From Ottowia beijingensis (GTDB taxonomy: Bacteria; Pseudomonadota; Gammaproteobacteria; Burkholderiales; Burkholderiaceae_C), in the NCBI RefSeq assembly GCF_013423955.1, contig NZ_JACCKX010000001.1, positions 1,798,001 through 1,862,000 on the forward strand: a stretch of 64,000 nt of DNA, read 5' to 3'. The notes beneath the pieces were generated by a model. That model was given only the letters and a program-made list of their open reading frames with translations, was not told where the DNA came from and searched no databases. Below are positions 1 through 64,000 of the stretch, in pieces. The first letter of the stretch is position 1. Every line of letters starts with the position of its first letter. Both the position numbers and the translations under genes were made by a program.

Positions 1-1
1 T

Positions 2-1630
2 TCGCGCGCGCACCTGCTGCACTTTGCGCAACCGCTGACCGGCGCCGCGCTGCAGGCCGCCGAGCGCCGCGTGCGCCTGAACCCGCTGGTGGCCAGCGTC
101 GAGCCCGACGTGCGCCTGAAGCGCCAGGCCGAGCCCAACGACCCCTACTACGCCAACGGCACGCAATGGCATCTGCGCCGCCCGGCCGATGGCGGTGCGG
201 GCGCCCTCAACCTGCCGCCCGCCTGGGACCGCAGCACCGGCAGCCCCAGCCAGGTGGTGGCGGTGGTCGACACCGGCACGGTTCCCGGCCACCCCGACCT
301 GCAGGGCAAGCTGCTGCCCGGCTACGACCTGATCAGCGATCTGGACACCAGCAACGACGGCGACGGCCGCGACGCCGATGCCTCGGACCCGGGCGACTGG
401 ATCAGCGACACCGAAGCCAATTCCGCGCGCTACCCCGGCTGCCCGGCCGAAGACAGCAGCTGGCACGGCACCTTCATCGCCGGCCAGATCGCCGCGCTGA
501 CCAACAACGGCGTCGGCGTGGCCGGCGTCAGCTGGGGCGCGAAGATTCTGCCGGTGCGCGTGTCGGGCAAGTGCGGCGCCTGGCTGTCCGACGTGGTGGA
601 CGGCATCCGCTGGGCCGCCGGCCTGCCGGTGAGCGGCGTGCCCACCAACCCGAACCCGGCCAAGGTGATCAACGTCAGCTTCGGCGGCAGCACGGCCTGC
701 ACGCCGGCGTACCAGTACGCCATCGACGACGCCGGCGCCGTGGGCAGCCTGGTGGTGGTGGCCGCGGGCAACGAGAACGGCCCGCTCACCCGCCCGGCCG
801 ACTGCGCCGGCGTGCTGGCCGTGGGCGCGGTGCGGCAGGACGGGCTGAAGACCTACTACTCCAACTACGGCCGCAACGTCGGCATCATGGCGCCCGGCGG
901 CCCGGGCGGGCGCGACGTGGGGCCCAGGCTGTATTCCACCGCCAACACCGGCACGCGCGGCCCGGCCGAACACAGCTACGACAGCAAGGACGGCACCAGC
1001 TTCGCGTCGCCACTGGCGGCGGGCGTGGCCTCGCTGATGCTGTCGGTGAACCCGGCGCTGACGCCGTCCGAACTGGTGTCGCGCATCCAGGCTGGCGCGC
1101 GCGCGTTCCCCAGCAGCCCCGGCTACCCCACCTGCAACGTCAGCGCCCCCACCAACAGCGCCTGCAACTGCACGCGCGAAACCTGCGGCCCCGGCCTGCT
1201 GGACGCCGAAGGCGCGCTGCAGCTGGCCTACAGCCCGGCCGTGGTCATCGCGCCGGTGGGTACTGTGGCGCCGGGCAGCAGCCTCACGCTGGACGGGCGC
1301 GGCAGCGCGGCCGTGGGCGGCGCCAGCATCACCGCGTACCAGTGGAGCCAGGTCTCCGGCCCGCCGGCCACGCTGGGCGCCACCAACGGGCCGACGCTGG
1401 CCGTCACCCTGCCGGCCGGCGCGCGCGACGACTGGGTGTTTCGCCTGCTGGTCACCGACTCGGCCGGCCGCTCGGCCGACAACTACGTCACCGTCACCAC
1501 GCGCAGCGGTGGCGGCGACTGGCATGACGACGACGATGGCGGCGGCAGCACCGGCCTGCTGTGGGGCCTGGGTCTGTGGGCGCTGGCACTGGGCGCCTGG
1601 GCGCGGCGCCGGCGCGCCGGGGCGGCCTGA
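2..1630 (+). CDS. Secreted subtilisin-like S8 serine protease, 5' partial
   Basis: The reading frame is open from base 2, so the N-terminus, with the signal peptide and most of the propeptide, lies before the window. The S8 catalytic triad is visible: Asp in AVVDTGTVPGHPDL, His in SSWHGTFIAGQ and Ser in DGTSFASPLAAGVASL, with the oxyanion Asn in VVAAGNENG. A PKD-like beta-sandwich domain follows (about residues 390-475, counted from the GTG at 71). The C-terminus is an acidic, Gly-rich linker, one hydrophobic helix and a terminal RRRR cluster, which is the layout of a GlyGly-CTERM (rhombosortase) sorting tail. It is probably exported, anchored briefly, then released. The GTG at 71 is inside the coding region and is not the true start. 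Confidence 0.9.
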   Translation, partial: SRAHLLHFAQPLTGAALQAAERRVRLNPLVASVEPDVRLKRQAEPNDPYYANGTQWHLRRPADGGAGALNLPPAWDRSTGSPSQVVAVVDTGTVPGHPDLQGKLLPGYDLISDLDTSNDGDGRDADASDPGDWISDTEANSARYPGCPAEDSSWHGTFIAGQIAALTNNGVGVAGVSWGAKILPVRVSGKCGAWLSDVVDGIRWAAGLPVSGVPTNPNPAKVINVSFGGSTACTPAYQYAIDDAGAVGSLVVVAAGNENGPLTRPADCAGVLAVGAVRQDGLKTYYSNYGRNVGIMAPGGPGGRDVGPRLYSTANTGTRGPAEHSYDSKDGTSFASPLAAGVASLMLSVNPALTPSELVSRIQAGARAFPSSPGYPTCNVSAPTNSACNCTRETCGPGLLDAEGALQLAYSPAVVIAPVGTVAPGSSLTLDGRGSAAVGGASITAYQWSQVSGPPATLGATNGPTLAVTLPAGARDDWVFRLLVTDSAGRSADNYVTVTTRSGGGDWHDDDDGGGSTGLLWGLGLWALALGAWARRRRAGAA

Positions 1631-1981
1631 GGGCCGGGCGCCCTCGGGCGCCAGCGCGCGCCATCGGCATGAATGCTCTGGTCGAATGCAGCCCGGTGCG
1701 CTGCACCCCATATACTCCCCACCATGCCGACCGCCAGCGCCCGCCGGACGGGCGACAAAGTTACATACTCCCCGCCAAAGACTGACCTCCACGCCACTGG
1801 GTGGTGAATGCGCCAGCCGGGGCGAACCGCCGCCGGGTGCAGCGCGCGACTGGCCACAGCGCGCCATCAAGGCGCCAGGCCGCGCCCGTCGCCGCCAGGC
1901 AGAGCGGGCGCCTTCCTACAGTCGGCCGGCGCGGCGCGGCCCACACTGCAGGCCATGTTGCCACCCTTGCAGTCACCGACC
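1631..1981. other. Intergenic stretch, no gene seen
   Basis: This 351-bp gap separates the S8 protease from the L,D-transpeptidase. The transpeptidase frame is open upstream of 1982, but that extension is Arg/Pro/Ala-rich and lacks signal-peptide character, so I treat it as untranslated. I see no RNA gene here. Confidence 0.5.
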
Positions 1982-2992
1982 ATGACCGTCACCCGCCGCT
2001 TTCTCATCGCCGGCCTGGGCGCCAGCGCCTTCACCGCCCTGCCCGCCTGGGCCCGCCAGGGCGCCGCGCAGGCGGCCGCCGACACGCTCGACTTCGACGC
2101 CTTCAACGCCGCCACCGACACGCCCGCGCTCAGGATGGGCAGCCGCGGCGCCGCCGTGACCCGCGCGCAGGTCCTGCTCGACCGCGCCTGGTTCTCGCCC
2201 GGCGAGATCGACGGCGCCTTCGGCCGCAACATGCAGCGCATGGTCCGCGCCTACCAGCGGTCGAACAGCCTGAAGGAGACCGGCAGCGTCGACGCCGCCA
2301 CCTGGCAGTCGCTGCGCGAGGCCAGCGCCGAGCCGCTGCTGACGCGCTACACCATCACCGAGAAAGACGCCGCCGGCCCATTCGAGAAAACGCCCGCCGA
2401 CATGGCCGAGCGCGCCAAGCTCAAGGCGCTGGTGTACGAGTCGCTGGACGAGGCCATTGCCGAGCGCTTTCACGTCAACCCCGCCTATCTGAAGCGCCTG
2501 AACGGCGGCAAGGCGCTGGCCGCCGGCACCGAGATCGTGGTGCCCAACGTGCTGGACAGCAAGGCGCCCACGCGCGCGTCGCAGAGCATCGAGATCGACA
2601 AGGGCGAACGCGTGCTGTTCGTGCTGGACAGCGACGGCAAGCCCGCGGCGGGCTTTCCCATCAGCATCGGCAACGAGATGAACGACCCGCTGCCGATCGG
2701 CCAGATGGCGATCAAGAACGCGGTCGACATGCCCAGCTTCACCTACAACCCGGCGATCCTGAAGAATGCACCGAAGGATGCCGCCAAGGTCGAGATCGCC
2801 GGCGGCCCCAACAACCCCGTGGGCACCATCTGGCTGGGCCTGACCAAGCCGCACTGGGGCATTCACGGCACGCCCGAGCCGGCCAAGGTGGGCCATTCCG
2901 AAACCAACGGCTGCATCCACCTGACCAACTGGGACGCCGAGCGCCTGGCCAAGGTCGTCAAGGTGGGCGCCAAGGTCGACGTGCGGCCCTGA
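1982..2992 (+). CDS. Tat-exported L,D-transpeptidase (YkuD) with peptidoglycan-binding domain
   Basis: The product (336 aa from the ATG at 1982) should form 3-3 peptidoglycan cross-links or attach proteins to the wall in the periplasm. The start was chosen because it gives a signal peptide opening [13 protein letters not shown], a twin-arginine-like TRRFL motif followed by a hydrophobic stretch and an AWA cleavage site. A PG_binding_1-like domain lies at about residues 45-105 ([27 protein letters not shown]). The YkuD domain fills the C-terminal half and ends with the catalytic signature [20 protein letters not shown], whose Cys is the nucleophile. The frame is intact. An M23 peptidase follows in the same direction, so this is a small cell-wall remodelling pair. 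Confidence 0.9.
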
Positions 2993-3023
2993 GCGCGGCG
3001 GCCATCACGCGGAGCCCACCCGC

Positions 3024-3854
3024 TTGCCACCGAACACACGCCGTCGCCCGCCGGGCTGGCGCCAGGCCCTGGGCTGGTTCGCCGTGCTGGCCGCGCTGCT
3101 GCTGGGCGCCAGCTGGGCGCTGCGGCAGGCTGATCGGCCACTGATCCGCGCTGCCGACCCCGCGCCGACAGCCAGCCGCATCCAGGCGCCGGCGCCATCG
3201 GTTCGTCCGCCCGAAGCCAGCGCACCTACACCGCCCGCCGTGCCTGTGCCCGCGAGCCGCGTCCAGCCCGCGCCGACAGCCGCCGCGCCCATCATCCTGG
3301 CCGCCAGCGATGGCGCCAAGGCCCGCGCCGACACCGCCGCCGAAGCCGCGGCGCAGGCCGCGCAGCAGGCGGCGCGCGCCGGCGATCCGTCACCCCAGGA
3401 CACGGCCCGGCTGGCAGCGCGGCGCCTGACGCTGCCGGTGCAGGGCATCGCCGCCCACCAGCTCACCGACACCTACACCGACGCCCGCGCCAACGGTGCG
3501 CGCAGCCACGACGCCATCGACATCATGGCGCCCATCGGCACGCCGGTGCTGGCGGTGGAAGACGGTCGCATCGCCCGCCTGTTCTTCAGCCAGGGCGGCG
3601 GCGGCATCACCATCTACCAGTTCGACCCGGGCGAGGAATTCGCCTACTACTACGCCCACCTCGACCGCTACGCCGACGGCCTGCAGGAAGGCCAGGCGGT
3701 GAAGCGCGGCCAGCTGATCGGCTACGTGGGCAGCAGCGGCAACGCCAGCCCGCAGGCACCGCACCTGCACTTCGCCATCTTCAAGCTGGGGCCGAAGAAG
3801 GAATGGTGGAAGGGCGAGGCGCTGAACCCCTATCCTGTGCTGCGCTGGCCTTGA
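3024..3854 (+). CDS. M23 family metallopeptidase (LytM-like murein endopeptidase)
   Basis: This is a 276-aa protein with an N-terminal membrane anchor (about residues 15-35, [19 protein letters not shown]), a Pro/Ala-rich linker with an Ala/Gln-rich stretch that may be helical, and a C-terminal peptidase M23 domain. Zinc ligands are visible in [10 protein letters not shown] (HxxxD) and PHLHFAIF (HxH). Family members cut peptide cross-links of murein in the periplasm. The start is a TTG at 3024 with GGAG about ten bases upstream; no better ATG is in frame before the anchor. It lies 31 bp after the L,D-transpeptidase and is probably co-transcribed with it. Confidence 0.87.
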
Positions 3855-4450
3855 AGCCGTTTCGCGCCCCAAACCTCAGCTTTTGACGGGGTGACGCCAT
3901 GACTTCGCCGCTGCGCGGCGTGATGACGAAATGACGTCAGTGATGCGCGGAATGCCTCGCCCTTGGCTGGCGTGTTGGCGGCGCAGCCGCCGTCATCGAA
4001 GCGCAGCAAGGTCATTTCGTCGTCGCATCGCGCGCCAGCAGCCATCTTTTTGAACGCGAAACAAACAGTATGAGGCTGAGGCGCGGCGCCGTTGTGCGTC
4101 GCGCAGCGGCCCGGACGGCGCTGGCGTCATGCCATTGCTGCCTCGACACGTGAACATTCGTCATCCCGGCGCAAGCCGGGATCCATGTCCCCGTGCGCAC
4201 GCCGCCTGGATTGCAGGCTTGCGCCGGAATGACGACATGGATGTCGGTTCGCTCTGGACATGGCACAGCGGCACGGCGCCACCCCAGCGCGCGCAACCCG
4301 CCGCTTGCTGTCCCCTGTGCGCCGTCGCCCCAGTGACGGCGCGGCCCGCCGGCGCCGCCGGCCTGCAGGAACCTTGCAGTTCCGCACACCCCGCTCGCCC
4401 ACGGCCTGGAGGGCCGCGGGTCCCTTTCCACCCTTGCACCTGCCCCCGCC
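3855..4450. other. Intergenic region with inverted repeats, no gene seen
   Basis: Nearly 600 bp separate the M23 peptidase from the Bug-family gene. The recognisable content is a pair of palindromic units at 4155-4243. Open frames across this region read as low-complexity Arg/Pro-rich shadows, so I call no gene. Confidence 0.5.
4155..4243. repeat. Paired palindromic repeat (GTCATCCCGGC / GCCGGGAT type)
   Basis: Two hairpin units face each other: CGTCATCCCGGCGCAAGCCGG near 4159 and, inverted, TTGCGCCGGAATGACG near 4221. A second pair of the same family sits at 5834-5922. These are dispersed REP-like palindromes of a kind common between genes in proteobacteria. No function is assigned. Confidence 0.7.
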
Positions 4451-5466
4451 ATGAACACCCTTGCCGCCTTCCGCTCCCTGCTTCCCCGCCGCCGCGTGCT
4501 GGCCGCCGCTGGCCTGATGGTTCTGGCCGGCCTGCCAGGCCTGGCCCAGGCGCAGGCCGACAAATGGCCGCAGCGCACGGTGCGGCTGGTCGTGCCCTTC
4601 CCGGCCGGTGGCGCCACCGACATCACCGCCCGCGTGCTGGGCGAACAGCTGTCCAAGCGCCTGGGCCAGCCCTTCGTGGTCGACAACCGCGGCGGCGCCG
4701 GCGGCATCACCGGCACCGACGCCGTGGCCAAGGCCGCGCCCGACGGGCACACGCTGCTGGTCTCGCTCAGCACCTCGATGCTGATCAACCAGTACCTCTA
4801 CACCAAGATGCCCTACAACCCGATGACCGACCTGGCGCTGATCAGCCAGCTGGCCAAGGCGCCGGTGGTGCTGGCCGTGCACCCCAGCGTGCCGGCCAAG
4901 ACCGGGCCCGAGCTGCTGGCCTGGGTGAAGGCCAACAAGGGCAAGGTGGCCTACGGCTCGTGGGGCGTGGGCTCGTACGCGCACCTGGGCGGCGCCGCCA
5001 TGAGCCTGGCGCAGGACGCCGACATGTCGCACGTGGCCTACCGCGGCGAGGCGCTGATGCTGCAGGACCTGATCGGCGGGCAGATTCAGATGGCCTTCAC
5101 CAGCGCGCTGTCGGCCAAGCCGCACGCCGACGCCGGCAAGCTGCGCCTGGTGGGCGCCACCGGCGACACGCGCATGGGCGTGCTGCCCAACCTGCCCACG
5201 CTGGCCGAGCAGGGCCTGAAGGACGACGCCTACCGCATCGTCGGCTTCGTCGGCCTGGGCGGCCCGGCCAAGCTGCCGCCGGCGCTGATCGAGCGCATCA
5301 GCACCGAGGTGCAGGCCGTGATGGCCCTGCCCGAGGTGCGCGAGCGCATCGTCAGCATGGGCTTCACCCCGTGGGCGGCACGCCGGCGCAGTTTGCCGCT
5401 GTCTACAAGCGCGATGCGCCGATCTGGGAAAAGCTGGTCAGGCAGTCGGGCGCCAAGGCGGACTGA
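4451..5466 (+). CDS. Bug-family (TctC) tripartite tricarboxylate transporter solute-binding protein, frameshifted
   Basis: This is a periplasmic solute-binding protein of the Bug/TctC family, which usually binds carboxylates. It has a signal peptide ([15 protein letters not shown], hydrophobic core, AQA cleavage) and the family motifs [30 protein letters not shown] and HVAYRGEA. The frame breaks at about 5370, in ACCCCGTGGG. The expected continuation ([23 protein letters not shown]) is in the next frame and ends at 5466, so one C seems to be missing from a C run. Without the frameshift the protein would be about 338 aa, normal for the family. No TctA or TctB membrane gene is adjacent, as is typical of the many orphan Bug proteins in Burkholderiales. 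Confidence 0.85.
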
Positions 5467-5547
5467 GCCTGCCGCCGCTGCCCACGCCGCCTGCGCCACC
5501 CGCCGGGCGGCGTTTTTGCCCGGCAGGCGTGCGCGGTCAGCGGTGTT

Positions 5548-5620
5548 GTGGGAGCGGGCTTGCCCGCGATGGGGCGTCTCGTCGCAACCAACGCTTGATC
5601 GCGGGCAAGCCCGCTCCCAC
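5548..5620. repeat. REP-like inverted pair (GTGGGAGCGGGCTTGCCCGC)
   Basis: The unit GTGGGAGCGGGCTTGCCCGC starts at 5548 and its reverse complement ends at 5620, giving two REP hairpins in opposite orientation with a roughly 30-bp spacer. The same pair recurs at 6747-6819, 9127-9198, 51949-52018 and 55269-55337, and in shortened form at 48630-48671. Confidence 0.85.
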
Positions 5621-5951
5621 ACACACCTTTGGCGTCCACCCCGCGCGCTGGCGCGCCCCGGCGCCCGGCCGCCGTGACAGACCGATGCTGCAGGGGGGAC
5701 TTGTCAAATTTTTCTGATGGCAAAATTGGCTTAAGCGCCCATCCATCGGGCGCCAGAAGCTACTAATTCAGGACTGCCACCCCGCACTAAATCGCTATCG
5801 CCTTATTCAGCCCAATTCCCGATCAAAACAGCCAGAAATCCGTCATTCCGGCGAAAGCCGGAATCCAGGCGGCGTGTGCCAGAACACCCGGCTCGCGGCT
5901 TTCGCCGGGATGACGGTTGTTCACGTTCTGAAGTGGAAGCGGATTCAGCCC
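5621..5951. repeat. Intergenic repeats, including a palindromic pair at 5834-5922
   Basis: The stretch holds two repeat-like sequences and no gene. At 5711-5785 there is an AT-rich segment (AAATTGGCTTAAGCGCCCAT) of a kind I associate with Comamonadaceae intergenic regions. At 5834-5922 the unit CGTCATTCCGGCGAAAGCCG is followed by its inverted partner, the same family as at 4155-4243. Confidence 0.6.
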
Positions 5952-6681
5952 TCACAACCCCGCCGCGCCCACCCAGGCCGCCGCGCAGCCCGGCTGGGCG
6001 TCGCAGGCGGCGTCCAGCGCCTCGATCGGCTCGTCGGCGAACAGCACCTGCACGGGCTTGTCGCCGTGCGGCTGCCACGCGGTCTGCGTCATCAGCCACT
6101 TCTGCACGAACTCGGCCACGGTGGCGCGCGCGGCCTCGCGCTGGCGCGCCAGCACGGGCGCGGTGGCGGCCTTGCGCGCCAGCGAGGCGGTGATCGACCG
6201 CTCCAGCGCCGCCAGCTGCTCCGGCCCGGTGAACAGCGACCACAGGCCGCGCGATTCCTTCTCGATGCGCGCGGTGTCGATGGCCACCGGCAGCGTGGGC
6301 TGCAGGCGCGGCGCGATCACGCGCACGCTGCCGTCGGGGCGCACGCTCACGCGCCATTCGGGCGCCAGATCGACATGGCTGCGGTAATGCGCCGGCACGC
6401 GGATGCGCGAAAACGTGCTGCCCACGGGCACGCCCAGCACGTCGTGGTCGCGCGAGACCTCGAAGGTCTCCACCTGCTTCAGCTCGGCCACCTCCAGCCG
6501 CCCGCCGGGCGTGCGCAGCACCACCGCCTCGCCCACGGCCTGCGCCAGCGGGGCGGCGCCGGCGGCTGCGCACGCCACAGCCACCAGCCCAGCAGCGCGT
6601 TGGCCAGCAGGCTGAGCACCAGCCAGTGGCGGCGACGGCGGGGCGCGGGCGAGGGCTGGGCGGGGGCGTTTCAGGGCTCAA
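5952..6681 (-). CDS. DUF4230-like membrane-anchored protein, frameshifted at N-terminus
   Basis: The clear body is the frame 5952-6584, which reads AVVLRTPGGRLEVAELKQVE, GVPVGSTFSRIRVPAHY and AEFVQKWLMTQT and matches what I recall of the DUF4230 family; its function is not known. The expected N-terminal anchor (RRRRHWLVLSLLANALLGWW) is encoded upstream in a different frame, at about 6590-6650, so there is at least one indel between them. The true start cannot be fixed; a TTG at 6681 is one option. Family assignment is from motif memory and is moderate. Confidence 0.55.
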
Positions 6682-6746
6682 AACGGTTCACATCCTTGCT
6701 GGATTATCAAAAGGTCTCCGATGCCGCGCGGACCGCATCCGCGAGT

Positions 6747-6819
6747 GTGGGAGCGGGCTTGCCCGCGATCAAGCGCTTGTGGCGACGAGGCGCCGCATCG
6801 CGGGCAAGCCCGCTCCCAC
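6747..6819. repeat. REP-like inverted pair
   Basis: Second copy of the GTGGGAGCGGGCTTGCCCGC pair, facing its reverse complement ending at 6819. It sits between the DUF4230-like gene and the DUF3717 gene. Confidence 0.85.
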
Positions 6820-6927
6820 AACGCTGTGTTGCGGATCAAGCATCCTGGTGGGTTTGGCGGCCAGAAAGAGTTGGTGCCGCGCGGCGCGCAATGGTTCAGG
6901 CGCGGTGGCGCCTATCATGCCCCGGTC

Positions 6928-7383
6928 ATGCGCGATGCCATCCACATCACCGACCTCGAAGCCGCCATCAACCACTGGCGCGCCCGCCAGCCCGCCACCG
7001 GCGCCGCGCTGGCGCCCGAGGTGGCGGCGCTGGCCGAGGTGTATGCGCGCATGGTGTTCCACCGCCAGCACCAGGCCGACGCCGCCCACCTGCCCGCCGC
7101 CGCGCGCGCCGCCTGGCTGGCCTGGTACGCCACCACGCCCGACGCGCCCTGCATCGCCATCTGCTCCACCGCGCAGGGCGACGCCGTGTGCAAGGGCTGC
7201 GGCCGCACCGAAGGCGAAGTGCAGCACTGGCCCGCGCTGAGCCCCTTCGCCAAGCGCGCCGTGTGGCGCCGCATCACGGCCGAGGGCACGGCCTGGCGCT
7301 TCAACCGCTACGCCGACCGCGCCCGCGAGGCGCCGGCGCCCGGCCCGTCGCACGACGGCAGCACCGGCCGGTCCGCCGGCTGA
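6928..7383 (+). CDS. DUF3717/DUF1289 domain protein
   Basis: This 151-aa protein opens with IHITDLEAAINHWRARQPA, the DUF3717 signature. It then has a DUF1289-like Cys motif, PCIAICSTAQGDAVCKGCGR (C-x3-C-x8-C-x2-C), followed by EVQHWPALSPFAKRAVWRRI. The four cysteines suggest metal or Fe-S binding; the cellular role is unknown. The ATG at 6928 is chosen because it starts at the conserved domain edge; the longer frame back to 6721 runs into the REP repeat. Confidence 0.82.
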   Translation: MRDAIHITDLEAAINHWRARQPATGAALAPEVAALAEVYARMVFHRQHQADAAHLPAAARAAWLAWYATTPDAPCIAICSTAQGDAVCKGCGRTEGEVQHWPALSPFAKRAVWRRITAEGTAWRFNRYADRAREAPAPGPSHDGSTGRSAG

Positions 7384-7438
7384 TCCTTTTGATAGCTGCC
7401 AGCGCTTGTCCAGCAAGCGTCGCAGCCCAATTTGACTT
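7384..7438. repeat. Comamonadaceae-type short intergenic repeat
   Basis: The segment TGATAGCTGCCAGCGCTTGT continues with CCAGCAAGCG and AATTTGACTTGAAAC. I recognise this pattern from intergenic regions of Acidovorax and Comamonas relatives, and CGCTTG..CAAGCG can form a hairpin. This is recall, not an alignment. Confidence 0.45.
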
Positions 7439-7496
7439 GAAACAAGACGCCTGGGCGACTTGCCGCGCCGCGCGGACGGTGGTTTAATCGCGCGTT

Positions 7497-7642
7497 CCGA
7501 AGGGGAGTAGCTCTCCCGCCGCCCACCCCGGGCGGCCCTCGTCCGGTCGTCAATACGAAGCCCTTCTGCCCTGGCAGACCGCGGCTTCCGGCCCGTCGGG
7601 CAGGCGCAGTCCGCTGCATCGCCTGCCGAGCAAGACCTTCGA
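7497..7642 (+). promoter_or_regulatory. yybP-ykoY manganese riboswitch
   Basis: The leader of the TerC gene holds the hallmarks of the Mn2+-sensing yybP-ykoY aptamer: GAAGGGGAGTAGCTC at 7499-7513, GTCGTCAATACGA near 7547 and CTGCCGAGCAAGACCTTC at 7624-7641. The last closes the P1 stem with the first. Downstream, about 7637-7672, TTCGATCAACC can pair with GGCTGGTCGAA, a possible expression-platform hairpin. Its place 170 bp before a TerC-family gene is the standard arrangement, so TerC expression is expected to rise with manganese. Confidence 0.88.
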
Positions 7643-7811
7643 TCAACCCCGTCTGGCGAGGCTGGTCGAAAGCGTCCGGGTCTGCCCGCTGTCTGCCCCC
7701 GTGGCTGCAGCGCGTGTGTCCCCTGAGTGTGCGCTGGCGCCCGGCCACGGCCATGGCGGGTTTTCATCGACCCGTGCCCTGCCCGGCACGCACTTCGGAG
7801 CCTTGTTTCTC

Positions 7812-8522
7812 ATGGAACTGTTCTCAACCGCCTGGTGGTCCGCGCTGATGGCCATCATCCTGATCGACCTGGTGCTGGCCGGCGACAACGCCATCGTCAT
7901 CGCCCTGGCCGCGCGCAACCTGCCCAAGCACCTGCAGAAGAAAGCCATCATCTGGGGCACCGTGGGCGCCATCGGCGTGCGCACGGCGATGACGCTGATC
8001 GTGGTGTGGCTGCTCAAGATACCCGGCCTGATGCTGCTGGGCGGCGTTGGCCTGCTGTGGATCGCCTACAAACTGATCGCCGACCAGGGCGGCGAGGACG
8101 AAGGCCACGGCCCGGGCGCCACCACCTTCTGGGGCGCCATGAAGACCATCATCATCGCCGACGCGCTGATGGGCATCGACAACGTGCTGGGCGTGGCCGG
8201 CGCGGCGCAGGGCGCGATGGACCTGGTGGTGCTGGGCCTGCTGATCAGCGTGCCGATCGTGGTGTTCGGCTCCACCATGGTGCTGAAGCTGGTGGAGCGC
8301 TTCCCGATCATCATCCAGCTGGGCGCGGCGGTGCTGGCCTTCACGGCGGCCAAGATGATCGTGAACGAGCAGCTGCTGTCGGGCATCTTCGGCCCGCGCG
8401 AGGCGCCCGAGCAGCTGCTGCGCTGGGGCCTGACGGTGCTGTGCATCGTGGGCGTGCTGGGCACCGCCTGGCTGGCCACGCGCCGCAAGCCGGCACTGGC
8501 CGACGACTCGGCGCAGGCCTGA
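7812..8522 (+). CDS. TerC/YjbE family integral membrane protein, likely manganese exporter
   Basis: This 236-aa protein has seven or so hydrophobic segments and the TerC signature acidic motifs ILIDLVLAGDNAIVIALAAR near the N-terminus and IADALMGIDNVLGVAGAA in the middle. TerC-family proteins under yybP-ykoY control are implicated in Mn2+ efflux or metalation of exported proteins. The start ATG at 7812 follows the riboswitch; the open frame upstream is leader. The gene is intact. Confidence 0.88.
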   Translation: MELFSTAWWSALMAIILIDLVLAGDNAIVIALAARNLPKHLQKKAIIWGTVGAIGVRTAMTLIVVWLLKIPGLMLLGGVGLLWIAYKLIADQGGEDEGHGPGATTFWGAMKTIIIADALMGIDNVLGVAGAAQGAMDLVVLGLLISVPIVVFGSTMVLKLVERFPIIIQLGAAVLAFTAAKMIVNEQLLSGIFGPREAPEQLLRWGLTVLCIVGVLGTAWLATRRKPALADDSAQA

Positions 8523-8583
8523 CGCCGCGCGACGCGGGCGCCGCAGCGTCGCCCGCGCCATGCCGCTGCGCTATGCTGGCGGC

Positions 8584-8922
8584 ATGAAACTGATCCTGAA
8601 ATGGCTGCTCTCGGCCGCCGCGCTGCTGGCGGTGGCCTACATCTACAGCAGCGGCGTGAGCGTGGCGAGCTTTGGCGCGGCGATGGTCGCAGCGCTGGTG
8701 ATCGGCCTGCTGAACATGCTGGTGCGGCCCGTGCTGGTGGTGCTGACGATCCCGGTCACCATCCTCACGCTGGGGCTGTTCCTGTTCGTCATCAACGCGC
8801 TGATGTTCTGGGCCGCCTCGGGCGTGCTGAGCGGCTTTCACGTCAACGGCTTCTGGGCCGCGCTGATCGGCTCGCTGATCTATTCGGCGCTGGGCGTGGT
8901 GATCGACGCGGTGGTGAAGTGA
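8584..8922 (+). CDS. Phage holin family (YvlD-like) small membrane protein
   Basis: This 112-aa protein has about four transmembrane segments and the motif [20 protein letters not shown] followed by [14 protein letters not shown], typical of the PF04020 (phage holin family 4, YvlD-like) proteins. Despite the name these are widespread chromosomal proteins and not evidence of a prophage; the role is unknown. It begins 61 bp after terC and may be read with it. Confidence 0.8.
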
Positions 8923-9126
8923 GGGCGGGCGGCTCGCTCGCCCACCAAACGCTCTCGAATATATAGCGGCTTGCGCCTGTTGCAAGCCAGTTTCAGGCCG
9001 ATACGTCTTGAAATCGGCTCATATACTGCGGCAATCACTATCAAATGATGAGCAGGCTCGATTGAGTCAAGGAACCCAGCGGCACAGCGCATCGCCAGGT
9101 TTCGCTGCGCTCTGCCTGCGGCGCCT

Positions 9127-9198
9127 GCGGGAGCGGGCTTGCCCGCGATCAGGCCGCCGTTGTGGCGCATCGCCCCATCGCGGGCAAGCCTGCTCCCT
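9127..9198. repeat. REP-like inverted pair, slightly degenerate
   Basis: Third GGGAGCGGGCTTGCCCGCGA pair, with the partner ending CAAGCCTGCTCCC at about 9197. It fills most of the gap before the stop of the convergent M48 gene; the preceding 8923-9126 holds AT-richer intergenic sequence and no gene. Confidence 0.8.
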
Positions 9199-9223
9199 CA
9201 GTGCCCCCGCCTCGGCCTCGGCC

Positions 9224-10813
9224 TCAGCGCCGCTTCATCTCGTCCAGCTGCTGCTGCTTCAGCGCGGCCTGCGCCGCGCGCAGCCGCGTGTCGACGATGC
9301 TGGCCTCGATCAGGTCGGCGTTGTCGCCCGGCTGCCGGCGCGAGAAGTCCTGCGCGGCGCGCCAGCGGTCCACGGCGCCGGCGTAGTCCATGTGCGCCAT
9401 CGGCACTTCGCCCTCGGCGCGCAGCGCGCGCAGTGTGCGGCCCGCCGCGCCGTGGGCCTGCGCCAGCGCCTGCCACGCGCCAGCATCGCGCGGGTGGTCG
9501 CTCACCCAGGTCTGCAGCGCGCCCGCCGCCTCGGTCGCCTGGCCGGTGCCGACCAGCGCCTGCGCGCGCAGCAGCAGCGCGGCGCGGCCGGCCTGGCCCT
9601 GCACGTCGGCGCTGGCCGGGCGCGGGGCGCCGCTCAGCAGCTTCAGCACCTGCGCCGGCTCGCCGGCCTGCAGGGCCAGCTCGGCCTGCAGCAGACGGGC
9701 CTGTTGCGCCGCCGGGCCATCGCCCGCCACGGCCAGCGCCAGCTGCGTGGCCAGCGCCTGCGCCTTGGGCAGATCGCGCAGCTGCGCCTGCGCCAGCGCG
9801 GCGGCGTACAGCGCGCCCGCACGCTGCGCCAGCGGGCGGCTGGCAAAGCCGGGTTGCGCCGGCTCGCCCGCCCAGGCGCGCAGCACGTCCACGCCGGGGC
9901 GGCTGAGGGCGCGCGCGCGGCCGGCCACCAGTGCCGCCTCCAGGTCCACCGGCGGCGCCTGGCGCGCCAGACTTTGCTGGCGCTGCTGCATGTCGGCGAT
10001 GCGCTGCGTGGTCAGCGGGTGGCTGCGCAGGTAGGGCCAGTCGCTGTTGTCGTTGATGCGCGAGGCGGCCTGCAGCTTCTCGAACATGCTGACGAAGCCC
10101 TGCCCCGCAAAGCCCGCCTGCGTCATCACGCCGTAGCCGATGCGGTCGGCCTCGCGCTCCATGTCGCGCGAGAAGTTCAGCTGCTGCTGGATCACCGCCG
10201 CCTGCCCGCCCACCGCCAGCGCCGCGCCGGCCTGCGGGTTCTTGCTGGCGGCAATGGCCCCCAGCACCATGGCCGCCAGCAGCAGCGGAGCCTGGCGGTC
10301 CTGCGCGCTCAGCAGGCGCGGAATGTGGCGCTGCGTTATGTGCACCAGCTCGTGCGCCAGCACCGAGGCCAGCTCGTCGCGCGAGGCCACCGCGCCCACC
10401 AGCCCCAGGTGCAGCCCGAAGTAGCCGCCCGGCAGCGCAAAGGCGTTGATGCTGCGGTCGCGCCCCAGCAGCACTGCCCAGGCGTAGCGCTCGTCCAGCT
10501 CGGGCGGCAGCTCGCCGCGCGCGCGCGCGCCGGCCAGCAGCGCGCGCCACAGGCCGTCCACGTATTCGCCGATCACCGGGTCGTCGATGTAGTCCGGGTC
10601 GCGGTACAGCTCGCGGATGATGGCGTCGCCCAGCTTGCGCTCTTCCAGCGTCGTCATCGCGCCCGCATCGCCCAGCGAGGGCAGGCCACTGCGTCCCACA
10701 GGCGCCGCGACATCGCCCTGCGCCCGCGCCTGCGACGCCAACAGCGCCAGGGCCAGCCAGCCGGTGGCGTGACGGCGGTTGAGACAGAGACAGCTACAGG
10801 TCAGGCGGTGCAT
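9224..10813 (-). CDS. bepA: BepA/YfgC-like M48 metalloprotease with TPR region
   Basis: This is a 529-aa periplasmic zinc protease of the BepA type, which in Escherichia coli controls quality of LptD and BAM-complex assembly. It has a signal peptide (MHRLTCSC.. ending SQARA), the zinc motif HELVH (in [16 protein letters not shown]), the third ligand in [16 protein letters not shown], and [13 protein letters not shown]. The C-terminal half is rich in Ala/Leu/Gln helices consistent with TPRs. The ATG at 10813 (complement) is used because the frame upstream overlaps moaC on the other strand. The gene is intact, and divergent from moaC with a 70-bp gap. Confidence 0.87.
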
Positions 10814-10883
10814 GGGCAGGCAGTCAGGCAGGAGGCTGCTGCGTATGATGCCCGCACCCGCACGACGTTCCCCGCCGTTACCC

Positions 10884-11389
10884 ATGAACACCCCTCCCAG
10901 CCCCTCACCCACTTCGACGCCCACGGCCAGGCCCACATGGTGGACGTGGGCGCCAAGCCTGCCACCCACCGCGTGGCCGTGGCCAGCGGCCGCATCGAGA
11001 TGCTGCCGGCCACGCTGGCGCTGATCGAATCCGGCACGGCGAAGAAGGGCGATGTGCTGGGCATCGCGCGCATCGCCGGCATCATGGCGGCCAAGAAGAC
11101 GAGCGATCTGATTCCGCTGTGCCACCCGCTGGCGCTGAGCCGAGTCGCTATTGATTTCGAAGCTGTCCGCGCCGATGCGGCGGGCGCCGATGCCGTCGTC
11201 TGCACCGCGACCGTGGAGACCACCGGCCCCACCGGCGTGGAGATGGAAGCCCTGACGGCCGTACAGATCGCCCTGCTCACCATCTACGACATGTGCAAGG
11301 CCGCGGATCGCGGCATGACCATCACCGGCGTGCGGCTGCTGGAAAAGCACGGGGGCAAGTCGGGAAGCTATGTCGCGACAGGCACTTAG
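10884..11389 (+). CDS. moaC: MoaC, cyclic pyranopterin monophosphate synthase (hybrid 3' end; frameshift near start)
   Basis: MoaC converts the MoaA product into cPMP in molybdenum-cofactor synthesis. Motifs are clear: [54 protein letters not shown] and [15 protein letters not shown]. The ATG at 10884 reads MNTPP, then the main frame is one base off ([16 protein letters not shown]), so one C seems missing in CCTCCCAG at about 10893. The last 122 bp, from 11268, are island-derived: the original 3' end lies at 48500-48615. The gene remains complete after integration, which is how site-specific elements keep an essential target working. Confidence 0.9.
11268..11301 (+). other. attL core: 34-bp direct repeat inside moaC
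   Basis: The bases from TCGCCCTGCTCACC to ATGTGCAAGGC at 11268-11301 are repeated exactly and in the same orientation at 48500-48533. They encode [11 protein letters not shown] of MoaC. With an integrase gene 190 bp downstream, this is the left attachment site of the island. Confidence 0.85.
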
Positions 11390-11435
11390 CCGTCAAAGCC
11401 TCCATCTCCACGCCGGTGGGGCCAGTGGTTCTCAC
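11388..11435. repeat. Inverted copy of an internal moaC segment
   Basis: Just after the moaC stop, the segment at about 11390-11433 matches the reverse complement of moaC 11215-11259 with about four mismatches (shared core TCCATCTCCACGCCGGTGGG). It makes a long inverted repeat spanning the attL core. Its mismatches to the local moaC suggest it came from another moaC allele, perhaps from an earlier integration event. Confidence 0.7.
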
Positions 11436-11461
11436 CCGTCACCAGAGCGCCAAAAAGGATT

Positions 11462-11480
11462 TTGTCCAACGCTTGTCCAA
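11462..11480. promoter_or_regulatory. Putative integrase arm-binding sites, left end (2 x TTGTCCAA)
   Basis: Two TTGTCCAA octamers at 11462-11469 and 11473-11480 lie 11 bp apart, one helical turn. The same octamer pair with the same 11-bp spacing occurs near the other end (48419 and 48430). Their position between the att core and the integrase start suggests arm-type binding sites. Confidence 0.6.
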
Positions 11481-11491
11481 GTGAGAAGCGC

Positions 11492-12477
11492 ATGGCATCG
11501 ATCAGGCAGCGTGCCGGCAAGTGGCAGGCACGCATCATTCGAAAGGGCTACCCTGAAGAAACGAAGACCTTCGACACGCGCACCCAAGCGCTGCGATGGG
11601 CGCGCGAAGTGGAAAGCGGCATGGACCGCCGGGTCCACCAGAGACACGGTGAGGTCGACGACTGGCTACTGCGGGAGCTGATGGCTCGCTACCTGAGGGA
11701 AGTCACTCCCACCAAGCGCGGCAGCAAGGATGAGGCTATTCGCATCCGCGCATTGCAGCGCTCGCGCCTCGCATCCTTCTCTCTGCATGCGTTGACCCCT
11801 TCCGATATCGCAGATTTTCGTGACCACCGCCTGACGAAGGTCGGCGCAGGCACCGTCATTCGTGATCTGGCCTTGCTGTCGGCCGTGGTCAACCACGCGA
11901 GGCGGGAATGGGGTGCGGCTGGGGCCAATCCCTTTGCTCTGGTGCGACGTCCGAGGGCGCCCGCAGGGCGCACCCGACTGCTCTCGGTGGATGAGCGCAA
12001 CAGGCTGCTCGATGAGCTCAAACCCGTAGGACGACGCAACCCCTGATGTACCCGCTGGTGATTCTGGCGTTGGAAACCGCTATGCGACGTGGCGAGCTGC
12101 TCGCACTTCGCTGGCGGCAGATCGACCTCGATCGCCAGGTCGCTTTTGTGGAAATCTCCAAGAATGGTGACTCTCGTGCTGTGCCACTGTCACGGCGTGC
12201 AGTCGAAGTACTGATGACTCTGGATCGACAGCCAGGCCAAGAACTGGTGTTTCCGATTGGAGCGCACGCACTTCATGCAGCTTTCAAGCGTGCCTGTTTG
12301 CGTGCCAAGCTGGAGGACTTCCATTTCCATGACCTTCGACACTGCGCCGCGACACACTTGTCGACGAAACTGAACAACGTGCTGGAGCTTTCAGCAGTCA
12401 CTGGCCACAGAACACTTCAGATGCTGAAGCGCTACTACCATCCAGACCCTTCTGCATTGGCAGCCAAGCTTGATTGA
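11492..12477 (+). CDS. Tyrosine-type site-specific integrase of the island, frameshifted
   Basis: This phage-type integrase recombines the element into moaC. The N-terminal part (11492-12046) has the SAM-like DNA-binding domain (TPTKRGSKDEAIRIRALQRS, ALTPSDIADFRDHRL). The catalytic part is one frame over (about 12046-12477) and shows the R of ETAMRRGELLALRW, H-x-x-R in HFHDLRHCAATHL, the H of GHRTLQML and the nucleophile in KRYYHPDP. The break is in CAACCCCTGATG at about 12042, where a fifth C would give NPLMYPLVILALETAMRRGE. Restored length is about 328 aa, usual for the family. It lies at the left end next to attL, as expected. Confidence 0.88.
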
Positions 12478-12510
12478 CGGCTTCTTTCATGCATGCTCCT
12501 AGTGTCGGAA

Positions 12511-12605
12511 TGAACCGCCCTGGACTTAGAGGAGTCTCCATTCTTTGAGAGGATGGTGCCATGAGAAGGTCAGTGAAGTATTCGCCCGAGGTACGCGAGC
12601 GCACC
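12511..12605 (+). mobile_element. Remnant end of the same IS3-family element found at 19172-20484
   Basis: The segment starts with a terminal inverted repeat, TGAACCGCCCTGGA, runs through AGAGGAGTCTCCATTCT and the ATGAGAAGGTCAGTGAAG start of orfA, and stops matching after about 14 codons. It is about 90 percent identical to the end of the full copy. It marks a past insertion, later deleted, between integrase and druE. Bases 12606-12801 hold no recognisable gene. Confidence 0.85.
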
Positions 12606-12801
12606 GCGTCCGGTCATTTATGGGACTCACTCTAGGCATGACTTCGACGACATCGGCTTCGTAAGCAAGTTCAGCGCCTTGCTGTCCGCTATCTCGGCGA
12701 TAGCGGCTTGCAGTCAAAGACTGTACTTCAGATGCCAGCTTGCGACTTGATATGGTCGTCGTACACACAATACCGAGGTCTGTATTCAGCCTGAACGACA
12801 T

Positions 12802-15800
12802 CTACAGAGTCTCTAGCCGCTCCACGAAAACCTGCGTCGGCAACTCATGCCCCTGAATGTCGAGTCTGAACTCCGCCAAAGTTTCGCCAAGGGTCGGCAC
12901 GGGGGCGCGCATGTCGAAAGACGCCAACATGGTATGCCGATGATGGTTCGCCATGGACCAATACGACCAGCCTTGATCGAGCCATACCACGAGCTGCCCA
13001 CCGCCCTGCAGATGTACGCTTAGTCGGCGTCCATGGATCAGATTTCGCCGATCTGTTGACTTGACCGAAGCCTCAATTCCACAGTATTTAAACGCCGCTT
13101 CAAGCGCCTGATCCCTCTGTTTGGTCAGACCCCAATCCGACCACCACGCACCTCTATTGCGCTGAGTTTTGCCCTCGTCTATCAGCATGGTGGCCACTTT
13201 GACTCGAACATCGGGCCATTCTCCTGTAGCTTGGAAATATGACTTAATTGCCGAAACTGCTTCGACCAGTAGAGCGCAGGCAATTGGTGTCGCCAGATAG
13301 CGATCTTCGTACTCGATCGCGGTCGGAACGGCGCCGCTTGGAAACAGCGTCGATATGTCCCCTCGACCAATGTACTTCCAGAAGCGCTCGCCGAAGCCAA
13401 GCCCTTTCCCATTCAGCTCGCTGCTGATTTCGAACGACTGGACGCCCGCGGCATCTGTGGCTGGCAGTGTGATGTCCTCACCCGAAAGGTGTGGGCCAAC
13501 TGTGGGCGCTGAGACGACGATGCCGTCTACCAACTGTCCCCAGTGGCGATCACTACTAGCACACTGCCGCTCGGTAGTAGCCCAAGTCGAATAGGTACGG
13601 TCGGAGCGCTCTATTGTTGCGATGCAGTAGCCATCCTTGGACAACGCCGGCGCAGTACCGGCAATCACTCTCACGGAACCTAGCGTCTCAAGGCTTCGAA
13701 GAACAGCTGCGTTCTCACGCGACAATTGCGTTAGATCACCTTTGGAGGCAACCAGGAACAGTTCTGTGTCATCCCTGACGGATAGTCTGTGCATCAATCG
13801 CCTCAAGGGCGACGCCGGCAAATCCCAATCGGCTGGACTTCCGTTCAAGTAAACAACCAGACGCTGAGCATCCCCACGATTCAACTCTCGCGAAATCGCT
13901 TCATCGATCGGCTGGAACTCCGGCTTGAAGCTGCGCCAAACAGTTGGCACCTGTCATCCAACGCCAGCGACGCGAGCCAATCATCGGACAAGAAGTTCAG
14001 TGCGGCTTGCCGGTCCAGTTCGTCAGCACGATACCTCGTATCAAAGGTCAGGAGACACATCTGACAAGCGCCTTCGCAGCCTGCTTCGCACTGAAGCTTG
14101 CTCCTAGCTATGCGCATGAGCCTGGGGAGTTCAGAAGCAACAAGGCTTGAGTAACCTGCCGAACGAACATCAAAGACTTGAATGACGCGCGCCTTGCGAT
14201 AGAAGTCGTCACGCAGCATCTTGGTGTCGCATCCCAGTTCAGTTTCCTCAACCCCAAGACTCTCAGCCACTGCTCTTCGCAAGGCTACCGCCAAGGTGTA
14301 GGCAACCGCCGAGTCCACCAAAGGCTGACCCTCTACATCGTTGAGCACAATCTCCAGAACGTCAGTCTTGTACTCACGACCAAACCGTATGCCGGCCTTG
14401 ATCTTGAAAGGGTTGTCACTGCCGCCACACATCCAACTGCCTGCAGTCTTGCCCCTCTCAAACGAGCATGCGGACGTTGGAAGACCTTGGGTATCCCATC
14501 GGGGTCTTCTTCGTTCCCCATGGGCGATGCGCGTCCACACTCTAAGCACAGGGCGTAACCTGATCGGTGTTTGCCGGATGAGTGATGAAACACCGAACCC
14601 TGCGGCGTGGCGCGAAAGCGCCCTAGTTCAGGTTTGGGCAGTGGAACCCAGCTTCCGGTTGCAGTGATCCATGGCATCTCGACAGGAACGTACTCTTGCA
14701 ATGTGATGTCGTTATGGGTCTCCGCGAAAATGTCCACGCTAAAGCCCGCTGGCTCTAGGTACTGGAGGTTGTACTGGACGCCATCTTCCAGCTCATGCGC
14801 GCACTCCGGACAAGTCTCGAGCTTTTTGCCAGCACGAAGGTGCCGCTAGCTCCGCACCGACCACATCGCCAAGCTTGTCGCAGGTTCTGCAACTCGCGTG
14901 CCTGATCCAGTGTTGCTGGCGCATGCCAGTTCAGCGTGATGCCTGCTGACTGATACACAAGGCCATCGATGACGACGCTTGCTCCTGGCGCGTACTCCCG
15001 CAGCGCCGTCACCGTGTCTCGACTGGGTAGCTCCCGCCGCTGGAACCTATTGTCCTCCCGGCCAGTCTCAGAATGTTCCCGCTGCCGCTGGATCTCGCGC
15101 GAATCTTTGTTGAGGGTCTCGAAAGTAGTGATATCTGTTGGGAAGCCGTAACCGGGCAACACACCACTCGTGGCCAGCTCACGGAGAAGGTATTCGCCCT
15201 TAAGGCGCTTGAACTGAACCTCAAGGGCACGCATGGGCACCTTGTCTTCAGCGTCCCTGGCGCGGAGCTCGGACATCTGCGCTTCGATAGCGTTCGTCTC
15301 TTCAATCCACCTCATCGCATGCCGCGCCACAGTAAGTCCAGCCTCTGCGACCAAAGCGGTTACGCTGCGACCTTCAAAGACCGTTCGTGCCGTCAGGGAC
15401 CGCACGCCAGTGCACAACTCGGAGTGCTTCGAGTGATCGAAGCACTCGCACCATGCGACGAAGCGCTCCTGGCGACTCTCGCCGCGAGGCAACATCCACC
15501 ACTCCAAAGTCAGCTTGTTGAGTTTTCCTCCCTGCTTTGCATGCGCAAGAAGTTTGCGAGCAGCATTGAGTTGATGTGGCGCTGCACGATCAAGGGGCTG
15601 GACAAGGAAATGCCGGGTGTTCTCAATCGCGTGGTGAAGGGCCACGCGGTGTTATGAAACACGTGCTGGTCGTGCGGGTTGTTTTTGCAGACGGTCAGTG
15701 CGATAGAGCGCGTTTCCGCCCTGCGGCCCGCTCGTCCAGCGCGCTGCAGATAGTTCGCCGGATGGGGAGGAACGTTATTCATCGCGACTATGTTGATGCC

Positions 15801-18800
15801 GCCGATATCCACGCCCATTTCCATGGTGGTCGAACAGCTCATCAAGTTAATCAGACCCTTCTTGAACAAAGCTTCATACTGTTCAAGGCGACTTCCGCTT
15901 TGCTGGGCAGAGTGCTCCACGGCCCGGAAGAACCCAGCACCTTCGATGATGCGCTCGTTCAGATCGGACCATGTTCCTTCGATCCGCGCCTCTTGCAACG
16001 CGGGGTGTTTTGCCAGCCATTCACGCGCGGCTTCAACGCGCTCATCGTCGCTCGCGAAATCTCGCACGATCACGTCGCAAACGGGGACTGTTATTGGGCG
16101 GCACTCCGTCAAGCCCTCGGTAGCAATATTCTGGGGCAGATAAGGAGTGACGCCGCGCAACGTGACATCCAGAACCCTGCGTGTGACGGGACAAAACCAC
16201 GCTTTAGTGATGTTCTGATAGGCAACATCAGACAAATCAAGATACCTACCCTGGTCGCCCCCGATCTGAAGCAAACCGGATGTCAAGGTCAAGTCCTCCC
16301 AGGCAGCCAGCAGCAGGGCATTGATACGATCACCTCCCGTAACTGACTGAGGATCAAGCTTCAATACATGGGCAAGAATTCTGACTAGGCGACTATTTCT
16401 CTTGCCCTTGGAAACTTTTGGCCATTTGATCAGCTTGTGCGTTTGCTTTTCAACGGAGGTCGGCGCCAGGATCTGCCTCGGGAACACTCGTTCTGCCCCC
16501 AACGTTGCCAGCTGGATGGAAGCTGTATTGCCCAATGCTGTCGAACGAAAAAGTCCAACGCAATTTTGAGAAAGGAGCGCCACTCGTCCAGGCTGAAGCC
16601 GGCTTGCTCGACAGCCACTCGCCTCGTCGTCACCTGGCCCAGCTTTGGGTACTGCACTGAAACTAAGCCAAGCGTTTCCAAACTGTTCTGACGTTTCGGG
16701 CGTCGACCGAACTCACGGCACAAGAGAATTCTCGCCAGTAGCTCAGAGCCCTTGCTACTCTTGAACGCCTGATCCGCATCCGCGTAGGCAGTGCGAATCC
16801 AGTGACTGATGTCAGCAGACTGCGACGACAGCCAAGCCACCATCTCTTCGTGCCCAACGGGCTTGCCTGCAGAGAGCTGAGCTAATTTTGATTCCTTTTC
16901 CTCGATCTGCGTCAGCAGCAAGGTCCGCAGCTGACCGTCTTCCTGAGGAACGAGTCGCCGGACCTGCTCAATCTCCGCTCTGAGGTTTTGCCTCTCACCG
17001 AGGGACGATGCCGTGTCTGACACAAGCTTTCGATATACCGCACCACGCAGTGCATTTCGCTCAGCGTCTTGCTGCAGCTTTGCTGCGATACGAGCCGTGC
17101 CCTGCCGGCTGTCTGTAAAGGTGATCATCCGCCTGCCTCTACGAGGCATGTCCAGCGGCGTGTCCCCATCCGGGCAATACTCCAGCAGTGTTGGAATCAC
17201 GGTGCCTAGATAGAAGGGTGCACCGAGTCTTGGTTTGCGAAACTGACGGGCTGGCATGTCATGGCCGCTACACTCCGGGCATCTCAGAACCAAGCTCTGA
17301 TCTTCGTCGGCCGAGACATCCTGGATGCAGACGGCAATGGCTTCTTCAGATGCTTCTGAAACGACCTCCATCGAGTCACGCTTGAGCAGCACGGAAGGCC
17401 TGGGCGTCAGACCGTTGCAGATCAGCACGTGTGTTCGATTCGAGGGTCCGTCCAAGATCCCTGTTTCCGAGCCCTCCTCCACCTCGTCGCTCGGCTCATC
17501 TGGATCTCGATCCAACATGAACTCGTCCGAATCTTCTTCAATCGGTACTGCCAGCCGCTGGCTCAAACCCGTCTGCACCAGATCGGCACTGAGAAACGTC
17601 TGATTGCAGTCATTGCACGAAACCAGCGGAAAGACTGGCACACCGCATGCGCAGTGTCTTCGTTCTTCCGTGTATACGGCGCCATAAGCCCAGTCGGGGT
17701 GGTCCAGTTCGGTGCTTCGCTTGGCATCGCACTGTGGATCTGGACACGCCCACATTCCATTCAATGTGTTGTGAAACACATGCATTCGGAGCGGAAGGAA
17801 TGGCTGGGCGGTTCGTCCTTCGCCCGCTACTGCACTCGTGAGGAGATCAAGCCACTTGAGTGGATCACGATAGTGCGCATCCGCTCCAGCGGACCCGAGC
17901 GCCGTCGCGACTTCCGACAGCAGCTGGAAATCACGGCCACCTTGTGTCGGTACAAACAACGACCTCAGGCGCCTGCCTATTGGATGAGCGGAGAGCCGCT
18001 TGTACAGGTCGTCGGAGCCCTGACTGGAATCCCGCAACGCATCGATTGTTTGGGCTACCCCTGTGTCCCCTGTGGTCTCAATTATTGGAATTTCCCTTTC
18101 ACCATAAACCACGGTCACCCGGTCTGAGCCGACTCCCGCCAAGCTTGCGAGGAACTCCTGCAGTTGCCGGCGGGCCGGTTCGTCGCTGGCCCCGATAGTG
18201 GCAGACGTAGCGACAAAGTGCACCTGGTCCGCAGATGTGCCAAAGGCGTGGAGTACGCGTCGGAGCAGTAAGGCCAGTTCGGCAGCCTGCGATCCAATGT
18301 AGTTATGAGCCTCGTCCAGAACGATCCAGCCCAACTTGCCCTTGGACTTCTCCAGAATCGGTGCATCCTGCGCTCGGACCAGCATGTACTCCAACATCGT
18401 TGGGTTCGTGACCAGGATCTCCGGTGGGCTGTCCCTCAAGGTCGCTCGGTCATGCACTTCATTCGGAGCGTCGCGATACCGATCAGCCTTCGCTTCCTCT
18501 GGCGTCATGCCGTTGTATAGGCAGAAGCGAAGATCGCCTCCAAAAGGTCCCGTCCATGCCCGCAGGCGCTCACGTTGCGACTGAATCAAGGCGTTGAGTG
18601 GATACAAGAAGATCGCCTGGACGCCAGCTCCCTTAGCTCCATCTGCTTTTCTCTGGGCAATGCTGCTCAGCACCGGAACCATGAAGCACTCGGTCTTGCC
18701 CGAGCCGGTGCCGCTGGTGACCATCACTGATTGGCATCCAGGCCCAAGGAGAGCGCACCAGGCCGCCAGTTGATGCGAGTAGGGCTTTGCATCTGCCGGG

Positions 18801-19093
18801 AACCGATAGTCCTTAGCTGACTCTCCCCAAGGCTTGTCCATGGCCTTCACGACATCGGGGTGCAACAGCTTGCCGGACAGCTGAGACATCGTTTCATCCG
18901 TCGTCTTCCAACCGAACGTCGCCTCGAATACAGGGTCAGCCAGAAAGCAGCCGGGCGCGCCATATCCCCGAGAAAACAATGACAACAGATGCCGACGCAA
19001 GGGCTCATTCGAGAAGCCGAGGATGCCCACGGTGGCTCGTGAGGCACGCGTGCTTAGCTCAGGAAGAAGTGACGAGAAGAACTCGGATTTCAT
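12802..19093 (-). CDS. druE: DruE-like large DUF1998 helicase (Druantia type III), multiply frameshifted
   Basis: The span encodes about 2,095 aa, the usual size of DruE, in six collinear frame segments on the minus strand (16430-19093, 15510-16583, to 14755, to about 14440, to 13950, then 12802). The N-terminal helicase has Walker A SVMVTSGTGSGKTECFMVP, DEAH in IVLDEAHNYIGSQAAEL and SAT in HFVATSATIGA. Motif VI is NYLQRAGRAGRRAETRS. A zinc-ribbon-like WRCGRCG..CPEC and the DUF1998/MZB cluster CEAGCEGACQMCLLTFDTRY follow. Breaks fall in G5 (about 16505), near 15535, in A5 (about 14828), in G4 (about 14445) and near 13945. Druantia uses DruE as its common core in anti-phage defence; how it works is not settled. 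DISARM DrmA/B-type helicases were the alternative, but no methylase or PLD gene is present. Confidence 0.75.
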
Positions 19094-19210
19094 GAGGTAG
19101 TGCGCAACTTGAAGTGGGCCGAGAAGAAACAGCCCTTGAGGTTGACCTAGACAGCGCGGCGAAGTCCTGTCTGAACCGCCCCGGTTTTCGTGGAGTCTCC
19201 TTGGCTTGAG

Positions 19211-20115
19211 TCAGACCGGTATGGTCTGCTGCTCAAGATCACGATAGTAGTTGGCCTCGAACTCCGCCGGTGGCAGGTAGTCGAGTGCGGCCATCAGCCG
19301 ATGGTGGTTGAACCAGGCCACCCATTCAAGCGTGGCCATCTCCACCGCCTCTGTCGTCTTCCAGGGTCCTTTGCGGTGGATGACCTCGGCCTTGTACAAG
19401 CCGTTGATGGTCTCGGCCAGCGCGTTGTCGTAGCTGTCGCCCCTGCTGCCCACCGAGGGTTCGATCCCCGCTTCGGCCAAGCGCTCGCTGTAGCGAATGC
19501 TGACGTACTGCGCACCCCTGTCGGAGTGATGAATGAGTTGCCCCCGCGCTCGCCTTGGCGGGCGTACAAGGCCTGCTCCAGCGCATCGAGCACGAAGTCG
19601 GTGGTCATCGAACTGCTGACACGCCAGCCCACGATGCGCCGGGCGAACACGTCAATGACGAAGGCCACGTACAGCCAACCCTGCCAGGTCGAGACGTACG
19701 TGAAGTCGGAAACCCACAGTTGGTTGGGCCGCTCGGCCTGGAACTGGCGGTTGACCCGATCCAGTGGGCACGGCGCCTTCGGATCACTGATCGTCGTACG
19801 CAACGCCTTGCCGCGCATGACCCCGCGCAGGCCCAGGCGTCCCATCAGGCGTTCGACGGTGCAGCGCGCCACCGTGATGCCCTCGCGCAGCATCTGGCGC
19901 CAGACCTTGCGCGCCCCATAAACGCCGTGATTGGCCTGCCAGATGCGTTGGATGTGGGGCATCAGGTGATCATCGCGCCTGGCGCGCTGACTTCGTCTAC
20001 TTGGCTCTCGCTGACGCTGAACATGCCGCCAGTAACCTGAAGGGGCAATCTGCAGCACCCGGCAGATCGACTCGACCCCATGGGCATGGCGGTGCTCATC
20101 GACGAGTGCGTACAT
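19211..20115 (-). CDS. IS3-family transposase OrfB (DDE integrase core), frameshifted
   Basis: OrfB is the rve-domain catalytic subunit. Visible DDE residues: Asp in LWVSDFTYVSTWQGW, Asp in IHHSDRGAQY and Glu in SYDNALAETINGLYKAEVI. The frame is lost at about 19545 in a GGGGG run and recovers in the next frame, which ends at 19211, so one G is probably missing. Its ATG at 20115 overlaps the orfA stop (TGATG). Confidence 0.88.
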
Positions 20116-20434
20116 CACTTCAGTCGGCGGTCGAGTTCCGCCTGGGCGAAAAAGCACTGGCCAGCTTCAGGATCTCGTTGGCCTTGCGCAGTTCCCGATT
20201 CTCTCGCTCCAGGTCCTTGATGCGCTGTGCTTCGGCCGTGGTGACTCCTTCGCGCTGGCCTGTGTCGCGTTCATGCCGGCGTACCCAACTGCGCAGCGTC
20301 TCAGCGGTGCAGCCGATCTTCACTGCTATCGATTCAATGGCAGCCCACTGCGAGGCGTATTCCGATTGATGCTCCATCACCATCCGCACAGCACGCTCGC
20401 GTACCTCGGGCGAATACTTCACTGACTTTCTCAT
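20115..20434 (-). CDS. IS3-family transposase OrfA (HTH, leucine-zipper)
   Basis: OrfA begins [19 protein letters not shown] and has the HTH_28-type segment [20 protein letters not shown] and the coiled-coil [20 protein letters not shown]. As written, the frame ends early with SPRRNSTAD at about 20120; the expected tail [12 protein letters not shown] is in the next frame and stops at 20115, implying one missing T in a TTTTT run at about 20148. Confidence 0.88.
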
Positions 20435-20465
20435 GACTCCATCCTCTCAGAGAATGGAGACTCCT

Positions 20466-23400
20466 CTAAACCCGGGGCGGTTCAGTCTGCTGATGGGAAG
20501 CCTTCATTGCCAGGATTGCTCCAGTTCGAAGGCCCAGTTCGAACCAGGTCGGATCAAACGCTTTTATCTGACGAAGCGCGGCAAGATGGTCGCGTGACTG
20601 AAGCCATCTATTTGCATCGCACGCCTGAACTAGAAAGCCGGTAAGCAGCGGAGCATTTGCCACATCCAGTTTCGGGTTGTTTGTGGGACCACCGGAAGAA
20701 TCCTGGGGAGCCCACAGGAGTTGACGGCCCAGTGCTTTGATGAGCTGCAATGGTGCTCCCTCGCATCGCTCCGAGATTTCCTTGAGCAATCCCTCGCAAA
20801 GCTTGAACGACGGCCAACTAGCTGCATCGGCGTGATTGCGCAGCAGCACCCGTTGCACATGGCTGTCCTCACCTTGCCAAAGCTGTTGCAGCATGGCGTC
20901 GGGTGCACGCTGGAACTCAGAGATCAACCGTTCGAAACGCTCGCTTCGGGCCCCAGTCTTCTCGAACAAGATTCGGTCGATCTGGATGGCCATCGACTCG
21001 TCCATGAGGCCCATCTTTTGGAATGCATCAGTCACGATCGGGTCTATCAAAGCCTGCGTGACGCCGGGGCCCAATTGCGTCAGCAATGAGGCCGAGAAGG
21101 CCCCGTAGCTCTTAGCAAACTCGACCTCGACGTGAACTCCCACATCACGCCAAGTTCGTCCCTCATGTGTGCCATCAACTCGTACGTGTCAGCGGGAAAC
21201 TTCAATAGTGCTGCCAGACAAGCATCTTGACTTCGCCCGATCACCCTCCAGTAGTCCAGCGTGTTCAGCGGGAGGTGCTTGAGATGCGCGTAGTGATGAG
21301 ATATGAGCCTCCACGACGGGTGATCGAACTGATCGGTCATGGCAGCGACCACCTTCACGAGCTCTCGATCACGAACATCTGTTATCGGTGAACTCATGGC
21401 CCTGGCCAATGGGCACGCTTTGTCGCCAAGAGTCAGGAGAGTTCCCAAGCAGTCAAAAGCGGACGAGGCCCAAAGGGTTGGCCTCGCCATGAGGGTCGAC
21501 GCTTCGCCAGAGTAGACGAGCCAAGGGCTGTGACTCGCCGGAAGCTCCGCCACGCTCCAACTTCTTCCAGCCTGCTCGTCCGCCGGCAGCTCAGGCAACT
21601 GACGTGGCTCCTGATCCCGGTCGAGGAGTGGGATGGCGCGAAAGTCAACTGATCGCAGTTGGTCCGGCGACGTCGCCGCCAGCTGCAGGGAAGATAAGGT
21701 GAACTTCTGATGCTCGCGTTCTAGCTCCACGTCGTAGCGATTCACACGCAAGGTTCTGATCGTTACTGACCCAGCTAGAAGGTTCACCTCCAAACATGCA
21801 TCCAGATGGTCGCTTTGGCTGAAGAGCCCGTTCAAGGTTGATTCAATCTCGAACAACCTGAGATCTCCGACGCCATGAACGTCCAGCGGCACCTCAATCT
21901 CTGCGCGACGTAACCGGCTGCCTTGGCTCTCACCTTGCAAGTGCAGTTCAAGTCGATATCTTCTGGGCGTGCTTGGATTCTGGTCAAAGACCTGAACATG
22001 CACGTCGTGCGCTCGCTTGAGCGTCAGTGATGCGCCGTTTGGCAGGACACCGCCATTCGATCTCGTGAATCGTCCTCCGGAGGCTGGAAACGGCAAATCT
22101 ACGCGCAAGACAGGAAGCGCCGGCGACCATTCGACGGTCAAACTGACGTTCGCTGGCGGATGCTCCTTCGCGTCTAGGTGCAAGCTGCAGGAGTCCCCTA
22201 TCTCAGTGCGTGTAGGAGTCAGCTCGGCACTAGCATGCAAGGCCATCACGTTCCAACCACGGAACTCGATTGTTCCCTCACACTCGCTTCCCCAGACTTG
22301 AATGCGATGCGCGCATCTGGCGCCACGAGTACCATTCGAAACTTGCGTCGGCGCTGACCATCGACCAACCACCAAGCATCAACCGGACCACGATGCGCCT
22401 TGACGTTCGGTAGCCGCTCTCCCTTTCGAACGGCCCGCGTCCACTCAAGTTCTCTGTCAGGGATCGGAAAAGGTTCACCTTCTTCGTTCAGGCGGTATAG
22501 CTTTGGAACGCCCTGGTACACCGGAAACGGCGACGAATGAAACCATAGGCGACTTCCTTCCACAACAGTCGCTCATCCGCTTCGCTCTGCGCATCTGTTT
22601 GTACGAAATAAAGTTCATCGTCAGCGCTGATCGCTACTGGTCCTTGCACCTTGTACATCCATCTAGGCTCAGACAGATCCTCCACTAGCCCGACCAAATC
22701 CACCGATCCACCGCCCTCGGGGAGCAGGCTGAAGTGATCTGGAACCAAAACATACGCGGCACTGCTGGCGACCTTGCTGGAGCCAACGCCTACCAGCGTC
22801 AACGTCTCCTCCACCATTGAGAACGTCCACGGCTGCCCATCCTCCAAAGCCTCGCCCCCAGGAACGGATACAGGCGGCGCAAGATCCGCACCAACACTGC
22901 GCAAAGTGAGCAACACCTCCTGGCATGCTTCGGCGCCGATAAATCGTTTAGATCGCCCGGTAAGCAAAACAGTGCTCGACTGCGCGCCCAGTAGCTGTCG
23001 ACCCTGCCCCAAGGGCAACCGATGATCACCGGCCATTTCGAGAACGAATGAAGGGGAACTTCGGACGAGGACATTTGCATGGCTGAAGCAAATGCATCGA
23101 CTGAGATCGTGCTGACCACACTCACCGACATTGACAGTGCATAGTTACCTGAATCTGCTAACTGAACGAGGGTGCGCACCACGGAGACGGGATACGCAGT
23201 GCTTGTCTTCGTCTGACGCGACACCTCCCGCACCAGACCAGCCAACAAGGACTCGACGGATTGGTCATCCACGGCGATCGGAAAGCGCTCCCGCCACTTG
23301 GGCTCCCTTTGGTCAAGTACCGCGACGGGATTGCCCACACCGGAAAGCTTGTGCTCGCCGCGCAGCGACATAACGGTCAAGACCATCTCGGACAACAGCC

Positions 23401-23968
23401 GGTAAATTTCGGGGGCGCGCAGATGCTGCACCAAGTCGTCACGCTGACTTTCGAAGTAAGCGAGCAACTGCGGCTCGCCCCAAGTCAACACTTGGGCCCT
23501 ACGCGTCGCGCTCAGCAGGAGACGAGAAATCACTCCGTCTCCGCGCGCAATGAGTTTCAGCGGCAATCCACCGTGGGCGACAATGGCTCCGAGATACTTC
23601 TTCCCATCCTCACTGGGGCGGTGTCTCCAGGCACTTAAACCGCGCTCAACAATGACAGAGCGGTCCAACGGATCCACTCGGTACGGCCCCAGCGTTAGCG
23701 ATTCGAAGATGCTCGTCCAACGCCATGCGCCTCCAGCGTACTCGCGCCGCCACCACTCGGAGGCATATAAAACGAACAGGGCCGCTTCGGCGTCGGACTG
23801 AACTCGCCAAGGCGAGCCAGCCATGTTCTTAAGCCGGTCAGAAAGAAGGTCCTTTAGCTCTTGGTACTCCGAATGAGAGACACGGTAACGGAAAAGCATT
23901 TGGCCGTTTGCTTTGTCCATGCCTCGTGACTTCAAGAATGCATGGAGCCATTCATCGACTGCCGGCAA
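20466..23968 (-). CDS. druH: DruH-like protein (STY4851/ECs_5259, YjiT-type; Druantia type III), frameshifted
   Basis: The span encodes about 1,160 aa in five collinear frame segments (22799-23968, 22488-23036, 22246-22563, 21080-22375, 20466-21143). The N-terminus, AVDEWLHAFLKSRG, FRYRVSHSEYQELKDLL and ALFVLYASEWWRREYAGGAW, matches my recall of the STY4851/ECs_5259 (YjiT) family, which corresponds to DruH of Druantia type III. I recognise no catalytic motif. The downstream gene is the DruE-like helicase, the partner expected for this type. An IS3 element has replaced the last residues: the frame ends SHQQTEPPRV inside the IS end, while the IS-free sequence would end SHQQTGLRRAV at 19147. The DruH change is therefore small, but the IS is likely polar on druE. 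Confidence 0.68.
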
Positions 23969-23985
23969 TTCTTCCCCTCTATCGC

Positions 23986-24270
23986 TCAGGAACCAACGAA
24001 TTCACTGACCATAACAGAATGCAAGCAAATGCTCAGTGAGCCTCGCGAGCTGAATTCAGCCAGAGCTCGTCGGTACGCTTCGCTGGCATATTGCGAGCCC
24101 ATGCCGCGTGGCAGATCAACTCGAGGTTCGGGCGGCGCGGCTGCACACTGCCGCGTTGAGCGCAGCCAGCACCAGAGTTGTGTGTCGACCTGGCGGGAGA
24201 TCCCATGACCCACTCCTTTGCGGCTGCAAGCATCCAGCAGCACCGCCAAATAGCTTCCTCGAGCTGACAT
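23986..24270 (-). pseudogene. Remnant of a second IS3-family transposase OrfB
   Basis: The frame reads GSYLAVLLDACSRKGVGHGI, SRQVDTQL and then GSQYASEAYRRALAE, the central rve-core region of an IS3-family OrfB. It lacks both ends and much between, and is from a different element than the one in druH. It marks a past insertion upstream of druH. Bases 24271-24494 hold nothing I can identify. Confidence 0.8.
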
Positions 24271-24494
24271 GGACCGCGCTGCCAGCGTAAAAGTCTCGAT
24301 TCGCCCCGTGGTCCAGTCGGTAGGGTCCGCGCTATTCCCCGACCTGTCGATTCAACAACGCGCTTCAGCGGGATTGCTGGCGCAGATTGTGCTTAGGCAA
24401 AAGACCGAACTCAGCCTTGCGCGGACGCTTGCGGAGCCTCTGCAAGAGCTCCGTGTTCCACCGTAACCGCGCCGTTCTGGAATGCCAAAACGTC

Positions 24495-25272
24495 TCAGTA
24501 AGCTACAAATCCATGGTGTCTTAGCGCTTGTCGAATCAACTGCACGATCTTCCTCTGGCGCTCTTTAGGCATGCGTGCCTCGATCGTGGCAACGCTGATG
24601 CCCGCTACCACATCGCCGGCGCTGTTAAAGACTGGCAGGCCTACGGCGAGGACCCCGCGTGGCGTGGTTTCCTACCACCGACCAACCACGTTCTCGCGTG
24701 GCGTCTACCAACGCACGCAAGCGCGCCTGGGTCATGCCTCCGTACAGCATCAAGCTCGGCGCATTGACCTCAATCACGGCTTCCATCTCGCGATCTTCGA
24801 GAGCTGACAGCAGCGCCAAGCCAGCCGCGCCTACGCCCAATGGCTGTCGAGTTCCCACCTGGATAACGAGCACCTGCACCGGGTAGCTGCCCACGTGCCT
24901 TGCGATGCAATGCGACAGCCCCCTCGCGCACCACTGCAAAAGCCGCGTCACCACACCCCGCGCTCACGCTAGCCAACACAGGTGACAGCGTTTCGGCCAG
25001 GTCTTCGCGCTGCTTGGACGAGCGCCCCAGAGCCCCCAACGCTCGCCTGGACCGTAATGAAAACGAGATACCACGCTGACATACCTTGCCGCCTGCAACG
25101 CGTGCAATAGCCGATACACAGTGCCCCGCTCCAAGCCGGTTTGGCGACACAACGCGATGACGCGCAGCCCTTCTGGGGGACCAGCAAGGATTGCATCCAT
25201 CACCTTCAGCCCACGGCTCAAGGTTTGAGCCTCCTCGGGGGTGAGGGTTTCCCGAGGTATTTTTGTCCGCAT
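24495..25272 (-). CDS. IclR-family transcriptional regulator, frameshifted
   Basis: The N-terminal winged helix reads EEAQTLSRGLKVMDAILAGP, LRVIALCRQTGLERGTVYRL and LHALQAARYV. The effector domain continues in other frames: RSSKQREDLAETLSPVLASV, LSALEDREMEAVIEVNAPSL and, after a last shift, VLAVGLPVFNSAGDVVAGIS and ATIEARMPKERQRKIVQLIR. Three or more indels separate these; the stop at 24495-24497 is set by the last frame. Restored length is about 259 aa, normal for IclR. It is divergent from the catabolic operon at 25394 and probably controls it. Confidence 0.82.
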
Positions 25273-25305
25273 GTCGGACGTTCTTGGTCATTCGTTTATC
25301 GGTTC

Positions 25306-25318
25306 CATTGAAACAATG
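25306..25318. promoter_or_regulatory. Candidate IclR operator (CATTGAAACAATG)
   Basis: A perfect inverted repeat, CATTG-AAA-CAATG, lies in the 121-bp gap between the divergent regulator and the operon. IclR regulators usually bind short palindromes in such gaps. The assignment rests on position and symmetry only. Confidence 0.4.
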
Positions 25319-25393
25319 CCCATCAACCCGTGGAGATTTATCACGTGGTGAGCACAGACGCAGACCACGAATTTACTGTCAAGGAGACGAAAA

Positions 25394-26381
25394 ATGAAGC
25401 CCCACATCAAGCGCAGAACGATTTGTTTGAGCCTGCTGGCCGCCGTGAACGCGACGTTCTCAGCACCAGCTTTTGCCGACAAGCTGAACTGGCCAACCAA
25501 GCCGATCAAGCTCGTCGTCGGCTACGCAGCTGGGGGTGCCACTGACGTGCTGGCGCGCCTAGTGGTCACCCGCATGGCGACCGAGTTGGGGCAGCCGATG
25601 GTCGTGGATAACCGCACCGGCGCCAACAGCAACGTCGGCGCCGAAATCGTGGCGCGCTCGGCTGCCGATGGTCACACGCTGTATGTTTTTACGATTGCCA
25701 ACACGATCAATGCCTCGTTGTACAACAAGCTAGGCTACGACCCAGTCAAGGATTTCGAGCCGATCGGCCTGATCGCCAAGATTCCGAACCTGCTGGTGGT
25801 CAATCCTGCATTGCCTGTGCAATCGGTGCAGGAGTACATCAAATACGCCAAGGATGCGAAAGACGGCATCACGTTTGCGTCCTCTGGCAGCGGCTCGTCC
25901 ATCCATCTCTCGGGTGAAATGTTCAAGATGAAAACCGGATTGAACATGCTGCACGTTCCGTACCGTGGCAGCGCCCCGCTGTGTCTGATCTGCTGGGTGG
26001 TCAAGTGCAGTCGATGTTCGACAACTCTCCTTCAGCCATGCCACATGTGAAGGCTGGCAAGTTGCGTGCATTGGCAATAACCAGCAAGGAACGGTCTCCT
26101 TGCTGCCCGACGTGCCCACAATAGCCGAGTCGGGTTTCCCAGGATTTGAGGTGCAATCGTGGTTTGGCATGGCAGCCCCTTCCGGCACTCCTGAGCCCGT
26201 GATCAAACGTTTGAATACAGCGCTCAACACTGCTCTGAACGACCCGGCCTTTAAACGGCGACTAGAGGAACTCGTGGCCACGACCTCACCTGGAACGCCA
26301 GATGACATGCGTAAGTTTGTCGCCAGTGAGCTGAAGAACTGGGGCGAAGTGGTTAAGGCATCCGGCGCTAAAGCATACTGA
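25394..26381 (+). CDS. Bug-family (TctC) solute-binding protein of the catabolic operon, frameshifted
   Basis: This is a periplasmic carboxylate-binding protein: signal peptide (MKPHIKRRTICLSLLAAVNA ending AFA), then KLVVGYAAGGATDVLARLVV, VVDNRTGANSNVGAEIVARS and LNMLHVPYRGSAP. Frames change at about 25980 (GCCCCGCTG) and 26098 (TCTCCTTGCTG); the sequence continues LLPDVPTIAESGFPGFEVQS and ends at 26381. Restored length is about 329 aa. AGGAG precedes the ATG. Its place first in an operon with an acyl-CoA ligase suggests it binds the substrate of that pathway. Confidence 0.87.
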
Positions 26382-26394
26382 CTGCTCTGTAACC

Positions 26395-27902
26395 ATGCAT
26401 CCCATTGACTTCTTCTGGCGCGCTGCGCAGCGCTGGCCCGACCGAACAGCCATCGATGCGCCAACCGAACGCATCACATACAGCGCGCTAGCGCAGCGGG
26501 TGCGCGCGGTGGCTGCTGGACTGATCCACCTTGATCCCACTCCGCAGTCGCGAGTGGGCATCTGCGCGACAAATACCGCAGAGCACATCGTCGCCCTGCT
26601 GGCTGTGCTTGCCTGCGGCAAGATATGGGTTCCCTTGAACCCCAAGAGCACGCCGTCCGAGATCCGCCGCATAACCGACTCTATCGATGCGAGCATTCTG
26701 ATCATTGAGTCAGGCTATGAGGCACTTGTGACCGACGAAAGTGCCTACCGCATCCTCATCGGCGCGGCCAACGGTGGGCAAAGGACTCTGGACGTTCTGG
26801 CGCGAGCTCACGCCGACGCAATCCTGCCAGTGCTGGATTTGGATGGAGACGCAACGCAAGCCATCAAGTTCACGGGCGGAACCACCGGTGCTCCTAAAGG
26901 CGTGATGCAGCCTTATCGGGCCTGGATGACCAACATCGTCAACCAAATCCATGCTTGGTCATTCGACGAGAACGATCGCTATGTGATGGCTGCTCCCATC
27001 ACTCACGGGACCTCCACCTATGTACTGCCAGTTCTGGCTCAGGGTGGATGCCACGTCATCATGAATGGCACAGGTGCAACTGCTGTACGTGACGCGTTCA
27101 AGCTCCGAGGCGGCACCGTGTGCTTCATGCCGCCCACTTTGGTGTACATGCTGATGGGGCTCGAAGATGTTACCCGCGCCGACTTTCCGCAGCTTAAGCG
27201 TTTGATCTACGGGGAGCTCCCATGCCACCCGAGAAGATACGCGAAGTGCGAGCGTTCTTCGGTCCCGTGCTGGGCACGACATATGGACAGACGGAGGCGC
27301 CACAGATCCTGACCGTGATGCGCCCTGAGGATTTCGACGACGAAGCTAACTGGGCCGCCGTAGGACGCTGCACTTGGTACAGCGACGTGGCCATCATGTC
27401 CCCGGACGGCAGGTTGTTACCCCCAGGTGAGGTGGGCGAAGTCGTCGCTCGTGGGCCGCTAGTGATGACGGGTTACTGGAAGTTGCCCGAGAAGACTGCC
27501 GAAACCTTGGTGGACGGCTGGCTCCATACGGGTGACCGGGGGCTGCTCGATGCGAGAGGCTATCTGTACTTAAAGGATCGCCTCAAGGACATGGTCATCA
27601 CCGGCGGTTTCAATGTATACCCCATCGAGGTGGAAGACGCGCTTTCTCAGCACCCCGCCGTGCATGAGTCGACCGTATTTGGTGTTCCCGATGACAAGTG
27701 GGGAGAGAGCGTCAACGCCGCCGTGCAACTACGTCCCGGGCACCACGCCAGCGAGATCGAACTGGCCGCCTTTGTGCGCGAGCGCCTGGGCCCTGTGCAA
27801 ACACCGAAGCGCATCCACTTTGTCAACGATCTTCCTCGCTCACCTGTGGGCAAAGTATTGAAGAACGCCGTGCGCGATATGGCTCTGAGCGGGCAACTAT
27901 GA
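26395..27902 (+). CDS. Class I adenylate-forming acyl-CoA ligase, frameshifted
   Basis: The enzyme activates a carboxylic acid to its CoA thioester through an acyl-AMP. Motifs: the P-loop KFTGGTTGAPKGVMQ, GTTYGQTEAP, DGWLHTGDRGLLD, YLKDRLKDMVITGGFNVYPI and the C-terminal catalytic Lys region RSPVGKVLK. One break at about 27217 (TACGGGGAGCTCCC) shifts the frame just before MPPEKIREVRAFFG; a fifth G restores it. Length is then about 502 aa, usual for the family. It starts 13 bp after the solute-binding gene. The substrate cannot be read from sequence. Confidence 0.87.
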
Positions 27903-27915
27903 ACTCTTTCTTCGT

Positions 27916-28700
27916 ATGAGCACCATCAAAAAGACTCCTACTACCAGCTTGTGCACCCACACCCTTAGCAGCCTCACCTATCGCAACGCCAACTTGGTTG
28001 ACGACTTGATGGGCAAGGCTACTTTCACCGAGGTGATGCTGATGCAGGTTCTGGGACGCAAACCGCGCCCGGTTGACCTGCGGATCACCGATGTGGTGCT
28101 CATCGTGCTGATGGAGCACGGTCTCACGCCCAGCGCCATTGCCACGCGACTGATTTATATGAGCGCCCCGAGAACCTGCAAGGCGCAGTCTCAGCCGGGT
28201 TGCTGGCCGTGGGAAGCTCCTTTGTTGGCACTATGGAGAACTGCTCGGGATTGCTCGATCGCATCATCGCAGCCCCCGATTCGCAAGCTGAAGCCATGGA
28301 AATTGCACTCCACTACAAGGCACTCAAGCTACCCGTGCCCGGCTTTGGCCACCACCTGCACAAACCGGTTGATCCGCGCGCTTACAAGCTGCTGGAGATT
28401 GGTCGTGATGAGCCCGACCTGAAGGGCGACCGCATTCGTGCTTTGGAGGCGCTCTCGAAAGCCGTAGACGAGGTGGCCGGGCGCCCAATCACCATCAACG
28501 CCACCGGTGCTGTCGCCGCGCTGCTAGGCGAAATCGAAGTGCCCACAGCAATCATGCGCGGCTTTGCGGTCGTCTCGCGTGCAGCAGGGCTGGTGGCGCA
28601 CATTGTCGAAGAACAGCACGATCCATCTGGACGATTCATCTGGGACACGGTGGAAAAAGCGATCCCCTTCGTTAGCCCCAGCGAAGCCGACAAGCCCTGA
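27916..28700 (+). CDS. Citrate synthase-family protein, citryl-CoA lyase-like, frameshifted
   Basis: The protein (about 261 aa restored) belongs to the short citrate synthase superfamily often annotated as citryl-CoA lyase. The active-site region is LPVPGFGHHLHKPVDPRAY. The N-terminus starts at the ATG at 27916 and reads NLVDDLMGKATFTEVMLMQVLG. One break at about 28166 (GCGCCCCGAGAAC) precedes ENLQGAVSAGLLAVGSSFVG; a fifth C restores it. In this operon it would cleave or condense the CoA ester made by the ligase. Confidence 0.8.
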
Positions 28701-28701
28701 A

Positions 28702-29421
28702 ATGGTTACCCGCATTCTGGTGACTGGAGGCAGTCGCGGAATCGGTCGCGCAGTGGTAGATCGTCTGAGCGAGGATGGTCATCAGGTTGTCAATTTCGAC
28801 CTGCAGCCGCCTGAGCAAATGGCCTGTGACGAACAGTACCTGTGCGTCGATGTCAGCGACGAGGCTGCACTACGCCACGCGCTCGACGACGCACTGAAGA
28901 GCGGACCAATCACCCGTCTGGTCAACAACGCCGGCATTGTGCGGCCTCAGTCTCTCAACAGAGTCAGCACCGACGATCTGCGCGCCGTGATGGACGTGAA
29001 CCTTGCCGCATCGGTGGTGTGCGCGCAGGCACTTCTCCCGGGGATGATGGCGGCAGGCGATGGACGAATCGTCAATATTTCCAGCCGCGCTGCGCTGGGC
29101 AAGACAGAACGCATCGCCTACGCGTCGAGCAAGGCGGCCCTGCATGGCTTTACCAAGGCATTGGCGCTTGAAGTGGGCGCCCATGGCATCACTGTGAATG
29201 CTGTAGGTCCGGGCCCAATCGCCACCGAGCTTTTCACCAAAGTCAACCCGCCAAGGTCGCCTGCGACAGAGCGGATTATGCAGGCGATCCCGCTGCGTCG
29301 GATGGGCTTGCCTTCAGAAGTCGCTCACATGGTGGCCTCCTTGTTAGATACACGTGCAGGCTTCGTCACGGGCCAGGTGATCTATGTTTGCGGAGGCATG
29401 ACCGTGGGATTGGCATCATGA
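28702..29421 (+). CDS. SDR family NAD(P)-dependent oxidoreductase (FabG-like)
   Basis: This 239-aa classical short-chain dehydrogenase has the Rossmann motif ILVTGGSRGIGRAV, the NNAG motif (RLVNNAGIVRPQ), the catalytic Ser in RIVNISSRAALGK and YxxxK in AYASSKAALHGFTKA. The frame is intact. It begins one base after the stop of the preceding gene, and its stop overlaps the next start (ATGA), so translation is likely coupled. Confidence 0.88.
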   Translation: MVTRILVTGGSRGIGRAVVDRLSEDGHQVVNFDLQPPEQMACDEQYLCVDVSDEAALRHALDDALKSGPITRLVNNAGIVRPQSLNRVSTDDLRAVMDVNLAASVVCAQALLPGMMAAGDGRIVNISSRAALGKTERIAYASSKAALHGFTKALALEVGAHGITVNAVGPGPIATELFTKVNPPRSPATERIMQAIPLRRMGLPSEVAHMVASLLDTRAGFVTGQVIYVCGGMTVGLAS

Positions 29422-30245
29422 GTGACCTAGTGAGGTCTACACCACGTGGGCCGTGGGATCTCGCCGGAAAGACGGTGGCGGTGGCCGGTGGGGGATCGGT
29501 CGCTCCCGGTTGGAGCATTGGGCGTGCCGCCTGCGTGACCTATGCTCGCTTGGGTGCCACCGTGCTTGTGCTCGATCGCGACCTGTCCTCCGCGCAGGAA
29601 ACAGCTCGATTCATCACCGAGGAGGGCGGCGAAGCGTATGCCTATGAGGCCGACATGGCGCGAGAGCAAGACATCGTGGACACTTTTCGTTCCTTGGCTA
29701 TGCGCCATGCACCACTCGACGTGCTTCATCACAACGTCGGCATCGGCAAGACCGGCGGACCCATGGAAACCAGTGCTGAAGACTTGGATCGCATCCACTC
29801 CGTCAACGTCAAAAGCTTGATGTTGAGCTGCCAAGCCGTGCTTCCCAGCATGGTGGAGCGCCGCACTGGAGTCATTATCTCGATTGCATCAGTCGCGGGG
29901 CTTCGTTACCTTGGTTATCCTCATCTCGCGTATTGCACAACCAAGGCGGCCGTCATCCAGATGACGCGCATGATTGCGCAGCAGTACGCCCCTTACGGCA
30001 TTCGCGCCAATACGGTGATACCAGGGCTGATCGACACCCCACGGGTGACGGCCAACGTGGCGCACATGTTTGCAGATAATCTGGACGAGGCTAAGGCTGA
30101 ACGTGCTCGGCAGGTTCCGATGCAACGCATGGGCACTGCCTGGGAGGTAGCCAACGCTTGCGCGTTTCTGGCCTCGGACTCGGCCAGTTACATCACAGGT
30201 ACGGAGCTGCTGGTTGACGGCGGCTTGGTAGGCAAGTTCGTTTGA
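29418..30245 (+). CDS. SDR family oxidoreductase, last gene of the operon
   Basis: This 275-aa SDR has a longer glycine loop (VAVAGGGSVAPGWSIGRAA), an altered NNAG motif (LHHNVGIGKTGG), the Ser of VIISIASVAGLRYLG and YxxxK in AYCTTKAAVIQMTRM. The C-terminal segment SYITGTELLVDGGLVGKFV is typical. The ATG at 29418 overlaps the upstream stop by four bases. The two adjacent SDRs probably act on successive hydroxy or keto intermediates; the substrate is unknown. The 229 bp after it (30246-30474) hold no gene. Confidence 0.87.
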   Translation: MSDLVRSTPRGPWDLAGKTVAVAGGGSVAPGWSIGRAACVTYARLGATVLVLDRDLSSAQETARFITEEGGEAYAYEADMAREQDIVDTFRSLAMRHAPLDVLHHNVGIGKTGGPMETSAEDLDRIHSVNVKSLMLSCQAVLPSMVERRTGVIISIASVAGLRYLGYPHLAYCTTKAAVIQMTRMIAQQYAPYGIRANTVIPGLIDTPRVTANVAHMFADNLDEAKAERARQVPMQRMGTAWEVANACAFLASDSASYITGTELLVDGGLVGKFV

Positions 30246-30474
30246 TCCAACCGACGAGAATGCCCATGCGCCAAGAATCAGGAGGTTAACCTGGAAGGTG
30301 GACTATATTGGGCTATCTTGGTTCTGACGCCCTTTTTCTGGCGCCACAGGAATTATTGGCATAGATTGGCTTTGCAACTGCTGCAGTCCGTTGCTTCCTT
30401 GGTGTGAACTCACGCTGATCAGCATCAAGCGGTCGCTGACCTAAATTTCGCTAGACGAAGCCAGTAGCCGCCCG

Positions 30475-32305
30475 TTAGGCCAACTCGCCGGCATCATCAG
30501 CGTCGTCCACCTCTTCAGAGTCGGACGGCAGTACGATGAGGTGCTCCTCTTCGCCTTCGGCTTGCTCAGCCTGAGCCTTCGCCTCGCGCTCCGCTTCAAT
30601 CGCTGCAAGCATCTGAGTCACCAGCGGCTCTAACGCTGCAACGCCGTCCTTGTACTCCTCAGTCCTTAGTAGCTGCCGCTTGCGCACGAAGGGGATGACC
30701 TTACATCCCTCGGGCGGAGTCCAACCCTGCGGGACCGATTCATTGGCCACGAACACTTGATGCGACGGTGCGTGCGTGTAGATAGTGTCGAGCAGCTTGG
30801 CGGTGTTCGCGTCGTCCAAACCCTGCTGTCGAGGAGTGTCGACCATGAACGGGAAGGCGGGCCCATTGCCGTAGCGCCGGTTCAAGGCTAGCAGCGCCAT
30901 GTGCATAGCCAAGTAGATGCGAGGGCTGGAGCTGCCCGAAGCCTTCGCCCCCGGGCGCGCGCCAATCTTCACGGGGCCAATCTCAGCTTTGGAGATGCCA
31001 AGTCGGTCGGCGTAGGCGTTCAACTCGTCTTTGAACTCATTGCGGACTTGCTTCTCGCGCCCCTTCTCTGTGAGCCCCGCAAGCTCTGCTTGGAGCGCGT
31101 CTCGCTCTACCTTGAACTCGTCAATCTGTGCGGACAGATCCCGCTTAGTGCGGTCGTAGGCTTGCTCGAGCGTGGTTCGGCTCTTCGCAGCAATGATGTC
31201 ACCAACTGTCGTACCTTCCTCTCACGCGCCATCAACACGCGCAGCTCATTCAGGCTCGAGGAGACAGCCTGGAGCTTGGCGCGCAGATCCTGCTCTCGGT
31301 TTTGAACAGATGCAAGCTGACTGCGCACAGAGATGACCAACTGGTGAGCATCTTCCGCGTCGGTCGCGAGCTCCACTTTGGCTCGAAAAGAACTGTCGTG
31401 CACCTGCCCGCAGGTGGGGCAGGTAAGCTGACCTTCGTCGGGGATCTTCGACAGGTACGCCAGGTCTCCCACCAAGTCTTCCTCGGCGCGCATCACCATC
31501 TGCAGCTCGGCGACCTTGATTTGTCGGTCCTCGACCGCTTCGACCAGTGCAGAACGGATTTCGTCTTCTTCCTTAGACAGGGCGGCAGCGCGGTCTGCGA
31601 GCTCCCTCAGCTCGTTGGCGAAAACATGTTCGTCGAGCGTCGCCCTGGACTCGGGCAGCATTGCGCTGACCTGCTCGAAAGCCTTGGATTGCAGGCGCGC
31701 CTGTATCTTGGCTTCGCGAAGCTTGTAGTCGATTTCGTCTCGACGCAGCTGGGCGAGGAAGTAGCGTTGCGGGCGCAGCCCGGTAAACGCTTCGAAGACA
31801 ATGGGCTCCCAGCGGAGAAACTTCCCAAGGCCAGAGAACGCGGCCCACCTCCGGCTCCAGCCACCCTCTTGGTCGATGTAAAAGGGCAGTATGGCGTACT
31901 CGGGCCCTGCAAGTCCGAACAGGCCTTTGCTGGCGCTGTAGCTTCAGAGGGAAGTCGAAAAGTTCGACAAAAACTTCGTCCAGACCTTGGCGCTCTCGGT
32001 TCCAATGACGAGCTTGCCGTCGGCGTCGAATGCCGCGCGTTGGTGCCGCCCCGAGCGCAGGAAGATGTACTTCTTGCTCCCGATAGACAGCTCAGTAGCT
32101 GCTGTAATGTTCGAGTCCCATGAGCCGGCGTTGCGCGCGGCGGGCTCACATCCAAGCGTCCAGACCATATGCTTGAGGACGCGCGACTTCCCAGTCTCGT
32201 TAATCCCCGCTAGCAGGTTCTTGGTCGGGCTGAAGGTCTCCTTCGAGCGCTCGCGTCCCTTTCGGACACGAGCCAGAGCGCGTGAAAGGTGACGATCGCT
32301 CTCAT
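30475..32305 (-). CDS. lmuB: LmuB-like SMC/Rad50-type ATPase (Lamassu), multiply frameshifted
   Basis: Read across frames, this is an SMC-like protein of about 610 aa. The N-terminus has Walker A LLAGINETGKSRVLKHMVW, then a segment reading PFYIDQEGGWSRRW once a T run at about 31876 is repaired. A helical middle carries a zinc-hook motif, LTCPTCGQVHDSSF. The C-terminus has the signature and Walker B, SGSSSPRIYLAMHMALLALN and FPFMVDTPRQQGLD, followed by an acidic tail. Frames break near 32260, 31940, 31876 and 31200. The start is placed at the ATG at 32305 because it overlaps the lmuA stop (ATGA) and reads MRAIVTFHAL. In Lamassu the SMC protein senses DNA and unleashes the LmuA effector. Confidence 0.7.
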
Positions 32306-33591
32306 TTCGCGTTCTCAGGTTGCGAATCAGCCGGAACAGGTGGTAGATGTTTGGTTGGGTTTGCATCTTCGTAAATCATCGCCATGAGGCAGTAGAGGTA
32401 TTCGCGCTTGAATAATCCAAAGTCAGGGGGCGACAGTTTCTCCAGGTCGCGGTACCAGGTTTCGAACATATCCGTGAGACGGACGACGTCTGCGTACTCG
32501 CCCTTGGCCGTGTAGACATCCTTCAGCCGGGAGGCAAGCATGGGCGTTGAGGTCGTGCGATCCGATATCTGAACGCAGGCTCGTGCCATCTCCCGGCGCA
32601 TCTGGCGAACGACCGCTGGAGGTGCCAGCTCAGCATTGAACCGGTTGATAACCGACTGCACATGGTCGGACGTGGGGATTGCCTTGTCGTTCGCCGCGGC
32701 GAGGTACTCCGTGACGTCAGCCCGTGTGACGGCTCTCGCGAGCAGCTCGGGGAAGTTTTTCGCGTGACGCGTGCTCGCGGCGCGCAGGTTGACATATGAT
32801 GCGACGATCAACACCGCCAGGAGCGTGGCCTTCCCGCTGAGCTCAAGCCCCGTCGCCAGCTGCATTTCAGCGCATTCGCCTGCCACGAATTTGTGCGGGT
32901 CAACTACAGGGCAGTCAGTAACAAGGAGTTCGAAGTCGTCGAGGTCGATTGCCTCTTCGGCCGGAACATCTAGCTGCGCGCGGAGCTTTGCTTCGATATC
33001 TTTCTTGGCAGCGTCCGGCAGCGCGCTCAGGGCCACGCTGCTGACCATCACCGTTCCGCCTGCGGCCCTAGGGATTTCGAAGGATGCGTCAGACGCAAAG
33101 ACGAGTTCCACCTTTGTCAAGTCCGAGAACCGGCGGCGATGGACGTACAGCTTCGCAAGAATCGACGGTTTCGCCTGTTTTGGCTTGGATTTCTTGCCCG
33201 CTTTGCCCTTGCCTGCGGCGAGCGCGGCGGCTGCGTCAGTTTGGCCGCCAGCGCTAGGGTCGTTCGCAGCCTCGTCTTCTGGCTTCTCTACCGCCAGCAA
33301 GCTCCGTAGCGTCCACCTGAAGGACGATTCGTTCTTCTTAAGCTGGACGAACCGCACCGTCGTCGGATCGGTAGAGGAGTTCAGAAGAGCAATGTCCTGC
33401 TGCCACTCAAGGACGACGGCGTAGTCGCCCGGCTTCCGGTGCGCGCGCATTGCCTCCAGGACCGCGAGCCATACCTGAAAGCTGAAGCCCTTGATGGCAT
33501 GCCGGCCGCCGGTCTCGTCACCCTCGAAGTCATGGAAAAGATCCGTTAGAACCTTCTGCAGCGGTGGTTCCGGCAACGTATTTGCAGTCAT
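32302..33591 (-). CDS. lmuA: LmuA-like DUF4297 (Cap4-type) nuclease effector (Lamassu)
   Basis: The N-terminal third looks like the DUF4297 endonuclease domain: GGRHAIKGFSFQVWLAVLEA, YAVVLEWQQDIALL and VRFVQLKKNES, giving the E and QxK residues of a PD-(D/E)xK fold. A Lys-rich linker (KAGKKSKPKQAKP) and a helical region follow, to 429 aa. The frame is intact. The ATG at 33591 starts MTANTLPEPPLQKVLTDLF; the frame upstream looks non-coding. The stop overlaps the SMC-like gene. The DUF4297 plus SMC pair matches the two-gene Lamassu layout. Other DUF4297 systems exist (for example with HerA ATPases), but the partner here is SMC-like. Confidence 0.72.
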   Translation of the reverse strand: MTANTLPEPPLQKVLTDLFHDFEGDETGGRHAIKGFSFQVWLAVLEAMRAHRKPGDYAVVLEWQQDIALLNSSTDPTTVRFVQLKKNESSFRWTLRSLLAVEKPEDEAANDPSAGGQTDAAAALAAGKGKAGKKSKPKQAKPSILAKLYVHRRRFSDLTKVELVFASDASFEIPRAAGGTVMVSSVALSALPDAAKKDIEAKLRAQLDVPAEEAIDLDDFELLVTDCPVVDPHKFVAGECAEMQLATGLELSGKATLLAVLIVASYVNLRAASTRHAKNFPELLARAVTRADVTEYLAAANDKAIPTSDHVQSVINRFNAELAPPAVVRQMRREMARACVQISDRTTSTPMLASRLKDVYTAKGEYADVVRLTDMFETWYRDLEKLSPPDFGLFKREYLYCLMAMIYEDANPTKHLPPVPADSQPENAK

Positions 33592-33815
33592 CGAGTGTCT
33601 GGTGCGTGCCCAAAGCAACGGAAAGGCATTTGTCTCGAGAAGTCCGTACTGCATACGGTCATGGAGCCATGAAGGACCAACACATCCAAAAAGCTCGGCG
33701 TTTGGCCTCAATAGTGACGATTATTGCGCCAATTTTTTGCCCATGGGCTACGGGGCAGGCTGGCCACTGCGGACTGTGTCATCGCACATTGGCGAGCAAC
33801 CGCTGAGTGCGATAG

Positions 33816-36800
33816 CTACCACTGGTTGGCCCATGGTTGAACGGCCGCAATCAGCCTGATGCTGACATGTAGGCTGCCGTAGCAAGAACCACCCAGTGGC
33901 CTCTCTCCACTTGGAGCGTCGAGAAATCCTACCGTCCCTCCCCCACGCACCCACCGCCTGATCCGCCGCCCCCGCAACCCCTCATACAGCCCCGCCGGCC
34001 CCAGCAGAATACCTTTCATCCCGGCCCGCACCCGCTCCGACTCCAGCGCCTGCCGGCTCATGATCTGATGCGCCTCGAAGGCCTCGATGATGGCGTTCAT
34101 CAGCTCGGCATCGAAGTTCGGTGACGCCGCAAACTGCGCCTTGGTGTTGTTCCTGGCTTGCTCGGCCAGCACTTCGGATTCCATCAGCTTGCCGCGGATC
34201 ACGTTGTTGACGTAGACCAGCTTGTCCTCGTCGCTGAGCTCGCCCTCGAAGAGGTCGTTCACCCGCTCCAGGATTTCCGAGAGCAGGCGCTTTTCCTTGT
34301 CCTGCAACTGCCCACCGCCGGTCTCGGTCATGGGTTGCAGGCGGTATTCGCCTTCCGTTTCATTCAGCGCCAGATCGCGCCGGCCCTGGTCCTTCAGCTT
34401 GTGGTGGGTCAGCACCACCTTGGACAGATCGATCCCCTCGCGCTCGCGGCCAAAGTCCAGCAGCGGCAACAGGCGCTTGAAGAACAGGGCGCGCTTCTCT
34501 ACGGCGGTGTTGCCGTAGTCAAACAGCTGGCTCAGGAAGGCATAGACCCGCACATAGGTGCCCAGATCGCGCCGGAACAGCAAGAGCGCATCCAGCTCGT
34601 CCCGGGCCGCCTGGGCTTCGGGGCCCTCCGGCTTGGCCGATTGCAGCTTGTCCTGTGCGGCCCGGTAGCGCCTGAGCAGACGATCGGCCACCGGCTCGAT
34701 GGCCGCCACCAGCATGGCCTGGGTGGCCCTGGGGTTCAGCTCGGCGGCCACCACGCGCTCGACCTCGTGTTCGTCGTAATGCCCGCTGGCATCCAGCTTG
34801 GCCTTCAAATCCAGGATCAGATTCGGGTCGGTCACCCCGGCCAGTTCGGCGGTTTCGTAATAGGTCTTGAAGGCGGCCAGCACCTCGTCCGGGTCGTTGA
34901 CGAAGTCCAGCACATAGGTGGTGTCCTTCTGGCCGTGCGGGCCGTTGTAGGCGCGGTTCAGCCGGCTCAGGGTCTGCACCGCCTGGATGCCGGCCAAGCG
35001 CTTGTCCACGTACATGCCGCACAAAAGCGGTTGATCGAAGCCAGTCTGGAATTTGTTGGCCACCAGCAGAATCTGGAAGGCGGCGGTGTTGAAGGCCTCG
35101 CGAATGCCCTTGCCGTCCAGCCCAGGGTTCAGCTCGGCCGAGCGCTCGGACACCGGCTCGCCGGTGCTTTCATCGAGCACTTCGCCCGAAAAGGCCACCA
35201 GGGTGCCGATGGCGTAGCGGTGCTCCTGGATGTACTGGTCCATGGCGCGCTTCCAGCGCACCGCCTCCAACCGGCTGGCGGTGACCACCATGGCCTTGGC
35301 CTGGCCACCCAGCAGGGGCTGCACGTTGTCGATGAAGTGCTCGACGACGATAGCCACCTTCTGGCTGATGTTGTACGGGTGCAGGCGCACCCAGCGCATC
35401 AGGCCCTTGACGGCTGCGCTTTGCTCGACTTCCGTGTCGGTCCAGTCCTTGCCGTCGTGGGTCAGCTTGAAGGCCAGCCGGTACGGCGTGTAGTTCTTCA
35501 GCACATCGAGGATGAAGCCCTCCTCGATGGCCTGGCGCATGGAATAGACGTGGAAGGCTTGCGGCAGGTTGGTGGGGCCGGCCGGCTGGCCGGGGTCGGG
35601 GCGCCTGCCGAACAGCTCCAACGTCTTGGCCTTGGGCGTGGCGGTGAAGGCGATGTAGGTGATGCCGGCATCCGCTCCGGCGCGGGCGCTCATCTGTGCG
35701 GCCAGGATGTCTTCGTGGCTGACCTCGCCGCCGTCGGCCAGGTCCTTTGCTCCTCGGCGCTCAGCAGCTCCTTCAGCTTGGCGGCGGCCTCGCCGGTCTG
35801 GCTGGAATGGGCCTCGTCGGCAATCACCGCAAAGCGCTTGCCCTCGGTGGCGGCCAACTCGCGCACCTTCTCCAGGGCAAAGGGAAGGTCTGGATGGTGC
35901 AGACGATGATCTTCTTGCCGCCCGACAGCGCCTGGGCCAGTTGCTGGCTCTTGCTGGCATCGTCGCCGGTGATGGTCTCGACCACGCCGGTGGTGCGCTG
36001 GAAGTCGAAGATGGCGTCCTGCAGCTGGACATCGAGCACATTGCGGTCGCTCACCACCAACACGCTGGAGAACAGCTTGTGGTGCCCGGCGTCGTGCAGG
36101 TCGGACAGAAAGTGCGCCGTCCAGGCAATCGAGTTGGTCTTGCCCGAGCCCGCGCTGTGCTGGATCAGGTACTTGCCGCCCGGGCCGTCGGCCAGCACTG
36201 CCTGCACCAGGCGGCGGGTGGCGTCGAGCTGGTGGTAGCGCGGAAAGATGATGGCGCGGATGCGCTTCTTCTCATCGCGCAGGGTGACCAGGTAGCGCTC
36301 GATGATCTCCAGCCAGGAGTCGCGTTGCCAGACCTGCTCCCACAGGTAGTGGGTGCGGTGGCCGTCCGCATGCGGCGGATTGCCGGCGCCGCCACGGTCT
36401 CCCAGGTTGAAGGGCAGGAACTGGGTGGCCGGCCCCAGCAGGCGGGTGGCCATGTGCACGTCGCGGTTGCTGAGCGCAAAGTGCACCAGCGCGCCGCGCG
36501 GAAAGTCGAGCAGGGGCTCGGCGCTGGCCCTGCCCTTGGGGCGCGGCAGGCGGTCGAAGCGGTACTGGTCGATGGCCCGGTTCACGTCCTGGGTGAAGTC
36601 GGTCTTGATTTCGGCCGTGGCCACCGGGATGCCGTTCAGGCACAGCACCAGGTCGATGATGTCGTCATGGCTGGTGCGCACCTGGCGCAGCACGCGCAGG
36701 CGGTTGGCGGCGTAGCGCGCCTGCAGCTCGGGGTTCATGCCCAGCGCGGGGCGAAACTGCGCCATGCGCAGGGCGCGCGCAGGCCGAGCATGTCGAAGCC

Positions 36801-37079
36801 GTGGCGCAGCACATCCAGCGTGCCCTGGGTGTCGAGGGCCTTGCGCAGGCGGTCGAGCAGGATGGCTTCGGCTGCCGCGCCGTGGTTCTTGACCAGGGTT
36901 TCCCAGGCCTGGGGCTGGGTGGCTTGCAGCCAGGCGATGAGATCGGCGGGGTACAAGGCGCGCGGGGTGTCGTAGCTGCGCGCGTCGCCTTCGGTGCCGG
37001 GCTCGGAATACAGCCAGCCGTGGGCGGCGAGGTGAGTGCAGATGTCGGTTTCGAACGCAATTTCGTTGTGTACGGCCAT
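33816..37079 (-). CDS. hsdR: Type I restriction enzyme R subunit HsdR, frameshifted
   Basis: HsdR is the ATP-driven translocase and endonuclease of the type I complex. The N-terminus (MAVHNEIAFETDICTHLAAH) leads into the nuclease region PVATAEIKTDFTQDVNRAID (E-x-K). The motor shows Walker A YLIQHSAGSGKTNSIAW, SAT-like ITYIAFTATPKAKTLEL and FQTGFDQPLLCGMYVDKRL, then QTLSRLNRAYNG. The helical C-terminal region runs to the end. Frames change at about 36785 and 35880. The 3' end is uncertain: after GPAGLYEGLRG the frame runs into Gly/Arg-rich sequence to 33816, and the natural stop may be near 33950. It starts 18 bp after the unknown gene. Confidence 0.88.
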
Positions 37080-37097
37080 CGATCCTCCGTCCGGGGT

Positions 37098-37799
37098 TTA
37101 GTGCTCAGGCTTGTTTGCCGACTGATCAACCTCGATCAGATGCCAGGCACGGTTCGCAATCGTCAGACGACCGTCGAACACCGAAACATGTACCGATGCC
37201 CCGGCATAACGTTGGGGCAAGTGATCCAGATGAATCGCCGGAATCGCGAAACTCGCAGGCCACGGCGCACCGATTCCAGGCATGGCGATCACTTCAGAGC
37301 AGGCCTCGACCCGAAAAACCGCTCCATCAAAGGAGAAGATGGCGGGATCTGTCTCAGCAGCGGTCGCAGCCAATGGGCGCAATGCTTTGGCGGCCAGCTT
37401 GAACCAATCCTTTTCCACACAGCACTGAGGCCGCCTTTCGTATGCCTGCTGCCTGCGCACCCAGGGCAAGTGATCTTGCAGCAGCCGCCCTTCAAGCAAC
37501 CACCTCGGCGCTTCGCTGTCTGGAACGCAGGTGCCCACGCCATGGGCCAGCCACGCCAAGCCCTGCTCGAACGATTCAACGTCAACGGGCATCTCAAATT
37601 GAATCCGGGCTAGCGATCTCGCACTCTGCGCATGGCCATGAACCAAGAAACACGGTTCGAACCACTTGTTCATGACGCGGGCAGCGCTCAGCTCAAAGCC
37701 TTTAGCAGCGTAACGGTACGCAGGCTGCTCGTCCGTCATGGCTCCCCACTGCTCCTCAAACCCCAAGGGGAGCCACAAGCTCCTGACGTTGAAGCTCAT
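37098..37799 (-). CDS. Unknown 233-aa protein coupled between hsdS and hsdR
   Basis: I do not recognise this protein. It is soluble, with no signal peptide or membrane segment, starts [20 protein letters not shown] and has several Trp-rich patches (EAPRWLLEGRLLQDHLPWVR). Its ATG overlaps the hsdS stop by four bases (ATGA) and its stop is 18 bp before hsdR, so it is translated as part of the restriction operon. The frame is intact although its neighbours are broken. It could be a modulator of the R-M complex or a separate accessory gene. Confidence 0.72.
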   Translation of the reverse strand: MSFNVRSLWLPLGFEEQWGAMTDEQPAYRYAAKGFELSAARVMNKWFEPCFLVHGHAQSARSLARIQFEMPVDVESFEQGLAWLAHGVGTCVPDSEAPRWLLEGRLLQDHLPWVRRQQAYERRPQCCVEKDWFKLAAKALRPLAATAAETDPAIFSFDGAVFRVEACSEVIAMPGIGAPWPASFAIPAIHLDHLPQRYAGASVHVSVFDGRLTIANRAWHLIEVDQSANKPEH

Positions 37800-39062
37800 G
37801 GGCCTTCTCGAGCAAGCACATGCCCGCGCACGTCGATCTGGCCGGTGACGGCGGCGGAGATCAAGGCGGAACGACGCTCTTGGAGAAGGAGAACAGCTTC
37901 ACCTGCCATGTCTGCCAAGCGCTCGATTCGATCAACCTCCGTCCGAAGGTATTGCGCGATTGCTTGCTGCTCAGCCAGCGGAGGCACTAGCGCTTTGAAC
38001 TCGACTGCGTGGCTGATATTGAACTGCTCCTGAGCAGCGCCGTACTGAACCACCTCAACCTGATATCTCACTACTTTGCTGTTCATCAGATAGCAAAGCC
38101 AGTCCGAGTCGAAGTGGCCTTTTCTTATCAGCATGACGGAGGCGCAGTTGCCGCCTTCGCATTCAGGCGGCACGACCGCAGTCACGCCGGGTGCCCCCAC
38201 TCACTGTCAGCAAGTCCCCAGCTCGCAGATACGTCTTGGACTGCCGCGCGCTGTCGTCAACGGTGATGCGTCGAGCGTTCTCGTAATCAATGGTGCCCTC
38301 GCGGATGTCTCCACCGTAGATGAACGGTAGGCCTTCTTGAGAAACATAGTCCGACGGATTGATCACGATCCCAACCGTCATACTTGGCGTTAGGCGCTTG
38401 AGGGCGAGCACTCCCCAATGCGCCGGCACCTGCCCCAACCACTCCACCCCGAATCCTTCATCGGCACCGACGGATCAAGCCCCTTGGTGACGGCGTGCGA
38501 GATGAGGGCCTGGCGCTTTTCCTTCAGCAGCGCGATCAGCTTTTCCTGCTCGGCCACCAGCGCGTCGATCTTGGCGGTTTCGCGGTCGAGGAAGGTGGCG
38601 ATGGCCGACTGCTCCTCAGCTGCTGGCAGGGGTATTCGCAGGTTCCCAATAATCTCTACAGCCAGCCCCGGCTGGGCTGCGGCAACGGAGTACTGGCCAA
38701 GGTTCATCGCGCGAAGCAGCTCCCCAAGCCAGCGCACTTGGACAAATACATGCGGTGTCACAACGACAGCATGCTCAGATGCCCAAAACCTACCTTCCGC
38801 ATAATTGATGTTGCCGCAGAGCGCTCCTTGCCGCCCGATCAGCGCAAAGAGACCATCGTGTGTGAACGCATTGGTAAATCCGCGCAGGCCGTTCCCTCCA
38901 TACACGGGGTAGTTGCCAATTTCGTCTATCGAATCTGCAGTGATGGCATCACCGCTTCGCATGCTCACCAGTCGTTTCAGCGCGACGACATCCCAATGCG
39001 CCGGCACCTCCCCAGCCACTCCACCCCACTGTCCTTGTAGGCTGGGTACTTGGGAAGCTCAT
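37796..39062 (-). CDS. hsdS: Type I restriction specificity subunit HsdS, frameshifted
   Basis: HsdS sets the DNA recognition site. Two target-recognition domains are visible: the first around [20 protein letters not shown] to [20 protein letters not shown], followed by the central helix [20 protein letters not shown]. The second runs from [20 protein letters not shown] to [20 protein letters not shown], with a matching tail helix. At least three indels split it (about 39040, 38440 and 38200). The start at 39062 overlaps the hsdM stop (ATGA) and reads MSFP; with one base restored it would continue [20 protein letters not shown]. Confidence 0.86.
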
Positions 39063-40807
39063 GCCGACAGCCCCTTGATCATCTCCAGGATGCGGTCGGT
39101 GGTTGCTTTCAGGTCGTCATCGATCTCGGCCAGCGGCCGGGGCGGCTTGAAGACGTAGAAGTGCCGGTTGAACGGAATCTCGTAACCCACTCGGGTCTTG
39201 TCCGGGTCGATCCAGGCATCGGGCGCGTGCGGCAGCACCTCGCGCTCGAAGTATTCGGCCACGTCCTCCTTGTACGGCACGTTCTCGGTGTCGCGCAGCT
39301 TGCTGTCAGGCTGGGGCTTGCCTTTTTGCCTGCCACGCGTGCCCAGCACGATATTTCCGGCTTCGTCGCGCAGCGGCCGCTCCACGGTGATGCTGTGGTA
39401 GCCGAAGTCCTCGTTGTCGAAGATGCGGCTGATGGGCGTGCCGTCTTCGTCCCTGGCTTCCTGGAAGCTGCCAAAGAGCCGGGTGATGCGCTCGATGTGG
39501 GCGTCGGACAGCTCCTTGCGCTTGGAGCCCAGGCTCTTGCGCATCTTCTGCCACATGCCGCTGGCGTCGATCAATTGCACCTTGCCGCGCCGCTCGGCGG
39601 GTTTCTTGTTGGACAGAATCCAGACGTAGGTGGCGATGCCGGTGTTGTAGAACATGTCGGTGGGCAGGCCGACGATGGCTTCCAGCAGGTCGTTTTCCAG
39701 CACGTAGCGGCGAATCTCGCTCTCGCCCGAGCCGGCGCCGCCGGTGAACAGCGGCGAGCCGTTGAGCACGATGCCAAAGCGGCTGCCGCCTTCCTTGAGC
39801 GGGCGCATCTTGCTGATCAGGTGCAGCAGAAACAGCATGGAGCCGTCGGAGATGCGCGGCAGGCCGGGACCGAAGCGGCCGGCAAAGCCCTGGGTTTCGT
39901 GCTCGCGGCGGACTTCCTTCTCGACTTTCTTCCATTCCACGCCGAAGGGCGGGTTGGAGAGCATGTAGTCGAAGTGCTCGCCGTGGTGGCCGTCGTCGCT
40001 CAAGGTGTTGCCGAAGACGATGTTCTCCACCTTCTGGCCCTTGATCAGCATGTCGGCCTTGCAGATGGCGTAGGACTCGGGGTTGAGCTCCTGGCCGTAG
40101 ACGTTCAGGCTGGCGCGGGGGTTCAGCTCGGCCAGGTATTCGCCGGCCACGCTGAGCATGCCACCCGTTCCCGCCGTCGGGTCGTACAGGGTGCGCACCA
40201 CGCCGGGTTTGGACAGTGCATCGCTGTCTTCGACGAACAGCAGGTTCACCATCAGGCGGATGACCTCGCGCGGGGTGAAGTGCTCGCCGGCGGTTTCGTT
40301 GGAGAGTTCGGCGAACTTGCGGATCAGCTCCTCGAACACGGTGCCCATGTCGGCGTTGCTGACCCGGCTGGGGTGCAGGTCGATCTGGCAGAACTTCTCG
40401 GTGACCTGGTAGAGCAGGCCGGCCTTGGACAGGCGTTCGACCTGGGTCTGGAACTCGAAGCGCTCGAAGATGTCGCGCACTTCCGAAGAGAAGCCCTGGA
40501 TGTAGGTAAGCAGGTTTTGCTCGACGTTGCTCGGGTCGCCCAGCAGCTTCTTGAGATCGAGCGGGGATTGGTTGAAGAACGGCAGGCCGGTCTTGCGCTG
40601 CAGGAACGGGCCGGGGTTGACGCCCAGCTTTTGCTTGGCGGCCAGCTCGGCCAGCACGGCGTCCTTGGTGGGTTCGAGCACGCAGTCGAGACGGCGCAGC
40701 ACGGTGAACGGCAGGATGACCTTGCCGTAGTCGGACTGCTTGTAATCGCCGCGAAGCAGGTCGGCAACCGACCAGATGAAGGAGGACAGGGCTGCTTGGG
40801 TGGCCAT
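39059..40807 (-). CDS. hsdM: Type I modification methyltransferase HsdM
   Basis: HsdM (582 aa) is the N6-adenine methyltransferase subunit that pairs with HsdS. It has the HsdM N-terminal helical domain ([20 protein letters not shown]), SAM-binding motif I in [19 protein letters not shown] and catalytic motif IV in [16 protein letters not shown]. The frame is intact. The ATG at 40807 is chosen over the in-frame start at 40840 because [12 protein letters not shown] is the usual family N-terminus. It is the first gene of the minus-strand operon hsdM-hsdS-unknown-hsdR. Confidence 0.93.
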
Positions 40808-41017
40808 GTGACGGAGTGTATCGGCGCAGCCCGCTGGCAAAGCCTGGCCGACAGCCCCATCTCGGCTGCCGTCTCAGTCTAGATTTTTCAGTCACATATT
40901 ACTGAGGTGAGCCTCCAAAGCTCACCACACCCTGACGACCTCAGCAGCCCGGCCATCCCCAGCGGATCGCCGGGCTGTCTGCCGTCAGGGTTTTCCATCT
41001 GACTGAAGGAATCTTGC

Positions 41018-41362
41018 ATGCACACCTGTCCCAACTGCCAATCCACCCGCGTTGTCGAACGCCACCTCGGGCGCGACACCGGCGGCGCCATCGGCTCCGT
41101 GGCCGGCGCTGCCAGCGGCATCGCTGCAGCCCTGCGCGGCGCCAGCGTGGGCGCCGAAGCCGGCACCACCGTCGGCTTCATCGCCGGCCCCGCCGGTGCC
41201 TCCGTGGGCGCCATCGCCGGCGCCTGCATCGGCGGCCTCATCGGCGGCGCCATCGGCCACGAATTCGGCCGCGAAGTCGGCAACACCATCGACACCCACT
41301 GGCTCGACAGCCACGCCTGCGTGGTCTGTGGCCACCACTTCAGTCCGCGGCTGGCTGTCTGA
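41018..41362 (+). CDS. Glycine-zipper protein with terminal CxxC motifs
   Basis: This 114-aa protein has a CxxC at each end (HTCPNCQSTRV and HACVVCGHHF) around a Gly/Ala-rich core with glycine-zipper repeats (ASVGAIAGACIGGLIGGAIG). The core could form membrane hairpins; the CxxC pairs could bind zinc. It leads a same-strand run with DUF932, YqaJ and RDF-like genes. Its function is unknown. Confidence 0.7.
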   Translation: MHTCPNCQSTRVVERHLGRDTGGAIGSVAGAASGIAAALRGASVGAEAGTTVGFIAGPAGASVGAIAGACIGGLIGGAIGHEFGREVGNTIDTHWLDSHACVVCGHHFSPRLAV

Positions 41363-41407
41363 GCTGTCGATCCAGCTGTCCCTTTCTCTTTGATCTTGTT
41401 TTGCGTG

Positions 41408-41427
41408 GGCCCCTCGGGGCCTTTTTT
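41408..41427 (+). terminator. Rho-independent terminator-like hairpin
   Basis: GGCCCC-TC-GGGGCC is followed directly by six T residues. It lies between the glycine-zipper gene and the DUF932 gene, so it may end or attenuate the first transcript. Confidence 0.65.
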
Positions 41428-41452
41428 CATGTCTGTTTGAAGGAGCATTCCC

Positions 41453-42417
41453 ATGTCTGTTGCATTGGCGACCATCACCCCTGCCGAAACCCCTGGCAAA
41501 CCCTGGGCAGCAACCTGCCCCCGAAGCAACCCATCGAGGCCTGGGCACGGGCTGCCGGCATGGACTGGCAGATCCGTGAAACCCCGGTGCGCTTTCTCAG
41601 CGAGCAGGCCGGCGCGCTCGGTGCCATCCAGACCTTCGACGAACAGAAGGTGCTCTACCGCAGCGACACCCAGCTGCCCCTGTCCGTGGTGAGCGCGCGC
41701 TACCAGGTGGTGCAACCCCGTGAAGTGCTGGAGTTCTACCGCGACCTGGTGGCCGTCTCCGGCTACGAGCTGGAAACCGCCGGCGTGCTCAAGGCCGGGC
41801 GCAGGTTCTGGGCCCTGGCCCGCACCGGGCAGGAGACCGTGCTGAAGGGGCGCGACCTGGTCCGCGGCTACCTGCTGCTGGCCAGCTCCTGCGATGGCAG
41901 CCTGGCCACTACCGCCACCCCGACCACCGTGCGCGTGGTGTGCCAGAACACCCTCGGCATCGCCCTGAACGGCGCCACCGGGGCCGTCAAGGTGCCGCAC
42001 TCGACCCGCTTCGACGCCCAGGCCGTCAAGCAACAGCTGGGTGTGGCCGTCTCCCAGTGGGACAGCTTCATGTACCGCATGAAGACCCTGGCCGAGCGCA
42101 AGGTCAAGCGCCACGAGGCGATGAACTACTTCCTCAAGGTGCTGTGCCATGCCGATGGCCCGGGCGATGGTCGCATGAAGCTCAGCAACGAGCGGGCCCT
42201 GAAGAAGGTGCAGGCCCTGTACGACGGCCGCGGGCGCGGTGCCGAAGTCGGCGCGTCCCAGGACACCGCCTGGGGCCTGCTGTGCGCCATCACCGAGTTC
42301 GTCGACCACGAACGGCGTGCCCGCAGCCCCGAGTACCGGCTCGACAGCGCCTGGTTCGGCCCCGGTGCCCAGCTCAAGCAGCGGGCGCTGGATCAGGCCC
42401 TGGCCATGGTGGCCTGA
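41453..42417 (+). CDS. DUF932 domain protein, frameshifted near start
   Basis: The body reads RETPVRFLSEQAGALGAIQT, VLYRSDTQLPLSVVSARYQV, RVVCQNTLGIALNG and HEAMNYFLKVL, which fits the DUF932 family of phages and plasmids; its function is unknown. The ATG at 41453 (MSVALATITPAETP) is followed by a one-base shift in ACCCCTGG at about 41499; a fifth C gives TPWQTLGSNLPPKQPIEAW. GAAGGAG lies before the ATG. Restored length is about 321 aa. It is regularly found beside recombination genes such as the next one. Confidence 0.8.
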
Positions 42418-42442
42418 GCCCATTGTTTCAACCTTGTCACAG

Positions 42443-42474
42443 GCCCCGGCATCGCAAGGCGCCGGGGCTTTCTT
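42443..42474 (+). terminator. Terminator-like hairpin after the DUF932 gene
   Basis: GCCCCGGC at 42443-42450 pairs with GCCGGGGC at 42461-42468, followed by TTTCTT. The weak T tract makes it a possible attenuator between DUF932 and yqaJ. Confidence 0.5.
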
Positions 42475-42493
42475 CCATCTGAAGGTGTGAATC

Positions 42494-43536
42494 ATGAATC
42501 CCTTGATCGAATCGACGCCGGCCTCCAGTCCGGCGCCCAAACCCCGACCGGCCCTGCGCCTGGTCAAGACCCAGCAACTCAGCCGTGAGGACTGGCTGCA
42601 GGTGCGCCAGCAGGGCATCGGCAGCTCGGACGCCGCCGCGGCCGTGGGCCTGAGCCCGTACAAGTCGCCCCTGCAGCTGTGGGCCGAGAAGACCGGGCAG
42701 GCGCGGTTTCCCGAGCCGGATCCCAAGGACGACCGCCACCCCATGTACTGGGGCACCTTGCTGGAACCCATCGTGGCCGCGCACTACACCCGGCGCACCG
42801 GTCGGCGCGTGCGCCGCATCAACGCGGTGCTGCAACACCCCGCCACCCCTGGATGCTGGCCAACGTGGACCGCGAGGTCATGGGGTCACCGGAGGTGCAG
42901 CTTCTGGAGTGCAAGACCGCCGGCATCCATGGCGCCCGACTGTGGAAGGACGGGGTACCGGAGTACGTGCAGTTGCAGGTCATGCACCAGCTGGCCGTCA
43001 CGGGCAAGGCGGCCTGTGACGTGGCGGTGCTGATCGGCGGGCAGGAGCTGCGCATTCACCGCATCGAGCGCGATGAGGCGGTGATCGAGCGGCTGATCGC
43101 GCTGGAGGCGGCGTTCTGGCAGCGGGTAGAGAGCCGGCAGGCGCCACCGGCGGACGGTTCGGACTCGGCCGAGGCCGCCTTGCGGGCGCTGTACCCGCAG
43201 GACGACGGGCAGACGCTGGACTTCACGCAGGACACGGAGATGGGCAGCACCTTCTCCGACCTGCAGGCCATCCGCCAGCGCATCCAGGCCTGCGCGCTGG
43301 AGGAAGCGCGGCTGCGCCAGCGCATCGAGGAACGCATGGGCGAGGCGTCCAAGGCGGTGTTCGAGACCGGCGAGGTGAGCTGGCGCCGGGCCAGGGACAG
43401 CGTGGTGCTGGACACCAGGCAGCTGCTGGCCGAGCAGCCGCAGCTGATGGAGAGCTATGGCAAGCGCAGGCCGGGCAGCCGGCGGTTTCTGATGACAGCT
43501 GCCGAATCAACCGAATCAACCGAACCAACTGAATGA
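42494..43536 (+). CDS. YqaJ-family recombination exonuclease, frameshifted
   Basis: This is a lambda-exonuclease-like enzyme for homologous recombination on mobile DNA. The YqaJ domain shows RQQGIGSSDAAAAVGLSPYK, MYWGTLLEPIVAAHYTRRTG, NVDREVMG and the catalytic ECKTAGIHGARLW. A helical C-terminal region follows. A break at about 42848 (CCACCCCTGGATG) is repaired by one C to give TPWMLANVDREV. Restored length is about 347 aa. The 3' end has three near-repeats of GAATCAACC coding ESTESTEPTE. Confidence 0.85.
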
Positions 43537-43549
43537 AGGAGAAACAGCC

Positions 43550-44535
43550 ATGTTGAAAGGATTGGCCATGACCCCGCCCGTGATCGGGCGGATTTCGATT
43601 GGGCGCGTGGTGGAGCGAAACGGCAAGCGCCTGCCGGAGAAGGACGATGAGTTCACCCTGACCAGCCAGGTGCAGGGTCTCGACGGTTGGGTGCGGCATC
43701 CGCTGGATGCGGCGCTGCGCCAGGACGGGGCCAAGCTGCGCAGCATTCCGGTGCGGCTGGTGTTCGGCGCGCCGGAGCTGAACCTGCGGGCGAGCTTCAC
43801 CTTGTTCGACCGGAGCACCGGCCGGCCCTGGTGCGTGGGCGATGGGGAGCGCTGCAAGCGGGTGACCGAGCAAGGCATCGAGAGTTTGCCGTGTCCGACG
43901 CCGGCGGCCTGCCCCTGGGGCAGGAGGGGCGCTGCAAGCCGTATGGGCGGCTGCATGTGCGGGTCATGGCGCCGGAAGTAGAAGCAGGTGCAGGAGCGGG
44001 CGCAGGAGAGGACGACGGGCTGGGAACCTTTGTGTTCCGAACCACGGGCTTCAACAGCATCCGCACGCTGGCAGCGCGCCTGGCCTACTTCAAGGCGGTG
44101 TCGGGCGGGATGCTGGCGTCCTTGCCGCTGACGCTGCGCCTGAGGGGCAAGTCGACGACGATGTCGCACCGCACGCCGATCTACTACGTGGATCTGACGA
44201 CACCTGCGGGCATGAGCCTGGAGCAGGCGATCGTGCAGGCCGGCGAGGAGGATGAACGGCGCAAGCAGCTGGGGTTTGACCAGTGGGCGCTGGATGAGGC
44301 CGCTCGTGAAGGCTATGCGGCCGGGGCGTTCGAGGAGTCGGAAGAAGAAGGGGCGGCCGTGGTGGAGGAGTTCTACCCGGACGCCGATGGGCAGGAGACC
44401 CAGGCCGATGAAGCCTCGAGGGCCACGTTGGAAGCCAAGCTGGAGCGCAGGCTGCGGCGGCAGGGGAGCGGGTCACAGGAGATCCATGAGGTGCGTGCAA
44501 GGCCCTCAGAGTCTGCTGCCAGGTCTCGGTTCTAG
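43550..44535 (+). CDS. Recombination directionality factor-like protein (often annotated hydrolase or metal-binding), frameshifted
   Basis: The protein begins MLKGLAMTPPVIGRISIGRV and continues LPEKDDEFTLTSQVQG, LRSIPVRLVFGAPELNLRAS, FVFRTTGFNSIRTLAARLAY and MSHRTPIYYVDLTTPAGMSL. I associate this family with DUF932 and YqaJ genes on integrative elements, where relatives carry the labels hydrolase/metal-binding or recombination directionality factor. One break at about 43916 (TGCCCCTGGGGC) is repaired by one C. Restored length is about 328 aa with an acidic C-terminus. It starts 13 bp after yqaJ. Confidence 0.65.
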
Positions 44536-44547
44536 GCTTGAAGGACT

Positions 44548-44581
44548 CCCGAGGGCTTTGGCGTTCTCGGGGTTCTTTTTT
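44548..44581 (+). terminator. Rho-independent terminator after the recombination module
   Basis: CCCGAG at 44548-44553 pairs with CTCGGG at 44566-44571, followed by GTTCTTTTTT. It sits just after the last gene of the plus-strand run. The rest of 44582-44860 holds no gene I can support. Confidence 0.7.
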
Positions 44582-44860
44582 GGTGTTTTGTGTGGGTGCG
44601 ACGGAGGAGCGCATCGTGTCCGATGAGCTACCAGCCATGTGCTTCTACATCCGCGGCAAGAACGCCGATAGCCGGCACGTGTGCTTCATATGCTTCCACT
44701 GGCGGTGCAGGACTAGCGGAAATGAAGTCCCGAGATTCAACGGCGTTGATGGCCGAGCTTCGACCGAAACTGTGCGACCAGAACAAAGCCGGCCTTCCCG
44801 GTTGATCGGCATCTGCCCAGAACAGCAAGGGGCGAGTTCGGCTCTGGGCTTGGGAGCACT

Positions 44861-45466
44861 CTAGTGCAGAGCAACTACGCCGTCGTCTACCAAGGGCAGA
44901 TAGTCCGACAGCTGAATGGTCCGGCTACCCCATCGGAACCGCACCTCTGTGATGGAGCCCGGCTTCGCCCCCAGCTGCTTCAAGAGAGCTCCAAGCGAGT
45001 CAAGACATCCCGCTCCCAGGGATCGCGCACCTTCGATACCAGCATGGGCGCAGTCATTGCTTTCCCTCGGTTTGTTTTTGCCTGCTTTCCTCTGAGGCGT
45101 CGGCGACAACTCCTTGCCCTGAGCAGCCTGCTGTGGTGCCGGCTGATGCGGCTCCTCCTCTATTTCGGGCTGCGCGCTGTGGCGAATGCAACCCACGTAG
45201 GAAAGCCGCTGCGTTGTGCAGTCCGGCCTTACGGCCATAAAGCATTCGCGGCCAAAGCCGCTCTTGGCTACAGCAATGTGATCAATCGCCGCAGTCGCGT
45301 CGTGAAGTGGATGGTGCTTGAGCAGGCTTTGTAGCTCCTGCCTGTCGACGTCGCTCACCGTCTCGCCCACCTTGTATCTGTGAAGCATTTCAGAAAAGTG
45401 CAGACGGGCTTTGTTCTGACTGGTGAAGGTCTTGTGGTCAAGTACCACTGGAATGGCAGCTGGCAT
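44861..45466 (-). CDS. DUF3223 (DCL-like) domain protein
   Basis: This 201-aa protein has an N-terminal domain, RLHFSEMLHRYKVGETVSD, LLKHHPLHDATAAIDHIAVA and FMAVRPDCTTQRLSYVGCI, that matches the DUF3223 family, related to the plant DCL protein of rRNA maturation. A basic, Pro/Gln-rich linker and a short C-terminal domain (SLGALLKQLGAKPGSITEVR) follow. The frame is intact. It is divergent from the relaxase across an AT-rich gap. The role on a mobile element is unknown. Confidence 0.72.
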   Translation of the reverse strand: MPAAIPVVLDHKTFTSQNKARLHFSEMLHRYKVGETVSDVDRQELQSLLKHHPLHDATAAIDHIAVAKSGFGRECFMAVRPDCTTQRLSYVGCIRHSAQPEIEEEPHQPAPQQAAQGKELSPTPQRKAGKNKPRESNDCAHAGIEGARSLGAGCLDSLGALLKQLGAKPGSITEVRFRWGSRTIQLSDYLPLVDDGVVALH

Positions 45467-45749
45467 GTCAAACTCCTTTTAAATATAACAATATGGAACC
45501 GAAAGGCAAAGACCTCTCATATGTATATAAAAGTATATTTTGAAATCAGTCTGCATTCCTGCCAATCAATACGAAGAAGATATATTCAATGAAATAATTA
45601 TTCATAACCAAATGCTATGGGAAATGGATTCATCGATAAGAGCTCAGATTCTTGTTCTACAGAGAGTAGAAATGGATGCGCACTTACCGTTTCTCATCAA
45701 TCCCCACTCAAAGTCCCTTAAAGAGGCCTTATTCATTTGGAGTACACGA
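45467..45749. other. AT-rich divergent intergenic region
   Basis: The stretch is clearly poorer in GC than the rest of the window (for example TTTTAAATATAACAATATGG near 45477 and TATGTATATAAAAGTATATT near 45519). It probably carries promoters for the DUF3223 gene and the relaxase, and could include the transfer origin. An open frame from 45540 runs into the relaxase, but its first 70 codons do not look like the family. Confidence 0.5.
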
Positions 45750-46426
45750 ATGGCGACATTTCACATGAGCATCAAGAGCGGAAAGCGGGGACAGGCCCTG
45801 CCACATTCAGACTACATTGCACGCATAGGAAGGTTTGGAAGAAAGCCGGGAGCCGATCACCTGGTGGCCCAGGAATCAGGGAATCTTCCCTTTTGGGCGC
45901 ACGGCTCACCAAGAACATTCTGGCGCACTGCAGACCGCTATGAGCGTCTCAACGGAGCAGCATATCGAGAAATAGAGCTTGCTCTACCCAGGGAGCTAAG
46001 CAACGAACAAAATATAGAGCTGGTAAAGAATTTGGTTCAGAGCGTCATCGGCGAAAAACCTACCAATGGGCTATTCATTCCCCATCAGCGGCCTTGGAGG
46101 GTGGACCGCAGCCTCATGTTCATTTGATGTTTTCTGACAGGGTAACCGACGGCATCGATAGGTTGCCAGAGGCTCACTTCAGGCGATACAACGCGCGCGA
46201 CCCAGGATTGGGCGGATGCAGAAAAACAAGTGGCGGCAAGGATCGTAACGCTCTCACCAAAGAGGTCAGTGCGTTGCGTGCAGAGTGTGCACGACTGATA
46301 AATTGTCACTTAGAGCAAAATGGTCACGAAAGTCGTGTAGATCACAGGTCTCACATTCAGCGCGGGATAGCTGATGCTCCAGAAGTACACCTCGGGCCCC
46401 GGCGTGTTCGTCTTCTAATCAAATAA
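45750..46426 (+). CDS. MobA/MobL family relaxase, frameshifted
   Basis: Relaxases of this family nick oriT and lead plasmid or element DNA into the recipient. The ATG at 45750 gives the family start MATFHMSIKSGKRGQALPHS followed by DYIARIGRFG. Further motifs are FWRTADRYERLNGAAYREIE, ALPRELSNEQNIELVKNLVQ, the His motif GGPQPHVHLMFSDRV and GCRKTSGGKDRNAL, with ESRVDHRSHIQRGI near the end. The frame shifts at about 46083 (CTATTCATTCCCC). Restored length is about 225 aa, short but usual for this subgroup. No coupling protein or type IV secretion genes are present, so the element needs a helper. Confidence 0.83.
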
Positions 46427-46440
46427 CGTCAAGACATCCC

Positions 46441-46470
46441 GCTACATCTGCTACGCGTAGCAGATGTAGC
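46441..46470. repeat. Perfect 30-bp palindrome between relaxase and DUF3987 gene
   Basis: GCTACATCTGCTACG at 46441-46455 is followed at once by its exact reverse complement, with no loop. A shorter palindrome, TATGACGTCATA, lies at 46480-46491. Both sit between the convergent relaxase and DUF3987 genes. There is no T tract, so it is not a standard terminator; a protein-binding or oriT-related site is possible. Confidence 0.8.
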
Positions 46471-46604
46471 CGGGTCGCTTATGACGTCATAGATTTCTTT
46501 GAAACACTACGGCAGGGCTCTTCCTAGAGCAATGTAACTGCTCAGAATCGTAATGCCCGAAAAACAACGAGGAGACAGCAGTGCATGCGCACTGGAAGGG
46601 TGCA

Positions 46605-48174
46605 CTACAGGAGGTCATATTTGGAGCTATCCATGAGGCCGAAAGCTCCTGTGTGCGCTTTAGCCTGAGGTTTCCTTCTGTTGATATTTGCTTCTCTATC
46701 GCTTATTTCCTTTACCACCTGCGGATCCAACCGAATAAAATCCCAATCACGCCTTAGGTAGCAGAGTTCCACGCCATTCGACAGAGAGTGAAAGCTTATG
46801 ATGTTATTCTCCCGGAGATTTTCCAGCGCGCGCTCCAGCCTCCCGTTGGATTTTGCGCGCATAAACACGGGACCATATTGCCTCAACTCACGAACAGTCC
46901 ACGTTGCCCTAGCCGGATAATTATCTCTCTTTTTCCTCAGCCACTTGGAAAGAGTATTTGCATCTTCATAATCCTCCACAAAAACCCCAAATGATCCAAA
47001 CAGCCGAAGATGCTCGCCCTTGAAATCTTCAACCCATGCTATCGCCTTTTGAGGATATCCTCTCCAATCTCGTCGCCGCTTGATTCAAGAAGATGAAACA
47101 AGCCAGCCAAACGAGTCACATGCTCACCCGATTTGGAAACCCAGTCCCTGATAGCCCCGTACTTTGCATCCACAAGAGATCCGCTTTCGCTCTTGTTCAC
47201 ATAGGAATCCAGCTCGTCTTGGGCAGATTCAGAAAAAACAACTTTCTCCGACTTCTTTCCCTTTGATTGTCGCGCGAGACTCTTCTGCCAATTCACGCAG
47301 TCTCGCTAGAAAGTTATCTAGACCATCCCTGTTACCCAATGCCACTCCGGAAGTGCGCGTACCTTGAGTGGATTCTGGATTGATGACTAGGCAGCGTGAC
47401 AAGAAACCCGAACTACGGGCCATCTCATCCTTGGATTGACAGAACTGCTTGAAAGCTTTGGATTGAACCATGACAGAAATCGTCAAGGATGTATCAATCG
47501 TCTCTATCAACGTCGTTCGACTTCTTTCCACACGCGCCATCTCCCCGCCCCACAGGAGACAGAGGGTTTCGAGATCCCTCATTGTTTGACCCGTCAGATG
47601 CCTAGCCCCTTCTGGAGAAAACACTCCCCAGCGGGCCATTGCTGCATACCTTCCAGCAATGCACGCGGACTGATGTCGTCATAGAACAGTCGGGGCTGCG
47701 CCGGCTTCACGGGCCGGCCTGCCAACACCCGCTCCAGCTGTCGCTGTAGCTCCTGGATAGATTCCGGCCTCCTCACCGCAGCCCGCCGAATCTCTGCTTT
47801 TAGGCCTTTGACTTGCTCGTTCCAAGCAATGACCTGAGCTGCATTCTGATGCTGAGCACCGTCGTGCTCTGCCATCCAACGGGCCTCCAACTCTTGGAGA
47901 TCTCTCCTGAAAATTGCATCGACCGTCGACTTGCGCTCGCCGGACTCAGCGACCACAAAATGAAGAGTCCCAGCGGTGTTCCAGGCAGGCCTGGACGCTG
48001 AACCCGAGCGATTGATTGCCCAGCGACAGCCAGTGCGCCCAGTGCAGCACACTCTACAAGGGGCCGCGGTGCACCAGTCGCCTTCACAACATCGTCTACG
48101 GCCCTTCCAAGGGTATCTGGATACCGATCAGGCTTCACTTGGTATCTGAATGATGGTTGCATGTTCCTGTTCAT
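46605..48174 (-). CDS. DUF3987 (YfjI-like) protein, multiply frameshifted
   Basis: Read in five collinear frame pieces, the protein starts MNRNMQPSFRYQVKPDRYPD and LVECAALGALAVAGQSIARV. It continues with LHFVVAESGERKSTVDAIFR (a Walker A-like GERKST), GVFSPEGARHLTGQTMRDLE, RVERSRTTLIETIDTSLTIS, SGEHVTRLAGLFHLLE and TWTVRELRQYG. This order fits DUF3987, a primase/helicase-like family common on integrative mobilisable elements. Restored length is about 522 aa. Breaks are near 48000, 47640, 47290 and 47040. It probably serves element replication, which is inferred. Confidence 0.75.
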
Positions 48175-48400
48175 TTAGGTGGCTCGGACCTTGGAAGCAC
48201 TCAGCCGGTTCAAGGAGGTCGATGCTCGATGGCATCATGAATTAGCTCGGTCGCAGCCATGGAGCCAAGGAGCCGCTGGATCACTATCCGTGGCGGGCCA
48301 AGTCGAAGAATGCCTCTTCGCCAGTGAACTATGTGCTGCGCCAGCCGAGAAAGGGCGCTTGACCGCTACCGAGGTCATCCTGCAGCGGCGCAACGTACAA

Positions 48401-48437
48401 TTGTCGGACAAGGCTTCCTTGTCCAATTTTTGTCCAA
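48401..48437. promoter_or_regulatory. Putative integrase arm-binding sites, right end
   Basis: TTGTCCAA occurs at 48419-48426 and 48430-48437, again 11 bp apart, and a palindromic form TTGTCGGACAA lies at 48401-48411. The set matches the left-end pair and lies 63 bp inside the attR core. The rest of 48175-48400 holds no recognisable gene. Confidence 0.6.
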
Positions 48438-48496
48438 CCCGCGTTGGGTCGATCCTTGAATTTTGGCTGTTTGAAATGGCGGCTTCCCTCTGGTGC

Positions 48497-48615
48497 AGGT
48501 CGCCCTGCTCACCATCTACGACATGTGCAAGGCGGCGGACCGTGGCATGGTGATGACCGGCGTGCGCTTGCTGGAGAAGCACGGCGGCAAGTCGGGCAGC
48601 TACGTGGCTGGGTGA
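48497..48615 (+). pseudogene. Displaced original 3' end of moaC
   Basis: The segment reads [20 protein letters not shown] and then [19 protein letters not shown] with a TGA stop at 48613-48615. It has no start and no 5' part, because the island entered upstream. The codon differences from the 3' end now used at 11302-11389 show that the island brought its own version. Confidence 0.9.
48500..48533 (+). other. attR core: 34-bp direct repeat
   Basis: Exact copy, in the same orientation, of 11268-11301. It marks the right boundary of the island. Past it the sequence is chromosomal: the displaced moaC end and then the O-antigen ligase gene. Confidence 0.85.
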
Positions 48616-48629
48616 CGCATTCGACCTCT

Positions 48630-48671
48630 GCGGGAGGCGATGCGCCCCATCGCGGGCAAGCCCGCTCCCAC
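48630..48671. repeat. Shortened REP-like unit
   Basis: CGGGAGGCGATGCGCCCCAT is followed by CGCGGGCAAGCCCGCTCCCA. It looks like the paired REP with most of its left unit deleted. It follows the displaced moaC end, supporting that this side is original chromosome. Confidence 0.75.
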
Positions 48672-48842
48672 AGAACGTTGCGCACCACAGGAAGCCTATA
48701 CTCCCCATGATGGCAGCCTGCAGCGCCCGTCCGTAGGGCGCTAGCACCGCATACTCCCCCAATAAATGCTTGACCTGTAGGGTCGGCCTTGGCCGCGATG
48801 CAGTGCCCGCCCTGCGCAAGTCCTGCTTGCGCCGACACTGGC

Positions 48843-50341
48843 TTACGGCGCACTCGCCCCTGCAACTGCTCTCGCGCGCCTTGCAGCACCTTGGCGTTGT
48901 CCTGCACCCACTGCGCGTGCTCCTTCGGGAACGCGGCGCGAAAGCGCGCCAGGTGCGCCAGCGCAATATCGTCGCGCCCCAGCAGCGTGGCGCTTTCGAT
49001 GACCTTGATGGCGACGCGCGGCTCGGGCGAGAAGTGCAGCGTGCGCAGCGCGGCAGGCAGCATCCACGCGGCGTTGTCGCGCACCGCCGGGCGCGTGGTC
49101 ACCTCGGCAAAGCGCACCGCGTCGGCGTACAGCCAGGACTTTTGCGCGTGGCCCATGGCATCGTCGCGGTACATCGCGGCGCGCTGCTCCAGCGGCAGGT
49201 AGATCTGGCTGATGCGGTGGTAATCCCAGCCCGCGTAGGCCACCGCCGCCAGCATCGCCGCGGCCACGGGGTAGCGCAGCGCGCGCAGCCCCGGCGCCGC
49301 ATCGCGCGCGCCATCGCGCGTGGCCCACAGCAGCCACGCGCAGACCACCGCCGCCATCTGGAACGGCCCGTACCACAACGGGTATTCCACCAGGCTGTGA
49401 ATGCCGATCACCGCCAGCACGCCCCAGGCCAGCTGGCGCGTGGGTGCTGCTCGGCCCACGGGCGTCCGCGCCAGACCAGCCAGGCCACCAGCCCGCACAC
49501 CGCCAGCGCCACCGGCACGCCCAATTCCACCGCCAGGTGCAGCGGCAGGTTGTGCGCGTTGTCCAGGATGTGGCAAAAGCGCGCGCCCTCGTACAGCGTG
49601 ATGTAGTGCGCGTAATCCAGCTCGCCCCAGCCCCAGCCCGTCCACGGCTTCAGGCCAATCAGGTGCAGCACGTTGCGCCACAGGATCAGGCGGCTGCCGC
49701 AGGTCGATTCGCCCGTGCGCAGGCGCTCCAGCATGTCGCGCCCTGCCACGCCATCGGCCCACTGCGCCAGTTGCGGCAAGGCCAGCGCCGCCAGCACATA
49801 CAGCGCCACCGCGCCCCCACCGCCAGCACCGCGCGCTGCCCGCGGCCGGCCCGCAGCGCCCAGCACGCCACCAGCATGCCGCACGACAACAGCGCCACCA
49901 GCCCCACGCGCGACGCCGTGGCCGCCAGCGCCGCCATCAGCAGCGCGCCCAGCGCCAGCGCCGCGCCCACCGGCACGCGCCCGGCCTGCACCCACCAGCG
50001 CAGCGCCAGCGCGCCGATCACCAGCAACGACGCCAGCTGGTTGGGCTGCCGCAGGTTGCCGAAGGCCTGCCCCGGCTGGGCGATGTTGACCCAGGGAACA
50101 GCGGCGCCTCCAGATCGAAATACTGCAGCAGCGCGATCAGCGCGCTGAGCACCGCCGCCGCCAGCCAGCCCGTGGCCGCCACCGTCGCGCCGCGCTCGGC
50201 ATCGCGCGGCCACAGCACCAGCAGCACCGCCGCCACGCCCGCCGCCACCAGATACGGCAGCGTGGTCGCCATGGGGCCGGCGGTGAACGGCCACAGCCAG
50301 GGCAGCGCCAGCAGCACGGCGCACAGGGGAATGATCGGCAT
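48843..50341 (-). CDS. O-antigen ligase/PglL-like membrane protein (full copy), frameshifted
   Basis: This is a polytopic Wzy_C/PglL-type enzyme of about 500 aa that would transfer lipid-linked glycans in the periplasm. It has the N-terminal PglL_A-like region (PLCAVLLALPWLWPFTAGPM, then AQPGQAFGNLRQPNQLASLL) and the Wzy_C core (GLKPWTGWGWGELDYAHYIT, DNAHNLPLHLAVELGVPVAL). The tail region reads IGIHSLVEYPLWYGPFQM. Breaks occur at about 50095, 49810 and 49450, and at about 48860 in GGGG, where one extra G gives LQGASAP and a stop at 48843. The ATG at 50341 starts MPIIPLCAV. Divergent from a Uma2 gene. Confidence 0.82.
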
Positions 50342-50496
50342 GGGGGCGGATTGTGCCCAACGCGGGGGCTGGGGCAGCGCTGCATTGAGGTTCGTCTTCA
50401 GCGCGGCAGGCCGGGCGCGGGCAGCCGCCGCGGCCTTGGGCAATCCGCCGTCGGCACCTACACTGTCAGGCCGCACCCTTTCCACCTGCCACAGCC

Positions 50497-51080
50497 ATGA
50501 ACGCCGTCACCCACCCCTTCGAGCGCATCAGCGTCGACGACTATCTGCTCGGCGAGCAGCAGACCGACATCAAGCACGAGTACCTGGACGGCCAGGTCGT
50601 CGCCATGGGTGGTGCGAGCGACCGGCACGGGCTGCTGACGGTGTCACTTGCCAGCTTGCTGCTGCCCCACGCACGCCGCAAGGGCTGCCAGCTCTTCGTG
50701 GCCGACATGAAGCTGCGCCTGGACCACGACGGTGCCAGCTACTTCTACTACCCCGACCTGCTGCTGAGCTGCGACCCCGCCGACCGCGAATCACCCCTGT
50801 ACCGGCGCACCCCTGCCTGCTCGTCGAAGTGCTGTCGCCCTCCACCGAACGCATCGACACGCGCGAAAAACTGCTCGCCTACCGCCTGCTGCCCAGCCTG
50901 CGCGAATACCTGCTGCTGCGCCAGGACACCCTGCACGCCGAGCTGTACCAGCGCGGCGGCGATGGCGGCTGGACGCACCAGCGGCTGACACAGCCGGACG
51001 ACGCCTTCAGCCTGCTCTGTCTGCAGGCCAGCGTCAGCCTGCGGGACATCTACGCCGATATCCCGGAGCTCATGGGTTGA
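50497..51080 (+). CDS. Uma2-family endonuclease-like protein, copy 1, frameshifted
   Basis: The Uma2 (DUF820) fold is of the PD-(D/E)xK type. Motifs: ISVDDYLLGE, DIKHEYLDGQVVAMGGASDR, SYFYYPDLLLSCDP (the D) and LLVEVLSPSTERIDTREKLL (the E-x pattern). One break at about 50812 (CGCACCCCTGCC) needs one C to give HPCLLVEV. Restored length is about 194 aa. Its role in bacteria is unknown. It is divergent from the O-antigen ligase, an arrangement repeated twice more in this region. Confidence 0.8.
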
Positions 51081-51112
51081 AATCGCGACCGAGCCTCGAG
51101 GCGTTCCAGTTT

Positions 51113-51499
51113 TTATATTTCGATGATCGTGTCGCTGTACCGCGCCACCATCGCCTCGTGCGTCAGCAAACGCAGCGGCTCCGTCAGGGCTTGCGCCACC
51201 AGCAGGCGGTCGAAAGGGTCTTGATGATGGGGCGGCAGGTCCGCCGCCGCTGCGGCGTGCTCCGGCAAGACTGCCAGCAGCCGATAGCCCGACTCCTGAA
51301 AGTAGCCCAGCGCCTCCTGCCCCGACACCGGCATGTCGCCACGCCCCAGGCCATGCTTGATGGCGATCTCCCACACCGTTGCCGCACTCACCCACACCGT
51401 GGCCGCCGGCGACTCGATCAGCGCGCGCGCACGATCACTCAGGCGCGGGCTGTCGGCAAGGGCCCACAACGCCACATGCGTGTCCAGCAGCAGGTTCAT
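51113..51499 (-). CDS. VapC-like PIN-domain toxin
   Basis: This 128-aa PIN protein has conserved acids in MNLLLDTHVALWALAD, ATVWEIAIKHGLG and HHQDPFDRLLVAQAL. PIN toxins are Mg-dependent RNases that cut tRNA or rRNA. It overlaps the upstream antitoxin by four bases (51496-51499), the normal antitoxin-toxin arrangement. The frame is intact. Confidence 0.87.
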   Translation of the reverse strand: MNLLLDTHVALWALADSPRLSDRARALIESPAATVWVSAATVWEIAIKHGLGRGDMPVSGQEALGYFQESGYRLLAVLPEHAAAAADLPPHHQDPFDRLLVAQALTEPLRLLTHEAMVARYSDTIIEI

Positions 51500-52063
51500 C
51501 GCGCCGCACCGCCCATCAGCAGACGCGCCACCTCGGCGTTGTGCACGTCAATGTCGTCCGGCACCACGAACCGACCGCGCGCCACGCCAATTCGCCGTCC
51601 CACCGGTGCGTCGGCCAAAGGCACCAGCCGCGCCACCGGCCGCCCATTGCGGGCGATCACGACCTCGGGCACATGCCCCTGTTCCACGGCCTCCACCAGC
51701 CGCGACAGGGACGACTTGGCTTCCAGCATGTTGACGGGTTGCATAGCAGAACTCCTCATGAAGGAAGACTAGCTTAGTCTGGCTAATATCCGGCGTCAAC
51801 CATCGTCGTGCGGCTGTTGTGAAACCTGCTTGCCGCCCATGCCGAGCCGCGCCTGGCCCCGTGCTCACCCCCGAAGCCTTTGTGGCAGCTGCGCTGCGCG
51901 GCGCCTGAGAGGCAAGTTTTTTTAGCGAAAAGCCTCAGACAGCGCAGCACGAGCGGGCTCGCCCGCGATAAGACGACGCTTCGCCACGAACGCTTGATCG
52001 CGGGCAAGTCCGCGCCCATATGACGAATGAAGTCTGAAATCGTGATCTGACCCCATTTTCCCG
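51486..52063. repeat. Direct repeat unit S, copy 1 (antitoxin + REP + junction motif)
   Basis: This segment of about 570 bp is nearly identical to 54813-55382. It holds the first codons of vapC, the whole antitoxin gene, about 200 bp of spacer (51760-51948) with no gene, a REP pair (51949-52018) and the junction motif GAAATCGTGATCTGACCCC at 52036-52054. I count about six base differences and a length difference in a T run (TTTTTTT at about 51914 against TTTTT). Confidence 0.88.
51496..51744 (-). CDS. Phd/YefM-family antitoxin
   Basis: The 82-aa antitoxin reads MQPVNMLEAKSSLSRLVEAV, VPEVVIARNGRPVARLVPLA and ends GGAAR. The ATG at 51744 is chosen because GAGGAG lies seven bases before it; an in-frame ATG at 51759 would add MRSSA. 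It would neutralise the PIN toxin and repress its own promoter. A near-identical gene without toxin is at 54817-55065. Confidence 0.87.
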   Translation of the reverse strand: MQPVNMLEAKSSLSRLVEAVEQGHVPEVVIARNGRPVARLVPLADAPVGRRIGVARGRFVVPDDIDVHNAEVARLLMGGAAR

Positions 52064-52110
52064 TGCATTTGGCTGGCCAAGGCCGCACGCGATCTGACCC
52101 CAATTTTCCC
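52036..52110. repeat. Junction motif J, first cluster (GATCTGACCCC)
   Basis: GAAATCGTGATCTGACCCC plus ATTTTCCCG runs from 52036 to 52063, and a shorter form, GATCTGACCCCAATTTTCCC, from 52091 to 52110. Copies recur at 53258-53281, 53428-53446, 54782-54809 and 55355-55382. Each one marks a joint where a gene fragment starts or ends. Confidence 0.8.
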
Positions 52111-52111
52111 C

Positions 52112-52561
52112 CAGACCCACGCGCGAGGCCGTGGCCGCCAGTCCCGTCAGCAGCAGCGTGGCCATGCCCGCCGCAAGCCGGTTGCTCAGGCCCCTGCGCA
52201 ACCACCAGCGCAAGCTCAACAGCCCGATCACCAGGAGAGAAGCCAATTGATTGGGCTGGCGCAGATTACCGAACGCCTGCCCCGGCTCGGCTATGTTGAC
52301 CCAGGGGAAAAGCGGACCCTCGAGATCGAAATACTGCAGCAGCGCGATCCCACTGCTGACCAGCGCCGCCCCCAGCCAGCCCGCGGCCACTGCGCGCAGG
52401 GGCGCATCTCGCCCCGAAGCCCGCGCCGGCCACGCCAGCAGCAGCACAGCCGCCACCGTCACGCCCGCCAGATACGGCAGCGTAGCCGCCACGGGGCCAG
52501 AGGTAAAGGGCCAGAGCCAGGGCAGCGCCACCAGCAGTGCGCACAGAGGAACAAAGGACAT
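52112..52561 (-). pseudogene. O-antigen ligase-like N-terminal fragment, copy 2
   Basis: The fragment starts MSFVPLCALLVALPWLWPFT and continues through AEPGQAFGNLRQPNQLASLL to GLAATASRVGLG, then stops matching at the J motif. It is about the first 150 residues of the gene at 48843-50341, clearly diverged from it, so it is an old paralogue and not a recent copy. The catalytic Wzy_C part is missing. Confidence 0.82.
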
Positions 52562-52655
52562 GGGCTGGATTGTGCCCATGCCCTCGGCCCTGCCCGGCGT
52601 GGGCAAAACACCCGCCGCCGCCTACACTGACGGCCTAGCCCTCGAAGGACTGCCC

Positions 52656-53239
52656 ATGAACGCCGCCATCCACCCGCTCGAACGCCTTGGCGTGGACGAC
52701 TATCTCAAGCTGAGCAGCGCGCCGAGGTCAAGCACGAATACCTCGACGGCCAGATCGTCGCCATGGGCGGCGCAAGTCGCGCGCACGGCTTGCTGGCCCT
52801 CTCGCTCAGCGCCCTGCTGCTGCCCCACGCCCGCCGCAAGGGATGCCAGCTGTTCACAGCCGACATGAAGGTGCGTATCGACCACGACAGCGGCAGCTGG
52901 TTCTATTACCCCGACTTGGTGCTCGCCTGCGACCCCACCGACCGCGAACCGATGTACGTGCGCCGCCCTTGCCTGCTGGTGGAAGTGCTTTCGCCCAGCA
53001 CCGAACACATCGACACGCGCGAAAAGCTGCTGGCCTACCGCCTGCTGCCGAGCCTGCGCGAATACCTGCTGCTGCGCCAGGACAGCCTGCAAGCCGACCT
53101 GTATCAGCGTGCCGCTGACGGCCGCTGGCAGCACCAACGCTTGACCGCGCCGGGCGACGTGCTCACGCTGGAATGCCTGGGTGCTCATGTCACGCTGGGC
53201 GAGATTTATGTCGACCTAGCGGATTTGAGCGTCGCGTGA
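52656..53239 (+). CDS. Uma2-family endonuclease-like protein, copy 2, frameshifted near start
   Basis: The ATG at 52656 reads MNAAIHPLERLGVDDYL; the frame then shifts by one base at about 52707, continuing AEVKHEYLDGQIVAMGGASR, SWFYYPDLVLACDP and LLVEVLSPSTEHIDTREKLL, and ends DLADLSVA. Restored length is about 194 aa. It is divergent from O-antigen ligase fragment 2, as copy 1 is from the full ligase. The two Uma2 proteins differ at many positions. Confidence 0.8.
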
Positions 53240-53257
53240 CCCCGGGTGGGCGGACCA

Positions 53258-53446
53258 AAAATCGTGATCTGACCCCATTTTTACCCCATTTTTACTCCAG
53301 CGCGGCGACGATGGCGGCTGGACGCACCAGCGGCTGGCACAGCCGGACGACGCCTTCAACCGGCTCTGCCTGCGGGCCAGCGTCGGCCTTCGGGTTATCT
53401 ACGCCGATTTGCCGGAGCTGGTGGGTTGAAATCGTGATCTGACCCC
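53258..53446 (+). pseudogene. Uma2 C-terminal fragment flanked by J motifs
   Basis: Between J motifs at 53258-53281 and 53428-53446, bases 53298-53429 encode QRGDDGGWTHQRLAQPDDAF and end IYADLPELVG with a stop. This matches the last 43 residues of Uma2 copy 1 (QRGGDGGWTHQRLTQPDDAF) more closely than copy 2. It is a gene scrap neatly bracketed by the junction motif. Confidence 0.85.
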
Positions 53447-53484
53447 GAATAACCAAGCGCCATGCTTCTGCTGGATTTCGGCGC

Positions 53485-53922
53485 TCACAGCACCACCAGA
53501 TGCTCCTCTGATGCGCCCGGCACCGCGCTCAAGGGCATGCGCCGGTCAAACGTGACCAGTCGCCCGCCGTGCCGCATCGCCAGCGCCAGCAGGTACAAGT
53601 CGGTCAACTGGCGCGGACTGTGAATATGGCCGTGCTCAAAGCGCGCGGCATCCAGCAGGCTGACATCGTCCGGCCAGAACTCGTGGAACGGTGCCGCTGT
53701 CGAGCGCGCCAGCATCGCCACCAACGTGCGCAGTGGTTGCGGCTGCTGGTAACCCGGCTGCGCCATGATGCGCAGGCAGCCGTTCTGCGTCAGCGGGCAA
53801 CTGGCCCAACCCTGCCCGGCATGCGCCTGAAACCAGCGCGAAGCCAAGCCATGATGCACGTGATCGCTGTCATGCAGCGCGATCAGCACATTGACATCGA
53901 GCAGCGCCCGCACCTCACACAC
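53485..53922 (-). CDS. VapC-like PIN-domain toxin, second module
   Basis: This 145-aa PIN protein has acids in RALLDVNVLIALHDSDHVHH, FWPDDVSLLDAARFEH and LTDLYLLALAMRHGGRLVTF, followed by FDRRMPL. It is of the TA-system VapC type with a conserved D-x-N-V-L-I-A start and is not closely related to the toxin at 51113. It overlaps its antitoxin by eight bases. The frame is intact. Confidence 0.87.
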   Translation of the reverse strand: MCEVRALLDVNVLIALHDSDHVHHGLASRWFQAHAGQGWASCPLTQNGCLRIMAQPGYQQPQPLRTLVAMLARSTAAPFHEFWPDDVSLLDAARFEHGHIHSPRQLTDLYLLALAMRHGGRLVTFDRRMPLSAVPGASEEHLVVL

Positions 53923-54169
53923 CCTCTTCGTCGCGCAGGCGGTCGATCAGCGCGTTGCTGATGATGGCTCCCCGCGCCGGCAGCGGATGAATGCCATAAG
54001 CCGCCAGCGGCTCTGCCGTGCGCGACACCACCACCGGCGGCGCCTCTGGCGCGGCAAACGCCTGGCGCGCCAACTCGCTGATTACCTCGCCCAGGGGCTT
54101 TTTCTGCCGCCGGGCCAACTCCTTCGCCGCCAACAAGACGTCATCCGCAATGTCCAGGGTAGTTCGCAT
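53915..54169 (-). CDS. VapB-like antitoxin, second module
   Basis: The 84-aa protein starts MRTTLDIADDVLLAAKELAR and RQKKPLGEVISELARQAFAA, a ribbon-helix-helix-type DNA-binding start, followed by a Pro-rich toxin-binding tail. The ATG at 54169 begins at the domain edge; an in-frame ATG at 54184 would add MQDTV. It precedes and overlaps its PIN toxin. Confidence 0.85.
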   Translation of the reverse strand: MRTTLDIADDVLLAAKELARRQKKPLGEVISELARQAFAAPEAPPVVVSRTAEPLAAYGIHPLPARGAIISNALIDRLRDEEGV

Positions 54170-54271
54170 GACTGTGTCCTGCATGTTGATGTGATGCTTG
54201 ATGCTAACACATCACGCATATCGACCCTGGCGGACGCAGCTGGTGCGGCCCCGGAGGGCGACTTGATGCTT

Positions 54272-54337
54272 CCGCCAAGCAGCCTGCACGAATACCTGCA
54301 GCTGCACCACAGGACACCCTGCACGCCGAGCTGTACA
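54272..54337 (+). pseudogene. Small Uma2 scrap
   Basis: Bases CAGCCTGCACGAATACCTGC and GGACACCCTGCACGCCGAGC match Uma2 copy 1 at about 50895-50945 (LPSLREYLLLRQDTLHAELY) with a few changes. The rest of the gene is absent. It runs into the HigA-like gene. Confidence 0.7.
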
Positions 54338-54364
54338 ACAAGCGATATCGAGCGCGCCAAAGCC

Positions 54365-54685
54365 ATGGCGCTGGAGTTGCAAGATGAGCAACGCACCATC
54401 CGGATCAAGACCCGGCCGTTTGATATGGCCAACTACCTCGGCAGCGAGGCGGAAATCACCGAGTACCTGCGTCAGGCCCTCGAAGACGGCGACCCGGCCG
54501 AACTGGCCGCCGCCCTGGGCGACATTGCCCGCGCCCGCGGCATGACCCAACTGGCCCGCGACACGGGCCTGTCGCGCGAAAGCCTGTACGAAAGCCTGTC
54601 GGGCGAACGCGCGCCCAGCAGCGAAACGCTGTTCAAAGTCATCCGCGCCATGGGGTACAAGCTGTCCTTGCAGGCCCGGCCTTGA
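54365..54685 (+). CDS. HigA-like/addiction-module antidote protein, orphan
   Basis: The 106-aa protein reads RPFDMANYLGSEAEITEYLR, DPAELAAALGDIARARGMTQ and LARDTGLSRESLYESLSGER, followed by FKVIRAMGYKLSLQA: an HTH protein of the probable addiction-module antidote family (COG3636-like). Its usual RelE/HigB toxin gene would lie directly upstream, where only a Uma2 scrap is found. The ATG at 54365 is the first reasonable start. The following 54686-54780 holds no gene. Confidence 0.82.
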   Translation: MALELQDEQRTIRIKTRPFDMANYLGSEAEITEYLRQALEDGDPAELAAALGDIARARGMTQLARDTGLSRESLYESLSGERAPSSETLFKVIRAMGYKLSLQARP

Positions 54686-54781
54686 GGCGGGTGTTCAGGC
54701 GGGGGCCAGCCCGCCTGCCCAACGCTTGCGGTGATGAGCAGTCCACCGTGGCAGCGAGCGTGTCACGCAAGGTCACGGCCT

Positions 54782-54809
54782 GAAATCGTGATCTGACCCC
54801 AATTTTCCC
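54782..54809. repeat. Junction motif J (fourth site)
   Basis: GAAATCGTGATCTGACCCC followed by AATTTTCCC. It lies exactly where repeat unit S copy 2 begins, cutting vapC after its first four codons. Confidence 0.8.
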
Positions 54810-54812
54810 AGC

Positions 54813-55382
54813 AGGTTCATCGCGCCGCACCGCCCATCAGCAGACGCGCCACCTCGGCGTTGTGCACGTCAATGTCGTCCGGCACCACGAACCGACCGCG
54901 CGCCACGCCAATTCGCCGTCCCACCGGTGCGTCGGCCAAAGGCACCAGCCGCGCCACCGGCCGCCCATTGCGGGCGATCACGACCTCGGGCACCTGCCCC
55001 TGTTCCACGGCCTCCACCAGCCGCGACAGGGACGACTTGGCTTCCAGCATGTTGACGGGTTGCATAGCAGAACTCCTTATGAAGGAAGACTAGCTTAGTC
55101 TGGCTAAGATCCGGCGTCAACCATCGTCGTGCGGCTGTTGTGAAACCTGCTTGCCGCCCATGCCGAGCTGCGCCTGGCCCCGTGCTCACCCCCGAAGCCT
55201 TTGTGGCCGCTGCGCTGCGCGGCGCCTGAGAGGCAAGTTTTTAGCGAAAAGCCTCAGACAGCGCAGCACGAGCGGGCTCGCCCGCGATAAGACGACGCTT
55301 CGCCACGAACGCTTGATCGCGGGCAAGTCCGCGCCCATATGACGAATGAAGTCTGAAATCGTGATCTGACCCCATTTTCCCG
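54813..55382. repeat. Direct repeat unit S, copy 2
   Basis: Near-identical copy of 51486-52063, with the antitoxin gene, a gene-free spacer, the REP pair (55269-55337) and the J motif (55355-55382). The toxin gene is missing except for its first codons. Confidence 0.88.
54817..55065 (-). CDS. Orphan Phd/YefM antitoxin (duplicate of 51496-51744)
   Basis: The protein is identical to the first copy except one residue (VEQGQVPEVV in place of VEQGHVPEVV). Its toxin is gone. It could act as an extra antidote for the PIN toxin at 51113. The ATG at 55065 has GAAGGAG-like sequence upstream, as in copy 1. Confidence 0.85.
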   Translation of the reverse strand: MQPVNMLEAKSSLSRLVEAVEQGQVPEVVIARNGRPVARLVPLADAPVGRRIGVARGRFVVPDDIDVHNAEVARLLMGGAAR

Positions 55383-55838
55383 CCAGCCCAACGCGCGAGG
55401 CCGTGGCCGCCAGCGCCGACACCAGCAGCGCGCCCAGCGCCAGCGCCGCGCCCATCGGCACGCGCCCCGCCTGCACCCACCAGCGCAGCGCCAGCAGCCC
55501 CATCACCAGCAGCGACGCCAGCTGGTTAGGCTGCCGCAGGTTGCCGAACGCCTGCCCCGGCTGCGCGATGTTGACCCAGGGAACAGCGCCGCCTCCAGAT
55601 CGAAGTACTGCAGCAGCGCGACCCCGCTGCTGAGCAGCGCCGCCGCCAGCCAGCCGCCCGCCACCGCAGCCACCGCCCCCGCGCGATCGCGCGCCGGCCA
55701 CAACGCCAGCGCCAGCGCCGCCAGCACGGCCGAAGCCAGGTAGGGCAGCGTCGCCGCCACCGGGCCGTAAGTGAACGGCCACAGCCAGGGCAGCGCCAGC
55801 AGGCACGCCAGCAGCGTGCGTCGAACCAAGGGTTGCAT
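55383..55838 (-). pseudogene. O-antigen ligase-like N-terminal fragment, copy 3
   Basis: The fragment starts MQPLVRRTLLACLLALPWLW and continues through AQPGQAFGNLRQPNQLASLL to ALAATASRVGLAGK, ending at the J motif. The truncation point is the same as in copy 2. One frame break lies at about 55580 (GTTGACCCAGGGAAC). It is nearer to the full gene than copy 2 in its middle part (RWWVQAGRVPMGAALALGAL). Confidence 0.82.
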
Positions 55839-55925
55839 GGGGGCGGATTGTGCCGAAGCGGCGTCGCGGGCTCGGCACCCGCGCAGCGCCCCAGCTAGAC
55901 TGCCCATACCCTGGAGGACGGTGCC

Positions 55926-55976
55926 ATGTCATCACCGCCCGCCACCCGTCTTGTGCCCATCAGCGTGGACGACTAG
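55926..55976 (+). pseudogene. Uma2 N-terminal stub, copy 3
   Basis: An ATG at 55926 gives 16 codons ending VPISVDD and a TAG. ISVDD is the conserved start of the Uma2 genes here, and the stub is divergent from ligase fragment 3, as in the two fuller pairs. The rest of Uma2 is deleted. Bases 55977-56246 hold no other gene. Confidence 0.7.
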
Positions 55977-56246
55977 ATGACGCGCACGCCACCGCTCTTG
56001 CAGCGATTTCCCGGCGCCCACGCAGCTTGCACACGCCGCCCATGCCTTCCATGGCATATCGGCTGCCCAGCCTGTTCGATCGGCATTTGCCCTTGATGCA
56101 ACAGCGTCGATAAAGCGAGAAGTTTGTCATCGACATCTCAGCGACAAACACCAAGCGTTGATAAACGAGCGCGTCAGTGCTGGCATCATGCAGGATGCAT
56201 GTGCCATGGGCACTGGCATTCACACGTCCCGCCCCAGATCCGCCCC

Positions 56247-57552
56247 ATGTCAACTCTTCACGTCCTACGAAACCGCATTGCCCAGAAATCCGCCGTCGTC
56301 GGCATCTATGGCCTGGGTTACGTCGGTTTGCCACTGGCACTCAGATTCAGTGAGGTCGGGCTCAAAGTCGTCGGCTTTGACATCGACACAAGCAAGGCAG
56401 CGCTGCTGAATTCAGGTCAAAGCTACATCGAGCGCATCACCCCGGACCGCATACAGCACGCTCTCGACCAGGGTTTCGAGGCCACAACCGACTTTGCCCG
56501 AACCTCTGAAGTTAACGCCCTCATCATTTGCGTTCCCACACCACTGAACCGCCACCGCGAGCCGGACCTGAGCTTCATTGTCAATACCGTCGAAGCAGCG
56601 CTGCCCCACACACACCCAGGACAGCTCGTCAGCCTGGAGAGCACGACCTGGCCAGGCACCACGGACGAAGTGCTGGCGCCGCGTCTGCGCGCGCACGGGC
56701 TGGAGCCCGGCGTCAACTGCGCCCTGGTCTTTTCGCCCGAGCGCGAAGACCCAGGCAACCCCACTACGGAACCAAGGACATCCCCAAGATCATCGGCGGC
56801 ACCACTGCGCGCTGCCTGGAGTTGGGAACAGCGCTCTATCAGCACGCCATTCAAACCATGGTGCCCGTCAGCAGCACCCGCGCTGCCGAAATGACCAAGC
56901 TGCTGGAAAACATCCACCGCAGCGTCAACATCGGTCTGGTCAATGAGATGAAGATCGTCGCCGACAAGATGGGCATCAACATCCACGAGGTCATCGACGC
57001 CGCCGCCACCAAACCCTTCGGCTTCGTGCCCTACAAGCCCGGCCCCGGCCTGGGCGGCCACTGCATCCCCATCGACCCCTACTACCTGACCTGGAAAGCA
57101 CGCGAGTACGGCGTCAACACCCGCTTCATCGAGCTGGCCGGCGAGATCAACCACCACATGCCGCACTGGGTGGTCGGCAAGGTGGCCGACGCGCTGAACG
57201 AGCGTGGCAAGGCCGTCAAGGGCAGCCGCATCCTGGTGCTGGGGCTGGCCTACAAAAGAACATCGACGACACGCGCGAATCGCCTGCGGTGGAAATCATG
57301 GACCTGCTGCAAGCCAGGGGCGCGCACATCGGCTACAGCGACCCGCACGTGCCGGTGTTCCCGCGCAAGCGGGACTATCACTTCGATCTGGAGTCGGTGC
57401 CATTGAGCGCCCAAACCCTGGCCAGCTACGACTGCGTGATACTCGCCACCGATCACGATGGATTTGACTACGCGCTGCTGAAAAGCCATGCGCAGCTGAT
57501 CGTGGACACGCGGGGACGCTGGACGTCCGCACCCAACATCGTCAGCGCGTAG
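56247..57552 (+). CDS. wbpA: UDP-N-acetylglucosamine 6-dehydrogenase-like nucleotide-sugar dehydrogenase, frameshifted
   Basis: The enzyme oxidises C6 of a UDP-sugar to the uronic acid using NAD+, for surface polysaccharide. Motifs: Rossmann [52 protein letters not shown] and the catalytic Cys in [19 protein letters not shown]. Breaks lie at about 56760 (AACCCCACTAC, one C) and 57256 (CAAAAGAAC, one A giving [16 protein letters not shown]). Restored length is about 435 aa. The ATG at 56247 reads [10 protein letters not shown]. The WbpA assignment is by overall pattern; a UDP-GalNAc or UDP-glucose dehydrogenase is possible. Confidence 0.82.
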
Positions 57553-57579
57553 GCTGATCTGCCTGCCTTGCCTGCCCCC

Positions 57580-57752
57580 ATGATCGCTCCACTCCTGAAG
57601 CAACCCGAAGGCAAGATGCTGGAGTTCAAACGCGACCTGTCATCGCCGCGCAACGTGCTCAAAACGCTCGTGGCCTTCGCCAATGCGACGGGCGGCTGGT
57701 GATCGGGGTGGACGACACACGGCAGGTGCTTGGCGTGACGCGTGCCGCCGCT
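57580..57752 (+). pseudogene. AlbA_2 (Schlafen-like) domain protein fragment
   Basis: The ATG at 57580 reads MIAPLLKQPEGKMLEFKRDL and LKTLVAFANATGG; after a one-base shift VIGVDDTRQVLGV follows. This is the start of an AlbA_2 DNA-binding domain, about 55 residues, after which the similarity ends. It is a truncated relic between the dehydrogenase and the first glycosyltransferase. Confidence 0.75.
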
Positions 57753-57769
57753 GTCAATCTGCATTGCAC

Positions 57770-58831
57770 ATGAATAGGCAACCCGCCATCTGGTTTCCCA
57801 CAGTACGCACGGGCACCGGCACCGACGTCTTCACCGAGCGCCTCGCAACCGATTTGCAGGCGCGCGGCCTGCGCGCAGCAATCACCTGGCTGCCATTGCG
57901 TGCCGAATATGCCCCCTGGACAGTGGCCATACCGCAGCCACCGGCGTGGGCCAACATCGCGCATGTCAACACCTGGCTGCACCCGCGCTTTCTGCCCCCG
58001 AAACTGCCCATCCTCGCCACCCTCCACCATTCCGTGCATCACCCGGCCGCCAGCGCCTACAAAGGCGTGCTGCGCTCTGCCTATCACCGCCTGTGGATTG
58101 CACCCAACGAGCGCCGTGTTCTGCGCCGCGCCAACGGCATATCCGCAGTGAGCCAGTTCGTCGCAGATACCGCTCGGCAAACCCTGCTGGATGCCCCCAT
58201 GCACGTCATTTACAACGGCGTGGATACCGCCCTGTTCGTGCCAGGTGTGCGCCAGCGAGGTACGGGCGAACCTTTTCGGCTGCTGTACGTGGGCAGTTGG
58301 ATGGCGCGCAAAGGCGTGGACTTGCTCGCGCCCATCCTGCGCGAACTGGGTGAGGGTTTTGAGTTGCACTACACCGACGGGCCTGCCTCTGCACAAGACA
58401 AACAGAACCTGCCAGCCCATATGCACGACATTGGCCGCCTGCAAGGCGACGCTGCCGTCGTGGCCGCCATGCAGACCGCAGACGCCCTGCTGTTTCCATC
58501 GCGCAGCGAAGGCTTTGGGCTGGTGGCGGCAGAGGCCATGGCCTGCGGCCTTCCGGTGATCGCGACACGCGGCTCATCCCTCACTGAAGTCGTCCAGGAC
58601 GGCGTGACCGGTCTGCTGTGCCCGCAAGACGACGTGCAGGCGTTTGCCACGGCTGCGCGCATGTTGGCGGCGGACCCCGCGCTTTGCGCCAACATGGCAG
58701 CCGCGGCACGCCGGCGCATTGAATCAACCTTTTCGGTGGAAGCCATGGTGGACGCTTACGCCCATCTCTACAGCACCGCCTTGGAACAAGGGGCCGCCCT
58801 CAAAGGCGCTCGGGCTTGCCACCCAGCATGA
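57770..58831 (+). CDS. Glycosyltransferase family 4
   Basis: This 353-aa GT4 retaining enzyme has the C-terminal domain motifs PMHVIYNGVDTALFVPG, RLLYVGSWMARKGVDLLAPI and the E-x7-E region PSRSEGFGLVAAEAMACGLP. The frame is intact. The ATG at 57770 starts MNRQPAIWFPTVRTGTGTDV. It is on the opposite strand from the next genes, overlapping the GT2 gene tail-to-tail by 32 bp. It adds a sugar to a lipid-linked intermediate in the cytoplasm. Confidence 0.88.
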   Translation: MNRQPAIWFPTVRTGTGTDVFTERLATDLQARGLRAAITWLPLRAEYAPWTVAIPQPPAWANIAHVNTWLHPRFLPPKLPILATLHHSVHHPAASAYKGVLRSAYHRLWIAPNERRVLRRANGISAVSQFVADTARQTLLDAPMHVIYNGVDTALFVPGVRQRGTGEPFRLLYVGSWMARKGVDLLAPILRELGEGFELHYTDGPASAQDKQNLPAHMHDIGRLQGDAAVVAAMQTADALLFPSRSEGFGLVAAEAMACGLPVIATRGSSLTEVVQDGVTGLLCPQDDVQAFATAARMLAADPALCANMAAAARRRIESTFSVEAMVDAYAHLYSTALEQGAALKGARACHPA

Positions 58832-59690
58832 GCCGCAGGCTTTCCAGCATGGCAACCACCCTGATCAGAACCGCCACGAACAGAACGCGCAACCTGTCGA
58901 AGAAGCCAATGTCTTGATTCGACAGGATCCAGCCGACCGCCTGCCATGCTGACCGCTGTTTGGCCAGAGCGGCGGTACCGGCATGGGCCAAGCCAAGCTG
59001 GCGCAAGGATCTTCTACCCGCCACCACCCGTCGCGCCTGCTTCATGGCACTGCGCAGGCTGGATCGGGCCGGGGTCATCACGACGGCCTCCGGCGTGTAA
59101 CACACGGCAAAGCCCTGTTTCGTCGCGCGCCAGCACCACTCCCGGTCGCCGCCAGAGAGCAATCGCTCCTCGAAAGGGCCTGTCGCGTCGAACTGCGCAC
59201 GCGTGCAGAAAAGATTGGCCGTGGCGGTAAAGCCCTTTTCCTTCACGTTGCTGTCCTGCCCGAACCCCATCAGTTGCTGGTACATCGCCACGGCCGTCGG
59301 CTTGCTTTCGGGCGTGAACAAAACCTCGCCGCCCACGATGCGGCCACCGTTGCCCGCCAGCAGCGCGGCATGGCCCGCGCGGAGCCAATCGGGCGCCGGC
59401 AAGCAGTCCGCATCGGTAAACGCCAGGCCATCCGCGCTCGATGCACGGACACCGGCATTGCGCGCCGCGTAGGAACCCGGCGTTTCATGGCGTACCAGCT
59501 TGACCGGGAATGGCAGCGCCGCAGCCACCTCGATCGGCGGTGTGGAACCGTTGTCAACCACGATCACCTCGAAGGCAGACGTATCCGGTTGCTGATCAGC
59601 CAGCCGTTGCAGGCAACGCGTCAAACCTTTCAAGTCGTTGAAGACCGGAATGATCACGCTGATCTGGGGAACGTGTTCGGAGAGATTCAT
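58800..59690 (-). CDS. Glycosyltransferase family 2
   Basis: This 296-aa GT2 has the GT-A signature ISVIIPVFNDLKGLTRCLQR, VIVVDNGSTPP, YAARNAGVRAS and the metal-binding FTDADCLPAPDWL, then the GGDREWCWRATKQGF region. A C-terminal hydrophobic segment (FDRLRVLFVAVLIRVVAM) may anchor it. The ATG at 59690 overlaps the flippase stop by four bases. The frame is intact. Confidence 0.88.
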   Translation of the reverse strand: MNLSEHVPQISVIIPVFNDLKGLTRCLQRLADQQPDTSAFEVIVVDNGSTPPIEVAAALPFPVKLVRHETPGSYAARNAGVRASSADGLAFTDADCLPAPDWLRAGHAALLAGNGGRIVGGEVLFTPESKPTAVAMYQQLMGFGQDSNVKEKGFTATANLFCTRAQFDATGPFEERLLSGGDREWCWRATKQGFAVCYTPEAVVMTPARSSLRSAMKQARRVVAGRRSLRQLGLAHAGTAALAKQRSAWQAVGWILSNQDIGFFDRLRVLFVAVLIRVVAMLESLRLMLGGKPERL

Positions 59691-60957
59691 CGGGAAGTCT
59701 TGCGGGCGTGCATGAAGATGAGGAACGTCGCCATCAAGCCGATGAACTCGGCCGCAAGCTTGGCCTCGGCTGCGCCTGTCACGCCATTGGCAGGCACCAG
59801 CACCAGGGCGGCAACGACGAACACCCCCGTCGTGAGAATGTCGGAAAAGGAACGGCGCCAGGCCCGGTCGCTGGTGGTGAGCAGGCTGCCCACCAGTTGC
59901 CGAAAGCCATTGAGCGGTACCCAGAACGCCAATATCGCCACAAGCGCACCGCCGGCCTCGAACCCCGGCCCCAGCCAGCGGACGAGGTAAGGCGCCGCCA
60001 GCAGGCTGACAAGCACGCAGATCACCCCATAACCCGCGAATGCCATGGCATAGCGACGCAAGAACTGCATGTGGCCTGGCCCGATGGCCGTTCCCAGTGC
60101 GAACAAATGGTGGCTGCGGGACTGGATTAACGCACCGAACGGGATGGCAAAGGCCGCCATGATGCGCGTCGTGGCCGAATAGATGCCCGTCTGGTCGGCG
60201 GAAGTCAGACGGTACACGGCCAACTTGTCCGCCTCGCCTGCAAGGCTGTTCACCAGGTTCGATCCGGCGTAGGCCACGCTGTAATCCGGCGTCAGCACCG
60301 CCCGCAAGCGCGGGCAGGCGGGCCATGGCAGCCATGCACAGGCCAGCAAGATCGCCAGGACGCAAGCTGCGGCCATTGCCAGCAATACCCAAAGGGCAAA
60401 TGCGCCGACATCGGGAGCGGCACCCCGCCACAAAAGCACAGCCGCCACCAGGAACCGCGCCACCGCTGGCAGGCTCTGGATCAGGGCGCCCATGCGATAA
60501 CGCGCATGCGCAATGAAGGCATAACCCACGGCAGAGATAAGCGGCACCAGCAACAGCTCGGCAATGCCGATTGGAACCAAGGCATCGGCGAACAGCGGGC
60601 CGGACAGCCATTGACCCGCAAAAAGCGCGTAGGCGCACAAGATCAGCAGCCCGCTGGCCACATGCCGCGCCAGGCATGCACCCCAAGCCTGGGGAACACC
60701 GCCGCGTCCCGCGATGCAAGCCGCACCAGGCCAATCCCGCTGCCCAAGCCCACCAGCGTGGCCCCAATGGCCGCCAGTGCCACTGCGGTGGCCAGCGCGC
60801 CATACCCACCCGGCCCCAGCAGCCGCGTGCCGGCGAACAGATACAGCGTCAACAAACCCACCCGCATCAACTGGGAGGCCACCACGAACAACTGCGGGCC
60901 ATCCAGTGCGCGGCGAAGAAACTGCCGTAGCGCTTCCGCGCCCATGCGGTGCGTCAT
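59687..60957 (-). CDS. Oligosaccharide flippase (Wzx/MATE-like), frameshifted
   Basis: This is a polytopic membrane protein of about 423 aa. Its N-terminus (60643-60957) reads MTHRMGAEALRQFLRRALDG and YLFAGTRLLGPGGYGALATA. After a break near 60690 the main part continues with many hydrophobic segments, AYAGSNLVNSLAGEADKLAV, TSADQTGIYSATTRIM and LAFWVPLNGFRQLVGSLLTT. This is the polysaccharide biosynthesis/flippase family that moves lipid-linked glycans across the inner membrane. Its start and stop overlap its neighbours by four bases each. Confidence 0.82.
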
Positions 60958-61843
60958 GCGGACTGCGCAGCGAATGCAAACACCGCCGCATAGTGGCGAT
61001 CCTCGAACTCGGCGACCGGCTCCAACTGGTAGTGTTTGCTGCGCCCGGCGCGGGTGAGCAAGCGGTGCAGCGAGCCCAGCCCGATGCGGGATGCGCGAAT
61101 GGCCTGAAATCCCGATACCCGGCATCTTCCAGGAAGGCGCGGACCAGTTGACCTTCGGCAGGATGGCGAACCTCGAAGCAGATCACCGGGTGATCGCGCT
61201 GCAAACAGGCCGCCAAACCTTGCAAGGCCGGCAGCTCCGCCCCTTCGACATCGATCTTGATCAACGTGACGCGCTCGCCGGGCTCAAGCACCCTGTCCAG
61301 CACATCGTCGCCACGCATCAACTGCACGGCCACCCGGCCAGGCGCATCCATCGCCGAGGCGCCATCTGCCGCCAGCTCAAGCGTGCCGCTGTTATCGGGC
61401 CGCTGCTGTTGCAGGACGCCATCCCCCACGTGCGCGCTCAATGCCATCTCCATCACCTGCAAGTTGCTGCAGCCGTTCAGCAGGGCATTGGCGCGCAAGG
61501 CCGCTGCCATGACCGGGTGGGGTTCAAAGGCAACAACGCGCGAGAAGCTGCGAGCCATGCTGACGGCATGGTTGCCGATATTGGCGCCAATATCGAGCGC
61601 GACACCCGCGCTGCGCCCAGCACCTGCCGCGACGGCATCGATGGCCGCCAGCACCTCCGGCTCATAGGCACCCTGGGTACGTATCCGGCGGCCGATGACG
61701 TCGTTGTCCAGCGTGAACAGGCGGATGCGGCGCTGGCCTGCACCCAACTCCAGCTTGCGCGAAACCCACATCCGAAGACGGCCTGCGAAGAATCTGAGAT
61801 AGGGAATGGACAGTACAGGCTGTCCGGTTGAAAGTGCGTTCAT
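60954..61843 (-). CDS. FkbM-family methyltransferase, frameshifted near C-terminus
   Basis: The SAM-binding site is visible in AGVALDIGANIGNHAVSMAR and [18 protein letters not shown]; the FkbM core continues VTLIKIDVEGAELPALQG and HPVICFEVRH. At about 61100 (near GCGGGATGCGCG) the frame shifts and the protein ends AFAAQSA with a stop at 60954. Restored length is about 296 aa. It probably O-methylates a sugar of the polysaccharide. The ATG at 61843 overlaps the upstream GT4 stop by four bases. Confidence 0.84.
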
Positions 61844-63090
61844 GGTTGGCGGTTTTCCTTCTCGATCATCGCGAGCAGGCCAAGGTAGTCGGCCTCCATC
61901 CGCCCAAGGCTTTGCGCTGCCGCGCGCGCCGTCGTCACCCGTTGCCAAGCCTCGGGAGTGGCCTGGACAAGTGCGGAATGTAGGGCTTCACAGAGACCAG
62001 AAGCGTCGAACCCGGTTGCCACAGCACCGCCCGGCCCGATGGTGTCGGCCAAGCCACCGCTCGGGCAGCCCACGACGGGGATGCCGCAGGCCATCGCCTC
62101 GATGGCCACGCGCCCAAACGCTTCTTGCGATTTGTCCAGTCCAATCTGCGACGGCATCAGCAGGACGTCCGCCCGAACCATGGCGTCAGGCATTTGCCCA
62201 TACGGAAGGAGGGATGGCCCTTCCACCACCGCTTCAAGCCCCAGTTCGGCGACGAGGCGCTCAAGCACAGGCTTCTGCGGCCCGTCGCCCACCAGACAAA
62301 GCCGGGCGTCGTATTCAGGGTGGCGCTCGCGAAAAAGCGCCAATGCCGACAGCGCCACGTCGGCGCCTTTGGTTGGCACCAATCGACCGACGAACAACAG
62401 CCTCAGTGGGCGCGGCCATTCGCGTCCACGCATGGGCGAGCAGAACCTGCCCGTATCCACACCCATCGTCACGCGGTGGACGTTCATCGATGTGTGGGCG
62501 GCGATGCGCCTGGCCATGAAATCGCTGTGCACGATGGCATGGCCAGACCCTAGCATGACGCGCAACGACCACCAGCCGTACCGATGCGGCAGGGCGGTGG
62601 CATCGTGACCGTGAAAGTTGACCAACAAGCGCCGCTTCCAGCCGGGGCAGGCCAGCAGCGCCACGATGCCGTTGTTGGCGAAATGGGCATGCACGGCATC
62701 CCAGTCACCAGCCGCAGCAGGCGTGTCCATCAGGCGCGCCGCGTGCCAGGCGCAGCGAAGCAGCAGGAGGCTGAGGGCGCAACGGGGGTTTGCCAGCATG
62801 ACCCCGGCAAGATTCCTGAAAGCGCGCAGCGACCACCGTGGCGCCTCGTGTAGCTGAATCCGATCGTTGGGCAACTGCAGGCGCTCGGCTGCCGCCGTGT
62901 CCACCTTTCGCGCGATCAGCGTCACGTGCACGCCGTGCCTGGCAAGGCCCAGCACATGATCGAGAATGAAAGTCTGGGAAGGCACGGGAAAGGCGTCGAC
63001 GAGCACCAGCACGCATGGGTTTTTTCGATCCGCTCGCCATTCGACATCGTTCTGCGGCTCCGGGGGCAAGAAAGCCGACTGGTCGCTCAT
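61840..63090 (-). CDS. Glycosyltransferase family 4 (WcaL/AmsK-like)
   Basis: This 416-aa enzyme has PVPSQTFILDHVLGLARHGV near the N-terminus, VHAHFANNGIVALL, VNFHGHDATALPHRYG and the GT4 C-terminal motifs RLLFVGRLVPTKGADVALSA and EAFGRVAIEAMACGIPVVGC. The FPVPSQTFI start and the HFA, FHGHD motifs fit the colanic-acid WcaL/AmsK type. The frame is intact and overlaps both neighbours by ATGA. Confidence 0.88.
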   Translation of the reverse strand: MSDQSAFLPPEPQNDVEWRADRKNPCVLVLVDAFPVPSQTFILDHVLGLARHGVHVTLIARKVDTAAAERLQLPNDRIQLHEAPRWSLRAFRNLAGVMLANPRCALSLLLLRCAWHAARLMDTPAAAGDWDAVHAHFANNGIVALLACPGWKRRLLVNFHGHDATALPHRYGWWSLRVMLGSGHAIVHSDFMARRIAAHTSMNVHRVTMGVDTGRFCSPMRGREWPRPLRLLFVGRLVPTKGADVALSALALFRERHPEYDARLCLVGDGPQKPVLERLVAELGLEAVVEGPSLLPYGQMPDAMVRADVLLMPSQIGLDKSQEAFGRVAIEAMACGIPVVGCPSGGLADTIGPGGAVATGFDASGLCEALHSALVQATPEAWQRVTTARAAAQSLGRMEADYLGLLAMIEKENRQP

Positions 63091-64000
63091 GGGGTCATAC
63101 CGCCGTCACGAGGCAAGGCGCTCTGCAGCAAACCTGCGTAACGCGCAGCCACCTGATCCCAGCCTAGGTGGCTCACAAGACGCCCACGCGCCTCCTGGGC
63201 CTGGTTCATCGATGCGGTGGGATCAGCCAGCATCTGCACGATGCGTGCGGCCAACGCCCGTGTGTCGCGCACATCGATGCGCCAGCTCTCGGCAAGCACA
63301 TCGCTGACAGCGGGCACGTCACCGGCCAGCACCGGGCAGCCGCAACCGATGGCCTCCACCAGCACCAGGCCCAGCCCTTCCTGGTCGCCGGATTCCGCCC
63401 TCACAAAGGGCGCGACAAACAGCGCCGCGCGCCGGTACAGCGCGGGCAAATCCTTTGCGCCACCGCGCCCAGAAAGCGCACCGCATCCTGCAAGCCCAGT
63501 TCGTGCACCTGCGCCTTCAGCCGCTCTTCGTCCGGCCCGAAGCCGGCAATGCTCAGCGTCACGTCGGGCCGTTCGCGCAACACGGCGGGCAAGGCGTCCA
63601 GCAGATAGCGCAGCCCCTTCTTCTCGACCAGACGGCCCACAAACAGCAGCTCGCTGCGCGAGCGCTGCACCGCAGCGTCGGGCACAAAGCGCCCGGCCAT
63701 GTCTACGCCCATCGGCACCACAGACACCTTTGAAACATCTGCGCCCAGCGCTGCCACGGCATCGCGCATGGCGCGGCTCACCACCGTCGCCGCCTGCGCC
63801 TGGCGCAGCACCAGGCGTTTAAGCGCCTGCATGGGCCCGCTGCGCAGCGCGTACAGGTCGGCGCCATGCGAAGTCACCAGAAACGGCCGACCCAGCCCGG
63901 CGGCGATCAGCCCCTGCGGAACCAGCCAATGCGCATGGACCACGTCCACCTTCTCGCGCCGGCACAAGCGCCACGCGCACCAGGCCTGCATCAGAACAAA
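63087..64000 (-). CDS. Glycosyltransferase family 4, 5' partial, frameshifted
   Basis: The gene continues past the window; the first in-frame ATG at 63991 is probably internal. Motifs: KVDVVHAHWLVPQGLIAAGL, LVTSHGADLYALRSG, ELLFVGRLVEKKGLRYLLDA and ESGDQEGLGLVLVEAIGCGC. A break at about 63455 (TTTGCGCCACCGCGCC) separates GAVAQ from LPALYRRAALFVAPF. Its stop overlaps the next GT4 start. It is the most upstream gene seen of the minus-strand polysaccharide operon. Confidence 0.84.

Follow-up and report, generated by a model that had tools for sequence, protein, structure and literature searches.

What separates the two 3' ends of moaC in Ottowia beijingensis, and how did it get there? In the 64,000-nucleotide stretch of DNA that we analyzed (the window), an earlier note had proposed an exact 34-bp direct repeat within moaC, and both copies lie where it placed them. 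A third copy is absent from both strands of the window, and the chance expectation for repeats of such length in 64 kb is about 2e-10. The left copy sits inside a complete moaC frame whose 3' end, up to the stop codon at 11387-11389, is supplied by island DNA, and the right copy is followed by the displaced native end, which resembles the moaC ends of congeners. The features at the two junctions are as follows.

10904..11389, forward strand: regenerated moaC, composed of the native 5' part, the core and the island 3' end (PF01967 positions 1-136 of 136, and translation)
11268..11301, forward strand: attL core, left copy of the 34-bp repeat (sequence comparison)
48500..48533, forward strand: attR core, right copy of the 34-bp repeat (sequence comparison)
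48534..48615, forward strand: displaced native moaC 3' end (85-92% identity to the corresponding ends in seven congeners)

In the 88 bases 3' of the core, the left and right copies are identical at 62 positions. Just within the left end the GC content falls from ~0.70-0.74 to 0.55-0.60. The part at 41-44.5 kb resembles the flanks in GC, so the island could be mosaic. We are confident, with little reservation, that the 37-kb segment 11268-48533 entered moaC as an integrative genomic island through the action of its own tyrosine integrase. There is good support for the inferred mode of entry, in which the element integrated site-specifically at the moaC 3' end and regenerated the gene: congeners retain an empty site, relatives share the same attL/attR geometry and matching arm repeats flank both ends.

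The empty site was the check proposed in the earlier note, and we found it uninterrupted in all seven of the congeners examined (out of 20); a moaC duplicated without an island, which would have spoken against the proposal, was not seen in these seven. In the wider family, some genomes (G247, G087) do have a second match to the moaC 3' end but no integrase that we detected, as would be expected from chance duplication or a moaC paralogue that arose without site-specific integration. In G087 and G342 the second match is weak and lies about 1 kb away from moaC, and G247 has a 3-kb segment with neither integrase nor arm pair. We left these three out of the island count, together with G173 (a weak second match 57 kb away, and fetched stretches without the clade integrase) and G260, G313 and G317 (matches on separate contigs). 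At the locus studied here, the ends of the repeat fall together with arm repeats and an integrase, in a layout shared by relatives, and we consider duplication or paralogy extremely improbable. We rejected a chance repeat or paralogue on the exact two-copy repeat, the congeners' uninterrupted site and the chance expectation.

The integrase that the earlier note had seen at one end of the island was found at the left end, split into two frames (11462-12046 and 12046-12477), the second of which carries the Phage_integrase domain (PF00589). The protein aligns with intact relatives along its length. A pattern search for TGTCC-N6-TGTCC returned exactly two occurrences in the window, one at each island end.

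11462..12477, forward strand: tyrosine integrase (Phage_integrase E 7e-28; Int_N below cutoff)
11463..11478, forward strand: arm-type pair TGTCC-N6-TGTCC, 5' of the integrase (pattern search)
48420..48435, forward strand: arm-type pair TGTCC-N6-TGTCC, 5' of attR (pattern search)

The integrase belongs to a clade of 24 members (support 100/100), 21 of which lie directly behind moaC in hosts that include Comamonadaceae, Cupriavidus, Methylotenera and others. Most of these 21 carry the same arm repeats and different cargo. Thirty-two exact arm pairs were found in 479,527 bp, and 31 of them are at island ends, all in the orientation of the integrase; of the 21 left ends, five carry an arm unit that is single or degenerate. 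Thus, moaC is evidently a recurrent landing site for one integrase clade across betaproteobacteria. Two more islands at moaC have a distant integrase, and the gene has thus been reached again by a second integrase lineage. A search for this second lineage at E 1e-60 matched none of 399 genomes of the order, a blank that says little since a known carrier was not shown to be among those searched. The target had been called unusual. It is indeed not a tRNA gene, and the window, which lacks any tRNA gene, rules out such a target, but protein-coding genes host many islands and moaC is reused by one clade. In an island database, as described in PMC12884075, tRNA/tmRNA genes and intergenic sequence account for 56.6%, and many islands lie in protein-coding genes. 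In the literature that we searched, we saw no publication that names moaC as an attachment site.

We aligned 16 attL/attR pairs; in L040, G247 and G349 the end-to-end identity is interrupted within the proposed crossover stretch. In the mechanism that we propose, the integrase would bind a core of ~25 bp together with the TGTCC-N6-TGTCC pair of each arm, and would recombine attP with attB at the moaC codons for an 11-residue stretch of the protein. The moaC 3' end borne by attP would then be swapped in for the native end, so that MoaC would stay functional. The island-supplied ends themselves look selected for function: in 14 pairs, differences affect 64 of 264 synonymous sites versus 12 of 990 nonsynonymous sites (pN/pS 0.05), a count made without G349, whose ends have just an 11-bp run in common, and G308, whose ends are on two contigs.

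An inverted copy of part of moaC lies close behind the restored stop codon.

11389..11429, reverse strand: moaC 11219-11259 in inverted orientation (matching at 37 of 41 bases)

Among 29 moaC 3' flanks, 23 of which adjoin a counted integrase, only three have this fragment, and we rejected the idea that the family carries it generally. The three carrier islands represent two distant integrase lineages, and all have the fragment a short way behind the restored stop codon. A pattern search of 399 family genomes, with a spacing limit that shuts out G011, returned five matches: the window, G111 and three whose letters are unlike moaC. It is doubtful that the fragment is a working part that pairs into a long hairpin, either with moaC mRNA or with att DNA in single-stranded form, and would thereby control read-through from moaC into the island, moaC expression after integration or recombination.

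The predicted cargo makes the segment a defence island with Druantia type III, Lamassu-like and type I restriction-modification genes, which by homology would shield the host from phages.

12802..19093, reverse strand: DruE of Druantia type III, in pieces over at least five frames (PADLOC model)
19294..20157, reverse strand: transposase with HTH_21 and rve domains, separating the DruE and DruH pieces (Pfam)
21080..23968, reverse strand: DruH of Druantia type III, in pieces (PADLOC model)
25394..30245, forward strand: metabolic genes (TctC receptor, AMP-binding enzyme, citrate-synthase-like protein, two short-chain dehydrogenases), some split across frames
30475..32366, reverse strand: probable SMC-like ATPase pieces, candidate LmuB
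32302..33711, reverse strand: Cap4-type nuclease, LmuA-like (Pfam and PADLOC)
33816..40840, reverse strand: type I restriction-modification genes (HsdR pieces, HsdS, HsdM; Pfam and PADLOC)
41014..44535, forward strand: DUF932, YqaJ and Gp3-like proteins, the latter two split across frames (Pfam)
44861..45466, reverse strand: DUF3223 protein, HamC2-like (Pfam and PADLOC)
45540..46426, forward strand: MobA/MobL relaxase domain in two frames (profile positions 17-97 and 115-217 of 224)
47229..48052, reverse strand: DUF3987 protein in two frames (Pfam)

The adjacent DruE and DruH match the DruE3 and DruH3 models, with broken frames and the transposase in between. The LmuA model was matched, and the neighboring LmuB candidate was judged by eye and has no Pfam hit. 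Recognizable defence genes are present in at least four of 14 islands of the moaC integrase clade. The YqaJ and Gp3-like genes, a VapE-like gene in one sister island and a primase C-terminal domain matched by two of 93 sister proteins would also suit a prophage or phage satellite. We consider this origin improbable, as capsid, terminase and tail families are absent among the 40 window ORFs searched in Pfam, and the moaC end is absent from the best 80 of 560 viral loci with related integrases. Further, among the matches listed, phage and plasmid integrases reach ~43% identity and are distant from the clade; one other plasmid record falls in the 60-80% band. A plasmid DNA search with the left island end returned two records, both matching through moaC itself.

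The relaxase does lie towards the right end, as had been noted, but the recognizable genes nearest to that end are the DUF3987 frames. Its domain is nearly whole across the frames 45540-46127 and 46094-46426. Type IV secretion and coupling proteins were not found among the same 40 ORFs, which are the larger ones of the window, and no relaxase was seen among the families shown for the sister islands. The earlier note had called the island mobilisable; with the relaxase domain split between frames, it is a candidate for such an element, and cell-to-cell transfer is plausible, perhaps through MobA/MobL and the conjugation machine of another element.

Frame changes in the integrase, the relaxase, DruE, HsdR and others could instead mean that the island integrated as described and then decayed to immobility, having lost its integrase, relaxase and several cargo genes to frameshifts. 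We give this possibility perhaps one chance in four. Genes outside the island are also frame-broken, one of them 96-98% identical to its G146 counterpart, and so is moaC, whose usual ATG at 10884 does not share the frame of the remaining gene here but does so in congeners. Because the breaks extend beyond the island, indel errors in the assembly are their likely cause, and its four contigs and 89.25% completeness fit uncorrected indels. With its PglL_A and Wzy_C_2 domains, the flanking gene read earlier as an O-antigen ligase looks rather like a ligase for protein glycosylation, of the PglL type.

The element is a gene-restoring integrative island, a kind already known. As outlined for Islander and TIGER (PMC4383910, PMC12884075), such tyrosine-integrase islands have the integrase beside att, a split gene that is restored and a displaced fragment at the far end; unlike the islands described there, this one targets the middle-to-3' part of the protein-coding moaC and has its own arm signature. 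It shares with integrative and mobilisable elements (reviewed in PMC5704250) an integrase and a relaxase domain with no conjugation machine found, and differs from them in a relaxase split across frames. An integrase clade described in PMC10111431 likewise targets coding genes again and again, although those are prophage late genes, whereas the target here serves cofactor synthesis and most of the cargo differs. The cargo proteins are homologous to Druantia type III, Lamassu and type I restriction-modification proteins (PADLOC models), known here from sequence and with several frames broken. The locus adds a recurrent attachment site in a molybdenum-cofactor synthesis gene, and the moaC site is a place to search for defence genes. 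Its short core and TGTCC-N6-TGTCC arms provide a specific, testable attP/attB pair, and the island-borne gene ends offer a natural gauge of selection on a borrowed gene part.

The two ends of the island coincide with an exact 34-bp direct repeat within moaC, at the coordinates proposed in the earlier note, and a search of the whole window found no further copy on either strand:

11268-11301, left repeat copy (attL)
48500-48533, right repeat copy (attR)
48534-48615, displaced native 3' end of moaC

The frame holding the left copy encodes a complete MoaC domain (PF01967, positions 1-136 of 136) and stops at 11389, as expected of a moaC restored at this junction. The right copy lacks the 5' part of moaC and continues through the moaC end toward a gene encoding PglL_A and Wzy_C_2 domains; past the core, 62 of 88 bases are identical between the two copies. 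The window comes from contig 1 of a four-contig assembly (4,286,847 bases, 89.25% complete, 5.2% contaminated). Apart from the genome of the window, there were 20 congeneric genomes; we fetched 7 and found in all seven an M48-peptidase gene, moaC and a ligase-like gene in sequence, as the earlier note had anticipated for relatives without the island. In one of them (G412) the last of these genes is inverted. The moaC ends of all seven match the window's right copy at 85-92%, as expected of a displaced native end. In five of the seven, the island's left end finds a match, solely via its short inverted piece resembling moaC, and its integrase has no match in any of the seven. Beyond the island, a Uma2-like coding stretch (52251-53236) is 96-98% identical to one in congener G146, whereas neighbouring genes are about 65-80% identical, which we read as a recent exchange beside the moaC site.

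Frame changes affect the usual moaC start, the integrase, the relaxase domain, DruE, HsdR and others. We take indel errors as their probable main cause because genes outside the island also change frame: the ligase-like gene is split over two or three frames relative to congeners, and a break also falls in an outside frame that shares 96-98% identity with its G146 counterpart.

Searching 299 family genomes with the C-terminal part of the window integrase (threshold E 1e-20) yielded matches in 36, its own included. The top three after the window (57-58% identical) each follow an intact moaC directly; matches ranking below these, from 46-53% identity down, have no moaC beside them. In a wider scan of genome contigs, the best 80 of 470 related loci included 13 full-length integrases directly preceded by moaC, or by its end where the contig starts (L035-L041, L043, L044, L048-L051), and moaC also precedes a partial integrase in L104. 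Among the hosts of related loci are Cupriavidus pauculus, Cupriavidus basilensis, Limnohabitans and Methylotenera. A tree of 84 rows picked from 116 extracted integrases places the window integrase inside a 24-row clade (support 100/100), 21 rows of which are at moaC. The other three (L042, L045, L046) all keep the paired TGTCC arms. In L045 and L046 another coding gene, which we take to be pntB, stands before position 10001 and the clade integrase follows; their location suggests a target switch with arms retained. Among six other loci checked, a tRNA gene lies ahead of the integrase in L053, L055 and L062. The target differs, as the earlier note had held, from the usual tRNA genes (none was found in the 64-kb window), but it is no one-off.

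The moaC 3' segment matched 381 of 399 family genomes, with multiple matches in 17 (own included, read by eye from the table). The other 16 were all examined, and moaC islands with an integrase occur in 10 of the 399. Eight carry a clade integrase (window, G254, G216, G397, G049, G350, G349, G308). In the remaining two, G011 and G111 (L196-L199), the integrase is distant, reversed and at the opposite end, and represents a second lineage with the moaC 3' end as target. A separate contig of G308 (L203, G308:C25) holds three more moaC 3' ends in succession, at about 3210, 6234 and 8263. The first adjoins a fragment of a different integrase, and the series suggests stacked insertions at moaC. In L204 (G247:C29), two moaC 3' ends bracket a 3-kb segment without integrase or arm pair. 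A 36.6-kb viral contig (L209) starts with an integrase (207-1193) 51% identical to the clade query; the stretch examined contains no moaC end.

We aligned attL with attR in 16 pairs. Where the copies differ clearly, the part they share is centred on the LLTIYDMCK codons.

Identical stretch around the Tyr codon (-30 is the limit of comparison)
Window: -17 to +16
L051 and G216: -30 to +16
L036: -27 to +19
L044: -15 to +28
G254: -30 to +10

These alignments fit a crossover that would fall at about -15 to +10. Identity is interrupted inside this stretch in L040 and G247, and the ends of G349 have just 11 bp in common; these cases require either conversion after insertion or another recombination partner. 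In G011 and G111 the ends are alike from -4 onward. Arm-type repeats mark both ends. Of 21 islands, 16 have at least two TGTCC units in the 110 bp ahead of the integrase, a number reached by 1.2% of random stretches; in the other five the unit is single or degenerate. Within 200 bp before attR, at least two units on either strand are present in 12 of 12, compared with 5.5% of random stretches. Of 32 exact TGTCC-N6-TGTCC occurrences in 479,527 bp, all in integrase orientation, 31 are at island ends (the window's only two at 11463 and 48420); the exception lies 222 bp beyond attR of L044.

Between island-borne and displaced moaC ends, 64 of 264 synonymous sites differ, against 12 of 990 nonsynonymous ones (14 of 16 pairs, without G349 and G308; about 30 codons, starting at the core). 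The ratio of 0.05 indicates that both copies evolved as functional 3' ends of moaC. The stretch that the core encodes is conserved among solved MoaC structures and presumably holds catalytic residues.

Behind the restored moaC lies a further trace of the gene:

11389-11429, inverted copy of moaC 11219-11259 (37 of 41 identical; readable codons keep their meaning)

Such copies occur in 3 of 29 moaC 3' flanks examined (23 adjoin a counted integrase) and in two distant integrase lineages: the window (40 bp, 90%), G011 (68 bp, 94%) and G111 (53 bp, 96%). Each sits shortly after the restored stop codon (L197 and L199 for the latter two). The copied piece originates just left of the core or reaches into it in all three. 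One candidate explanation is a relic of aberrant excision that took the left arm of attB. A functional hairpin is the other candidate. Folding scores of the three regions lie far below those of shuffles (z of -6, -16 and -12, respectively), as expected of any inverted repeat; six regions without the copy gave -3.6 to 1.3.

Cargo of the window island, left to right
Druantia III: DruE in five matched frames, DruH in two, transposase between
Metabolic genes
LmuA-like nuclease adjoining pieces of a probable SMC-like ATPase
Type I restriction-modification
DUF932 / YqaJ / Gp3-like
DUF3223 protein resembling HamC2
MobA/MobL
DUF3987

Only the integrase is widely common to other moaC islands; matches to the M subunit of the type I system occur at four of these loci (26-29%), and to its S subunit at one. 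The 93 ORFs scanned from 13 sister islands included 13 integrases, and MobA/MobL was absent from the Pfam families listed (25 of 41). PADLOC, applied one by one to 20 of these proteins (E 1e-25), identified two in G254 (ZorD of Zorya I, a type I restriction enzyme), two in L036 (PD-Lambda-2, a dCTPase) and one in G349 (a type II methyltransferase); 15 of the 20 had no match at this threshold. ZorA, ZorB and ZorC were also among the PADLOC families listed for the 93 proteins (25 of 79). Recognisable defence genes are thus present in at least 4 of 14 islands, the window counted.

The literature searched on moaC or molybdenum cofactor with integrases, islands, prophages or integration sites yielded no description of moaC as an attachment site. 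A table in the accessible part of PMC7019866 gives moaC as boundary gene of a Cupriavidus metallidurans island, and the accessible part of PMC9854640 holds nothing relevant to such a site. The window element is a genuine defence island with well-defined ends in moaC, from an integrase clade that recurrently targets this gene; the rival reading as a prophage is very unlikely. Elements of this kind are already known. Within the literature searched, the target, the arm signature and the breadth seem not to have been published before.
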